Origin: Protonemura montana
Lineage: Eukaryota > Arthropoda > Insecta > Plecoptera > Nemouridae
Assembly: GCA_947568835.1 (NCBI GenBank)
Contig: OX387608.1
Coordinates: 3,572,001 to 3,636,000 of the forward strand
Direction of reading: 5' to 3'
DNA: 64,000 bases
Translations under genes and position numbers: made by a program
Notes under the pieces: model-generated
The model's database searches: none
Told to the model about the DNA's origin: nothing
The model's input: the letters and a program-made list of their open reading frames with translations, nothing else
In this document: in pieces, positions 1-64,000 of the stretch
How the letters are laid out: every line of letters begins with the position of its first letter
Position numbering within the stretch: the first letter of the stretch is position 1

Positions 1-54
1 TCGGTAAGTTCTGTACTCTCCCTTTACTTTCCCAATCAACATATTCTTGTTATC

Positions 55-372
55 CTAGCACTTTGACACATTACAAATCTACATATTCTTGTTATCCCAG
101 CACTTTGGCACATTACAAATCAACATATTCTTGTTATCCTAGCACTTTGGCACATTACAAATCAACATATTCTTGTTATCCCAGCACTTTGGCACATTAC
201 AAATCAACATATTCTTGTTATCCCAGCACTTTGACACATTACAAATCAACATATTCTTGTTATCCCAGCACTTTTGCCGCATTACAAATCAACATATTCA
301 TTATCCCAGCCCTTTGGCACATTACAAATCAACATATTTGTTATCCCAGCACTTTGGCACATTACTAACTAA
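55..372. repeat. 42-bp minisatellite, about 7 copies
   Basis: Copies of a 42-bp unit with core CACATTACAAATCAACATAT recur from base 67 onward at 42-bp spacing, with the last copies shortened. Because 42 is a multiple of three, the array makes spurious open frames on the plus strand. It lies 3' of the visible part of DNAAF11, probably in one of its introns or in its flank. The remaining stretch to about base 640 shows no coding feature; a fragment at 390-420 resembles the tail of the tRNA-derived SINE seen elsewhere in the window. Confidence 0.9.
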
Positions 373-759
373 CTGCTCCTAATAACAAAATACTTTGCCC
401 ATTGCAAGCATACACAATTTGGATAAGAAATAAATAGTGAGAGACCAATCTAACATCCTAACATCGACTTACGGTAACTTTGACCCTAATTTTGTTCTCT
501 CCCTACAATAGGCTCATTTTTGTGACAGTTTTTAGTAAAAATTGCATTTTTTTTCCGTGCTAATTCAGCTTCAACAAGAAAGTTATTTAAGATGAAAGCA
601 CAGATAGACAGATTGACGTATGTCAATCTGTGATGAAAGCTTAAAAATATAATGGACCAGAGCCAAAAGTCTGGTCTTGGTAATGTAGAAGAGCAAATAA
701 TTCTACTTTACTTACTTCACAACATTCGGAACCGTAATAAGTTCGTAAAAGCAACCAAC

Positions 760-2221
760 CTGTAGACTCGCTTGGGAGGTTCGAGTGGGTCTTTAGTTTC
801 CTTGACCTCCTTGGACTTGCGTATCGCGTTGGCAATGTCCACCCTGGTCTCTGGACTGTGTTCACTGACCTCCGACCAATAGGCTTGCAACTTCTCCTCA
901 TCGGGTCGATCATCGTCCACCTCGCTGACCACGCAGCCCAAGCTCTTCTCCTTCTGCCGCTGCCGCTGGGCCGCATACTGTCTTTGCTCGACGAGCACGG
1001 ACGACCTAACCTCTTCGAACGTCTGCGTAGCCAGGATTCGATGCGAACGCTCTATGTCCTGTCCGTCTAGGCTGGCCAACTGCGGCAATGAGACGATGAC
1101 GTATTCGCGGTAGCCGTTAAAATCGCAGCAAGGGTTGCCGGTCAGGTAGAGTTCGCGGAGGAATTCGTTATTGCGCAGCGTTCGCACGCTGGTTAATTCG
1201 CCGACGAAGTTGAGGGTTAGGTCGAGTTTACTGAGCGATTCGCAGCCTTCTAGGTTCTCGATTCGTTCGATGTTGTTCAGGGCTAGGTTTAGGTATTCTA
1301 GCTTTTTTAATTTGAGTAAATTTTCTGTGGGAAAAATAAACGTTATTAAAAACTGAATGTTACACATCTACAATCAACTGGTTCCAGTTATCTCCAAGCA
1401 ATTTTTTTATTTTTTATACTAACTTTAGCACACATTTTTCTAAGCTATTTATACGTATAGTGGTGAGGAGTTGAGAAGTGGCCCAAGAACAAAAACGCTA
1501 ATATTGGATTAACTCTGAAAATCCAAAATGTCTTTCTCTTCTGAAATTATTACTAGAAACACAATAAGCTTTATTACAAGTTGAACAAATTGCCCCATTT
1601 TAAGGTGAATTTTATGAAAAATATATCTCCTTTGGGATTAAAAATTCTAGTTGAACTATTGAAGTGTACAATGCACTTACCAATCTTGGAAATCAAATTA
1701 GATTGCAGCAACAAAATCTTCAAGTCTCTACACCAGTTTTGAAGGTGTTCGATTTTTTCAATGTCTTCCTGGTGGAGAGCAACTTCTTCCAAAGAACAAA
1801 TCTCTCCTTCGTTATGTTCTGACCTTTTTCTCACCATTTCTTCCGTTACTAGAACATAACGTTATCAATTAACTTACCGGTGAACTTTCCTTGAATATTT
1901 TACTAAAATTTGTCCTCTACGGCTCAAGTTAAACTATATATCAACACAAAAAGACCCGAGGTTTTCATGCCCACAAACTCTACGACTTAACAAAATGACA
2001 ATTCCGTGTTCACAGCCAGCCATGTTTTAATAAATCCAATCCATGATATCTTTGACTTGTCCTATTTTTGAGCAAGAAAAAAATTATCTAATGCCATGAA
2101 AATATTTAATAAGTGACGGTATATAATGTGACTCTGAATGACCATTCTGATTTTGAAATACGTTGGTGAATCGCTCCTTGTGATTTTTAGGCTATAAAAT
2201 GATGCACTTACTAAACACCAT
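760..2221 (-). CDS. DNAAF11: DNAAF11 (LRRC6, tilB homolog), N-terminal part
   Basis: Cytoplasmic assembly factor for axonemal dynein arms, needed for motile cilia. Three coding exons read on the minus strand: 2221-2212, 1848-1681 and 1324-760. The first exon is only 10 nt (ATG GTG TTT A, then a gtaagt donor). It joins exon 2 in phase to give MVFITEEMVRKRSEHN, which aligns end to end with the known vertebrate start MGWITEDLIRRNAEHN; an ATG at 1837 is therefore internal. Exon 2 carries the conserved WCRDLKILLLQ region. Exon 3 gives leucine-rich repeats (KKLEYLNLALNNIERIENL), an LRR-cap-like NPCCDFNGYREYV segment and a charged coiled region. The last donor (CAG|gttggt at 759) is weak. The C-terminal CS-like domain is not found and should lie beyond the left edge. 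Phases agree at both internal junctions. Confidence 0.93.
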
Positions 2222-2453
2222 TGTGATATCTTTTAATAGTAATCAAATACACAAATTATTCAATTGCAACTTGAAGCAGTTTCTTGGTCAGTGTTCGAGG
2301 ACCACGAATGTATCAACCATTTATGATTCTAAACAACATTTTACTAGTTGTTATAGCAACCTAAGAATGGCGCGGAGATGTTCGTAATATATCACAGCCT
2401 GTGGATTGGCACTGGACCGCAAAAACGTAAGGGTGGCTGTGCCTGCCTCAAAA
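2222..2453. promoter_or_regulatory. Shared divergent promoter interval DNAAF11/UCKL1
   Basis: Only 232 bp separate the two inferred start codons, which point away from each other. Any 5' UTRs and the promoter of both genes must fit here unless further non-coding exons exist. I see no clear TATA box. This is an inference from gene geometry. Confidence 0.55.
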
Positions 2454-5400
2454 ATGGCAGCGATCACAACAACGAGTAAGGTTCTCAGTTTCGATCCCCC
2501 AAGTTCGGCTAGTTCTGACGGGTAATTATAAATAATTTCGACTAGCGATGTAATTTAAGATCTTCATATATATTTCTGAGGGTTATTATGTGCCGAGCAT
2601 TTTTTTTTTAATGACTTTGCAAATTCCGAAGGTGATTGAACCACATGGCACAAACCTTGCCAACGGCACATCATGTATGCAGGCCGTTGCCCTCCCCCCC
2701 GCGGCATATCATGACATTACCCATATTCGTGCTTAACAAACCTTATTTGGTTTCAGGGACGGCAGCGAAGTTGATCACAATGACCAAGTTTTTCTCCAAG
2801 ACGATATGGAAGATGAAGAGCGAAGCGGCGACTTCTACCCGACTCCCAGCTCTCCACCACCTATGTCGCCGAGACCTGCGTCTACCGGATCTCAGAAATC
2901 TCCTCGCGCCAAACGCACTCGGACAACGTCCATGTCGCAGTCGTCTAAAAAGACGTCTGCCGAGTCGATTCTGCGGAGTGATACGAGGACCATTTACACA
3001 GCCGGCCGACCACCGTGGTATAATTCTGCGGGCCAACAAGTGGAGCCTTTCGTCATAGGAATTTGTGGTGGCAGTGCATCAGGCAAAACAACCGTTGCAG
3101 CGAAAATCATAGAATCTCTCGATGTTCCATGGGTGACTTTGCTCAGCATGGACTCGTTTTATAAGGTTAGTCTCTAAATTGTTCAAATGGATGGTCCGTC
3201 GTTTGTTATCCGAACCATGAGACCTTAACTGATTATTTGATGTCTGTGAGAAAGTTATCTTCTAAATCTACAGGAGTACCCTTCGACCTTGAGCCTACTT
3301 TTAGTAAGTGCAGACATGGTGGTAATATGAATGTTGCCAACTTTATGACACAGTGTCAAGTTCATTTGTACTAGCGTGCTAATCATGGCTCGTACACTTG
3401 GCAGAAAATGTGAGCCTAGCATAATTATGCTGAACTGGACTGAGACAGGTCTTCAACGATATTTTGTAGCATAGTCTTGCTTGGACCAATAGGTCGATTA
3501 TTATTTTTAAAATTAGTTTTTTGAATGCCAAGTATAACTACTTTTCCCAACGTTACCCAAGTTATGCCTGTTACTTCATCACGGTTAAATGTCGAGGGCA
3601 AGAACTGCTTTTGCCCTTGATGAGAGAAAAGTTAGATTACATTACATTGCATAAAGAACATTACTTCACTTAGTTCTTCGCTTAGGTTTCAAAACCCAGT
3701 TCAACTAGTTTTCATCAAAACTAGTGCTAAGGTCAGATAAAGTAGATGTAGGTCTAAAAACATATATAAAAGTTGTGACATGTCAGGAAAATAGTTTTTC
3801 TTCAATTAGCATTCAAAAACCCAGTTTAAATTTTTTTTTTGTATGAAAACTGGTACAAATTTTAGATAATAGGGTGCCAAAAGGCTGGATATTTGCTATG
3901 GTAAATCACCTCTGAATTACAAATGAAATACATCTGAATTATCGATGGTCCGGTTGTAAATATTGCCGACGTCGCAGGTTTTGAACGACAAACAGCACGA
4001 CATGGCGGCTATCAACGAGTACAACTTCGACCACCCGGACGCCTTCGACTTTGAGCTGCTCGCCGACACGCTCGAGAGGCTCAAAGAGGGCAAGAAGGTC
4101 GAGGTGCCGATCTACAACTTTGTTACGCATTCGCGGGAGACTCGAACGGTGAGCAACGCCTTCTTATTATTATTATTGGATGATCTTCCAATGCAAAAAG
4201 TATTTCAATCAAACTGAAAGTCTTGACATCGAATATGGTGATTGGGTAAGTAAAGGGAGAGTACGGAACGTACCAAGCGGTGAGTGGCAGGCCGCGATAG
4301 TGGATACTTGTTTGTTAACATTTCAGCTGTTGCCTTTATCACTGTAGAGAAGAAACTTTTTTCTTCTCTCCTATTAGACACAACCTTGTAAAGCTGAAAT
4401 ATTTTAATTTGATAATTCGAAGGATTTCTAAGTAAACATCGTTGGATTTATGTGTGTTTTGTTGTCCGCAGAAAACCATGTACGGCGCTAACGTGATAAT
4501 ATTTGAGGGAATCCTGACATTCTACAACGCTCGAGTGCTCAAGGTAAGAAAATCACTCCGAATCTTGCCCGTGACAACACATATCAAAACGGATCATACT
4601 GTTGTTTGTCCAAAAACACACCACGACTGCTTCAAGTTGTATACAAAGAGCGTTTGATTTTTAATAATGAATTTAATGTTTGCAAAAAGGCTGGATATTG
4701 TAAATAGGGTGCCAAGAGGCTGGATATTGTGAATAGGGTGCCAAGAGGCTGGATATTGTGAATAGGGTGCCAAGAGGCTGGATATTGTGAATAGGATGCC
4801 AAGAGGCTGGATATTGTGAATAGGATGCCAAGAGGCTGGATATTGTGAATAGGGTGCCAATAGGCTGGATATTGGGAATAGAATAGGGTACCAAGAGGCT
4901 GGATATTGTGAATAGGGTGCCAAGAGGCTGGATATTGTGAATAGGGTGCCAAGAGGCTGGATATTGTGAATAGGGTGCCAAGAGGCTGGATATTGTGAAT
5001 AGGAAATAGAGATCTCGGATATTCTAGAAATGTCTCGACAAGTGACCCACGTGACCCCGATATTCTTCTCTGGTTCATGTTGTCAATGTTCCCTCCAGAT
5101 GCTCGACATGAAGGTCTTTGTCGACACCGACGCCGACATCCGACTGGCGCGGCGACTGAAACGCGACATCTGCGCTCGCGGCCGCGATCTCGAGGGAGTA
5201 CTGAAGCAGTACTGCACGATGGTAAAGCCGGCGTTTTACTTCTACATCGCACCCTCGATGGTGCACGCAGACATCATCGTGCCGAGGGGAGGGGACAACG
5301 CCGTCGCCATCGAGTTGATAGTCCATCATGTGCACACACAGCTGCAGCTGGTGAGTTGGAACTTGGGGTAGAAAGAAGCTTAATTAGATCAAACATGGTC

Positions 5401-8400
5401 TTAATGTGAGAAAATACAAAACACAAGTACAAAAAAAATCCTATGGCCGATTTCACCAAAACGGTTTAAAACGCTCTTAAACGCCGTATGGTTGTGATTT
5501 TAACCGGCGCAGTAATTTGCTTTAAAACGATGATATTAAACAACACAAGAAGAACAAGAATAAAATAGTACTTTAACAATGTGTTTGCTTCGAAACAAAA
5601 TATTTTGTGACTTCTTACTTTGACCTCCAAATGACAGTTTAAAAGTTAAACCCCGTCCTTCCAGGTTCAAATATTAAACGGTGATTTGGACAGAGAGAAA
5701 ATAGTGACGGCTGCTAAATAAAATTTCTTTTATGCGACAGGACAAAGCCTTCCTAAATCATCACCAAATTCAAATTTAAATTCAAATTTTTTTTTGTGTA
5801 TAAACATCCTCTTTTAAATATTTCAAAATTTCGGAGTGTTTTGAAACATGGAAAAAGAGACTCGTTGAATCCTGACACATCGAAATAAGATTAAATTGTT
5901 ATTTTTCCCAGTTGTTTTGAACCTCACATGTGACATGTGGTTGGATGGGTAATGAGAGGAGGGGGGGACAACCTTCTTATCTCTGTCAAAACATCTTGTA
6001 ATTTAATGCCACTCCAGCATCCACCTTATCTGTTATCTCAGAGCAAATATTAGATTGGTGTATGGAGGTCAGTACGCTAGCTATGTATTAGGTCAGTGAT
6101 GTTTTGATCAAGCACGTTTGAGGCAGACATGTCAGAAGAAGTTTGTGAAGTCAGTGTAACTTAATTTTAAACATTGTCGAACTTTTACATCACGCAACGC
6201 ATTCATTTTACAATTAACTTCACTTGCATTAGAAAATTAAGTTCTTTTATAATCAAAGTGACCTACCATTTGATTTATAAGTATAATCCGGGAGCCAGCG
6301 TTAATTTTAAACTTTCTGCTGAGCAAACAAACGTACTGTTAGGTAGGTGCCACTTGATGGCGCTTGCAGCCGTCCTTTTTAACAAACCTTTACAATTAAA
6401 TAATTACGACTCAAAATATCGCGATACATGTTTATCAATCGTTAAGGATAGCATTGATAAAGATTGATTGAGTGTAAACCAGTCTCAAATGCTTGTTTCC
6501 AGTGTTCAGAAATTTCATTTCGTTATTTCTCGCAGATTACTCGCATTTGAGACTGGTTTACACTCAATTAATCTTAATTAATGCTAACCTCAACGATTGA
6601 TAAACATGTATTGTGATATTTTGAGTTGTAATTATTGTTAAAAAGGACTGGTGCAAGCGCCATCGGGTGGCACCTACTGTTATCACGTTTTGCCGGCCTC
6701 GTTTGCTCAGCAAAGCGTTTAACATTAATGCTGTGACTCTGACTTTGACCTAGAAACTCATTTGTTTGAGTGTTGTTAATAATAAATCGGTGTCACATGA
6801 GTTGGCTGGCTTCCCAGGGAGTCAAGGCTGGTTATTAATGGACGCGTTGTGGGTATCGCACAGCTTTAGTATCGACCTGGCTGCTGTCTCGGTGACAGCT
6901 GACAGTGACAGCTAGTCTGGTTCGCTATGTCGGAGGATCTTTGCAGCGGGGAGCCGAGCTGTGGAGCAATTGTTCTCAGCAAATCAGTAGGACGCTTGAA
7001 ACCACGTGATTTGTCCGCTTATATCCTATTTCACAAGCGTCAAGCTGAACAGGGTTAAGGATTTTTTTTTGCAGTTTTTCTGATATTTGGAAAAGACAAT
7101 TGAAGATATTTACAGAAATACTTGAATTCAGCTCAAAAAAAGCTCAAAAGCTCAAAAGCTCAAAAGAATTCAGCTCAAAATTAACATTCAAATTTTCTGT
7201 CTTGTCAAAAAAAAAAAAAAAAAATTCTAGCTGTCAATATTTTCTCTTTGAGTTAATGTCTGTTTAAAATTTGCACCTGGATCAACGGAATCAACGGATC
7301 TTAACGTCACCGTTTATCATCATTTTTGCCACTGCTCTTTAAAACACCATCCTTCGGGAGAGAGGTTGGAGGGATGAAAGTTAAGCAACACTGCGCTGAG
7401 TCAGGTATTGGATCGGTGACCATCATACACACGATCAGTTCTGTTAGGGAGAGGGGTTGGAGGGATGAAAGTTAATACAACTTAACTCGCCTTGCTTATC
7501 AACCTCTCGACAGCATGGATTTGTGTACGAATCCTGTTGTTAGCGTTGTACCGTCCTTTGGAAGGGAAGTTAAGCCGGTGGTCTCTGTGGTGCTCTTCAA
7601 CAGGAGTAGGCTACGAGGTGTTACTGGGTTTCCCCTCCTCTCTTCTAGGCTAGGTTAGATTCATCAACATCCACTCATTCACCGACGCCATTAGACCAGT
7701 GCCGCAGGGCTAGATGTCAAAACAATGCGTTGTTAAACCCAACATTGATGAACGTGTTCCAGCGCGGGTTCAAGTTGCGAGAGAAGCTCGCCCACTCGTA
7801 CATCGGTCAGCCGTTGCCGACTTCGGTCCACCTCCTGCCGTCGACGCCGCAGATCCGCGGCCTGCACACGTTCATCCGGAACAAGGACACGCCGCGTGAT
7901 GAGTTCATCTTCTACTCGAAGCGACTCATTCGACTCGTCATCGAGTACGCGCTCTCACTGCTGCCGTTCAGGGTGCGTAGAGAACTCTGTCAACTGGGTT
8001 TTGAATGCTAAGTGAAGATCAACTAAATTTCCCAACGTTTCGTAACTTGTACCTGTTACTTCTTTAAGGGTGAAAGCAGTCCTGACAATTTTCCTATTAC
8101 AAAAGAACCACATAAATTTATAACAATTGCCTAGTTCAAGCTTCCTAAATGCTTGAAAAATCCTAAATCCTAAAAGTAGACACAAGTCTATAAACTAGCG
8201 TGGAGATCTCTTTCAATAACCGAGTTCCTAGGAATTTATGCATTGAGGAAACACTGAGATAGTCTACGAACTCATTTTGAATGAATATACTTTCTGCAAT
8301 AAAGAACTTAGAGTTCTTAGAGTTCATCTTTCATCTTCTAGATTTCGTATCTCCTTGGATGGTCTTCGATGCTCAAGCGACTGTTCAGCGTGGCGAGGAA

Positions 8401-10449
8401 AACAATCATTTTCACTCAATTTTGATCCTAGAAAATTGGTCGTAATCGATCAGCACAGATATTTTGAACAACACTCAGGAAATGTGGGTTTGGTTCTCTG
8501 ATTGGGTTCTTGTTTTGAGAGTATATCTTCGTGTTCTGAAGGGAAAAGATCCCTGATTCCAAAAACCGATCACATTTGTATTTACCCTTTAAAGCAAAAG
8601 GTTATAGTTGGAGCAGCAAAAGTTTGACGTATATTTTTAGCTCGAATAATATATTTTTCATGTGGAAAATAAAACAAGAAACTGATCAAATTTTGCAGGC
8701 TTTGCAATTAAAGTTAGATAGCTACAAATCAAGTTAGTACCACTTATAAGACCAGTTCCACATGGCTAGTTGTAAAAACAGTGCGTCGTTTAACCCATCA
8801 ATGACTACGGTTGACCCACCACTTCATACCAGTGCCAATGATACGTCAAGCTGTAAACTACGTTAGCCTCTCCCCTTTCGCAGGCCGTGACTGTAGACAC
8901 GCCCCAGGGCCTGTCTTACGAGGGCCGACGCTGCGCCAGCGACAAGGTGTGCGGCGTCTCGATCCTACGTGCCGGCGAAACCATGGAGCAAGCTGTCTGC
9001 GACGTCTGCAAAGACATCCGCATCGGCAAGATACTTATACAGACCAACCTGTCGACTGGTAAGTCCTGCCAGCTGATTTTATATATCTGGGTAGAGCATA
9101 GGATCCAGCCAGCTGATCTCAAATAACCTGGATAGAGCATAGGATCCAGCCAGCTGATCTCAAATAACCTGGATAAAGCATAGGATCCAGCCAGCTGATC
9201 TCAAATAACCTGGATAGAGCATAGGATCCAGCCAGCTGATCTCAAATAACCTGGATAGAGCATAGGATCCAGCCAGCTGATCTCAAATAACCTGGATAGA
9301 GCATAGGATCCAGCCAGCTGATCTCAAATAACCTGGATAGAGCATAGGATCCAGCCAGCTGATCTTAAATAACCTGGATAGAGCATAGGATCCAGCCAGC
9401 TGATCTCAAATAACCTGGATAGAGCATAGGCTCCAGCCAGCTGATCTCAAATAACCTGGGAACAGATTGGGTCCAGTCCTGACTGTGTCTTCTTTGCAGG
9501 AGAGCCGGAGTTGTACTACCTTCGTCTGCCCAAGGACATCAAGGACTACAAGGTGATCCTGATGGACGCCACCGTTGCCACGGGTGCAGCGGCCATGATG
9601 GCCATCCGTGTGCTGGTCGACCACGACGTGCCAAAGGAGAACATACTTGTCGTTTCACTGCTAATGGCCGAGTCAGGTAGGCTAAGTTGCATTGCAGATA
9701 TCTGTTTTTCTAACCGTTTACTTTTTACTAATATTCCTACCCGGCTTTGCTCGGACTTAGACATTTTTAATAAAACTAGTGTTAAGTTAAACTATTTATC
9801 ATAAATATATCAAACTATCAGATATTGTGTATAGGGTGCCAAGAGGCTGGATATTGTGAATAGGGTGCCAAGAGGCTGGATATTGTGAATAGGATGCCAC
9901 AAGGCTGGATATTGTGAATAGGGTGCCAAGAGGCTGGATATTATGAATAGGATGCCAGGAGGCTGGATATTTGTCATAGTGAAGAAGGAAATATAGACGG
10001 AGGGCAACATGCCGGTGAAGATAATTGGTGTCACTTGGAGAAGTTGTCGAGAAATTTATAAAACCCTGAGATTTCAGACGTTTTGGTGCGTTGCCTTTGT
10101 CATTGCTAGCGTTATTATATGATAAGCATGTGATCCAAGCAACTCCTTTCTAGGTTGTAGAGATTAAAGGAGAGTGTTATGCTTGGTAATAATAAATTGG
10201 CTCGCAACTAGGCCAGATTGTTTGACTAGTAGGGTCTAGATCAAGGTCATGTTGGTATCTTTAATCAACGTTGCCGTCTTAAGCCACGCCCATTTGTCGA
10301 CAGGTGTGCATTCCATCGCGTATGCGTTCCCGGGCGTGCGAATCGTGACGTCTGCCCTGGATCCGGAGATCAACGACAAGTTCTACGTCCTGCCCGGGAT
10401 CGGCAACTTCGGCGACCGCTACTTTGGCACGGAGCCGTCACAGGACTAG
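2454..10449 (+). CDS. UCKL1: Uridine-cytidine kinase-like 1 (UCKL1)
   Basis: Two-domain pyrimidine-salvage protein: an N-terminal uridine/cytidine kinase domain and a C-terminal uracil-phosphoribosyltransferase-like domain. Nine exons: 2454-2521, 2757-3165, 3978-4148, 4472-4543, 5099-5350, 7763-7972, 8884-9058, 9500-9676 and 10304-10449. All junctions are GT-AG and keep phase, giving 559 aa, close to the roughly 550 aa of vertebrate UCKL1. The Walker A motif GGSASGKTT is near residues 127-135. The kinase core includes [10 protein letters not shown] and [11 protein letters not shown]. The UPRT part has [12 protein letters not shown] and an intact PRPP loop, [13 protein letters not shown], near residue 472, ending in [13 protein letters not shown]. 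Start choice: ATG 2454 joins exon 2 in phase (…SSDG|DGSEV…). Introns 4, 7 and 8 carry minisatellites. The acceptor of exon 6 lies about 10 nt from a SINE tail. Confidence 0.95.
3500..3800. repeat. Dispersed repeat with 'cccaacgtt…acctgttacttc' core (UCKL1 intron 2)
   Basis: This stretch shares recognisable blocks (TTGAATGC, CCCAACGTT, CCTGTTACTTCATCA, AAAACCCAGTT, GTAGATGTAGGTCTAAAAAC) with segments near 8000-8190, 16030-16190, 16625-16770, 17225-17315 and 58640-59085, in both orientations. It is a decayed dispersed element of unknown class. No coding capacity is visible. Confidence 0.6.
4686..5010. repeat. 29-bp minisatellite, about 11 copies
   Basis: The unit core is CCAAGAGGCTGGATATTGTG and copies are spaced 29 bp apart (for example 4741 and 4770). 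It fills most of UCKL1 intron 4. A single unit stands at about 3870-3900 in intron 2, and a second array lies in intron 8, so one gene carries three dispersed loci of one satellite. Confidence 0.93.
5443..5800. mobile_element. MITE-like element fragment with GGCCGATTTCACC terminus
   Basis: It begins ATGGCCGATTTCACCAA and continues with a run of GTTTAAA-type motifs. Similar blocks, several inverted, occur at 10560-10985 (ending TTGGTGAAACCGGTC), at the end of the long inverted-repeat element near 53940 (TTGGTGAAATCGACCAT) and weakly near 62620. A shared terminal motif at independent places suggests a non-autonomous DNA element family. Its right boundary here is uncertain. Confidence 0.45.
6284..6745. 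mobile_element. Fold-back element with ~200-bp inverted arms
   Basis: The left arm (about 6284-6490) and right arm (about 6535-6745) are inverted copies. GCTGAGCAAAC on the left matches GTTTGCTCAGC on the right, and AGTGTAAACCAGTCTCAAATGC matches GCATTTGAGACTGGTTTACACT. The roughly 50-nt centre includes TTTCATTTCGTTATTTCTCGCAG. No transposase frame is present, so it is a MITE. Single arms of the same family are at 30540-30665 and 34385-34640. It lies in UCKL1 intron 5; the intron around it (5801-7330) shows no gene. Confidence 0.85.
7335..7755 (+). mobile_element. 5S-rRNA-derived SINE with conserved tail
   Basis: A partial 5S-like head (AAGTTAAGCAACACTGCGCT, then a decayed C-box region) is followed by the family body: CAACCTCTCGACAGCATGGA, CCGTCCTTTGGAAGG and AAGCCGGTGGTC. 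The tail ends in GTTGTTAAACCCAAC. The tail end lies roughly 10 nt before the acceptor of UCKL1 exon 6. A tail fragment at 8735-8800 similarly precedes exon 7. Confidence 0.8.
9069..9463 (+). repeat. 41-bp satellite array in UCKL1 intron 7
   Basis: About nine to ten units of a 41-bp repeat with core CTGATCTCAAATAACCTGGA. The first unit-like sequence starts about 10 nt after the donor of exon 7. The same unit forms five other arrays in the window. Confidence 0.93.
9815..9975. repeat. 29-bp minisatellite, second array
   Basis: Five to six copies of the GGTGCCAAGAGGCTGGATAT unit already seen in UCKL1 intron 4 lie in intron 8. The following 9985-10125 stretch resembles dispersed segments at 11180-11370, 11990-12125, 19865-20125 and 20535-20715, which share TTCTAGAAATTTCTCGACAA-like blocks. 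Confidence 0.88.
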
Positions 10450-13150
10450 CCACGCCTCTATCTAGGCCCCTCCCCCATCCTCTTGTCAAGCCACTGTGGG
10501 GCTTCACTAGTTGACTTGCGGTCGAATTCACCTGCGAAGTTTAAATGTTTGGTAATCGACGTTTAAGGGAGATTTAGAGCGAAATTTATTTCTCAGTTGG
10601 CTGACATTTTGAAATATTTGAGTGAGATGCTTAGATAAATACACAAAAAAGTTATTAATTTTAATTTCTTGATTATATAGGAAGTCAGTATGATCACACA
10701 AAAGAAATTTTATTTTGCAACCGTTGCTTTATCGTTGTTTCATATTTAAACGTGGATAGATGACGGTGTTAAATAAAAAATTAAAAAATAAGAAGTCCCA
10801 AAGATATTTTTTATGCGTTTCCATGTCACCAAATATTCCATTTTGAAGCAAACGCATTGTTGAAAATGACATTGTTTTGGTTTTTGTTATTCAAAATACC
10901 GCAAATTACTGCGGCTGTTGAAATCATCCCTGAACGTCGTTTACGTGCGTTTTAAACGGCGTTGGTGAAACCGGTCGTGATATATTCAAAAGCTGTTAGG
11001 GTGACATTCTATCGACGGCACGGTTTTCGACTTTAATACTTTAGTTTATCTGGAAGTGTCAACAGTATTAACATTAACCTAAAAAGAGTTAAGAATTGGG
11101 AAGTAGGAAACATAGCTCTCAGAGGTGTAAATTGCTGAGAGATTTTACGACGTTTCTCCTATTACAAGAGTGATTAGAATAAAATGTTAATAGGGTGCAA
11201 AGAAAGAGGGAGCACAACTTGCCGGAGAAGACAATTTGCATTGCAATGTGCACTTTTCAAACAAGTCGACTCGTCAAAAAAGTTAAATTTCTCGGAAATT
11301 CTAGAAATTTTTCAACAAATGCACCATGCTACGTCAATTTTTGCGCTCCCTCTCTCTTTCAGAGGGATTATACTGAGAATACAATGACTGTGACATCGTC
11401 ATTCTATTCTCAGACGAACAAGGCAGAAGCAGAAACGGCAGAACGCTTCTTTTCTTCGCTCGTAATCGATAATATTTAACGCTGTGAGATACGTTTCCTC
11501 CTTTTCTTTCCCCAAATGATAAACCATCATTTTGGCTTTTGGCTCCGAGTTTTTTTTTATAAAACAAGTTTTTTTTTGTGCAAGAAAACTTGCAAACAAA
11601 TGCGCTATTTGAACTGTCGGAGTGCAGTTTTCCGATTGCCTGTTGTTAGAGTTACGATGTCTGTCGTGTGTTATTTTTTTTGCCCTCGTACGGTACTGCT
11701 TTCAGTGGTGGAAAGCGTTGATGATATACCTAAGCATAACCTTGTACCTAATATCCTGTTAAGAAGTCGATGGATTGCTTATGGGCACCAGCGACTGTTG
11801 CCATAAATTAGTTTTGTTGTGTCTTTCTAAAATACCTACGTTTACTTACCTTTGTACTTGTTTAGTGCCTAGTCAATATGCAATTTTTTTTAGAAGAATT
11901 ATCCTATTTATCTTTGCTATACTGGCTTTATTATTTACATTTGTTTACTTGAGAATAAAATGACATTGATTAAACAATTTGTTCGTTGTGACGTTTGTTG
12001 CGGGGAAGAAGGAAGGAAAGACGGGGCGCAGCGTACTGAAAAAAAATCTGTCGAGCGGTGCATTCGTGGAGAAATTTCCAGAATTTCCGAAAAATTCAAC
12101 GTTTCTGTGAGTTGCTTTTGTCATTTTTTGTGATATTCTATGACTGATTTTTTAGACTAAATAGACTATCGATAATCAATTGATTATCTCATTGAATGCA
12201 GCTGTTAGCAAGTATTGTGCATACAATATGTCTCTCAAGATATTTTACCAATGTTACTTTACCAATGCAATTTTCTTGCATCTATAATTTCGGTGGTGTC
12301 ATTGTACTATAATTTTATTCACTGACAGCTAGTGATCGATGGTTTGGGTGGGAGCAATCCCTCTCTGAGCGCTAGAGGTTTAGAATTCTAGAGGTTTTAT
12401 TTATTTATCAGTGGATTGTAAGTTACTTATGTAAAGAAACGAAACAATATGCGAAATAGAACATGTGCAAGAGTCTTTGTATAGTTTTCAACGAGTCTAA
12501 TGTGACTTTATTCTGGTGTCTTAAGGCTTCGTCTCGTGCTAAATTCCGGTACTGCAGCGACAAGAACTCCGACAAAAATTCTGCATTCGGCTCAAAGACC
12601 TCGCATCAAGCACTTGAAAATGTTGCTAGGATGCTCTGTGAGAGTTTGTTCGGAACTCTGAGGGAACACGGGTCACTTTGATTTGTCCGATTACATCTTG
12701 CTTAACGTCACATCAGTTCAGAGGCTGTTTGCGTTTTAAGTTCGGGAAATATTTATGGTTTTTAATTTATTTGTGTGTACAGTTATTCTGTGGTGCTTAA
12801 CAAGTGCCGTTTTGCTGCATTTTTTAATAGTTTGGCAGTGCAGCAAAGGCATGTAGCCTCTTTAAGTGTACTTCTGTGGCCATGTATGTCTAATCTGAAT
12901 ACATTCTCTTACCCCGGGGCTTATCAAATGGGTCTGTTTTTTTTTTGGAATTATCTCCTTTAGTAAACAGGAAGTTACTGTTTCGATGAGCGTAGCGAAA
13001 TTCAATATCACCACTTGTTTATAGTGTTTAGCCATTTTAATTCCCCGCGGCGAACTAACAGCACGGGTAACCTAACCCGCTTTGACCTAACCTATCATTG
13101 GTGTTTCTTGTGTCACATGCAGTCACATGGTAATGATTATAACCTTGGCT
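10450..13150. other. UCKL1 3' flank and spacer to FAHD2, no gene seen
   Basis: Both genes are on the plus strand. An AATAAA at 10772-10777 and another near 11955 could serve UCKL1, but the first is inside a repeat-like segment (10560-10985). Segments at 11180-11370 and 11990-12125 are copies of the dispersed family also found at 20 kb. The open frames here are short and low-complexity, and none is recognised. Confidence 0.6.
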
Positions 13151-13193
13151 TGTGTCAGGGTTCTTATCATTAGCGAACTCGTGTTCTAGCGAG

Positions 13194-16100
13194 ATGAATT
13201 CGTTCAGAGGTTTAATGCTTACATCATCTACCCGACGTCTTTTCTCGACTACCACACGACAAGCAATGAGATTTGTGCAATTTTCGACGCCAGATAAACC
13301 AGAATGCCAGCTTGGAGTTCAGCTGGATTCTTCGCGCGTTGTGAACGTTAGTTCTGAACTAAGCCCTGGTCCGAAGGGATTATTACAGATGCTGCAGGCT
13401 GGACCTAGTCTCTGGGACCGAATAGAAAAGTAGGTTTATTTATTTATTCATTTCAAACCCAGGACAATTACATGGTAACTGTATAGGTCCCGTCAGTTGT
13501 CTAGCCTAGGTAAACAGTAATATTTGCATAAGATGTAGATACATATTTTGGATGATTATAGTAAAGAATGAGAGAAACATCTATTCTAGTCGTGACATCA
13601 AACCATATCAAACTTATGTTGCAGATCGGTGTGTGATGGTGGCCTGCCAGAACTGCCGCTGTCTTCGATATCCCTGCTTGCTCCTATCACTGGTCCCGAC
13701 AAAGTGATCTGTGTGGGGCTGAACTACTTGACCCACTGTCAAGAACAGAACATCAAGCCACCAAAGGAACCCATGTTTTTCTCCAAGTTTGCTAGTTGCA
13801 TTGTTGGACCAGATGCAACTGTTGATTATCCACCTGTTACTACAGTAAGTTACTTTCACAAAGATCTTTAGAGGTAATGAATAAATACGCCTCGGTACGC
13901 CTCAGGTCCGATAAGCTGTGGAATTAGTTACCGAAGCCAGTGATGGAGACATTCTCAGTTGAATTCTTGGCAATTGCCATAATGTTACCTGACAGTGTAT
14001 AGTTGTAGCACAGGTTGTAGGCATAGCTAATTATTAGAGCCACAATTATATGGTGATGCGCGAAATCGCGAATTGTTCTTATCTCTTGTTTTTCTTACAA
14101 ATGAGTGCCATTCATTGAATTCCCATCTCAAATATATAAGAAGCTCATCGCGACATAACGCGAAATTCACGAAAAATCATCCATAACAACGAAATCAACT
14201 ATTTCCCGCGAAATCATCGCGAAATGAGCCTTTTCCCATCCAATTATCTTAAATTTCAGATAATCGTTTTTTTTTCATTTTTATCAAACTATATTTCACA
14301 TAAAATAAATAAACAAATCCCATTTGTTTTTATGCTAAATTAAGAGATAATGAAGCTATTTCACTGAAATATGTGTATTTTGCAAAACAGCCACTTAATT
14401 CCATGCAAAATATTTAAAATGTTTATTTTATCTCTCTAAACACACATTTCCATGGATTTGTCATATTCAGGTCTGTTTCTCATCAAATGCTGTCAACATT
14501 CCTAAGCTTAGGGGGTAGAAGTAGTGGGGCAAAATGTTTGCAGTAGAAAACCATTGCCATTGGTTGGCTGAATCTTCCCCTCCTTGCCATGTGAGCACCA
14601 GCACCACATGCATTCAGTCTATATAGAGATTTGCTGGGATTTCAAATTTCAATGGGGTGTAATACATTTTTGACTTTTGTGAATCAAACAAAGCAACTCT
14701 TTGTGAGTGATGGATATATTTTGATGTGTGGAATCTGGAACACCAGACTTGTCTGGGAGAAAAAAGACAATCTTGCAAAGTATGTTGTTAGTACCAGGCA
14801 GTGGGTCTAATTCAAATTCTAATGGACATAAAAATCTCAAACCCCTCATTTGCAGTTCTGACTTAGCAAAGTATTTGAGCCCCAGTGAACAGTGTTGGTG
14901 TAGAGAGGTTTTTTAGGGAAGCTACCATTGAAACTTGTTCAATGTTAAGTTTTAACAAGTAGTAGGTGTTGCTCATGCTGCCATTCAATGTCTTTCATGG
15001 TGGCATTTATGTAAAATATTTATTTGTGCTATTAATTTTGTTCCAAGTCCCTAACAAATACCGATGTTGAGGACCTACACTAAATATTTGCTTTATTGTA
15101 ATTATTATTGATCACTTCTTTATTACAGATCCCAGTGCTTACCCTAAATCATCATTCCTTTCGAATGTAGATCGCAAAAGCCCTTTTTTCTATTTAGCTA
15201 TAAACCCTAAAATTCAAATAATTAGCACTAAAATTTCGATAAAACTAATGCTAAAAACACGTTTTTTCTTTTTTTTCGTCACCTATGTCTGAAATCTGTT
15301 ATAGACATGAAATTCTGTACTTTTTCCATAACACCGCCATAACACCGAAATCCAAAAAGCTTAACACGAAATTATCGAAATCATAACACCGTAAAATCTT
15401 GGCTCTACTAATTATATCAGTCATAGCTAGCTATACAATTGTAAATGTACATATCATCAATCAATTATTTATTCAATTACAAATGGACGTATCATCTAGC
15501 GACCACTGGAGTAATACACATTAATCTGTATCCTAATAATCAAACATTGAAATTGAAATTGAAAAATGCATGAATTACATTGAATTTCAATGACATTTAG
15601 GTTTCTTGGGTCCTGGGTCCATGTTATTTCAAAACAGGGGCAGATAAACGGTTATCAGTCCCATAAGATTTTCAACAATTACCTTTTGGAATTGAAACAA
15701 CTCGCTCTGACGTGTGGATCTGTGACATGTAGCTTGTGCTGATTGGCCGTTGCTTTGCCAGATGCTGGACTGGGAGGTTGAGCTGGCGGTGGTGATAGGG
15801 GTCCGCGCTCGCTGTGTGTCCGTCGAGGACGCTATGAAGCACGTGTTCGGTTTCACGGTGGCACAGGACGTGTCGGCGAGAGACTGGCAGAAATCACGCA
15901 ACGGCAAGCAGTGGCTCCTAGGTGAGCCACGCAATTTCTCTCACTCGATATCAACTAACTCCAAATTCCTGCTCTTTTTTTGCCTTTTTCTACTTAATTG
16001 CAGACATACATCCTCCTTGAATATACATCACAAATAAACAACAATTCAGTTTCGAATAAAACTCTTCAAAAACCGGCTTTAAATCCTTACGTTTTGCAAC

Positions 16101-18809
16101 TTATACCTGTTACTTCATCAAGGGAAGGCTGCAAGTATCAAAGATATTTAAGCTCCAAAAACGTACACTCGGGATTCTAGCGGGAGCTAACCCAATCCAA
16201 GTGCCAAAGTCTTTTATAAAGATGGTTTTTATAAATAAGACCCGATTTAAAAAAATGTAACATACTGACAATGTACCTTTTACTGCATTACATGTATACT
16301 TGAAAATCCTGAACACACATACATAAGCACTCAAAAGCACTAAAACAAAAGGAACATAGGCTGTGCATGTTTGGGAAAAGTCTTATCCAAGCAGGAAAAC
16401 AGTTTTTTAACGTCTTTCCGGCAGTCTTAAAGAAACTGACCGAGAGCAAGCTCAAACAAAAATTAAAGAAGTGGCTGATAGATGAATGTTTTTATGCAAT
16501 AACCTATACGTACAATTAGAAGTATCCATAGAATTTATATGTTTGTATTTTATGTTTTATGGAATGACTTATCCAACATTAATGTATTTTAATCAATCTG
16601 CACAAATATAATTATAATTATTATTATTATTGATGAAGTAACAGGCATAAGTTGCAAAACGTCAGGAAAATCATGGTTGTTCTACTAAGCATTCTAAAAC
16701 CCAGTTTTAAAATAGCTTTTTTCAAACCCTTTTTCAAAACTAGAACAAGTAGACATGAGTCTCAACTCCAATACTAACAACAAAGTTGCATCCGTGCCTC
16801 TCAAGTGCAGCTCATAACCCCACTTCTCCGCAGGCAAGTCTATGGACAAATTTTGCCCGCTCGGACCGGCCGTTGTCACGACGGCAGAGGTCACCGACCC
16901 CCACGCGCTCCGCATCGAGTGTCGAATCAACGGCGTCACCAAGCAGGCAGGCAACACGAACGACCTTGTGCATCGCGTGCCTAACATTGTCTCGTTTCTA
17001 TCACAGTACGTTGATTTAGAGTTATTATTACAACTTTATCTGTGTTTATACTTTATCTTACATTTATAGATAGATAATGTCATATATAATATAATAATAA
17101 TAGTAAAAATAATAGTAAAATAATGGTAGTTATGGTGGTTTTGCCAAACCTTGTCTTGGGCTGCGGGTTTTTGCAGCGGCCAAACATTGGCTGTGAAAAA
17201 GATCCATCAAACGATCTTCAAGTAAATCAAGTTTTGCTTAAGTTGCAAAACGTTAGAAAAATTAGTTGTTTTTACTTAGCATTCAAAACCCAGTTCTAAA
17301 TAGGTTTTTTTTTTTATGATTAGATCCAGCCTAAAAGGGAGTAAGGGAAACCTGGTGCTGGCACATAGCCTACTCTGAAGAGCAAGGCGAGTGAAGTTGT
17401 TCACTCTAATCACTCGCCATGATAACGGTCACCCACCCAATACCTGACTCAGTGCAGTGTTGCTTAACATCGGTGACCTCACGAGGACCGGTGTTTCTAA
17501 CACGCCAAACATTTGGCTTGTTTTTTTTTGTTGATAAGTAAATATCGAGGTCCAAAAATAACCGCTAAAAGCTGTCGTTAACCCTAGCTTCTATGTTAAC
17601 ATTCGTTCTATCCTGATTTCTGCTTTCTTCCTGCAGGGTGATTACGCTGCTCCCCGGGGATGTGATTCTGACCGGGACACCTTCTGGAGTCGGAATGTTC
17701 CGTGATCCTCCTGAGTATCTCAAGGTTTGTACCCTGCCAATCGTTAACTGTGTTATTGAAGCGCGGTAATCCAAGGCTTGGTCAATGCCAATGAATGTTG
17801 GTTGATCTCATAAATGCTTGGCTGTTCGAAGTGAATACTCACAGTCACTCTGATTCTAGTGACGCTATACCACGTCACAACCTGTCAAACTCGAATAACT
17901 CCAATTTGACGTTGGATGCGTTTATTGATGTGAAATCTGATTTAAATTGCAAACAACTCAATCTACTCCTTAGAGATCTGTCATTCTCATTAAATGCACT
18001 AAAATCCTCTAAAAAACAGGTCATGATGAAGTAGAAGTATCGTGAAGAAGTATCGTAGATTAGTGTTGTACTGTGCTGCGTTTGGGAAAGTCTTTGATGT
18101 TGGAAGAGGAATGATTGCAGATTTTGGTGCAAAAATAGGGGGGATGGGAGCTGTGTGAGATGAGGGTGGTGTGGTAAGGTATTGGGTGAATTCATTTCCT
18201 GTTTCTAGTTTCGTTACTAGCTACCTGTATGAGTGTGCAAGTGAGAGTGAGGGTTTGGTGTGCAGTGATGGCTTGCCGGTTTTTCGATGGGAAATGCCGG
18301 CAATGAACCTGACTGCCTGTTTTTGGGCGCTGAATTCTTTTGACCTCGGGCAGGTGCTCTAGAAGCGAATGCCGTATGATAGGTGTGAGTGTAGATATGC
18401 GTGGTAGACTAATTTTAGGGTGTGGAGGTTGACAATTCATTTAAAACGGCAGTGAAGAAAGCAGAAGTGCTTTTAATTTTGGAAAGGTGTATAATTGAGT
18501 TTTGATGGAGTTTTAATGGGTTCTTTCTTTTTAGTATTCTTACATATCAACAAAAAAAAAGTAATCATACTATATAAAGTATTTAAAATACTTTGTGCAT
18601 TGCAAGAATTTATAATTTAGATTAGATTTCACAAAATAATTATACCCATTTTTGCTTTTCGATATTCTTGGTTTTCCCAACGCAAGTTGTAGCTGGAAAG
18701 ATGATGGAGGTTTGCAGAGTATATTTTGTGTGGCTGCTTGCAGGTCGGTGACGTCATCGAGAGCGAGATTGAGTGCCTCGGAGTTCTGCGCAACACAGTT
18801 TGCCAATGA
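13194..18809 (+). CDS. FAHD2: FAHD2-type fumarylacetoacetate hydrolase-domain protein
   Basis: FAH-fold, metal-dependent hydrolase family member, probably mitochondrial. The substrate is not settled for this subfamily. Six exons: 13194-13429, 13625-13844, 15762-15921, 16834-17005, 17637-17724 and 18744-18809, all GT-AG and in phase. They encode 313 aa, essentially the vertebrate FAHD2 length (about 314). The N-terminus is basic and Ser/Thr-rich ([14 protein letters not shown]), like a mitochondrial presequence, followed by MRFVQF. Family signatures are [25 protein letters not shown], the metal-ligand segment [30 protein letters not shown], and [14 protein letters not shown]. An in-frame ATG at 13152 would add 14 residues. 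I prefer 13194 because the presequence-like stretch starts there, but this is not certain. The two human paralogs FAHD2A and FAHD2B cannot be distinguished for an invertebrate gene. Confidence 0.95.
17325..17520 (-). mobile_element. 5S-derived SINE, minus orientation, shortened
   Basis: Reverse-complement 5S-like block with the inverse of CAGGTATTGGGTGGGTGACC, plus GGTGCTGGCAC and GAAGAGCAAGGCGAGTGAAG tail blocks. It is inside FAHD2 intron 4. The flanking intron sequence shows no gene. Confidence 0.7.
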
Positions 18810-21800
18810 GGAGGCACCGGCACTAACCCAAAACGGGAACGCTTGCTGTTCAGATCCATGTTTACCATGAATAATGTTGGGATTATAAGTGACCTTCTTT
18901 CTATTTGGTTGATCACTAATTTCCATGTGTATAATGTATAATATGTTAAAATACTAGAAGTTTGCCCAGTGCATTCACAGGTAATTTTGTTTATACTAAT
19001 GATATAATTTGCCATGAATGATGTAAGCTGATTAAGTGATGTAACTTGATTTGGGTGTTTACTGCGCCAGGAAAAAAGCCCAACGCTGTAACTAAAAAAA
19101 TATATTTTTTTTTTGTCATGTCCACAAAAAATTTGCACAGCCCATCCAGTCTAAAGTGTGCTCACGAAAAGCAGCTCTGAACTTGGGTTAACGTTATCTT
19201 TTGGTAGCAAGAATTTTTCTAAACTTTTATACCGAAATAACTCGTCAATGTTTTATTGAAGACAGAATCAGTAGTGTAGATGTGCTGGGTAGACCAATTT
19301 CAGGGTTTAGGTTGACAGGTTGACAATCCATTTAAGATGGCAAAGGAAATAAATAAATAAATAAAATAAATAGTGAAATTTTGATACTGATTGGAGATTT
19401 GAAAGTCAAATTATTTTCATTATGCTGTTTTAACCTGAACTGTCTGAAGACTTGTGGTAGATCCGTTCAAGGGGTGTACAGGGGCAGTGAAAGTTAAGTT
19501 GGTGGCTCTATGGTTTCTGTACTACACCAACATTTGTATTTAGGGAGTGACTTTAACTCGGGCTTAATTCTCACTTACCTTATTTAAAAACCGCAATCAA
19601 GCCGAACAAAATGAAGGGTGTTCGTGCAGAATCTTCATGGTTGCCGAGGAAGTAAAAAAAATCGATGTGGTATCATCCGAAGAGATCTGCAATTGAGTTG
19701 AAGTGTCTCTCGGACACTAGATTGATTGATTGATTTGTGGGGTTTAACGACGGACTGTTTTGACAACAAGCCGTGTGGCACTGGTCTAATTGCGTCAGTG
19801 GATGAGTGGGTGATGATGAAGCAAGCCTAGAAGAGAGGAGGGGAACCCGGTGCCGGCACAAGAGAGGGAATCTTCTACTGGAGGAGAATATTAGCGTGGC
19901 GTGAAATTTCTAGAATTCCTGAGTATTTTTACATTTTGGTGAGTAGCCTTTGTCATTGTTAGAGGTATTTGCTGGAGACGTAAAGCAAACTATCATCTTT
20001 AACAATGACAAGGACAACATGCTGAAATATCTGGAAATTTTAGAAATTTCTCGACAAGTGCATCACGAGACGCTAATTTTCTTCTCTGGGTTGCACTCCG
20101 TCTCTCTTTCTTTCTTCACAGGGGCATTATGAAACATGCATAACTATTTTTAAAAACTACAATAAAAAAATAACAGTCTTTTTCAAAGAGTGTTTACTCA
20201 CAGGAGAGGACTGATACAAGAGCGGTAATCTAGTACCAATTACCTAGGACCCACTGGTTGGTGTTGGCAACTAATATTAAACATATCTTCTGACCAGACG
20301 ATCAAGTACCCACAAAGAATGATCAAGTTTTGCAAAAAACTAAACCGCACGACAATTGTGTAAAGTTGTTGAACTTAGTTTTCAGATACAAAAACCGGTT
20401 GAAATACTAAATCCCTAACCGGGACGACTAGGTTTTTCACAACAAACTCTGCAGTAATGTTTGGTTAAGTTATGCTCGAAGTTATGGCTTAAAGCTGTGG
20501 GCCACCTGCTAATTTTAATCGAGTCGTTACGATATATATTGCCTCGTCGACAAAGAAGGTAGAAATGCATCTATTATTTGCATCTCATGTTCACTTCTCT
20601 AACAATGACAAATGATCGTCAAAATGTTAAAATCTTGGGAACTCTAGAAATTTCTCGACAATTGCACTACAAGACGCCTCCGAGTTGCGCTCGCTCTCTT
20701 TTTACTTCTTCACCACAACAAATATATATTTTTTTACTGCAGACTTGGTTGTGAAATTGACCAATGACTTGGCTGACTTGAATTAAATTAAGAACTTTGA
20801 CTCGGAATAAGAAACTACAACTTAGCAAGTGACATCACTGTTTTAAAAGCCAACAGAAACGTAGTACCCTCTGAAAAATTGATGTCCAAACGGTGACTCA
20901 ATCTGATCTCCACCGATCGTGGGTGTATTCCATTTGGGTATCAATTTTTGAGAGGTTATTGGTGTTTATAATAATAAAATACTTCGGACATTGCAAGCGT
21001 TTGCAATTCAAACCAGATTTCACAGAACAGGAACCTAATCCAACGATGTTGGAATAGCAGATTGTGACCAATACAGAGTTTTTTTACTTCGGTAAGTTGC
21101 GTTCCTTTTTTCCCCAAAATACACACCAGCCTTTTTGTACTCTTGGGCCCAATTTTCAGTGGTAAGTTAAGAACCAAACCGTTCGTTAATTTCTTATTTG
21201 CTTGGCAACAGCCAATCAGAAGATGCTTTTTGTTTGTTAACAATCCGTTTATCACTTTTAACAGACCGCTGAAAAACCGGCGCTTACTATTACTACGCTA
21301 GGAATGTATTTTCATCTCCTGTGCCCAGTTTTATTCCTTCTTACCTCTGATCTTCCAATTAAAGAATCAATTAAATTATTTTACCAGGTCCCATATAGGG
21401 TAAGTGCCTATATCGTTAAGATTCAATGGACAAAATACTTCCTTAACTTAGCCTACAAAACACAACTGACTAGCACTAATGGTATTCATTAACAAATTGA
21501 AATTTGTCAGCATCGAAGCTGACTAGCTTATAGCGATTGACCGACTTAATATAAGATGGTACGTTCCACTGGAATGTACAAACATAATTGACCTTGAAAC
21601 CAAGGCAAAAAACACTTGTTTTTCAAATGTGTTTAGTGTTTAAAAAAACAAGTAAAATGTAAATAGCTAAAAAAATATTATAAATAATGATTAAATTACC
21701 TTACTGTGCTGTCACAGATATAAAATCACACAAGTTTTAGGCGCAGAGATTGCAAACTATTGTAAAAGTCCATCAGGAAAAATGTCGTTGTCAATTGTGG

Positions 21801-22208
21801 TCGAGATACAAGTTCTGCCAATAATACAGAAAGCTGGCTGAGAGATTAGAGTTGCAGCAGCAATCGCCGCAAAACATGTACAACGTTTGCAGGAACCAAT
21901 CTAAATTAATGGTTTCCTTCCCTGGCAGTGAACAGTCTACCCACTAGTGTGGACCATCAAGAAATTAACACAAACAAATAAATATAACTATTCAAAATGA
22001 GATGTAAATCTATAATAAACTAAAACATAACGTAGAAACTTAATAATTACGCGTAACTAGATTCTTGCGACTAGCGTTTTTCCCAGACCAGACTGAGAGT
22101 GAAGCAATACAAAACGGTTTGACAGAAGCTTAACTTGATCGAGATCAACAGTTCCTGTACAAGATTCAGCAGTAATTAGTTTAGGGTTCAGCAGTTCTTC
22201 TCCTAGGT
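18810..22208. other. Convergent spacer FAHD2/ICA1 with SINE fragments
   Basis: No gene is recognised. AATAAA repeats near 19345-19370 could polyadenylate FAHD2. 19715-19862 is a minus-strand tail of the 5S-SINE family, starting with an ATTGATTGATTGATT microsatellite that looks like the SINE's 3' end. 19865-20125 and 20535-20715 are copies of a dispersed repeat. 20855-21030 is the tRNA-SINE family (TTGATGTCCAAACG head remnant, then ATAATAAAATACTTCGGACA). Confidence 0.55.
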
Positions 22209-25200
22209 TCAGCAGTTCCTGTCGGATGGTCCGGCGAGGGCATCTGGGTCGGAAAGTGGGTCAAGTTCTGCGAAAAGGTCGAGCCAGGGCCGCCGTTCCT
22301 TGGCTATTCCCGGCGCTGACAGGCCCTGCAAAGAACACACGTTGATTTGCTGACCCGATGTTCTTATCATGCTACCGATTACATCTACGTGAGAGCTAAT
22401 ATTTTTTAATAAATAGGAGTTATTTCCAGCAGATATGAGTGTTAACTGGTAAGATAGCAATCACAGACCCAACATTCTCACCTGCTCTGCAGCCGACTCC
22501 TTCACACCCGCAGCCGTTTCTTTGGGAGGTGGAGCCCGCGCCAGGAGTTGCGACGGTAGCACAAAGCCTTGAGCCGCCCCTTCATCCGTCCCCCAGTCGA
22601 GCAGGTTACTGTGAGCTCCGCCCCCAGCTGCCCCCGGAGTTGGGTCACCTAGGGCCAACCCTGAGAGCAGTCCTGCCCAGTCCTGTCCAGAGTCCAGACC
22701 AAAGTCCCCAAAGTCCAGGTCTCTTCCGATGTTGCCTGGATCTAATACAGGCAAGTCCCCAAAGTCACCAATCTCGAGCAGGGTCTCGTCGCTCGAGTCC
22801 GGGCACGGCTCGAAATCTCCGAGCTCGAGAAGCGGTTCGTCGCTTTGTACCGACTCGGGCTCGTCGCGGAAGTCCGGCTCGAAGAAAAGCAGTCTGCTGG
22901 AAAGAAGGCAGGAGTTGAAGGACACTAAATGAAACTCTGGTATAATCACTGATAAAGCTTGCACAGATATTCCATCCTAATGAGGCAAAGACTACCACAG
23001 ATAAAGCTTGCACAGATATTCCATCCTTATGAGGCAAAGACTACCACAGATAAGCTTGCACAGATATTCCATCCTTATGAGGCAAAGACTACCACAGATA
23101 AAGCTTGCACAGATATGCCATCCTAATGAGGCAAAGACAACTGCAGAAAAAGCTTGCACAGTTCCATCCTTATGGGGCAAAGACTATCACATATAAAGCT
23201 TGCACAGATATTCCATCCTTATGAGGCAAAGACCACCACAGATAAAGCTTTCACAGATATTCCATCCTTTTGAGGCAAAGACTACCACAGATAAAGCTTG
23301 CACAGATATTCCATCCTTATGGGGCAAAGATTACCACAGATAAAGCAAACATAACTTCCATCCTTATGAGGCAAAGACTACTATGGATAAAGCAAACATA
23401 AATTCCATCCAACTCACTGGTCCTGGTCAGTGTCTGGCTTCTCAGCCGGATCCTCGCTGCCTTCCGATGCTGGTTTGGTGACCGGGGCTGCAGTCAGTTC
23501 ACTTAACTCCTTCACGATGGTGAACTCAAACGGCTGCTCTCCTAGAGAACAAAAGCAACGACAATTAAACGCTGATCGTCAGTCAAAGAGCGTAGGAGTA
23601 ACTAGATGGACCTCTCTACGAATTAAGTTTAGACGCTTGCAAATAGTTCATTATTAACACAGCTTTGCTTATGAAATTGCAGATAGGTTGTGGATGCAAG
23701 TTTGTTCATCATTTTTTGGTGGTAATTTTCAAAGTAAAACTAAACTGTTGTAAAGTCTAGAACAACTTTGAGACAAAGAATCTTGAAGAAAAAGGCCGAG
23801 AAATTGTACGAGATTGATCAAAATCTTTCGCAGAGCGTTTTTTAATTTTTTTACTTCTTTAAAACAAAGTATTTTTAGTAGAGGTTTACAAACACAATTC
23901 GAGATGCGTTGAGAAATTTCGTTCATTTATTTTTATTTTTTTCTTAAGAAAGGGGTTTGTACCCCTCTAGCTTCTTGCAGTACTTTTGGTTCACTAAAGA
24001 CCCTATCACATTTGTACTGTAAACATTTTGCCCTGGAAACTATACCTGCAAATTCCCACATTACAAATTGTTGTAAAACTTGGTTGAAACAAAGCTCCAC
24101 CCACCTTGAAATGCGTCAGCTACGGCTGCGAAAGCTTTGGCTGCGCCGTTTGAAAACTGTGACATCGCGGCCTGGTAAAGTACGAGCGCGTGCGAGAACA
24201 TGTTGCACCGCGCCGCCGTCAGTAAGTCCGTCTTCTGCACGCAATCGCGCTTCGCAGCCTCGAACTCGGAGCGCGCAGATCGTACTTGAGCTTGTACCTG
24301 CACACGTTAAGTAACAATGTGCTCAGTCGGGTATTGGATGGGTAACCACCGAACGGTTTGGCGTGTTGGAAACAACGGTCCTCGTGAGATCACAGAAGTT
24401 AAGCAACACTGCGCTGAGTCAAGTATTGGATGGGTGACCATCATACACATGACCAGTACTGTTCGGGAGAGAGGTTAGAGGGATGAACGTTAAGCAACAC
24501 TGCGCTGAGTCAGGTATTGTATGGTTGACCACCATACACATGACCAGTTCTGTTCGGGAGAGAGATTGGAGGGATGAAAGTTAGTCCAGCAACTTCACTC
24601 GCCTTGCTTATCAACCTCTCGACAGCATGGATTTGTGGAGGAATCCTGTTGTTCGCGTTGAACCGTCCTTTGCAAGGTAGGTTAAGCCGGTGGTCCCCTT
24701 TTCGGGGGGCTTTTCGACAGAAGTAGACTTTAAGCCGACACCAGATTTTTCTCCTCCCTTCTAGACTAGGTTAGGTTCATCATCATCCTCATCATCACCC
24801 ACTCATTCACTGATGCAATTAGACCAGTGACACCTGCCCGGTTATCAAAATGTGTAGCTAAATGCTAAAACCTCCAGGTGCCAAATAATCCAAAGTCATT
24901 TCCCAAACAGCTGTCCTGCATTACCTTGCGGAACTTGTCAAGCCGGTGCCTGGTTTCAGGGTCTAGTTCGCAGGAGAGCTGCTTCATTCGCGCGAGAGCG
25001 GCTCGGTACTCGTTCCTCAGCTTCTCCATGGCACGCACGTTCTGCAGCGTGTCCTCTACAGCACGGGCACGGAACGTCTCCACCTGGAACGACCCGTTCG
25101 GGGGGCGGAATTAAGTAATAGTTCAGGGTCTTAGATCTACCCACAATCGTCGTAGCAATTGAGCTTATATGCAAAAGCAATTATTTTGACAATTTAACTA

Positions 25201-26348
25201 TTACTGGCCACATTGATTTTCATATCTGACGCTATAAAATGAAGGCTTTGGCTCAGCTGACTCTTGTGTTTTCGGTAGAGAATTTTTGAGGTTATATGAA
25301 AGTATATACATGTTTACAGTAAGATTGCTACAAAATTCTATGTTTAATTTAACTCGTTGACTGATTCCATGAAGAAGGAGTAAGATAGCAATGGTTTTAG
25401 ACCATTTGTACGACGCCTATTAGCCTACCTCTTGATGCAGCCGCAATAGCGGTGTGCGCAGGGTCATTCGCTGGTGCGCGGAGTACGCCATTGCCTTGCC
25501 AGTGACTGTCATCATTTTGCCGGCCGCGCTGGGATCCCGTCGGCCAGCCTCCTTCAGGAACCGACCCAGTGCACCTTCTTCCGCGCAGAGCACTGTGCAG
25601 CAAAAAGGAACCACTTGCACTCGACGAACAATATCAGTTGAACACGACCATAGCACAGGAATCACAAGATGTTTATAATCCTATTTTAGGAATGCTAATA
25701 ACCGCTAAAAAATTGGTGAGCTTTGAAATCAGTCAACTAAATAAGAAATTAGAGCTGACTTAGCTAAGTCAGATAAGTTTCAGCTAAGAGTTTTTCAAGC
25801 CTAATAGTCGATGGTTGCTATCAATTTTATTGATTTTGTTATGCCTAGACTCCAGATTAAACAGCTGGCAGTAAGTAATTAATAACTGGCTGTGCTTTGG
25901 TCTCAAACTGAAAAGAGCAGAAGTTTGAATAAATTTCAGGGGCTTCAAGAGAAAAGGTCCAATACATTAGAACAGTAACAGAAAGTTTAAAGTACAGGAA
26001 GTAGAAGAATGCCTAGCACGACTTGGAAACCTTAAAAATGAAGTGTCTTGCTGATAATTTCTTTACCTAAAAGTTTTAAACGATAGATAAATGGGACTTA
26101 CGACACAGTCGCTCTTGATACTTGTCTATGATTCGTTGCAAGTCCTGGCAACTCTCTTGTATTGAACGGAAAAGTTCAAGTTTGGCGTCAAGCTCTGCAT
26201 CTGAAGCAACGATGCACTCATCTTCTTTTTTCCCAAGCTTGCGGAACACCGTCTGTTTTGTAACCCAAAATTGTTGCTGAAGTTTGGCCATCGGCGATTT
26301 GTCATTGGACTCGCTTGCCCGTTGCTCGACCCACCGGTCGTACTCCAT
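22209..26348 (-). CDS. ICA1: Islet cell autoantigen 1 homolog (ICA69), AH/BAR protein
   Basis: ICA1 proteins are cytosolic arfaptin-homology (BAR) proteins on Golgi and vesicle membranes. They partner PICK1 and act in dense-core and synaptic vesicle traffic. Coding exons on the minus strand: 26348-26102, 25592-25429, 25083-24925, 24297-24105, 23541-23418, 22896-22482 and 22325-22209, all in phase, giving 472 aa (vertebrate about 480). The AH domain runs from about residue 20 to 225: KKEDECIVASDAELDAKLEL, AGKMMTVTGKAMAYSAHQRM, LDKFRKVQAQVRSA, KTDLLTAARCNMFSHAL. The acidic middle has repeated LLELGDFEP-type segments. The ICA69 C-terminal box PWLDLFAELDPLSDPDAL is present. The ATG at 26348 follows an acceptor; the reading frame is open upstream, so an earlier start is possible. 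Exon 6 has a tandem acceptor (CAGCAG), predicting a one-codon variant. Confidence 0.93.
22965..23409. repeat. 48-49-bp minisatellite in an ICA1 intron
   Basis: About nine units carrying AAGCTTGCACAGATATTCCA and ATGAGGCAAAGACTACCACA, spaced 48-49 bp, fill the intron between exons 5 and 6. The array's right end is about 8 nt from the donor at 23417 (minus strand). Units degrade toward the donor, where AAGCAAACATAA replaces the AAGCTTGCACAG block. Confidence 0.93.
24308..24850 (+). mobile_element. 5S-derived SINE with three head units
   Basis: Three consecutive 5S-like segments (each with AAGCAACACTGCGCTGAGTC or its variant, then GGATGGGTGACC) precede one complete body and tail (CTCTCGACAGCATGGATTTG, AAGCCGGTGGTCCCC, CACTCATTCACTGATGC). 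It lies in the ICA1 intron between exons 3 and 4, opposite to the gene, within about 14 nt of exon 4. Confidence 0.85.
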
Positions 26349-26856
26349 ACCACTGTATCCACCGTTGGCCCTGCTGTAATAACAGACAAAAACAGGTTTA
26401 AATTGTTTATAAAACAGTTTATTAGGTAGGACAGCAGGTGGTAGATTAACGGTGTCTCTTGCAAAGGTCTCTTGTAAAATGCGAAAGAAGGATGGGCAGC
26501 TGTTGGGAAAAAGTGACAGGTGCAAAGGGGCACATTATTAATGACAATAACACTTACTATGCATGCATTGGTAGCTTCTATCAAAACAAATTATTTCCAG
26601 TGATTAAATGTGATTTCAACTGTCACTGACGACCGAGAAACCGTGATCTATCAGAGTTTTCCGATAAGCGAAACGAGAAGCCACCTCACGCTCGTAGCCA
26701 TTTTAGTTCTGTCATCTGTCATCCGTCGTATTGGTGAGATTTGAAACGAGAGCGCGTGCTCCAATATTTAACAAAAATCAGCCAAAATCAATTCCAAATT
26801 GATTTGAAATAGTCAGTTTACTTTTTAAGATTTCTATAACGGTGCCATGTGCTTAC

Positions 26857-26892
26857 CGGGCCCCTCGTTGAGCGGCGGCGGCGACTAGCCAT
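26857..26892 (-). other. Possible ICA1 5' exon
   Basis: On the minus strand an ATG at 26892 opens MASRRRRSTRGP and runs straight into a good gtaagc donor at 26856. Joining it to the next ICA1 exon breaks the frame (phase 0 against a needed phase 2). If used, it would be a 5'-UTR exon with a short upstream ORF rather than the protein start. Inference only. Confidence 0.35.
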
Positions 26893-27112
26893 TCTTTCTT
26901 GCCTAACGGCCTCTCACCTTGATACACCTCCGACGCAATGTTCGTGAGCGCCGTCGGCGACCTCCTTTCTTGCCGAGAGAGGCTGGGGACCTGCTCGAGC
27001 GCAACAGAGAGGAGGAAGAGATTTCACCTCGACGCTGACGGAGCTCGCCTCTGACGGGTTCATCCTCGGATCAGTGCCAAAGTGTCTTTACCACCCATTC
27101 TTTACGACCATA
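26893..27112. promoter_or_regulatory. GC-rich divergent interval ICA1 / membrane-protein gene
   Basis: GC-rich, CpG-containing sequence between the possible ICA1 first exon and the start of the plus-strand gene, in a window that is otherwise AT-rich. It is a candidate bidirectional promoter. No TATA box is obvious. Confidence 0.45.
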
Positions 27113-30100
27113 ATGGAGAACAAGAGATCCAGGTGAGCATCTATGTTATACTCACTTGTTTTCCTATTAAAGTCTTGCTGTTGAGTAACAGTTACCATTA
27201 AAAATGACATCCGAGTCTTGCTAGTACTCAACATTGCTGTGCTACGCCAAGGTACATTCGTTTACAATGAAAAGTGCACCTTCGAATAAGGTCGCCGTGC
27301 TAAAGTCATTGCGGATCCATTGGATTACGATAGAAAGTCCCTAAAAACAAACCCTAATCATGATGGATAAGAACTTGATATGCTAACTTAAGACTGGACT
27401 TCATATAGGTCTGCCGTCGAGCACTTTCGCTCGGCGTGCACTTATAAGGCGATGTCGAAGACACATGTGAGGAGCCCACGCACACCTTGCCGACACGCCC
27501 ATCTCACTCTTTACACAGTTACACCGACAGAATTACCATGGACACACACACGTAATGCCCATGTCAGTTTTAGAACTCTGAAGGACGATGGTCTGTGCAT
27601 GTTTTCGGTGATTGTGGACGGCGTTTAGCCTGCCAGTAAGTGGCACAAGGAGGATTGGGAAACTATTCCCTCGTCTCAGGTTCTGGAAGATGTTCTTTGG
27701 TACCGGTGCATTGAGGTGGTGCGGTTCTTCTTTGCAGGTTGGCTGGCCGACTGGGCCCTGTGCTTGCAGTATGAGGTCATACTGACGACATCGACGGCAA
27801 AGGTAGGTGAGATATAGTGCATGCAAATGTGTTCATTAGTAACCATTGTCTAGCAGCCGTCAAGTATAGGAACTAGCTCAGCATCGAGACGACTCATATT
27901 GCTTCAGTCTTGGATCTTGGCTTAAAATGGGTATTTAAAGAGAATTTTTAAATTTTGTAAATTTGTAAATTTTGCAGACACAGTGAGTGTGCGTTATTGC
28001 GTTTTTTATTCTAAAAATTTGTCTGTGCTCGATTTTTAATCGGTAAAAAAAAAAACGATATATTTTTGAAAAATAACTTGGACATTTGGGGACCTAGAAT
28101 ACGCGGCATTTTCTATAAAAAAAACGCTTTACAAACCTGAGCACTGTCCCCGCGGTCGTCAAGTGGGGCGACTTCAGCAATGCCTACCCTACCATTCTGT
28201 CTAAACCACTAATCTCAAATAACCTGGACAGAGCATAGAATCCAGTTAGCTGATTTCAAATAACCTGGATAGAGCATAGGATCCAACCAGCTAATCTCAA
28301 ATAACCTGGATAGAGCATAGGATCCAGCCAGCTGATCTCTAATAACCTGGATAGAGCATAGGATTCAGTCAGCTGCTCTCAAATAACCTGGATAGAGCAT
28401 GGGATCCAGCCAGCTGATCTCAAAAAACCTGGATAGAGCATAGGATTCAGTCAGCTGCTCTCAAGTAACCTGGATAGAGCATAGGATCCAGCCTGCTGAT
28501 CTCAAATAACCTGGAAAGAGCATAGGATTCAGCTTGCTGATCTCAAATAACCTGGAAAGAGCATAGGATCCAGTCAGCTGATCTCAAATAACCTGGATAG
28601 AGCATAGGATCCAGCCAGCTGATCTCAAATAACCTGGATAGAGCATAGGATCCAGCCAGCTGATTTCAAATAGCCTGGATAGAGCATAGGATCCAGTCAG
28701 CTGATCTCAAATAACCTGGATAGAGCATAGGATCCAGCCAGTTGATCACAAATAACCTGGATAGAGCATAGCACCAAAACAGCTGTTCAAAACTTAAGCC
28801 AAGCAATCTATTGTTGGAGTCTCTAAATTGGTTGGTGTCCATATGATTTCAATGTTAATTTTAGAGTTTCTAAAAACGGTTTTCAACCAATTTTAACCCT
28901 TTAGGTGGTGAAAACTACGAAAAATTTGGAAAATGTTGATAAAAACACTTAACATAGAACGGGCTCTTTGAGAGAACTCAAAATTTAGGGACTCTCAAGA
29001 TGGCGGCTTTGGCTTCTAAGTCTTTCCATGGCAACCGCTGTCCAGGTTATTTGAGATCAGTGTTCCAAACCAAATCTGCTTTATGATAACTTTGTTTTCA
29101 CCCTGACTCCTTCAAGACTATCGGGGACAAACTCAGAAGTCGCACTGAAGAAACCTGCAACCCAGTGACGCCTCAGTACCGAATACCGCCACGAGATGGC
29201 GCGCAAAGTGAACAAGCACCACTACCTGGCGTCGCCACCAAGGAACCGCGACCTTGAACCCGTACACGTGGGGTACTCGACTGACGGCGAGGAAAGTCAG
29301 TACGCGGCGTCGGCGTCGGCGTCGGCTCGACAGCAATACCAACGTCAGGCGTCGCCAGCGTCGTCCAGGCAACACTATCAGCGACAGGTGAGCACAGCCA
29401 TGTTGTGGTTCATACCCCACGACCTCCGGGCAAGGCTGGGACACGAGACATGGGACATGGGGGTAGGGTCCACGTTAGGCAGGGCGCGATGGGACAGGGT
29501 GGGTTCTTGGCACGCTGCAAGCACAGCCATGGTGTGGTTCACACCCCACGACCTCCAGGCAAGGCTGGGACACGAGACATGGGACATGGGGGCAGGGTCC
29601 ACGTTAGGCAAGGCGCGATGGAAGAGGGTGGGTTATTGGCACGCTGCAAGCACAGCCATGGTGTGGTTCATACCCCACGAGCTCCAGGCAAGGCTAGGAC
29701 ACGAGACATGGGACATGGGGGTAAGTCCAGTTTAGGCAGGGCACAATAGGACAGGGTGGGTTCTTGGCACACTACAAGCACAACTATTTGTAGTTTATAC
29801 CCTAATAAAAATGCCGACACCTGATGACAGGCGTCGCCGGCGTCGTCGAGGCAGCAGTATGCACCGCAAGGACAGCGCCTGCGCAGGGACGACGACGGGT
29901 CGGACATCTACGTCACCAGCGCTGCCTATCGGGCACCGTCGGAACTCAGGTATGTCACGCCTCTTTGATCTCTGTATTTTGATAACTGGCCGTGTGGCAC
30001 TGGTCTCATGGCGGCGGTGAATCAGTGGATGATGATGACGATGAACATTGAACACTGCTGGACCAGCTTTTGTCAGATCTTATAATGTCACTACTCGGCG

Positions 30101-31779
30101 CCATCCACTAGCGTCCATCGGGGAGAGAAAGCATACTTTGACCTCACTTACCAATGACAAGCGCTGTTGACGCCATCTTCTGTACCTACCAGCCGCTACT
30201 CAGACGTGTCCGTCAAGTCTAAGAAGTCTCGCAAGGGCGCGCTGACCGTCGAGACAATGTCTGCACCCAACCCGTTCTGTCCGAACACGAGGGGCATCTG
30301 CTGTCTCATGCTGCTGCTCAACCTCGGCATCATTCTTGTCACGCTTGGCTTCATTATCGTCATCCAGTTTCACCAGCCCATCTTCGTCTGGTAAGTCCAT
30401 CACACTGATCTTAAATAACCTGGATAGCGGTTGCCATGGAGAGACTTGGAAGCCAAGTTCACCATCTTGAGAGTCCCTGATTTTCAGTTCTTTCAAAGAG
30501 ACCGTGCTATTCGTTGAGGTTCAATCGTTACGATATAGCATTATTAAGTATAATTGAGCGTAAACCAGTCTCAAATGCGAGGAATCTGCGAGGAATAACG
30601 AAATAACAATTCTTAACACTCGAAACGACGGTGACTCCACCTGGTAGCATCCTCCAAGTGGTGGATTTATCACGAAAACAATGTTACATTAGCGCTAGTC
30701 CTCTGACTTTATCAATAAACTCAATGTTTCCACGTCCACTGGCCCATATCAGCCCCATTAACGTGTCTGCATCTCTTCCCACGCCGTCGCAGGATCCTGG
30801 GCGTGGTGTTCCTGGTGTTCGGGTTCTTGACCCTGATCGGCAGTTTGCTTTACTGCGTGCATGTGTGTCGGGACGCGCGGTCCCCCTCCCAGCTGCGACC
30901 AGAGGATCTGTACTGGACACGGCACTGGCAGAAGACCATCGGCCCTCCTGAGATTCACTACCAGCCACAAGAGCGCGCTGCCGACAGGTGAGTTACACTG
31001 CGGTCCAGACGAACGAACTGTTTGGCGTTTTATTCTTCTTCTTATTATTATTGTTTATTTATCGACAAAGGAGGCAAGTCCACAAGTGTGATATAATAGA
31101 AACAGGGTATATATAAAAACATGAACATTTAAAAACATTATTACAAAATAAAGCTTAAATTCAGAGGTAACACAAGATAGTGCAGTTGGTAATTGATACA
31201 TTTACAAATTTTCACGGGCAGCTGTTTGATCGCGGTGTTTTAGTTGGGTTATATAAGTCATGAAGGAGTCTGAGAGGATGTCGATGTCAGGGCAGGTTTT
31301 TGTTATTCTATTGTAGGCAGTCATTAGTCTTTTGATGCACCCGTGCTTGTAATATCAATCCTACTCTTTGGCGGTCTGAAAGGATGGTTATTACTAGTTT
31401 GCCTGGAACACCGGTACTCGTGAGATCACCGTAGTTAAGCAACACTGCGCTGGGTCAGGTATTGGATGGGTGACCACCGAACGGTTTGGCGTGATGGAAA
31501 CACCGGTCCTCGTCATATCACCTAAGTTAAGCAACTGTGCGCTGGGTCAGGTATTGGATGGGTGACCACCGAACGGTTTGGCGTGTTGGAAACACCGGTC
31601 CTCGTGAGATCACTGAAGTTTAGCAACGGTGACTCCACCTATTGGCGACCACCATGTTTATGGGTCGGTATTTGCCTCTGACCAGACCTTACCAGGTCAC
31701 GACTCTAACTTACCTGGTTCATGTCCGTTTTCATTGCAGATTTGAAACGCAGTCGCATCGCAGTAATGGCAGGTACTGA
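27113..31779 (+). CDS. Two-pass membrane protein, family not recognised
   Basis: Six exons in consistent phase: 27113-27132, 29177-29387, 29831-29949, 30193-30390, 30793-30987 and 31740-31779, giving 260 aa. The cytosolic-type N-terminal half is polar and basic, with Tyr and Ser (MARKVNKHHYLASPPRNRD) and a short repeat (QASPASSRQ-Y) on both sides of the exon 2/3 junction. A conserved-looking block, SAPNPFCPNTRGICC, leads into two hydrophobic helices at about 152-176 and 183-208, joined by a QFHQPIFVW hairpin. A charged tail of about 50 residues follows (EDLYWTRHWQKTIGPPEIHY). There is no signal peptide. The last exon gives FETQSHRSNGRY and a stop. The 20-nt first exon is inferred from phase alone; the ATG at 29196 is an alternative start. 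AATAAA is at 32239. Exons 2 to 6 are convincing; function is unknown. Confidence 0.75.
27840..28200. other. Intron 1 sequence without features
   Basis: Part of the long first intron of the membrane-protein gene. AT-rich, with no ORF or repeat I recognise. The 27140-27830 part likewise holds only short frames. Confidence 0.5.
28207..29062. mobile_element. Modular element: 41-bp array plus unique body
   Basis: About 13 units of the 41-bp satellite (28207-28772) are followed by a non-repeated body of about 290 bp. The body contains GGGACTCTCAAGATGGCGGC and CCATGGCAACCGCTGTCCAG and ends GGTTATTTGAGATCAG. That end is the inverse of the CTGATCTCAAATAACC in each unit, so the whole element has terminal inverted repeats. 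Other copies are at 34818-35645, 45930-46766 and 59570-60490. Confidence 0.85.
29391..29790. repeat. 129-bp minisatellite, about 3 copies
   Basis: Units start AGCACAGCCATG at 29391, 29520 and 29649 (exactly 129 bp apart), with a decayed fourth. They occupy nearly all of intron 2 of the membrane-protein gene, and the first unit begins 3 nt after its donor. The period is divisible by three, so frames stay open on both strands. Confidence 0.93.
30403..30665. mobile_element. Truncated modular element and fold-back arm
   Basis: 30403-30515 is the terminus and body of the 41-bp element without an array (CTGATCTTAAATAACCTGGA, GGTTGCCATGGAGAGACTTG, CATCTTGAGAGTCCCTGA). 30540-30665 is one arm of the fold-back family (GAGCGTAAACCAGTCTCAAA, CGACGGTGACTCCACCTGG). 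Both are in intron 4 of the membrane-protein gene, starting 12 nt after its donor. Confidence 0.75.
31395..31630 (+). repeat. 5S-rRNA-derived repeat, about three head units
   Basis: Repeated GAGATCACCGTAGTTAAGCA, CAGGTATTGGATGGGTGACC and GAACGGTTTGGCGTG blocks, the clearest 5S-like reading in the window (A-box-like, then C-box-like). No SINE tail is attached. It is within intron 5 of the membrane-protein gene. Confidence 0.85.
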
Positions 31780-34700
31780 GGTCATCCCGAGATCACTTCC
31801 TGGGCCACGCGAAGACCTCTTGAAGATCACAGAAGTTTGCCATGGACTCATCTTGTCTTGTCTTGAGACCACTCTAGAATCAGTGGCTAGCCAGTTCAAG
31901 CTTCTGGAAGGAAAGTGAATTCAGAAGGAATTCAGTGAAGAAGGAAATTACAACAAACATTTGCTATTTTCTTGCGTGTCCGGCGATCTGCAAGGTGTAA
32001 AGTTGGTGCTTTGAGTTGATCGTTAGCTCCCTCCATAAGTAGGGGAAGTGTTGACAGGAAACTGTTCCAGATGTTGAGTTTTGAAATGAGTCTCTCTGGA
32101 TTTGTAAGTAGAATTGTTGATAGCGAGGATAATGAGTTTAATTTAATGAATATATTTAATAAGCAGCCCGCATTACTAATCAATACAAATTAACGGCCCA
32201 GTAATTGGGGCAAGTGCGTTGTAATACAGGCTTAGCATAATAAAATTCAGTTATTACTATTTCTTGAAAGTTACGGTGTTTATGATTTAAGTGCAAGTTT
32301 ATTTTCCTGGTATTTTGTGTTTAGCTGGAGTTCACTGTCGGCTTCAAAGCTTTGTACGCATCCCTTATCCCACCCTGTGAATCTGTTAGCCCAGATAGCT
32401 CAGTTATTAGAGCACCTGACCGGTGATTCGGAGGTCCCGTGCTCGTGACCCGATTCGGTCACACATAGAGAATTTTATTACACATTCTGATCCCACGTGG
32501 GGTCGAAGGAAAGACTTTTACAATGAGTATGTAAGGAATGTAAGATGGGAGAGGGCATTGTTTTGAATTATATTAGAATTGCGTCCTCCTGTGTTTCTGC
32601 ATTGAAATGTGGTGTTTATTTTAACCATACATACAAAGTGTTTTGTTTTCGGGCAACAATTTTATACTTTTACAAATAATTTAACATCACTGGCATCCAT
32701 AACAGAGTAGTTTCAAGGGTAGGTATATGGGGATAGAATAGCAAGCCTCAAAATATGACACCGTTCAGCCGAATTCACCAACGCAGCAACTTTACATATT
32801 GTCTGAGGGAAAGAATCCCCCAGCGATTTCAGACAACTTTTAAACTCATTTCTGGCTAGAAAAAAACTTGACATTGAGTATATGAGTGAAAAAGGATTAA
32901 ATTTTTATCAAACAAAGAATTTTTTTCGATTTTAAGATCCTTTTACCAGAACTAACTACCAAAAATTCAATTATTTCATGACAAGTTCAGGACGACGCAC
33001 GAAATAAACTTAATATATTTTTGAAAACAAATCTTGCTTGGGCAAAGTTTAATTCTTTGTTTGCAACATACTTAATTTTGAGCTACACCGGTACCGCCAG
33101 TCTTTGTCTGAAAACAAATTTGGTCTATTTCTGAATTTTCCTGGAAAAGTTTTAAAAGTTTAGCTGACGTTTCAAAATATTTGAAAGAAGTTGGAAGAGG
33201 TTGAGGGGGGACTTCGGTGTTGAGTTCCCTTATTCTTCTCTGAACAAACCGTCGCTTAATATTTGAAAACGCGTGAGGATTTAGGTTTTAACTTTTGAAT
33301 TATGATCTTGAAGTCAAAGTAAGAAGTCCCTCAAACTTCGTGTGATCCCGTCATTTCATCGCCTCCTAGATGAAGTTTCAGTTAAAACTGTTGCCATGAC
33401 GACTTACAATCACATGCAGTGAAATGCAGATGTTTCTGTGAGCTAGAGATCCAACTTATGGTTCAACATTTTTTTGAAACTGTTGCCATGACGACTTCCA
33501 ATCACATGCAGTGAAATTCAGATGTTTCTGTGAGTTAGAGATCCAACTTATAGTTAAACATTTTGGTAAAACTCGAGCTAAGCTCAGGTTGTCTTCCAAA
33601 TTACTGCGCCGGTCACAATCGCAAAGTTTTCGTGAAGTTCACTTCACTAAAAATCTCCATGAAGTTCGTTGGTGAAGTAGGCCTTGAAGGTGGGTTGAAT
33701 GTTGACATTGTTAGGTCGTATTTTAATTAAAACATTGGGTTTACAGACTTAGCCAGAGTCCCAGCGCTAATGTTAAACTGTCTTTGCGGACAATAATGAC
33801 AGATGACCCCCAAATGACTGCTTTACACTAGGATTAATTTGAGTTTGCCACTTTCTGGGGTGCTTGTACCAACCTAGAAAACATGACACCATGATGCTAC
33901 TGTTAACTATCCGATTTAAAAGCAACAAAATAATGTTTTTCTTTGGTTGAAACATTTAATAATTTTAGGAAAACAAAATATTTAATGAAAAACAATAGAT
34001 GTTTATCAACCAAAGTTAAAATTAATATATTTTGGATTACTTTTAACTTTTATCAGGTTTTGGCAGGAAACCAAGCTCGCAAACTGCTTTTTGGCAGCCA
34101 TTGCTAGAATCCGCTAGTGTACGGTAGGTATTTAGCAGAAGTCATTAGGACTTTTAGTTTTGCATTTAAGTTCTTATTTTTCAATAGAATTAATTTCACG
34201 TAAATAAACTGATGAATCCACAAAGAATTTAAGTGCATGATGCATTGTTTGGTCATAATTTTCTGGTTAATTTCAAACTCCCCGGTGAAGACTGGCTTTA
34301 TTTTGTATTCTAAAGTTGGCAATGTGTAATCAGAGTCCACCAGCTTTTGGCAAGGTAAGGCTAACACAACTGTACTACGACAAAGTTGTAGGATGCCGCC
34401 AGGTGGAGTCACCGTCGTTTCGAGTGTTCAGAAATTTCATTTCGTTATTTCTTGCAGATCACTCGCATTTGAGTCTGGTTTCACACTCAATTAATCTGTA
34501 TTAATGCTAACCTCAACGATTGATAAACATGTATCGCGATATTTTGCCAAACATAATCGCCATCGGGTGGCACATACCATTACCATTTGTTGCCGGCTCG
34601 TTTGCTCAGTAGAAAGATTAAAATTAGCTCTGAGACTCTGACTGTACCAAAACACTTGTAGGCCCAAAGATTTCACATCAATAGAATCTTAAGAAATCAA

Positions 34701-34817
34701 TTTTAAAACCGAACGCCATCTCTTCTAAATTGTAACTGAGCTTTCAACAGGTTTTACAAAGTTTTTTGTAACATAACCTACGACATTGCTCAGTAAGTTT
34801 TACCACTGATGAAAAAT
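31780..34817. other. Convergent spacer, 3' side of membrane-protein gene
   Basis: No gene recognised. 32391-32455 is tRNA-like on the plus strand (GATAGCTCAGTTATTAGAGC, then a decayed B box), probably a SINE head. 33386-33565 is a 92-bp direct duplication (AACTGTTGCCATGACGACTT at about 33386 and 33478). 34385-34640 is one arm of the fold-back element, including CCTCAACGATTGATAAACAT. Confidence 0.6.
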
Positions 34818-35645
34818 AACTTGGGTAGAGGATCCAGCCAGCTGATCTCAAATAACCTGGAAAGAGCATGGGATCCAGCCAGCTGATCTTAAATAACCTG
34901 AATAGACCATAGGATCCAGCCAGCTGATCTCAAATAACCTGGATAGAGCATAGGATCCAGTCAGCTGATCTCAAATAACATGGATAGAGCATGGGATCCA
35001 CCCAGCTGATCTCAAATAACCTGGATAGAGTATAGGATCCAGCCAGCTGATCTCAAATAACCTGGATAGAGTATAGGATCCAGCCAGCTGATCTCAAATA
35101 ACCTGGATAGAGCATAGGATCCAGCCAGCTGATCTCAAATAACCTGGATAGAGTATAGGATCCAGCCAGCTGATCTCAAATAATCTGGTTAGAGCATAGG
35201 ATCCAGCCAGCTGATCTCGATTAACCTGGATAGAGCATAGGATCCAGCCAGCTGATCTCAAATAACCTGGATAGAGCATAGGATCCAGCCAGCTGATCTC
35301 AAATAACCTAGATAGAGCGTAGGATCCAGCCAGCGATCTCAAATAACCTGGATAGAGCATAGGATCCAGCCAGCTGATCAAAACTGAAGTCCATTGCTGG
35401 CAACAGGTTAGAGTCCCTAAATCCGAGGTGTCCCTATGATTTCAATGCTTATTTTAGAGTTTTTGAAACGTCTTTCCAACCAGTTTTTATCAGTAAAGTA
35501 GTGAAAACTACGAAAACAACTAATCAATACATTAAAATTAACTCGGGCTCTTTGAGAGAACTGAAAATCAGGGACTCTCAAGATGGCGGCTATGGCTTCA
35601 AAGTGTCACCATGGCAACCGCTATCCAGGTTTTTTGAGATCAGTA
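34818..35645. mobile_element. Modular 41-bp element, second full copy
   Basis: The array at 34818-35380 holds about 13-14 units with point variants and one shortened unit. The body at 35381-35645 carries GGGACTCTCAAGATGGCGGC and CCATGGCAACCGCTATCCAG and ends GAGATCAG. Same order and orientation as the copy at 28.2 kb. Confidence 0.87.
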
Positions 35646-36309
35646 ATTCGCTTCTTGTGTACGACACTGGTTTGCTTGCAATCCATGCTTTTAAACTTTT
35701 GATATAAAAACGACGATGTGTTTTTGTCTTTAGACGTGCATACATTTACTTGTAGAGATTATCTGACTTAACATTGTGTTCTATTGTTTTTCAATGTTTG
35801 CTTCATTCGAGCCACACGATGCCAGACTCAAGGAGGCCGGGTCTGCCATTTTCAATCACTTTGTTTGTTTGAGACGTTATCATGTGGAAACTTTCGATGC
35901 AACTGACAGAAGAAATCGACTGGCACGGCGAAAAGCTATTGTGATTTGTGAAATTGTGAAAATCTACATCAGAAAATAATTATGTCTCAGCGACCGAACC
36001 AACAGACAGCACTTACAGGTCACTCCAAGGTCAAACGTGTCAAAATGGCGTCGTGTTCATCTGTCAAACTTGTCACTTCTTGACGAGACCAGCTGAGCTC
36101 ACAAAACAGTGACGCAATCTGCTACTTTGTGCCGAAGAGTAGATAGAGCTAGCCAATCAACATGGTAGTCTCAGACCGTCACACTTCGCGCAGTCGCACT
36201 GGCAAAGTTTAATCAAAGAACCACTGCACAAGTCGGCGACTTTTAAAGATACGCGCTCGTCATTAAGTTAAAAACCAACGACGTATCCGACACCGGGTTT
36301 GTACCAGCT
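35646..36309. other. Spacer without recognised gene
   Basis: Short open frames only. The last 200 bp (GACACCGGGTTTGTACCAGC onward) lead into the 43-bp array. I see no further structure. Confidence 0.5.
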
Positions 36310-37285
36310 CCGAGCGAGAGCGCTCCCAGCCGAACACGTGAAAGTTGCACTGGGGCAGAGTCACATGTCCAGCCGAACACTTGAAAGTTGTACTGGGGCT
36401 GAGTCACATTCCCAGTCGAACACGTGAAAGTTGCACTGGGGCAGAGTTACATGCCCAGTCGAACACGTGAAAGTTGCACTGGGGCAGAGTTACATGCCCA
36501 GTCGAACACGTGAAAGTTGCACTGGGGCAGAGTCACATGCCCAGTCGAACACGTGAAAGTTGCACTGGGGCAGAGTCACATGCCCAGTCGAACACGTGAA
36601 AGTTGCACTGGGACAGAGTCACATGCCCAGTCGAACACGTAAAAGTGGCACTGGGGCAGAGTCACATGCCCAGTCAAACACGTGAAAGTTGCACTGGGAC
36701 AGAGTCACATGCCCAGTCGAACACGTAAAAGTGGCACTGGGGCAGAGTCACATGCCCAGTCGAACACGTGAAAGTTGCACTGGGACAGAGTCACATGCCC
36801 AGTCGAACACGTAAAAGTGGCACTGGGGCAGAGTCACATGCCCAGTCGAACACGTGAAAGTTGCACTGGGGCAGAGTCACATGCCCAGTCGAACACGTGA
36901 AAGTTGCACTGGAGCAGAGTCACATGCTCAGTCGAACACGTGAAAGTTGCACTGGGATAGAGTCACATGCCCAGTCGAACACGTGAAAGTTGCACTGGGA
37001 CAGATTCACATCCCCAGTCGAACACTTGGAAGTTGCACTGGGGCAGAGTCACATGCCCAATCGAACACGTGAAAGTTGCACTGGGGCTGAGTCACATGCC
37101 CAGTCGAACACGTGAAAGTTGCACTGGGATAGAGTCACATGCCCAGTCGAACACGTGAAAGTTGCACTGGGACAGATTCACATCCCCAGTCGAACACTTG
37201 GAAGTTGCACTGGGGCAGAGTCACATGCCCAATCGAACACGTGAAAGTTGCACTGGGGCAGGGTCACATGCCCAGTCGAACACGC
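36310..37285. repeat. 43-bp satellite with an E-box in most units
   Basis: About 22 units spaced 43 bp (for example CAGTCG at 36499 and 36542), with core CCCAGTCGAACACGTGAAAG then TTGCACTGGGGCAGAGTCAC. Most units hold the palindrome CACGTG; some have CACGTA or CACTTG. A larger repeat is visible where blocks of several units duplicate (for example around 36600-36830 and 36950-37230). The array's right end lies 1-2 nt beyond the ALP stop codon, so it occupies the ALP 3' UTR or flank. Confidence 0.93.
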
Positions 37286-37286
37286 C

Positions 37287-40200
37287 TCAGTGCACACCGG
37301 GGAAGCCAGTAGAAAGCGCCAACAGAAATTTGAGCGATTCCCACCAACCTACCGGCCACCGCCACCTCATCGTGGACCCAGCGCTCCTCGCGGGCGCCGT
37401 ATCGTCAGCCATGACGCTGCTGGCGACGACGTCGACGCCGGGTGCCTCGATGCCGGGTGCCTCGACGCCAACACTAGGAGGCGGAGGATTATGACACCGC
37501 CCCGCGTGCTCGGCCCAGCACGCAGCGTACGCGACGGCATGAGGAATGGCGCTCTGCTCTAGCGTCCCTCCAAACAGGGTCGTCGCCAAGGGACCGTGAG
37601 CCCAGACAGCAACGTCTTCCCCGCCGTGCGTGGCCCAATGGCGTGGTGCGGCGGCTGCGTGGACTGCATTGCGTGTTGAGTTCATGTCAGAGTACGGCAC
37701 GCGAGGCTCAGAGTGGCCGGGACCGTTGCCGTAGAGTAGTGTTGAGTAGGGGAGGCCGTCCACGTCGGAAGTCTTGCTGTCGCCTCCTGATGGACGGACA
37801 AAGGGGAGGCGTTTGGTTAGAGATATGTGCGCCAAGGTATAGGGCATGGTGCAAGCATGGATGTGTACAGCTGGGCTGGTATCTTCAATGGAAGCCAGGG
37901 ACATGTGTGTCAAGGTATAGGGCATGGTGCAAGCATGGATGTGTACAGCTGGGCTGGTATCTTCAATGGAAGCCAGGGACATGTGTGTCAAGGTATAGAG
38001 CATGATGCAAGCATGGATGTGTACAGCTAGGTTGGCATCTTCAATGGGAGCCAGGGACATGTGTGCCAAGGTATAGGGCTTGGTGCAAGCATGGATGTGT
38101 ACAGCTGGGTTGGCATCTTCAATGGGAGCCAGGGACATGTGTGCCAAGGTATAGGGCATGGTGCAAGCATGGATGTGTACAGCTGGGTTGGCATCTTCAA
38201 TGGGAGCCAGGGACATGTGTGTCAAGGTATAGGGCATGGTGCAAGCATGGATGTGTACAGCTGGGTTGGCATCTTCAATGGGAGCCAGGGACATGTGTGC
38301 CAAGGTATAGGGCACGGTGCAAGCATGGATGTGTACAGCTGGGTTGGCATCTTCAATGGGAGCCAGGGACATGTGTGTCAAGGTATAGGGCATGGTGCAA
38401 GCATGGATGTGTACAGCTGGGTTGGCATCTTCAATGGGAGCCAGGGACATGTGTGTCAAGGTATAGGGCATGGTGCAAGCATGGATGTGTACAGCTGGGT
38501 TGGCATCTTCAATGGGAGCCAGGGACATGTGCGCCAAGGTATAGGGCATGGTGGAAGCATGGATGTGTACAGCTAGGTTGGCATCTTCAATGGGAGCCAG
38601 GGACATGTGCGCCAAAGTATAGGGCATGGTGCAAGCATGGATGTGTACAGCTGGGTTGGTATCTTCAATGGGAGCCAGGGACATGTGCGCCAAAGTATAG
38701 GGCATGGTGCAAGCATGGATGATTACAGCTTGGTTGACAACTCACCTAGAATGGGGTGACCCCTGGGAGTGGCCTGTCCCCCGAAGGTCAGAACGTTGGA
38801 ATGGTCAGCGGTGACCACTACCAGCGTGTCTTGCAGATCGACGACCTTGAGAGCTGCCGACACGGCCGCCTCGAGCGCTAGCGTCTCGTCGAGAGCGCGG
38901 TACGCGTTGTTGTAGTGGTGGGCGTGGTCAATGCGTCCGCCTGAAACGTGACAAACGCATGTAGATGTTGAAATGGCCGAAGATTTGGGTTTAATGGCCA
39001 CGGCCAAAGACTCTGGCTTTGCCCGAGACCAAGTAAGTTGAAGTTTTTTTTTTTCCTAAAGTAACACAGATGTGTTTTACCTAAACTTCATATAGATAGC
39101 CGGATCCACAAAGCAAAGTTTGAGCGTAATATCATAAATTTGGGTATAAATCAAAATTTAAATGATAGTTCACTCCACGATTGACTCTTTAAACTCACAC
39201 CTCGTTCAACGCAATTACGATGTCTACTTCTTCATTACCCGCATCTTTAATTTGAAATTGAACTGGATTCAGAAAAGTCTACTGGAGAGACAACTCGAGT
39301 TGTGCCATAAGTTTTTTTTTCTTCTGTGACAGCAGGTTCTGGAACGGAAATCCCGTAACTGGGAGAGATTTTGGAACAGATCCAGCAAGATTCTTTAACT
39401 GGCCCAGTTGCTCTAGTAGGTAGTGGGATAACGATCGTAGCGAAGTGGTCATGAATGCTGAAAGATACACAACCCGAGGAAAAGTACTTCTAGCTTGTTC
39501 CACCAGGTAGCGTCAACTCACCTTCAACAAAGAGGAAGAAACCTCGAGGGTTCCGTCGTAGCACGGCCAGCGCCGCTCGGGTCATCTCGGCCAAGCTCGG
39601 GTCACCTTCGGGGCTTGTGTCTCTGTCCGCCTCGAAGTCCATGTGTGAGTACGCGAACAAGCCTGTAGAGAGCGACACAAGCGTTAAGCACCAAGTGAAG
39701 AACCAAGGACCTCTTCTGTGAGAGTCGGCTTTACGGGCTCTATTATTTTAACTAGAGCTATAAAATATACACATCTTGAGTTCAAACTGCACTCCATCAA
39801 GACAAAACTGAAGGCCGTTCCGTAGTCACGTGATCTTTTCGCAACCCTTATTCACGGTCAAGGATCCTATGCTCTATCCAGATTATTTGAGATCAGCTGG
39901 CTGGATCCTATGCTCTATCCAGGTTATTTGAGATCAGCTGGCTGGATCCTATGCTCTATCTAGGTTATTTGAGATCAGCTGGCTGGATCCTATGCACTAT
40001 TCATGGTTATTTGAGATCAGCTGGCTGGATCCTATGCTCTATCCAGGTTATTTGAGATCAGCTGGTTGGATCCTATGCTCTATCCAGGTTATTTGAGATC
40101 AGCTGGCTGGATCCTGAGCTCTATCCAGGTTATTAGAGATCAGCTGGCTGGATCCTATGTTCTATCCAGATTATTTGAGATCAGCTGGCTGGATCCTATG

Positions 40201-43200
40201 CTCTATCCATGGTTATTTGAGATCAGCTGGCTGGATCCTATGCTCTATCCAGGTTATTTGAGATCAGCTGGCTGGATCCTGAGCTCTATCCAGGTTATTA
40301 GAGATCAGCTGGCTGGATCCTATGTTCTATCCAGATTATTTGAGATCAGCTGGCTGGATCCTATGCTCTATCCAGGTTATTTGAGATCAGCTGGCTGGAT
40401 CCTATGCTCTATCTAGGTTATTTGAGATCAGCTGGCTGGATCCTATGCACTATCCATGGTTATTTGAGATCAGCTGGCTGGATCCTATGCTCTATCCAGG
40501 TTATTTGAGATCAGCTGACTGGATCCTATGCTCTATCCAGGTTATTTGAGATCAGCTGGCTCACCCAGCAAGTGGTCTGTGTGAGAAAGATTCGCTGCGT
40601 CCAGCTGAGCACGCGTCCAAACGTAGCGCGCAGCGAGACCGCGTCGCTTCTTGTCTCTCAGCCAATCATCGACGAGGTTCCTTCCATCCAGACGTCGGCC
40701 GTCGTCGCCTGGACGCTCTGGGTCACGTGCCACCTTCGGCAGCCAATGACGTCGTCCGCCGGCAAGAATCACCTGGAGGCAAAAGCAGGTGTTTCAAAAG
40801 TGTCCTCCGGGGATAACTACCGGTAAGCCCAGCACCAAGTACCATGTTGTAAAAACTGGTCCTCGTGAGATCACCGAAGGTTAGCTACTCTGCGCTGGGT
40901 CAGGTATTGGATGGTTGACTATCATACACATGATCAGTTCTGTTTGGGAGAGAGGTTGGAGGGATGAAAGTTAAGCAACACAGCGCTGGGTCAGGTATTT
41001 GATGGGTGACCATCATACACATGACCAGTTCTGTTCGGGAGAGAGGTTGGAGGGATGAAAGTTAAGCAACACTGCGCTGGGTCAAGTATTGGATGGTTGA
41101 CTATCATACACATGACCAGTTCTGTTTGGGAGAGAGGTTGGAGGGATGAAAGTTAAGCAACACAGCGCTGGGTCAGGTATTGGATGGTTGACCATCATAC
41201 ACATGACCAGTTCTATTTGGGAGAGAGGTTGGAGGGATGAAAGTTAGTACAGCAACTTCACTTGCCTTGCTTATCAACCTCTCAACAGCATGGATTTGTG
41301 GAGGAATCCTGCTGTTCGAGTTGTACCGTCCTTCGGAAGGGATGTTAAGTCGGTGGTCTCCTTGGTGCTCTTCGACAGGAGTAGGCTGTGCTGGCACCGG
41401 GTTTATCTTTTTCCCTTCTAAGCTAGGTTTTGTTGCTTTTTATCCTCATTTTCATCATCATACTCACATTTACAGACGTCATTAGACGAGTAATTCAGAA
41501 GCCGACGCCAAAACAATGCGTCGTTGAACACTAATCAACTGTCGCATGGCATGCTTGTAAATGTTGCTAAGTAACAGCTGTTGATTCTAGCACAAACAGT
41601 TCTCGCGTCTGCTAAGAGATGGCGCTACTTGCTACATTCTCACCTCTGTTTACACATTTCACCACCATAGTGTCAAACATTAGCAGCACTGAGGCAACGG
41701 GTCCATGCAAGCAGGCGAAATAACGGTCAAATGGGTAATCCATTCGATTAATTGATTTATTAATGGTGTTTAACGACGCACTGTTTGACAACTAGCCATG
41801 TAACACTTGTCTTATGAGGTAGGTGAATGAGTGAACGATGAAGAACCTGACCTAGCCTAGAAGGGAGGAGGGGAAACGCGGTGCCGGCACGTAGCCTGTT
41901 CCTATCGAATAGCACCAAGGGGACAACCGGCTTAACATCCCTTCCGAAGGACGGTACAACGCGAACAACAGGATTCCTCCACAAATCCATGCTGTCGAGA
42001 GGTTGATAAGCAAGGCGAGTGAAGTTGGTGTACTAACTTTCATCCCTCCAACCTCTCTCCCGAACAGAACTGGTCATGTGTATGATGGTCATCCATCCAA
42101 TACCTGACCCAGGGCAGTGTTGCATAAATTCGGTGATCTCACGAGGACCGGTGTTTCCAATACGCCAAACCGTTCGGTGCTCACCCATCCAATACCTGAC
42201 CCAGCGCAGTGTTACTTAACTTCGGTGATCTTACAAGGACCGGTGTTTTCAACAGGCTAAACTGTTCGGTGGTCACCCATCCAATACCTGACCCAGCGCA
42301 GTGTTGCTTAACTTCGGTGATCTCACGAGGACCGGTGTTTCCAACACGCCAAACCGTTTCATTCGGAGTGTAACAACGACTTTAAAGGTGACTACGGATA
42401 CCGCAGTAAATTGTAACTTGCAACTTGGTCGCTATCTCCTTAGCTGCTAATGTGCGCTGCGACATGCCTCTTCGGGTACGTGGCGGGCATTCCAACATGC
42501 GGCAGAATTTAGTGCGTCCTGCGAGAGCAAAGGGAACTGACACCCCCCCCCCCATGCATAAACTCCGCGGCGCAAGAGAGGAAAGAAAGAGTGGAGAAGA
42601 AAAGAAACAGAGAGGGTGGCTTAGTCTAGGCCAAGCTTTATTATACCTGCCTCTCGTTCTCGTGAAATCGTTTCGAGCTTTGCGAAAGAAGCATGTATAA
42701 ATACTTGGATACATTATCACGTACGTCATAAAGCAGCTGGGTTTTTGAGGCGGTTTCAAATATTCAGGTTCGTCGAGCATTCGCCTTCTATTTTCTGAAT
42801 GGTGGCGTTCATGTAAGTTTCGATTTCTTGTCTGAAAATCGGTGCCCAGGTTTGTTCAATAAAGAGCAAACAGACCAACGGAAATTAAAAAAAGAATACG
42901 TTTCATTTTACTGGCTTTAAAAATCGTCGTGTGTATGATGGTCACCCGTCCAATACCTAACCCAGCGCAGTGTTGCTTAACTTCGCTAATCTCACCAGGA
43001 CCGGTGTTTCCAACACGCCAAACCGTTCGGCAATCCATTCGCACGCAACGCTCATCCCATACGAAGTCTAGCACTTGTCCAAACGCGTTAATGATCTTGC
43101 AGAGACAGCAATTCGGTTACCACACATCGTGTCGATAAATCCAACGGGACGTCCCATTAAAGCTGGTCCACGTTTGGCCATAATAAATCCCTTCCAATGG

Positions 43201-43750
43201 AAGGCAAGGAAAGGCAATGGAAGGCAAGGAAAGGAAAGGCAAGGCAAGGAAAGGCAAGGCCAGGACGTCCTTCCATTGCTTCTCAAGCTAGCACCTCCAA
43301 TGTTGTCTCTCGTTGCTGCCGATATCCTGCAGTTGTCCCATTTCCCCACGTCGTCGCGAACACAGCAGGCACTGCCGGCGTCGGCGTCGTGAATTTACGA
43401 GGGCGTCTGTCTTGTGCGTCGCGACGCGTCGAAGATGGGGAACGCCGATAGCGCCCGGCGTCCGCTAGGGCCAAGGGCGAGGGGAGTAGAGCATCTGAAC
43501 CAGCATGGCATTGTGGCTGGATTTACTGGACTTTACTGGACTTTACTGGACTTTACTGGATTTCACAGGACCTCACTAGTTTCGCTGGATACCGCGTGTT
43601 TAGATACAAAGTGCTTAAATACCAAGTCATTAAATTTAATAAACGCACGCGTCTCATTTCCCTAGCAGATGCAGTCGCCTCCAAGCCCAAGTGTAACTGG
43701 CAGCCAGCTTTTGAACGCACAACGCACGCTGCCGGGCCCTAGAGGAGGGT

Positions 43751-43788
<38 letters not shown>

Positions 43789-46700
43789 GCAATGCGCGTG
43801 TGCACCCACCAGACGGGATCGCATTGCACGCAACGGAGCCCGATTTACTACGCATGGAGCACTCGAGACGGGATTTGAATAATTCGGCGATCCTTCGTTC
43901 GTTCTCCGCTACGCTATTGTTTGGAAAACTTTTCAAAATTTAAGCGAAAATTCCATACAGGGTTGGCCCTTGTGACCCTTGCGACCCTTTTGGCCCTTGA
44001 GCTTGTTCAAGGGATTGTGCTAGTGCTTGTGCTTGTGCATGTGCTTGTGCATGTGCTTGTGCTTGTGCTTGTGCTAGTGCTAGTGCTAGTGCTAGTGCTT
44101 GTGCTAGTGCTACTGCTAGTGCTTGTGCTTGTGCTTGTGCTTGTGCTTGTGCTTGTGCTAGTGCTAGTGCTCGTGCTAGAGCTAGTGCTTGTGCTAGTGC
44201 TTGTGCTAGTGCTAGTGCTGGTGCTTGTGCTTGTGCCAGTGCTTGTGCTAGTGCTAGTGCTTGTGCTTGTGCTAGTCCTAGTGCTAGTGCTTGTGCTTGT
44301 GCTTGTGCTTGTGCTTGTGCTTGTGCTAGTGCTAGTGCTCGTGCTAGAGCTAGTGCTTGTGCTTGTGCTTGTGCTAGTGCTAGTACTGGTGCTAGTGCTA
44401 GTGCTAGTGCTAGAGCTTGTGCTAGTGCTAGTGCTAGGGCTTTTGCTTGTGAAGTTGAGAAAGTTGTAAAACCGGGAATTATGACTCGAATAAAGAACTG
44501 ACGAAGACGAGGCCTTACTCCAGCCAAACGAAATGAGTGCTTTGACTGTTGCTGCTTTTTATTGGTGGGTTCTATGAACTGGAGACTAATAAAGAATTTT
44601 AAATCTAAAACAACGTGTTTTTATGACTAGAACTCAATGGTCAGTACATTGAAACTACTTCAAGATGTCTCCCAACGCATGCGTCTTAACGGCCCCAACA
44701 AAAGACACGGCCAGTGGCTCTTGATTCAACTTTCTTACCGCTAAAGTTTTCCTGTGCTGTTTTCGTTTCCTTGCCAAATTGCGGCTTTATCAAAAGACGA
44801 GCTGCTTTTTTCCCCGCGAACATCCGTCAGACTAGAGAAGGCTTATTGTCGAACCGTCTTTACTCGATATTAAGACGCCTAAGCCTTTGCCAACACCAGT
44901 TACCCATGGATGATAAAACTTTGACCAAACACGCAAAGCCCTTTAGAGCAACTAATGGTAATCCGCTTTGCTTGAAATTCGTTGATTAGTGGTGTTTAAC
45001 GACGCACTATTTTGACAACACGTGGCACTGGTATAAAGGCGTCCATGAATGAGTGGATGATGATAAACCTAACCTAGCCTAGAAGGGAGCAGGGGAAACC
45101 TGGTCCCGGCACGTAGCCTACTCCTGTCGAATAGCACCAAGGAGACCACCGGCTTAACCAGTTGTACCGTCCTTCGGAAGGGACTCCCGAAGAACGATAC
45201 AACGCGAACAAAAGGATTCCTCCACAAATCCATGCTGTCGAGAGGTTGATAATCAAGGCGAGTGAAGTTGCTGTATTAGCTTTCATCCCTCCAACTTCTC
45301 TCCCGAACAGAACTGGTCATGTGTATGACGGTCACCCATCCAATACCTGACCCAGCGCAGTGTTGCTTAACTTTCATCCCTCCAACCTCTCTCCCGAACA
45401 GAACTGGTCATGTATATGATGGTCACCCATCCAATACCTGACCCAGCGCAGTGTTGCTTAACTTTCATCCCTCCAACCTCTCTCCCGAACAGAACTGGTC
45501 ATGTGTATGACGGTCACCCATCCAATACCTGACCCAGCGCAGTGTTGCTTAACTTCGGTGATCTCACGAGAACAGGTGTTTCCAACACGCCAAAAATGCC
45601 GGTCTTATTTTTGAGCAATTAATGTAATTCAATTACATTCAATTAAGCGCAGTAATTAGCACGGTTCTCTGTGCGGCGGGGCAGGATCGCTTCTAACCTA
45701 GGAACCTTAAGTTCGCAGATACATTAAGTGTATCAAACATAATATCCACTCGAGCTCATGGCGAGGCAAACTAATAACTTTGACCATAAATTGTATCTTT
45801 TCAAGTTGTATCGCCTCCCCCTCCACTGCCAAAATCCTGCCCCCTCTGAGCGGGTTCACGTAGGCACCCATGGCTGCCCTGGTGCTCTCGGGGTACGAAC
45901 GAGCACTGGCGAACGCGGGGCTGTTCACTTATCTCAAATAAATTGGACAACGGTTGCCATGGAGAGACTTTGAAGCCAAGGCCGCCATCTTGAGAGTCCC
46001 TTATTTTGAGTTCTCTAAAAAAAAACTCCAGCTATTTTAATTGTTTTGATTTAAAACCACTAAAATGTTTAAAATTAGTTAAAGACGTGTTTCAAAAACT
46101 CTAGATTTTGCATTGAAATCATAGGGAAACCTCGGATTTAGGGACTCCTACCTGTTGCCAACAATGGATTGCCTGACTTTAATTCTGATCAGTTGGCTGG
46201 ATCCTATGCTCTATCCAGGTTATTTGAGATCAGCTGGCTGGATCCGATGCTCTATCCAGGTTATTTGAGACCAGCTGGCTGGATCCTATGCTCTATCCAG
46301 GTTATTTGAGACCAGCTGGCTGGATCCTATGCTCTATCCAGGTTATTTGAGATCAGCTGGCTGGATCCTATGCTCTATCCAGGTTATTTGAGATCAGCTG
46401 GCTGGATCCTATGCTCTATCCAGGTTATTTGAGACCAGCTGGCTGGATCCTATGCTCTATCCAGGTTATTTGAGATCAGCTGTCTGGATCCTATGCTCTA
46501 TCCAGGTTGTTTGAGATCAGCTGTCTGGATCCTATGCTCTATCCAGGTTATTTGAGACCAACTGGCTGAATCCTATGCTCTATGCAGGTTATTTGAAATC
46601 AGCTGTCTGGATCCTATGCTCTATCCAGGTTATTTGAGATCAGCTGTCTGGATCCTATGCTCTATCCAGGTTATTTGAGATCAGCTGTCTGGATCCTATG

Positions 46701-49636
46701 CTCTATCCAGGTTATTTGAGATCAGCTGTCTGGATCCTATGCTCTATCTAGGTTATTCGAAATCAGTGGAGCGCTCCCACCCGAACACGTGATCACTACC
46801 TGTCAGTGCATTAATTTGTTCTTCAATTACACGGAAGCAAGGATAGTACTGCACTGGGGCAGCCAATCAAATACGCAATAAGAAAATAAAACATATTTAC
46901 CATCGCACTAAAACTGTACACTTTGTTAAAAATCATTTCGTTTTTATAAAATTTTCGAGCAAAATTAGCAGAAGTGAAAATCACGAAGGCCTAACGACTT
47001 TCCGCTGTTGTGCTAACAGTGAAGTTTATTATGCGTGAAACCCAAGGTTCGGTGTTAGTTTCTCCAGCCAGTTGTTCGTGGAGACACTCCAGGCTGGCTG
47101 GAATCCAGGACTAAACCATCCATATGTCAGCCCTTACCGCAAGCAACATAAACTCCTGGCAACCCTTGAACAGCGCCCTCGATCGGCCACGGAGCTAATT
47201 GCTAAATCCACCACACTTTCACTCTTGTTCTCTTGCCAGGACAGTAATTTAATTGTCCTGTTGTCTCGGCATGGCAAGGCAAGGCAAGGCATGGCAAGGC
47301 AAGGCAAGGCAAGGCAGGGCAAGGCAAGGCAAGGCAAGGCAAGGCAAGGCAAGGCAAGGCAAGGCAAGGCAAGGCAGGGCAAGGCAAGGCAAGGCAAGGC
47401 AAGGCAAGGCAAGGCAAGGCAAGGCAAGGCAAGGCAAGGCAAGGCAAGGCATGGCATGGCATGGCAAGGCAAGGCAAGGCAGGGCAGGGCAAGGCAAGGC
47501 ATGGCAAGGCAAGGCAAGGCAAGGCAAGGCAAGGCAAGGCAAGGCAAGGCATGGCATGGCATGGCATGGCAAGGCAAGGCAAGGCAAGGCAAGGCATGGC
47601 AAGGCAAGGCAAGGCAAGGCAAGGCAAGGCAAGGCAAGGCAAGGCATGGCATGGCATGGCAAGGCTAGGCAAGGCAAGGCAGGGCAAGGCAAGGCATGGC
47701 AAGGCAAGGCAAGGCAAGGCAAGGCAAGGCAAGGCAAGGCAAGGCAAGGCAAGGCATGGCATGGCATGGCAAGGCAAGGCAAGGCAGGGCAGGGCAAGGC
47801 AAGGCATGGCAAGGCAAGGCAAGGCAAGGCAAGGCAAGGCAAGGCAAGGCAAGGCAAGGCAAGGCATGGCATGGCATGGCATGGCAAGGCAAGGCAAGGC
47901 AAGGCAAGGCAAGGCATGGCATGGCAAGGCATGGCATGGCATGGCAAGGCAAGGCTAGGCAAGGCAAGGCAGGGCAAGGCAAGGCATGGCAAGGCAAGGC
48001 AAGGCAAGGCAAGGCAAGGCAAGGCAAGGCAAGGCAAGGCAAGGCAAGGCAAGGCAAGGCATGGCATGGCATGGCAAGGCAAGGCAAGGCAAGGCATGGC
48101 ATGGCATGGCATGGCAAGGCAAGGCAAGGCAAGGCAAGGCAAGGCAAGGCAAGGCAAGGCAAGGCAAGGCAAGGCAAGGCAAGGCAAGGCAAGGCATGGC
48201 ATGGCATGGCAAGGCAAGGCAAGGCAAGGCAAGGCAAGGCAAGGCAAGGCAAGGCAAGGCAAGGCAAGGCAAGGCAAGGCAAGCTTCTTACGTTAACGTT
48301 CCTGCCCGGCGCATCCTCCACTAGTTGTCTAGCGATGTCTTTGCAGAGGTGTCTCGCTTTGGTCGGCACCTTCCCGTCGTCCTCCCAGTACCTGCTGGCC
48401 GTGTGTGCGTACAGGGCCGCTGGAGTCGCGTGAGTCGCTCGTGTGTTGGTCACAAGACCAGTCGCAAGACCTGCGCAGAGACGAGGGTCACAAGCTGACA
48501 GACTTTTCAAATCTCTCAACTTGGATCGGCTTAGTGTTTATATGCGATTAGCCGGATATCTGTATCGGATTTTTAGATTGTTTTAGAATTGATTTTTTGT
48601 TGAGTGAAGCGTAAAAAAACTGCTGAAAATCCTAAAAAAAAAAACACTTGCAAATTTGAATTAATTTGGAAGGCGGAAACTTGTGGATTTTTAATTTTAA
48701 CGCATGACACGTCTAAATTCATCTTGCAAAATGTTTGCAACTTTTCTTTAAGTGCCCAGAGAAAGGCTGTGGTCATTTTACTATTAACAAAACTATAACC
48801 GTCTCAAAAATGTATTTCCAAACGGGGACTCAAACCCCGATCTCTACCTATCACGGGTGTTCTCTTACCAATTGAGCTACTTGGACACTGGCTTTTTGAG
48901 ACGATTTTAGTGTATTTGATGAGAATGACAGATCTCCAAGGAGTAGAACCACGAGGCTGTGAATACTCACAGTCACTCTGATTCTAGTGACGCTATATCA
49001 CGTCACAACCTGTCAAACTCGAATAACTCCAATTTTACGTGGATGCTTTGCATTTTTAGATGAAAAGTTATTTAAATTGCAAACGCTTGCAATGCGCGGG
49101 GAATTGGTTATTGTGAACACTACAAACGTCTTAAAAATTGATGCTGATTGAATGAAAATTGATTGAAAATTGATTGATGAAAATTGAAAAATTGAGAAAT
49201 AGTTGCTACTGGTTTTTTCTTTCATATCACTTATGGCGTCGTCACAGAAAACTTTCAAATATGTGCATTCTGACAATTTTTAAAATATTTACCCCGCCTA
49301 CATTATTCAAAATTTCAAAATTTTAATTAGTAGAAACCATAGAACCATGTTTAATTTACAAACTCATATTTTGTCAACACCAAACGCCATCACGAATTCG
49401 CCGCAATGACGCTCTATGACTAATTAAAACTAAATTCATCAGGTGTCATCAGCACACGCACCCTCCCGCTGCGCCCAGTCGAGCAGCGACGGCACCTGCG
49501 CACCATCGACCGATGAGCAGTCATCGAACCTTGCAGTGGCGTCCACACCTACCGTCTCGAAGTTCGCCTTCACGCCGCAGAGCAGCGCTGTCGCACACGC
49601 GCTAGACTCGCCCGTCTGCGCGTTGCTGTTGTAAGT
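37287..49636 (-). CDS. ALP: Alkaline phosphatase (ALPL-like), N-terminus missing
   Basis: Secreted or GPI-anchored Zn/Mg phosphomonoesterase. Exons on the minus strand: 49636-49462, 48470-48292, 40772-40565, 39662-39522, 38940-38746 and 37786-37287, phases consistent. Landmarks in order: [17 protein letters not shown] (nucleophile-Ser region), [97 protein letters not shown], and [18 protein letters not shown]. Zn-ligand segments (DHAHH, TADHS, HGGEDV) are intact. The C-terminal 70 residues are not family-like and end weakly hydrophobic ([13 protein letters not shown]), so GPI anchoring is uncertain. The N-terminal exons (LGDGMG region, about 100 residues) were not found and may lie beyond the right edge. 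The 7.5-kb intron 40773-48291 is almost entirely repeats. Confidence 0.9.
37820..38722. repeat. 78-bp minisatellite, about 12 units, inside an ALP intron
   Basis: Units spaced 78 bp (GTGCAAGCATGG at 37849, 38161, 38239 and so on) fill the intron between the last two ALP exons, ending about 23 nt from the donor at 38745. On the ALP strand the array is an open 26-residue repeat in the same frame as the last exon. On the plus strand two frames are also open. Some units differ at GCC/GTC and GGCATC/GGTATC positions. Confidence 0.93.
39860..40560. repeat. 41-bp satellite array in an ALP intron
   Basis: About 17 inverted-orientation units (GCTGGCTGGATCCTATGCTC, ATCCAGGTTATTTGAGATCA). Two blocks of several units, carrying the same private variants (CTGAGCTCT, TATTAGAG, TGTTCTATCCAGATT), repeat near 40100-40170 and 40270-40340, showing segmental duplication. 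The array reaches to 4 nt from the donor at 40564. The body module seen in other copies is absent here. Confidence 0.93.
40840..41530 (+). mobile_element. 5S-derived SINE with four head units
   Basis: Four or five 5S-like heads (TTAAGCAACACAGCGCTGGG, TATTGGATGGTTGACCATCA) are followed by the family body (ACCTCTCAACAGCATGGATT, CGTCCTTCGGAAGGGATGTT). The tail ends GCGTCGTTGAACACTAATCA. Within the big ALP intron. Confidence 0.87.
41750..42362 (-). mobile_element. 5S-derived SINE, minus orientation
   Basis: It starts with an ATTGATTTATTAATGGTGTT tail end, then the body and three inverted 5S-like heads including CGAGGACCGGTGTTTCCAA and CACGCCAAACCG. It is opposite to the copy 200 bp away, so the pair could form a hairpin. 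A further single head lies at 42918-43032. Confidence 0.87.
42363..43185. other. ALP intron segment without recognised genes
   Basis: Contains the single 5S-like head at 42918-43032 and a C10 run at 42544. Short frames on both strands are not recognised. Confidence 0.5.
43190..43264. repeat. Short GGAAG/GGCAA purine-rich repeat
   Basis: About 70 bp of AAGGCAAGGAAAGG-type units in the same ALP intron as the 1-kb GGCAA array 4 kb away. Nearby, 43520-43563 is a fourfold TTTACTGGAC decamer. Confidence 0.85.
43751..43785. repeat. Poly-G tract of about 35 nt
   Basis: An uninterrupted G run on the plus strand, poly-C on the ALP transcript strand. True length is uncertain because sequencing collapses such runs. 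Confidence 0.85.
44006..44448. repeat. GTGCTT/GTGCTA hexamer satellite
   Basis: About 73 hexamers mixing GTGCTT and GTGCTA with few other variants. They read Leu-Val on one strand and Ala-Gln/Leu on the other, hence long spurious frames. A roughly 150-bp segment (TGCTCGTGCTAGAGCTAGTG) occurs twice, about 170-180 bp apart. Confidence 0.93.
44985..45595 (-). mobile_element. 5S-derived SINE with several heads, minus
   Basis: The tail (TTAGTGGTGTTTAACGACGC) is followed by the body, then three inverted head units spaced about 91 bp (CACCCATCCAATACCTGACC). The end (GTGATCTCACGAGAACAGGT, CCAACACGCCAAA) is the 5S-like start. Confidence 0.87.
45930..46766. mobile_element. Modular 41-bp element, inverted copy
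   Basis: The body comes first (CTCAAATAAATTGGACAACG, GCCATCTTGAGAGTCCCTTA), then about 14 array units. Variant GGAT/TGTCTGGATC units cluster at the far end, and GAGACC units cluster near the body. Terminal inverted repeats are recognisable at both ends. Confidence 0.87.
47270..48284. repeat. 1-kb GGCAA/GGCAT pentamer satellite
   Basis: About 200 tandem pentamers, nearly all GGCAA, with GGCAT, GGCAG and GGCTA variants. Triplets of GGCAT recur at about 47451, 47551, 47646, 47756, 47866, 48061 and 48196, suggesting a higher-order period near 100-110 bp. It begins 7 nt inside the ALP intron after the donor at 48291, so the transcript reads gtaagaagcttg then CCTTG repeats. It produces stop-free frames on both strands that are not genes. 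Confidence 0.95.
48796..49095 (-). mobile_element. tRNA-derived SINE with intact-looking head
   Basis: On the minus strand 48830-48897 reads as a cloverleaf-like head: TAGCTCAATTGGTAAGAG (A box) and a perfect 5-bp T stem, CGGGG TTTGAGT CCCCG (B box). The 5' TCCAA pairs with a 3' TTGGA. The anticodon arm is poor, so it is a SINE head and not a tRNA gene. The element's other end carries TTGCAAACGCTTGCAATGCG. It lies within an ALP intron. Confidence 0.75.
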
Positions 49637-49739
49637 CTGCGCAGAGGAAGAAATACAAGTGTTATACAAATGTGTACCACTCCATGCTTGAAGACTGCGT
49701 CTCTTAGCATTAACTCCTAAAAGCAACCCGCAGAGCAGA

Positions 49740-51480
49740 CTTGGCTACTCCACGCATTAACTCCTCTTTTCAAAAAAGGTGATAGATCAGAGTGTAAAAA
49801 CTACCGACCCGTTCTCTTCTTTCGCTCTTTCCGAAGGTTCATGAAAAGTTAGCACTCATCAGTATAGAATTGTTGAGTGTGCTGGTTATAGGTAGAGAAA
49901 CGACGTCAATGTTACAGTCTCTGCGTGAAAGATGGCCGCCAAATGACCACCTTACCGACAAAAATGCAGAGTACCGGAACATCACGTTAAGTGGAGCCAC
50001 TGTCGTCTGAATTTTAATTTTGATATTTCTCGTAGGTTTACTCGCTTTTGAGACTTTTCATGCTCAAAAAAATCTCCATCAATGTTTACCTCAACGATTG
50101 ATATGTGCGTAACAATATTAAAAAGTGAGTTAACCTACGAGAAATATCGAAATTCAGACGACAGTGGCTCCACTTAACGTGATGTTCCGGTACTCTGCAT
50201 TTTTGTCGGTAAGGTGGTCATTTGGCGGCCATCTTCACGCAGAGACTGTAACATTGACGTTGTTTCTCTACCTAGAACCTACACTCAACGGTACAACGCT
50301 TCTAAGAGGACAATAACATTTTATCCAACCATCAGCATGGCTTCCGCAAGAACCGCTCCACTTCCACAGCGAATTTTAAGCTACTAAACAAAGTTGATCA
50401 AGCAATGTAGAGAAAGAAGTTGGTCGCTGCAATTATGTGCGACCTGAATAAGGCTTTCGACACAATGGACCATACACTGTTATTGGAGAAGATAATTAAA
50501 TATAGAGCCACTGACGCCGCCATTGACTGGATTGCGTACTATCTTTTGGGTAGGATACGAAGCGTGCAGCTCGGGCATGGAGAAGAGACGTCAGAGTGGT
50601 CACCGATCAAGCATGGCGTTCCGCAAGGCTCCATCCTGGGTCCCGCCATATTCAATCTCTACGTGAACGATTTAGCCGACAGTCTAGAAGATTACGGGAC
50701 GGCGGTACAGTTTGCCGACGACACTACAATAGTCATAGATGCCACTAAGCCGGGAGATCTTTTAAACAAAATGAAACTCGCTATGTCTGAGCTCGAGGCT
50801 TGGTTCCAGTCCAACAAGCTAAGTTTAAACTTTGAAAAGACGCTTTCAATAATATTCTCCAACAGATGCCAACAGACACCACAAAAAGCGGTCAGTTAAA
50901 GTGGTTGATCAGGCCAGATTTTTAGAAGTCATCGTTGATAGACACCTGAAGTGGAATCACCACGTGGCCATGCTTCGGAAAAAAATAACTTCTGCTTACT
51001 TCGTCATAAAGTCATTGTCTTGAAAATTCCGTTCCAAAAATACACGCACGGTTTACTTCGCGCAATTTCAGGCACTTCTGCAATACGCTGTCGTGTTCTA
51101 AAAAAAAAGATACAAAAAAGAACCATTCTAGTTTTGGCTGGACTGCGTTGTCGACAATCTTGTAGGGAATCCTTCGGGAAGCTTCGCATTCTAACACTCA
51201 TCGGAATTCACATCCAGGATGTTGCCTTGTTTGCATGGGACAACCCACACCTGTTCCACACTCGCAGCTCCATCCACGATCATTTTACAAGAGGATCGGA
51301 GTAGATGGACCAACCCACCCAACGCCTGAAGAGGACAGAAACGAAGCTTCTCTACCGTCGAGCCATAGTAACGAATACACTTGAAGTTTACGTTGGACAA
51401 TGCGACTCGCGCAGCAAATTCAAACTTTCCCGAAAAGAGTTCCTGACGACAAATATTTTTTATACTTTTAACGAATTTTA
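49740..51480 (+). pseudogene. Non-LTR retrotransposon reverse transcriptase, broken
   Basis: Remains of a LINE-type polymerase. The 50420-50899 frame has the RT core: KAFDTMDHTLL, GVPQGSILGPAIFNLYVNDL and the catalytic FADDT. Upstream, LFKKGDRSECKNYRPV near 49770 and QHGFRKNRSTSTA near 50335 are earlier RT motifs in the same strand, separated by a nested element. Downstream of 50899 the frame shifts, and homology continues to about 51300 with further stops. No endonuclease domain is present. The relics fit the Jockey/CR1-like group, but the clade is not settled. It is not functional. Confidence 0.87.
49872..50289. mobile_element. MITE nested in the RT relic
   Basis: About 110-bp inverted arms: GTGGAGCCACTGTCGTCTGA at 49993 matches TCAGACGACAGTGGCTCCAC near 50154, and the outer ends GTTGAGTGT/ACACTCAAC match. 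The centre contains CCTCAACGATTGATATG, shared with the fold-back family at 6.3 and 34.4 kb, so it is a related member. It interrupts the RT frame, giving a relative age. Confidence 0.85.
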
Positions 51481-51589
51481 TAATTTTTAACAGGTTTATG
51501 CAAATTTGCATAAATACTGTCAATGATGTGTATGTATGATGTGACCGTGTGATCAATGTGATATCGTAAAAATATTGACAACGTTAATC

Positions 51590-52080
51590 ATTAGAATGAA
51601 CTCTTATTTAAATTGCAAACGCTTGCAATGCGCGGGGTATTTTATTATTAACAACACTATAACCGTCTCAAAAATTGATGCCCAAACGCGGACTCCAACC
51701 CCGATCTCCACCTGTCGCGGGTGTTGCTCTGAACCATTGAGCTATCTGGACACTGGCTTTTTGAGACGATTTTTTGATTTTTTGATTTTTTGAGACGATT
51801 TTTTGTGATCGGGGTTTGAGTCCGCGTTTGGGTATCAATTTTTGAGACGGTTATAGTGTTGTTAATAATAAAAAACGTTAATTATTGTTTAAGCAATGAA
51901 TAAATTAACAGATATAAATAAATAAATAATAAATAAATTAGGATGAAATCTTATTTAAATTGCAAACGCTTGCAATGCGTGGAGTATTTTATTATTATCA
52001 ACACTATAACCGTCTCACGTCCCGTCCCCGTTTGGGCATCAATTTTTGAGACAGTTGTAGTGTTGATAATAATAAAATAA
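51590..52080. mobile_element. Cluster of tRNA-SINE fragments in both orientations
   Basis: 51600-51780 is a minus copy with head and tail. 51795-51880 is a plus fragment (GATCGGGGTTTGAGTCCGCG, GAGACGGTTATAGTGTTG). 51955-52075 is a tail-to-tail remnant. All share TTGCAAACGCTTGCAATGCG and AATAAAATA blocks. Confidence 0.75.
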
Positions 52081-52119
52081 ATAAACGCAACCCGCAGAGC
52101 AAACTTGGCTCCTCCATTC

Positions 52120-53835
52120 TCTACCCCGTAAACTTGTTTTAAACTCGCAGTTTAGTCGCATGATTTGATATTCTCTGAATCAATGACATTTTGCAAACGT
52201 CAAGCAAGTAAATTTAGACAACAAACGTAAAACAAGAAAAATCCAGTTTTTAGCGCAGATTTGAAATGAAAAGCGAATGTTTTGTGATAAAGAAATACGT
52301 AACGGTTTTTTCTGGCATTAATTTCCTTTAACTCGATGAGCGGTTGAAAATTTAAACCTCCGTTAATCGAGGTTCAAATTTTAAACAGAGATCAAAACGA
52401 GGAGAAAATATTGACAGCTAGAAAATTAATTTTGTTTCATTTGACAGAACACAGCCTCCTTGAATTAATACCAGGTATAGATTTCAATTTCCATTTTCCT
52501 TTTTTAGTTTCTGCGTTATCTTCTTTTTTTTAACCTTTAAAAATGTCACCAAGTCAGTGAATGTGAATTTAATTGACCTTCAAACCGCATCCAAGCCAAG
52601 GTGAGGTCAACGAACTGGTAAAACCCGCCATCAAAAGTAGAAATTCCTCCAACAAATCCGCACATTAGAAAAGTTGACAAGCAATTGCCGCGTGACGTTG
52701 TTGCGATTTGTTTCCCTCTTTTCAACCGTCGAGATTTCAAATCCCGAGATCTCCAATTTTGTCTACGTGGAAGTCGTAACAAATGTTTGCTCTCGCCGGA
52801 GAGCGGCTCGCGGCAAGACCAGCGCCTCTTCAAAATATTGCTTTGCGAAGCGCAGCAGGACACCCCCACCCCCCCATCCCCACCGCCCCTTAGAGTTGTG
52901 AAAGCACTTGGACAACGGCGACCTCCCCCCTACGTCACGTGGTCGAGCTCACAGCCTTGTTTGCTCGGGTCGAGAGTCCCCGTCGTGCAAACAACCTCGA
53001 GTGGCCTGTGAGATGATTCGGTTTGTTTGGCAATATGCACGGCTTCTGTGAGGATTTCATTCGGGCAGGTTTGTTTGTTTGTTTGTTTGATTGTTTGGTA
53101 AATTTGAAGATTTCGTCGAAGAGCACTTGTTGCCGGATGCAATATTGCTATGGGATCGATTTTAAACTGCGGTCATGGCAACGGGTAATCAAAATGTGAG
53201 CTTTTGTCGGGTGTATAGCGTGTACGAGGTCGAGGTCTATGGGCACGTTACATACTTGGACACCAGGGTCGATGGACATTTTTCACTGAAAATTCTATGA
53301 AAAGATTGAAATTTGTCTGAAAAATAAAAAAAGTTTGATGGCCGACTTTGCTTATTATTGAGCTAACCTTGGATAAAACTCAGTTAAAAAGTTGAATTCT
53401 TTTCTATTGGTTTTCTGGTATTTTTAAATATTAAAAGGAGATAATTACACAAATACTCGAGAAAATATGAAGATTTAATTCAGATCTGGTATTAATTCCA
53501 GAAGGCTGTGTTCTGTCAAAAGAAACAAAATTAATTTTCTAGCTGTCAATAATTTCTTTTCGTGTTATTCTTTGTTTAAAATTTGAACCTGGATTAACGG
53601 AGGTTTATAATTTTAAACCACTCTTCGAGTTGAAAGAAAATTGTGCCGGAAAAAACCGTTACGTATTTCTTTATCACAAAACATTCACTTTTTATTGCAA
53701 CTCTGCGCTAAAAACTAGATTTTTCTTGTTCTACGTTTGTTGTCTAAATTTACTCGCTTGAAGTTTGCAAAATGTCATTGATTCAGAGAATTTCAAATCT
53801 TGCGACTAAACTGCGGGTTTAAACCAAAGTTTAGC
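52120..53835. mobile_element. Element with ~350-bp inverted terminal arms
   Basis: 52130-52480 and 53465-53825 are inverted copies: CAATGACATTTTGCAAACGT pairs with its inverse near 53770, GATAAAGAAATACGTAACGG with its inverse near 53665, and CTAGAAAATTAATTTTGTTT with its inverse near 53530. The centre (about 1 kb) has no transposase frame. The right end runs into TGATGTTGGTGAAATCGACC, the terminal motif of the family at 5.4 and 10.9 kb. Solo arm pieces are at 7195-7300 and 57480-57640. Confidence 0.8.
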
Positions 53836-53955
53836 CTGATGTTGGTGAAATGGGATCCAAGTTTAGCCTGATGTTGGTGAAATGGGATCCAAGTTTAGCC
53901 TGATGTTGGTGAAATGGGATCCAAGTTTAGCCTGATGTTGGTGAAATCGACCATC
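53827..53955. repeat. 32-bp tandem repeat, four copies
   Basis: AAGTTTAGCCTGATGTTGGT repeats at 53827, 53859 and onward at 32-bp spacing, at the right end of the long inverted-repeat element. This looks like duplication of its terminal region. Confidence 0.9.
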
Positions 53956-54342
53956 AGGGGGCGAGTTGAAAAAGTAGTTTCATGATAACTTTTCACTTCC
54001 TCTACGTTTAACACTTGGATTTCAATTGGGCCGTGCCAGAGATTCCTCAGCGGATATTTTTACACGATCGACCGACAGAAATTGCGAAGAAAAAGCGAGT
54101 AAAACAAATCAAAGAAATGCACACATTAAAATGTTGTGTCATAGAAACTTTTCCCTTGAACTTTGAAAGCGTCAAAGTTTGTTTTCCTTGTAAATATCTT
54201 CGAGTTCTTGGAAAGCTTTTGTTATTCCGTTACTACTTTCATTCACGGCCCGTTGTCGTTTCTTCAGTTTACTGACAAAAGCCACGCGCATTTTTCCAGA
54301 CCCGTGGCGCACTCTAGTTGCCAGCCACAGAACTTAACGACC
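53956..54342. other. No feature seen
   Basis: A short plus frame at 54015-54275 is not recognised and has no supporting splice or neighbour context. Confidence 0.5.
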
Positions 54343-54665
54343 TGATTGATTGGTTATTGGTGTTTAACGACGCACTGTTTAGACAACGGGCCATGCGGCA
54401 CTGGTCTAATGGCGTCGGTGAATGAGTGGATGATGATGAACCTAACCTAACCCCACAGGGAGGAAGGGGAACCCGGTTTCGGCACGTAGCCTACTCCTGT
54501 CGAAGAGTACCAAGGGGACCACCGGCTTAACGTCCCTTCCGAAGGACGGTACAACGCGAACAACAGGATTCCTCCACAAATCCATGCTGTCGAGAGGTTG
54601 ATAAGCAAGGCGAGTTAAAGACTGATGAAAACTAAAGAGACCACCAGCTTAACGTCCCTTCCGTA
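54343..54665 (-). mobile_element. 5S-SINE body and tail, minus
   Basis: ATTGGTGTTTAACGACGCAC (tail), GGCACTGGTCTAATGGCGTC, CTTAACGTCCCTTCCGAAGG and ACAAATCCATGCTGTCGAGA. The 5S-like heads are missing; a partial second body copy trails at 54640-54665. Confidence 0.83.
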
Positions 54666-55257
54666 GGACAAAAAAAGGCCAGCAAAATAGAACTTCTCCT
54701 AAAGTACATTCGGACGTGTTGGTATATAGTTAAGTAAAAAACCGGGTGTAATAATATCATAACTTCACTTAATGTAGTTGTATATTTACTGAGCAGCGAG
54801 TTCTAGTTTAGCAAGTAAATTTTTGACATGTTGGACTTAATCAACATTCAACAGAGCTTGCACGTACTTGTAACTATTGTCGCAAGTTCTTTTGTTGCTG
54901 AGTTTTTTGTTTTTCTGGTGCTTCAACTAGGTAGCTAAAACCAGCAAGCGATAGATGGTAGGGGAGCTAGGCTGGATAAATGTGCAACCGAATCGGAATA
55001 GTAAAGTAAAGTAAAGTAAAGTGTTCTTTATTGTCCATTATCAATATTACATGATTTGCAGACTTTTAGGTACCTAGATTTCTAGGTACCAATCTAATTC
55101 TAAGTTAAAGTTTAAATAAAAATAATATAGTAATGATACTGATAATAACAGTAAGTGAATAATAAATATGAATATAGTAATGATTATAGTGATGGTAGTA
55201 GAATTTATAACATAGTATAAATGTAATAGTAAGGAAAACATAGTAAAATTTAGGAAG
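54666..55257. other. AT-rich spacer, no gene seen
   Basis: Contains an AAAGT microsatellite near 55005-55025. It is followed by a GTGTTCTTTATTGTCC segment that looks like a retroposed or repeat-derived poly-T-type junction. Confidence 0.4.
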
Positions 55258-55325
55258 TTAAGCTTTGAACCCAGGTCCTCCCAATTGCCGGTCGGGTGCT
55301 CTATTAACTGAGCTATCGGGGCACA
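55258..55325 (-). mobile_element. tRNA-like SINE head
   Basis: The minus strand reads GCCCCGATAGCTCAGTTAAT, then AGAGCACCCGACCGGCAAT and GGTCCTGGGTTCAAAGC. The A and B boxes are good, but the T stem 3' side and acceptor do not pair. It is a SINE head or tRNA relic, not a functional tRNA. Confidence 0.55.
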
Positions 55326-55660
55326 CAGATTCCAGTTTTCGCCGGGTGAAATAAGAGATCCCCTTAAGGGGGGAGTTCTTTTGTTCGTTTGTTAGTGATT
55401 CGACCCTAAGCCAAAAATCCATTTCGAGCCAGATCAAGGACATCAAGGATCAAGTTTCCAAGCCGACAGAAGAGGATCAAAGTGTTGTAAAGGCAAAAGG
55501 TCACGCGATCCGTCATTGTCGACAAAAATTGACCAATGTCCTTGCAAGGCGCAGGATTTCTTTGGGTGGCTTTAACTGTTTGACTGGGATCTGGGGAGAC
55601 GTCTTGAGACCTTCGAAAATCGCTCCACTTTTCAGCGCAAAATCTTTTCATTGTGATCTG

Positions 55661-56020
55661 TCTTATGTTACCACGGGTATTTCATGGCTTAGCATAGATC
55701 GTTCAATGGTAGATTCAACGTTTGGTAGCCATGGAGATGCTGAGATCGCCTGACAGAGCTTCTCAATTCTGATATCTTATGTTACCACGGGTATATCATG
55801 GCCTAGCATAGGAGGTTCAATGGTAGATTCAACGTTTGGTAGCCATGGAGATGCTGAGATCGCCTGACAGAGCTTCTCAATTCTGCTATCTTATATTACC
55901 ACGGGTATATCATGGCCTAGCATAGGAGGTTCAATGGTACCGTTTGGTAGCCATGGAGATGCTGAGATTGCTTGACAGAGCTTCTCAATTCTGCTATCTT
56001 ATGTGACCCCGGGTATATTT
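55661..56020. repeat. 114-bp tandem repeat, three copies
   Basis: Units start TCTTATGTTACCACGGGTAT at 55661, then 55775 and 55889 (114 bp apart), with a shortened next start at 55997. Each includes GGTAGCCATGGAGATGCTGA. The flanks (55330-55660 and 56021-56404) show no gene. Confidence 0.9.
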
Positions 56021-56404
56021 AAAGACGCACTGCTTAGAGGGAAATAAGGGAAGATAATGAACGCCACCGAGCCTACAAGGGGGGGTTAGATAAAACGTGG
56101 AGTCACCACGTGCCTATTACCAATTCACAAAGCAGCAGCCAAGGGTCGACCGCTCTTTGGCGATCGCGCAAAGGGAGTTTTATGTTAACGACCCCACGAA
56201 TCACTGGGCAGGAGATCAGAGCAGAGTTTCAAACGATATATAAACTCCGTGTGGCAGTGATATTGCGCTAAATGACTGGAAACAGCACGTTTTAAACTGC
56301 CGCTGTTGCCAACAAGTTGGTTTGTTAGTCATTTGCGACGTTGCCACAATCGTGGTTAAAGGGAAACCGTACAATTCGAGAACGCTGTGAAACACCGAAC
56401 GGTT

Positions 56405-57400
56405 TGGCGTGAAGTTAAGCAACAATGCGCTGGGTCAGGTATTGGATGGGTGACCATCATACACATGACCAGTTCTGTTCGGGAGAGAGGTTGAAGGGAT
56501 GAAAGTTAAGCAACACTGCGCTGGGTCAGGTATTGGATGGGTGACCATCATACACATGACCAGTTCTGTACGGTAGAGAGGTTGGAGGGATGAAAGTTAA
56601 GCAACACTGCGCTGTGTCTGGTATTGGATGGGTGACCATCATACACATGACCAGTTCTGTTCGGGAGAGAGGTTGGAGGGATGAAAGTTAAGCAACACTG
56701 CGCTGAGTCAGGTATTGGATGGGTGACCATCATACACATGACCAGTTCTGTTCGGGAGAGAGGTTGGAGGGATGAAAGCTAAGCAACACTGCGCTGGGTC
56801 AGGTATTGGATGGGTGACCATCATACACATGACCAGTTCTGTTCGGGAGAGAGGTTGGAGGGATGAAAGTTAAGCAACACTGCGCCGAGTCAGGTATTGG
56901 ATGGGTGACCATCATACACATGACCAGTTCTGTTCGGGAGAGAGGTTGGAGGGATGAAAGTTAAGCAACACTGCGCTGAGTCAGGTATTGGATGGGTGAC
57001 CATCATACACATGACCAGTTCTGTTCCAGAGTGAGGTTGGAGAGATGAAAGTTAAGCAACACTGCGCTGAGTCAGGTATTGGATGGGTGACCATCATACA
57101 CATGACCAGTTCTGTTCCAGAGTGAGGTTGGAGAGATGAAAGTTAAGCAACACTGCGCTGAGTCAGGTATTGGATGGGTGACCATCATACACATGACCAG
57201 TTCTGTTCCAGAGTGAGGTTGGAGAGATGAAAGTTAAGCAACACTGCGCTGAGTCAGGTATTGGATGGGTGACCATCATACACATGGCCAGTTCTATTCG
57301 GGAGAGAGGTTGGAGGAATGGAGATTAAGCAACACAGCGCTGAGTCAGGTTTTGGATGAATGACCACCGAACGGTTTGGCGTGTTGGAAACACCGGTCTT
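56405..57400 (+). repeat. 91-bp 5S-derived satellite, 11 units
   Basis: TATTGGATGGGTGACCATCA recurs exactly every 91 bp from 56440 to about 57350. Each unit has an A-box-like GTTAAGCAACACTGCGCTGA and a C-box-like GGATGGGTGACC plus a non-5S linker (GACCAGTTCTGTTCGGGAGA). Three consecutive units carry the variant TTCCAGAGTGAG, so they amplified together. It begins and ends with the CCGAACGGTTTGGCGTG junction of the SINE, so it is an expanded head region. Confidence 0.92.
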
Positions 57401-59569
57401 TGAGCAAACAAAAAAAAACACGAAAATTTCGAGGATCTTATTTGCTAGAAAGCTATTTGCACGGACATTTACGAATATTTCGTGCGGAAAGACTTGATCT
57501 TTGATTTAAAACTAGAGCTTTAACAAATATTTTTCTTGTTTATCATTTGTTGGCTAAACTTAGTTGCTTGACGTTTACAAAATGTCATTGATTCAGAGAG
57601 TATCAAATATTAAGTCTAAACTGCGGGCTCAAACCAATGTTGAAGCCCGATTTATATCAATTAACAAATATGAAAAGGAATAATATGAGACAGAAGCAAA
57701 TTGTTAACTTAACTTAGCAATGAAAATCCTTTTAGAAATCTTATTTGAACCAAATGTAAACTGAGTTTAGTCTGACTTTAGTAGTTTCGGCTTGCACTTG
57801 GCTCTACGCGCGTGCGCCCTCGAGCAGTAAGACAAACTCATCCTCCCAAAACTCCAAGCACCCAGTGAAGCCGTCTTATCGCCTGTGTGCTTGTTCAGCA
57901 CGCCGAGTTCGAACCCAGCCATTCACCGGCCGAGGACAAACTTGTTCTATTGATTCAAAACTGAATTGAATTCCCACCCAGTTGAACGAAATCCGGTCAT
58001 TCTGTCGACTCGTGTATCAAAGTTCAATAATCCAGAATAACTTAGCAATAACAGCCTCGTCAATCACAATCACACATTTGAGATGGTCTCTATCCGGGTG
58101 CTGTCGTCACAGCCTATTTGTTCCAGGATGGGGATGGGGGACCCATTCAACTTGTCTTACATCTGGAATACGCGGACAAAGCGACTACCCTAAGGACATT
58201 TTCAAGGAGAAAGGTTTCAAAGGGAGTTGGCGTGGTGTGAGAGAAACATTTCTTAGTCTCCGACCTTGGCTGGACGCAAGGTTTTCACAGCAGTCACGTT
58301 GGATGATCGGCGAAATACTAATGTGGAAAATAAACGAACACCTATCTAGGCAAGAGATTTTTAAAATAAAATCTCTATGAGTTGCTGTATTAGGATGAAA
58401 TCTGATTTAAATTGCAAACGCTTGCAATGCGCGGGGTATTTTATTATTATCAACACTACAACCGTCTCAAAAATTGATGCCCAAACGCAAAAAACTGCCC
58501 AAATGCCCAATATGTCCGCGTTTGGTCATCAATTTTCAATTCTATAAAGATTAATAGTGAAATGAGACATCCCAGCCAGCCAGACACAAACTATTTCGAG
58601 GCCTTAGCAACGGATTAAGGCTTTTATATAAGGTCAATAATAATAATGTATGAGTCCAAAATCCAGTTGAAATAGTTTTTGTTGAAACTGGTGCTAAGTT
58701 TACATCAAGTAGACGTGAGTCTAAAAACCATCATAAAGAATCTCTATGGGGAGAGACGTGGGAAGTTAGCAGATAGATTGGCGAGAATCGGAGAGAAGAG
58801 AACCACCTTAGGTTGTAGATTACATTTTCTGATTTAGTAGGCATTAAGATGTGATTGTTTTATTTAGATGAATTTAGGAAGCTTGAACTAGGTAATCGTT
58901 ATTATTTTGTGTGGTTCTTTTGTTATCGGAAAATTGTCAGGACTGCTCTTACCCTTGATAAAGTAACAGGTACAAGTTACGAAACGTTGGGAAATTTAGT
59001 TGTTCTTCACTTAGCATTGAAAACCCAGTTGAAATATTTTTTTTTAAAACTAGTGCTAAGGTTACATCAAGTAGACATGAGTCTAAAAACAATCAACTTT
59101 AGTTTAATAAAAAAAAAAATGATTTCCACATAAGCTATAGGCAAATGTGTGAAAAGTTCAATTCTTTCGGGGTAGTTTTTTTTTTAATTATCGACTCTGA
59201 TTTTTTAGTTAGATGCATCCAGGAAGCCTACGCAATGGGGTCATTGGTTCTTTTGTTACGGTATATCATGTCAGTCGAGCTCTCACCCTTGATAAAGTAA
59301 CTATTTGAGTATAAATTATTTATCTTCTGGGTCTAAGTTTCTAGCGACAAGCTACGACAAACTTGAGATGAGAAATAACGACAGTATCGAAGCGTCACTC
59401 GAGGATTAGTTGGCAGCAAAATATTGGCGTTCACGTCCAATTGTGTGTGAAACAACTGAACGAGATGTGCTTCACCTCAAGAGACCCAAGGGCCGTTGCC
59501 AGGCGGGCAATCAATCAAACTGACAGCCGCTATTCAAGCGCAATTTCAAGACACGTTGTGGTTAAACCA
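57401..59569. other. Spacer with repeat relics, no gene recognised
   Basis: 57480-57640 is an arm of the long inverted-repeat element. A plus frame at 57982-58380 (132 aa) is not recognised and lacks splice support. 58384-58520 is a tRNA-SINE tail. 58640-59085 is a copy of the dispersed CCTGTTACTTC-family repeat, in opposite sense (AAGTAACAGGTACAAGTTAC, GAAACGTTGGGAAATTTAGT). Confidence 0.5.
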
Positions 59570-60490
59570 CTGATCTCGAGTGACCTGGATAAAGGTCGCC
59601 TTGCAGGAACTTTGAAGCCGAGGCCACCATCTTGAGAGTCCCTAATTTTCAGGTCTCTCAAAGAGCCCGTGCTATTTGAAGTGTGTTCATCAGTTTTTTT
59701 CGTGGTTTTCGTGGTTTTCACCGCTTTAATGGTCAAAATTAGTTGAACACGTATTTCAAAACCCCCAAAATAAGCATGGAAATCATGGAAATCATATCCA
59801 CCACTTGCCAACAATGGATTGCATGACTTCAATTTTGATCAGCTGTTTGGATCCTTTGCTCTATCCAGGTTATTTGAGATCAGCTGGCTGGATCCTATGC
59901 TCTATCCAGGTTATTTGAGATCAGTTGGCTGGATCCTATGCTCTATCCAGGTTATTTGAGATCAGCTGGCTGGATCCTATGCTCTATCCAGGTTATTTGA
60001 GATCAGCTGGCTGGATCCTATGCTCTATCCAGGTTATTTGGGATCAGCTGGCTGGATCCTATGCTCTATCCAGGTTATTTGAGATCAGCTGGCTGGATCC
60101 TATGCTCTATCCAGGTTGTTTGAGATCAGCTGGCTGGATCTTATGCTCTATCCAGGTTATTTGAGATCAGCTGGCTGGATCCTATGCTCTATCCAGGTTG
60201 TTTGAGATCAGCTGGCTGGATCCTATGCTCTATCCAGGTTATTTGAGATCAGCTGGCTGGATCCTATGCTCTATCCAGGTTATTTGAGATCAGCTGGCTG
60301 GATCCTATGCTCTATCCAGGTTGTTTGAGATCAGCTGGCTGGATCCTATGCTCTATCCAGGTTATTTGAGATCAGCTGGCTGGATCCTATGCTCTATCCA
60401 GGTTATTTTAGATCAGCTGGCTGGATCCTATGCTCTATCCAGGTTATTTGAGATCAGCTGGCTGGATCCTATGCTCTATCCAGGTTATAT
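59570..60490. mobile_element. Modular 41-bp element, fourth full copy
   Basis: The body (ATCTCGAGTGACCTGGATAA, GCCACCATCTTGAGAGTCCC) is followed by about 16 array units at 59838-60490, the most homogeneous array in the window and therefore possibly the youngest. Variant AGGTTGTTTGAG appears in every third to fifth unit. Confidence 0.9.
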
Positions 60491-61079
60491 TCACAACCCC
60501 TTTGCAATACACGCTTGCCAAAAAACCTCACGTATTTTTTCCTAAAAAAATAAAAACAAAAAAACTTTCTCGCTTCGCCACAGTCTGGCGCCCAGCGCCT
60601 TGTTGAGTTGTTTTCGCAGCCGATGCAAAGTGTTTCTTCGCGTGCTTGCCACAGGTGTCTCGACGCCCGACAAACGCCCGATCGTCGCATGCTCCGGTGG
60701 CTCGATCGACCGTCTCCGCACGAGCATCGATCGCTGTCGGCTATCAAACGGAGATCTGGTTCTCTTAAAAGCTATTTCCTTTCTGGCATCGGATATTATC
60801 ATATTATTCGAATATCCGACGTCGTCCTGGCAACGGCCAAACAGTTTCTGACTGCCGACGCCCGGCTACAAAAGTTTGTTTGCCCTCCAGCCTGGCAAAT
60901 TCTCTTTTTTTTTTTTTTTGTATAATCCATGCAATACAAATTCTATCTCAAAGAGTTATTTTTCTATCGCCAAGTTTTCCTCCTTTGAAGGCATCCTTGC
61001 TGTGGAGACTTTTCAATTTTCGAATCGCTTCTGGGAAATGAAAAATTTCAAGCAGCCATTTCCCAGGTAGTACAGTTAG
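60491..61079. other. No recognised feature
   Basis: A locally GC-rich stretch (60590-60760) gives several overlapping frames on both strands, none recognised. A T16 tract is at about 60904. Confidence 0.45.
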
Positions 61080-61378
61080 TATGTGTTAGAGGGATGAAAG
61101 TTAGCACAGCAACTTCACTCGCCTCGCTTATCAACCTCTCGACAGCATGGATTTGTGGAGGAATCCTGTTTTTCGCGTTGTACCGTCCTTCGGAAGGGAC
61201 GTTAAGCCGGTGGTCCCCTTGGTGCTCTTCGACAGGAGTAGGCTACGTGCCGGCACCGAGTTTCCCCACAAACCTTCTAATTAGGCTACGTTCATCATTA
61301 TCCTTTCATTCACCGACGCCATTAGACTAGAGCTACATGTCCCGTTGTCAAAACAGTGCGTCGTTAAACACCACAAAT
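61080..61378 (+). mobile_element. 5S-SINE body and tail without head
   Basis: GATGAAAGTTAGCACAGCAA, CTCTCGACAGCATGGATTTG, CGTCCTTCGGAAGGGACGTT, AAGCCGGTGGTCCCCTTGGT and the terminal GCGTCGTTAAACACC. The best-preserved body in the window. Confidence 0.87.
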
Positions 61379-61776
61379 CGATCGTTATGGCACTGAGAGT
61401 CTCGCTCGGGGAATATACGAGTGATATTTACCCATCGTAGCAATAACATGATTACCTGGAGGGGTGGGGGGGGGGGGGGCGATGTTGTTGCTATGATGAC
61501 ACTCTTTGGTCGACACTGCGCAACTCCTGGGGCGATTGACAGCGATTGGTTCGAAGTGGGAACTCGTGTGCGATGCCTGGACTTTGTTGGACGAAGTAGC
61601 GTCGAGGCAAAGACAGAAGCTTTTACGATATGTTTAGTAAATTTGGCTACAGAATTTGGTAAAACTGGCATAAATATTAATGGCAAAAGGGAAAAGAAAG
61701 CGTCCTTGATATATTCAAGAAAAATTCAAGTATTTTACTGGAAAAACCACAAATAAATGAGTTGCCTAAAAGGATC

Positions 61777-62125
61777 AAGGCAGACATGGCGCTCTCACTA
61801 CCAGGATAGCCGACCACCAGTATCGAACCTGGGATCTCCTGAATGCAAGGCAGACATGGCGCTCTCACTGCCAGGATAGCCGGTCACCAGGATCGAACCT
61901 GGGACCTCCCGAATGCAAGGCAGACATGGCGCTCTCACTACCAGGATAGCCAGCCACCAGGATCGAACCTGGGACCTCCCGAATGCAAGGCAGACATGGC
62001 GCTCTCACTACCAGGATAGCCGGCCACCAGGATCAAACCAGGGACCTACCGAATGCAAGACAGACATGGCGCTCTCACTGCCAGGATAGCCGGCCACCCG
62101 GATCAAACCTGGGACCTCCCGAATC
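61777..62125 (-). repeat. 70-bp tRNA-like satellite, five units
   Basis: Units are spaced exactly 70 bp (AAGGCAGACATGGCGCTCTC at 61777, 61847 and onward). The minus strand reads as a tRNA-like body: GCCGGCTATCCTGGCAGTGA (D-arm side), CTTGCATTCGGGAGGTCCCA, and GGTTCGATCCTGG (a canonical B box). GGCCGGC at both unit edges could pair as an acceptor. The anticodon arm does not pair well, so this is probably a tRNA-derived satellite. Confidence 0.75.
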
Positions 62126-63099
62126 CAGCGCTTTTTTTTCGTTGGTTCGTTAAATATATAACAGTCTGTTTATTTGTGTTTTGCTTGGCAACAGCCAATC
62201 AGAAGATGTTTTTTTTTGTTGTAGTTAAAGTCTGTTATCCACTATACAGACTATTTAAAAACTTGCTCTAATTGATTTACATAATTCAATTATAACAATT
62301 ATTCTGAGTATGGAAGTTAACTCCGGAATATGCACAGCAAGCAGCTGATCTCTGTGACTCGAGCACCCATCACAACTCTAGACCAACTTTGAAGCTGAAG
62401 CTGACGCAGCAATTAAACAAAGCTGTGCAGTTTGCGATCGTCGCTTCATCATTTATTTATTTTAATTCCAACTCTGCAGAAAGAATGTATTTCGAAACAA
62501 AAGAGCGAACAAAGTGCCCTCTGTGGACAAAGAGAATGGCAGACATTTGATTTAGCCGCCGTCATTTCGAGCTTCAAGCAGAACCTCATGACGGGCTTGG
62601 GATTGGGATGAAGTTGGACTCGGAGCCGATTTCACTTAAGCTGCTTACAACGATCTTATATGACGCTCAGGGGTGATTGTAACCAACGCAGTAACTCGCT
62701 TTGAAACACTGATATTTCATAAGCGTTGGACAGTTATAAAAAGCAAGCTGTTTATTGTGCATTCAGGTCACACAAAGATCGCCATGAATGAATATCAATT
62801 TTTATTTCAGTTTTCAGCTCTTTGATAAATTCCAACGACTCTAAAAGTATGATAGGGCATGTACCGGCAAAAAGGACAATGAATAAAATGAATATAAAAA
62901 CATAAAAATGTTGGTTTTGATTCCAATTCAAATGCTTATCTCATAGATGGTTGTTTTTACACTGAGTTTTATGGAAAATGTAACAAAAACTAAATTCATC
63001 ATTCTGACTTTTTTGTGCGGTCCACTCAATAAATAAATAAAAGAAGCTCAGCGTTGAAAAGTGACAAACACACAGGCAACCGCACCGAAGTCAACTGAC
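62126..63099. other. Spacer, no gene seen
   Basis: 62160-62260 resembles the stretch near 21190-21260 (TTGGCAACAGCCAATCAGAA), a shared dispersed repeat. AT-rich elsewhere, no open frame of interest. Confidence 0.5.
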
Positions 63100-64000
63100 G
63101 GCTGCAGAGGGTCGCAGCCCGCTCAGCAGATAGAGCTACCAGCCTGGTGAGAGGACAGGGCTGCAGAGGGTCGCAACCCTCTCAGCTGATAGAGCTACCA
63201 GCCTGGTGACAGGACAGGGCTGCAGAGGGTCGCAGCCCTCTCAGCTGACAGAGCTACCAGCCTGGTGACAGGACAGGGCTGCAGAGGGTCGCAGCCCTCT
63301 CAGCTGACAGAGCTACCAGCCAGGTGACAGGATAGGGCTGCAGAGGGTCGCAGTCCTCTTAGCTGATTGAGCTACCAGCCTGGTGACAGGACGGGGCTGC
63401 AGAGGGTCGCAGCCCTCTCAGCTGACAGAGCTACCAGCCTGGTGACAGGACAGGGCTGCAGAGGGTCGCAGCCCTCTCAGCTGACAGAGCTACCAGCCAG
63501 GTGACAGGATAGGGCTGCAGAGGGTCGCAGTCCTCTCAGCTGATAGAGCTACCAGCCTGGTGACAGGACAGGGCTGCAGAGAGTCGCAGTCCTCTCAGCT
63601 GATAGAGCTACCAGCCTGGTGACAGGACAGGGCTGCAGAGAGTTGCAGTCCTCTCAGCTGATAGAGCTACCAGCCTGGTGACAGGACAGAGCTGCAGGGG
63701 GTCGCAGCCCTCTCAGCTGACAGAGCTACCAGCCTGGTGACAGGACAGGGCTGCAGAGGGTCACAGTCCTCTCAGCTGACAGAGCTACCAGCCAGGTGAC
63801 AGGATAGGGCTGCAGAGGGTCGCAGTCCTCTTAGCTGATTGAGCTACCAGCCTGGTGACAGGACGGGGCTGCAGAGGGTCGCAGCCCTCTCAGCTGACAG
63901 AGCTACCAGCCTGGTGACAGGACAGGGCTGCAGAGGGTCGCAGCCCTCTCAGCTGACAGCGCTACCAGCCAGGTGACAGGATAGGGCTGCAGAGGGTCGC
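63100..64000 (+). repeat. 59-bp satellite with tRNA A-box-like core, runs off the edge
   Basis: About 15 units spaced 59 bp (CTGCAGAGGG at 63220 and 63279) with CTCAGCTGATAGAGCTACCA and GCCTGGTGACAGGACAGGGC. The GCTCAGCNGATAGAGC form in the first unit resembles a tRNA D arm. A 5-6-unit block with shared variants (TTAGCTGATTGAG) recurs near 63360 and 63830. It continues past the window. Confidence 0.88.

Follow-up and report, generated by a model that had tools for sequence, protein, structure and literature searches.

Minisatellite arrays beside predicted 5' splice sites in Protonemura montana: probable outcome of repeat turnover within introns

Introduction

Minisatellites at exon-intron boundaries are described from amphioxus, where the so-called mirages occur in several genes with differing unit lengths and where the repeat unit contains the boundary itself (PMC3087553). 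A second related system are the introners, which are searched for by the criterion that introns of unrelated genes are similar to near both splice sites; target-site duplications are described for some introner families only (PMC9860276). In C. elegans the intronic minisatellite CeRep25B was linked to multiple alternative splicing (PMC4039745).

The arrays described here, from a region of the stonefly Protonemura montana, resemble the mirages in that boundary-placed minisatellites of varied unit length are found in several genes. In contrast to the mirages, their units contain no detectable exon-intron boundary and belong to dispersed families. With the introners they share related sequence near both splice sites in introns of unrelated genes, and also the involvement of an element that is transposon-like and bears inverted terminal repeats. 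However, they are tandem arrays where introners insert singly, their junctions revealed no target-site duplication, and two of the introns of an alkaline phosphatase (ALP) gene are old. CeRep25B is likewise a dispersed and largely intronic minisatellite which is clustered in parts of certain chromosomes, but the excerpts of its description at hand contain no donor-adjacent or whole-intron placement. Finally, a repeat of 41 bp is organised like a MITE (non-autonomous DNA transposon) carrying tandem repeats: inverted terminal repeats enclose the array together with a tail of some 250 bp, although the donor-adjacent arrays in UCKL1, ALP and at locus L044 are without the ends of this element; the tail is still present at locus L031. 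A literature search that was not exhaustive and covered parts of the papers revealed nothing closer than mirages and introners.

Materials and Methods

The window (C11:3572001-3636000) is the whole stretch of 64 kb that was analysed, and the genome searched comprises 258.5 Mb in 34 contigs. Tandem arrays were called with TRF. Gene models, and with them the predicted donors, were obtained with our own codon and splice-site script, which scores donors and acceptors with generic weights; some small exons chained by this script were dropped. The placement statistics are based on 24 introns from seven genes of one region, as given by these gene models, and on 18 arrays with a score of at least 100. 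This set omits the 26-kb ALP intron 49637-75782, and the small exons predicted inside it were treated as spurious.

The array-end test comprises 136 ends, belonging to two sets of arrays: 56 from the window and its surroundings (124 kb in all), and 12 of the 41-mer on contig C1. The latter are 12 of the 13 arrays that could be grouped among the first 100 places listed for the 41-mer, the one at the end of the list being left out. An inward donor within -20 to +3 of the array end and with coding sequence upstream was counted as a hit. For the comparison with human ALPL, codons were counted by hand from p.E191 (c.571) in the human sequence aligned to ALP.

Results and Discussion

Donor-adjacent arrays in the window

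Large arrays were detected by TRF throughout the window. The first-pass annotation had named seven sites at which unrelated arrays start within a few nucleotides of a donor. Six of them are indeed tandem arrays, with edges 3, 3, 5, 7, 8 and 9 nt inside the predicted donors (Table 1), and by TRF and gene models these donor-adjacent arrays are real. The seventh site, 30391/30403, turned out to be the terminal repeat of a transposon-like element. The array coordinates given earlier were correct to a few nucleotides, except that the array at the ALP donor 38745 begins at 38736 and not at about 38722. The adjacency is, as proposed, a property of the position and not of one family, since several unrelated families start at donors.

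The exon joins are backed by known proteins. Human alkaline phosphatase aligns continuously through the ALP junctions, as does uracil phosphoribosyltransferase for UCKL1, and Pfam backs the joins of UCKL1, ICA1, FAHD, Rab and DNAAF11. For the membrane protein the Pfam match to TMEM230/134 is sub-threshold only.

Some further features of these genes were noted. The exon ends which flank the 129-mer intron (29339-29387 and 29831-29880) encode near-identical protein repeats (ASPASSRQ...) and form a direct repeat. A 29-mer family occurs in two UCKL1 introns (4681-5003 and 9821-9971), 137 and 144 nt from the donors. Six more arrays, none close to the donor, are found in the ALP intron 40773..48291. 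Across the GGCAA array at 47249-48296 either strand can be read without a stop for 347 aa, which is a trap for ORF finding.

Table 1. Introns with repeats next to the predicted donor, and copies of the 41-mer element, in the window.
Feature	Position	Strand	Repeat	Distance to donor	Distance to acceptor
UCKL1 intron	9059..9499	+	41-mer array 9064-9459, sense	5 nt	40 nt
Membrane-protein intron	29388..29830	+	129-mer array 29391-29782	3 nt	48 nt
Membrane-protein intron	30391..30792	+	terminal inverted repeat of 41-mer element from 30403, without tandem array	+13	
ICA1 intron	22897..23417	-	49-mer array 22945-23410	7 nt	48 nt
ALP intron, human ALPL c.648 position	40773..48291	-	5-mer array 47268-48283	8 nt	
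ALP intron, human ALPL c.862 position	39663..40564	-	41-mer array 39862-40561, sense	3 nt	199 nt
ALP intron	37787..38745	-	78-mer array 37825-38736	9 nt	38 nt
MITE-like copy	34829..35379	+	41-mer array beside one terminal repeat, then tail of ~250 bp up to and including the inverted terminal repeat	away from donor	
MITE-like copy	46187-46766		41-mer array beside one terminal repeat, ~250 bp tail to the other		
MITE-like copy	59837-60488		41-mer array beside one terminal repeat, ~250 bp tail to the other		
MITE-like copy	28212-28771		41-mer array beside one terminal repeat, ~250 bp tail to the other		

Placement of array ends and coverage along introns

Of the 18 arrays in the 24 introns, six start at most 10 nt from the donor. 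At the acceptor no array ends that close, and five stop 38-48 nt short of it. If the arrays are placed uniformly in these introns, 1.1 donor-adjacent starts are expected (p = 0.00025), and the expectation rises to 3.4 once the splice-signal zones are closed to them (p = 0.005); both p-values were computed after the pattern had been noticed and are uncorrected for that. The ALP intron 49637-75782 contains 15 arrays with a score of at least 150, the nearest of which is at least 595 nt from the donor, and its inclusion changes the donor-adjacent count to six of 33.

Inward donors with upstream coding sequence were found for nine of the 136 array ends, compared to 2, 1, 1 and 0 in four displaced windows and one in outward direction. 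Six of these hits are those already described, one (73073R) is doubtful, and two on C1 (L044 and L061) are new. Outside the window there are three hits among 84 ends, including the doubtful 73073R, versus one in the four displaced windows combined and one outward, and the independent replication by this route is therefore modest. Of the 24 array ends on C1, two satisfy the coding filter; with 60,000-200,000 donors assumed, the expectation is 0.06-0.19. The antisense 41-mer array L060 (C1:959371-959700), with a donor 14 nt off and a signal-peptide-like first exon, failed this filter. Two of the three near-donor ends on C1 are antisense, so that no orientation rule is established.

Exon edges could favour insertion or expansion, for example through linker DNA or R-loops, and repeats would then be attracted to the very start of an intron. 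The six of 18 donor-adjacent starts, non-uniform even with the splice zones barred, the nine inward hits and the two C1 ends are all in agreement with such an attraction. The same is true for the presence of both orientations at donors (L044 sense, L061 antisense) and for the element whose own terminal repeat begins at +13 in the intron at 30391. The coverage along the 24 introns, however, speaks against it. Counted from the donor, arrays cover 0.05 of positions +1-6, 0.19 of +7-10 and a flat 0.25 of +11-60, compared to an interior mean of 0.34. All repeats pooled give a similar picture (0.33 at +11-20, 0.46 at +41-60, interior 0.60). Counted from the acceptor, array coverage is 0 to -30 and then 0.01, 0.13 and 0.21 by -60. 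As near-donor coverage stays below the interior mean, arrays are not enriched at donors. The coverage is steady until the splice signals, and array starts therefore accumulate where it is cut off, at the acceptor in the same way but further in. The special attraction to exon edges considered in the first-pass annotation is not supported, given this low donor-side coverage and the pile-up on the acceptor side, and we regard it as unlikely, albeit the most serious of the alternatives.

Repeat families and the 41-mer element

Exact probes matched the genome 12,700 times for the 41-mer, 1,338 times for the 78-mer and 661 times for the 49-mer, whereas the 129-mer has four matches on four contigs. 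The 78- and 49-mers are present in hundreds of copies on many contigs, and the idea that the units arose locally, out of the DNA of each intron, was dropped due to this dispersal. Each of the first 100 places listed for the 49-mer, on six contigs, lies at most 5 Mb from a contig end, and a hint of array clustering toward contig ends is seen. Array density differs about hundredfold between C11:3552001-3676000 (29,550 array bases in 124 kb) and C1:12000001-12200000 (378 in 200 kb); the latter region, meant as a replicate, contains one array with a score of at least 150 and has no power. Arrays of 91/92 bp, which we take to be SINE3-like, resemble part of the 5S rRNA (24396-24583, 31407-31631, 40892-41246, 42089-42358, 45276-45555 and 56412-57366); several share a downstream tail and none is found at a donor.

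The inverted terminal repeats of the element in which the 41-mer sits were read by eye beside 14 arrays; both ends are retained in several of them. Possible target-site duplications were likewise compared by eye, and at copy 28212 six of eight bases are alike, but not so at the others. The sense strand of the 41-mer is without GT; on the antisense strand an acceptor-like site scores 8.7 bits and a weak donor 4.8 bits.

Mirage-type duplication would make the units tandem copies of the exon-intron boundary. The position of the arrays fits this idea, the amphioxus Adh3 and globin genes provide a precedent (PMC3087553), and on visual inspection the end of the exon appeared to recur in the 78- and 129-mers. 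These matches failed the shuffle test, for which reason the candidate was rejected: in six arrays no unit is significantly like the adjacent exon end (shuffle fractions 0.19-0.95), and the units are therefore not taken for mirages. The recurrence of the 78- and 49-mers over many contigs and the absence of GT from the sense 41-mer also disagree with such an origin, which we consider highly improbable.

Donor-adjacent arrays on other contigs

Comparable cases are found on six other contigs, with in-frame exons on both sides at five loci. GTAAG and GTGAG, followed within 20 nt by a 41-mer unit, have 26 and 18 matches in the genome, several of them in one array, and 15 likely array starts were picked from the matches listed. 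At seven of these an open frame ends in a donor and the array begins there; the coding score is clear for L034, L066, L067 and L069 and near zero for L031, L032 and L033 (1.7, -1.9 and 2.2). The remaining eight are not donor starts, as L035 and L073 are inside an array, L036 and L065 are without array, and L068, L070, L071 and L072 are array starts with no convincing exon. Outward CTTAC yielded nine matches compared to about eight distinct inward GTAAG array starts; motif counts alone therefore reveal no clear excess, which is a further point against attraction by exon edges.

The far exon is in frame at L034, L066, L067 and L069 as well as at L044 on C1. The L044 junction aligns gap-free to PTPN23, and Pfam domains span the junctions of L066 (Arfaptin, from three residues before the junction) and L067 (FHA), while the Pfam search gave no match for L034 and L069. 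L066 is presumably PICK1-like.

Introns consisting of arrays and the age of the ALP introns

The non-array DNA of the 11 donor-adjacent introns measured amounts to 22, 24, 45, 47, 51, 52, 55, 98, 185, 202 and 6503 nt and is thus below 100 nt in eight of them, whereas the shortest of 12 array-free introns has 156 nt. The contrast between 22-55 nt in array-rich introns and at least 156 nt in array-free ones indicates that native sequence was lost or replaced, and insertion of the array into a pre-existing intron of 22-55 nt is unlikely. L066 and L069 have no more than 24 and 22 nt of non-array sequence, so that most of the intron must there be provided by the array itself. The 41-mer introns of UCKL1, PTPN23, the Arfaptin-domain gene and L069 (0.35-1.2 kb) are almost all array from donor to acceptor; in UCKL1, L044, L066 and L069 the array comes within 2-17 nt of the donor and 19-40 nt of the acceptor. 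It is rather doubtful that this transposon-derived 41-bp minisatellite, GT-free on its sense strand, is an intron-making or intron-replacing DNA on which the spliceosome works by satellite alone.

An introner-like gain would mean that the 41-mer array element entered exons and made some of the introns, itself supplying the splice signals. Such an origin may apply where the non-array part of an intron amounts to just 22-24 nt, too little for a working older intron, and the introns of UCKL1, L044, L066 and L069 are alike to near both splice sites in unrelated genes, as is asked for in introner searches (PMC9860276). However, a target-site-duplication signal is absent from the 11 junctions, a small sample in which own pairs have a mean of -1.5 and crossed pairs of -1.1. 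The arrays in UCKL1, ALP and L044 begin mid-unit and not at the terminal repeat of the element, and the acceptor stretches are not significantly similar to it (shuffle fractions 0.08-0.93 against the unit).

Two ALP introns are moreover old. By codon count the introns at 48291 and 40564 have the same position and phase as the human ALPL introns after c.648 and c.862, which are indicated by splice variants (PMC2654544, PMC2702372). ALP introns without a donor-adjacent array match human introns at c.297/298 (PMC9654387) and c.997 (PMC12689622). The arrays at 48291 and 40564 thus took over old introns, and a creation of introns by satellites is contradicted for these two only. As a general answer introner gain was rejected because of the target-site null result and the two old introns, and even for a part of the introns we judge it distinctly unlikely. 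The ALP intron at 38745 is, as we assume, that of human ALPL c.1189.

Proposed repeat turnover bounded by splicing

We favour with moderate confidence the explanation that repeat turnover in introns, bounded by splicing constraint, makes the arrays appear exon-edged. Minisatellites of dispersed families, including the family housed in the transposon-like element with its inverted terminal repeats, would enter introns and the arrays would expand there. Neighbouring single-copy DNA would be lost, so that arrays come to fill much of the intron, and splicing would set the limits, which are about 6-10 nt on the donor side and about 40 nt on the acceptor side. Array coverage is flat to these limits, some introns are near-pure array, the families are dispersed and two of the intron positions are old. 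The order of entry, expansion and erosion is presumed, and the limits are probably set by selection on splicing and not by insertion bias; the deletion of flanks is deduced from one haplotype of one species. Among the options listed in the first-pass annotation, selection limiting arrays only at the exon comes close to this explanation.

Some findings run counter to a splicing-bound reading. Placement is still non-uniform with the splice zones barred (p = 0.005). Two ALP arrays hug the donor (3 and 8 nt) but do not fill their introns, as 199 and 6495 nt are array-free at the other end, and the sense unit of the 129-mer has a donor-like site of 7.2 bits that might have been eliminated under strict selection.

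If turnover bounded by splicing is the cause, little of an intron would be protected, as repeats reach to about +6 and about -40, which is the known span of the splice signals. Introns of nearly pure tandem repeat are natural material for testing what splicing needs. With them it can also be asked if takeover by repeats and gain of introns may be two ends of one process.
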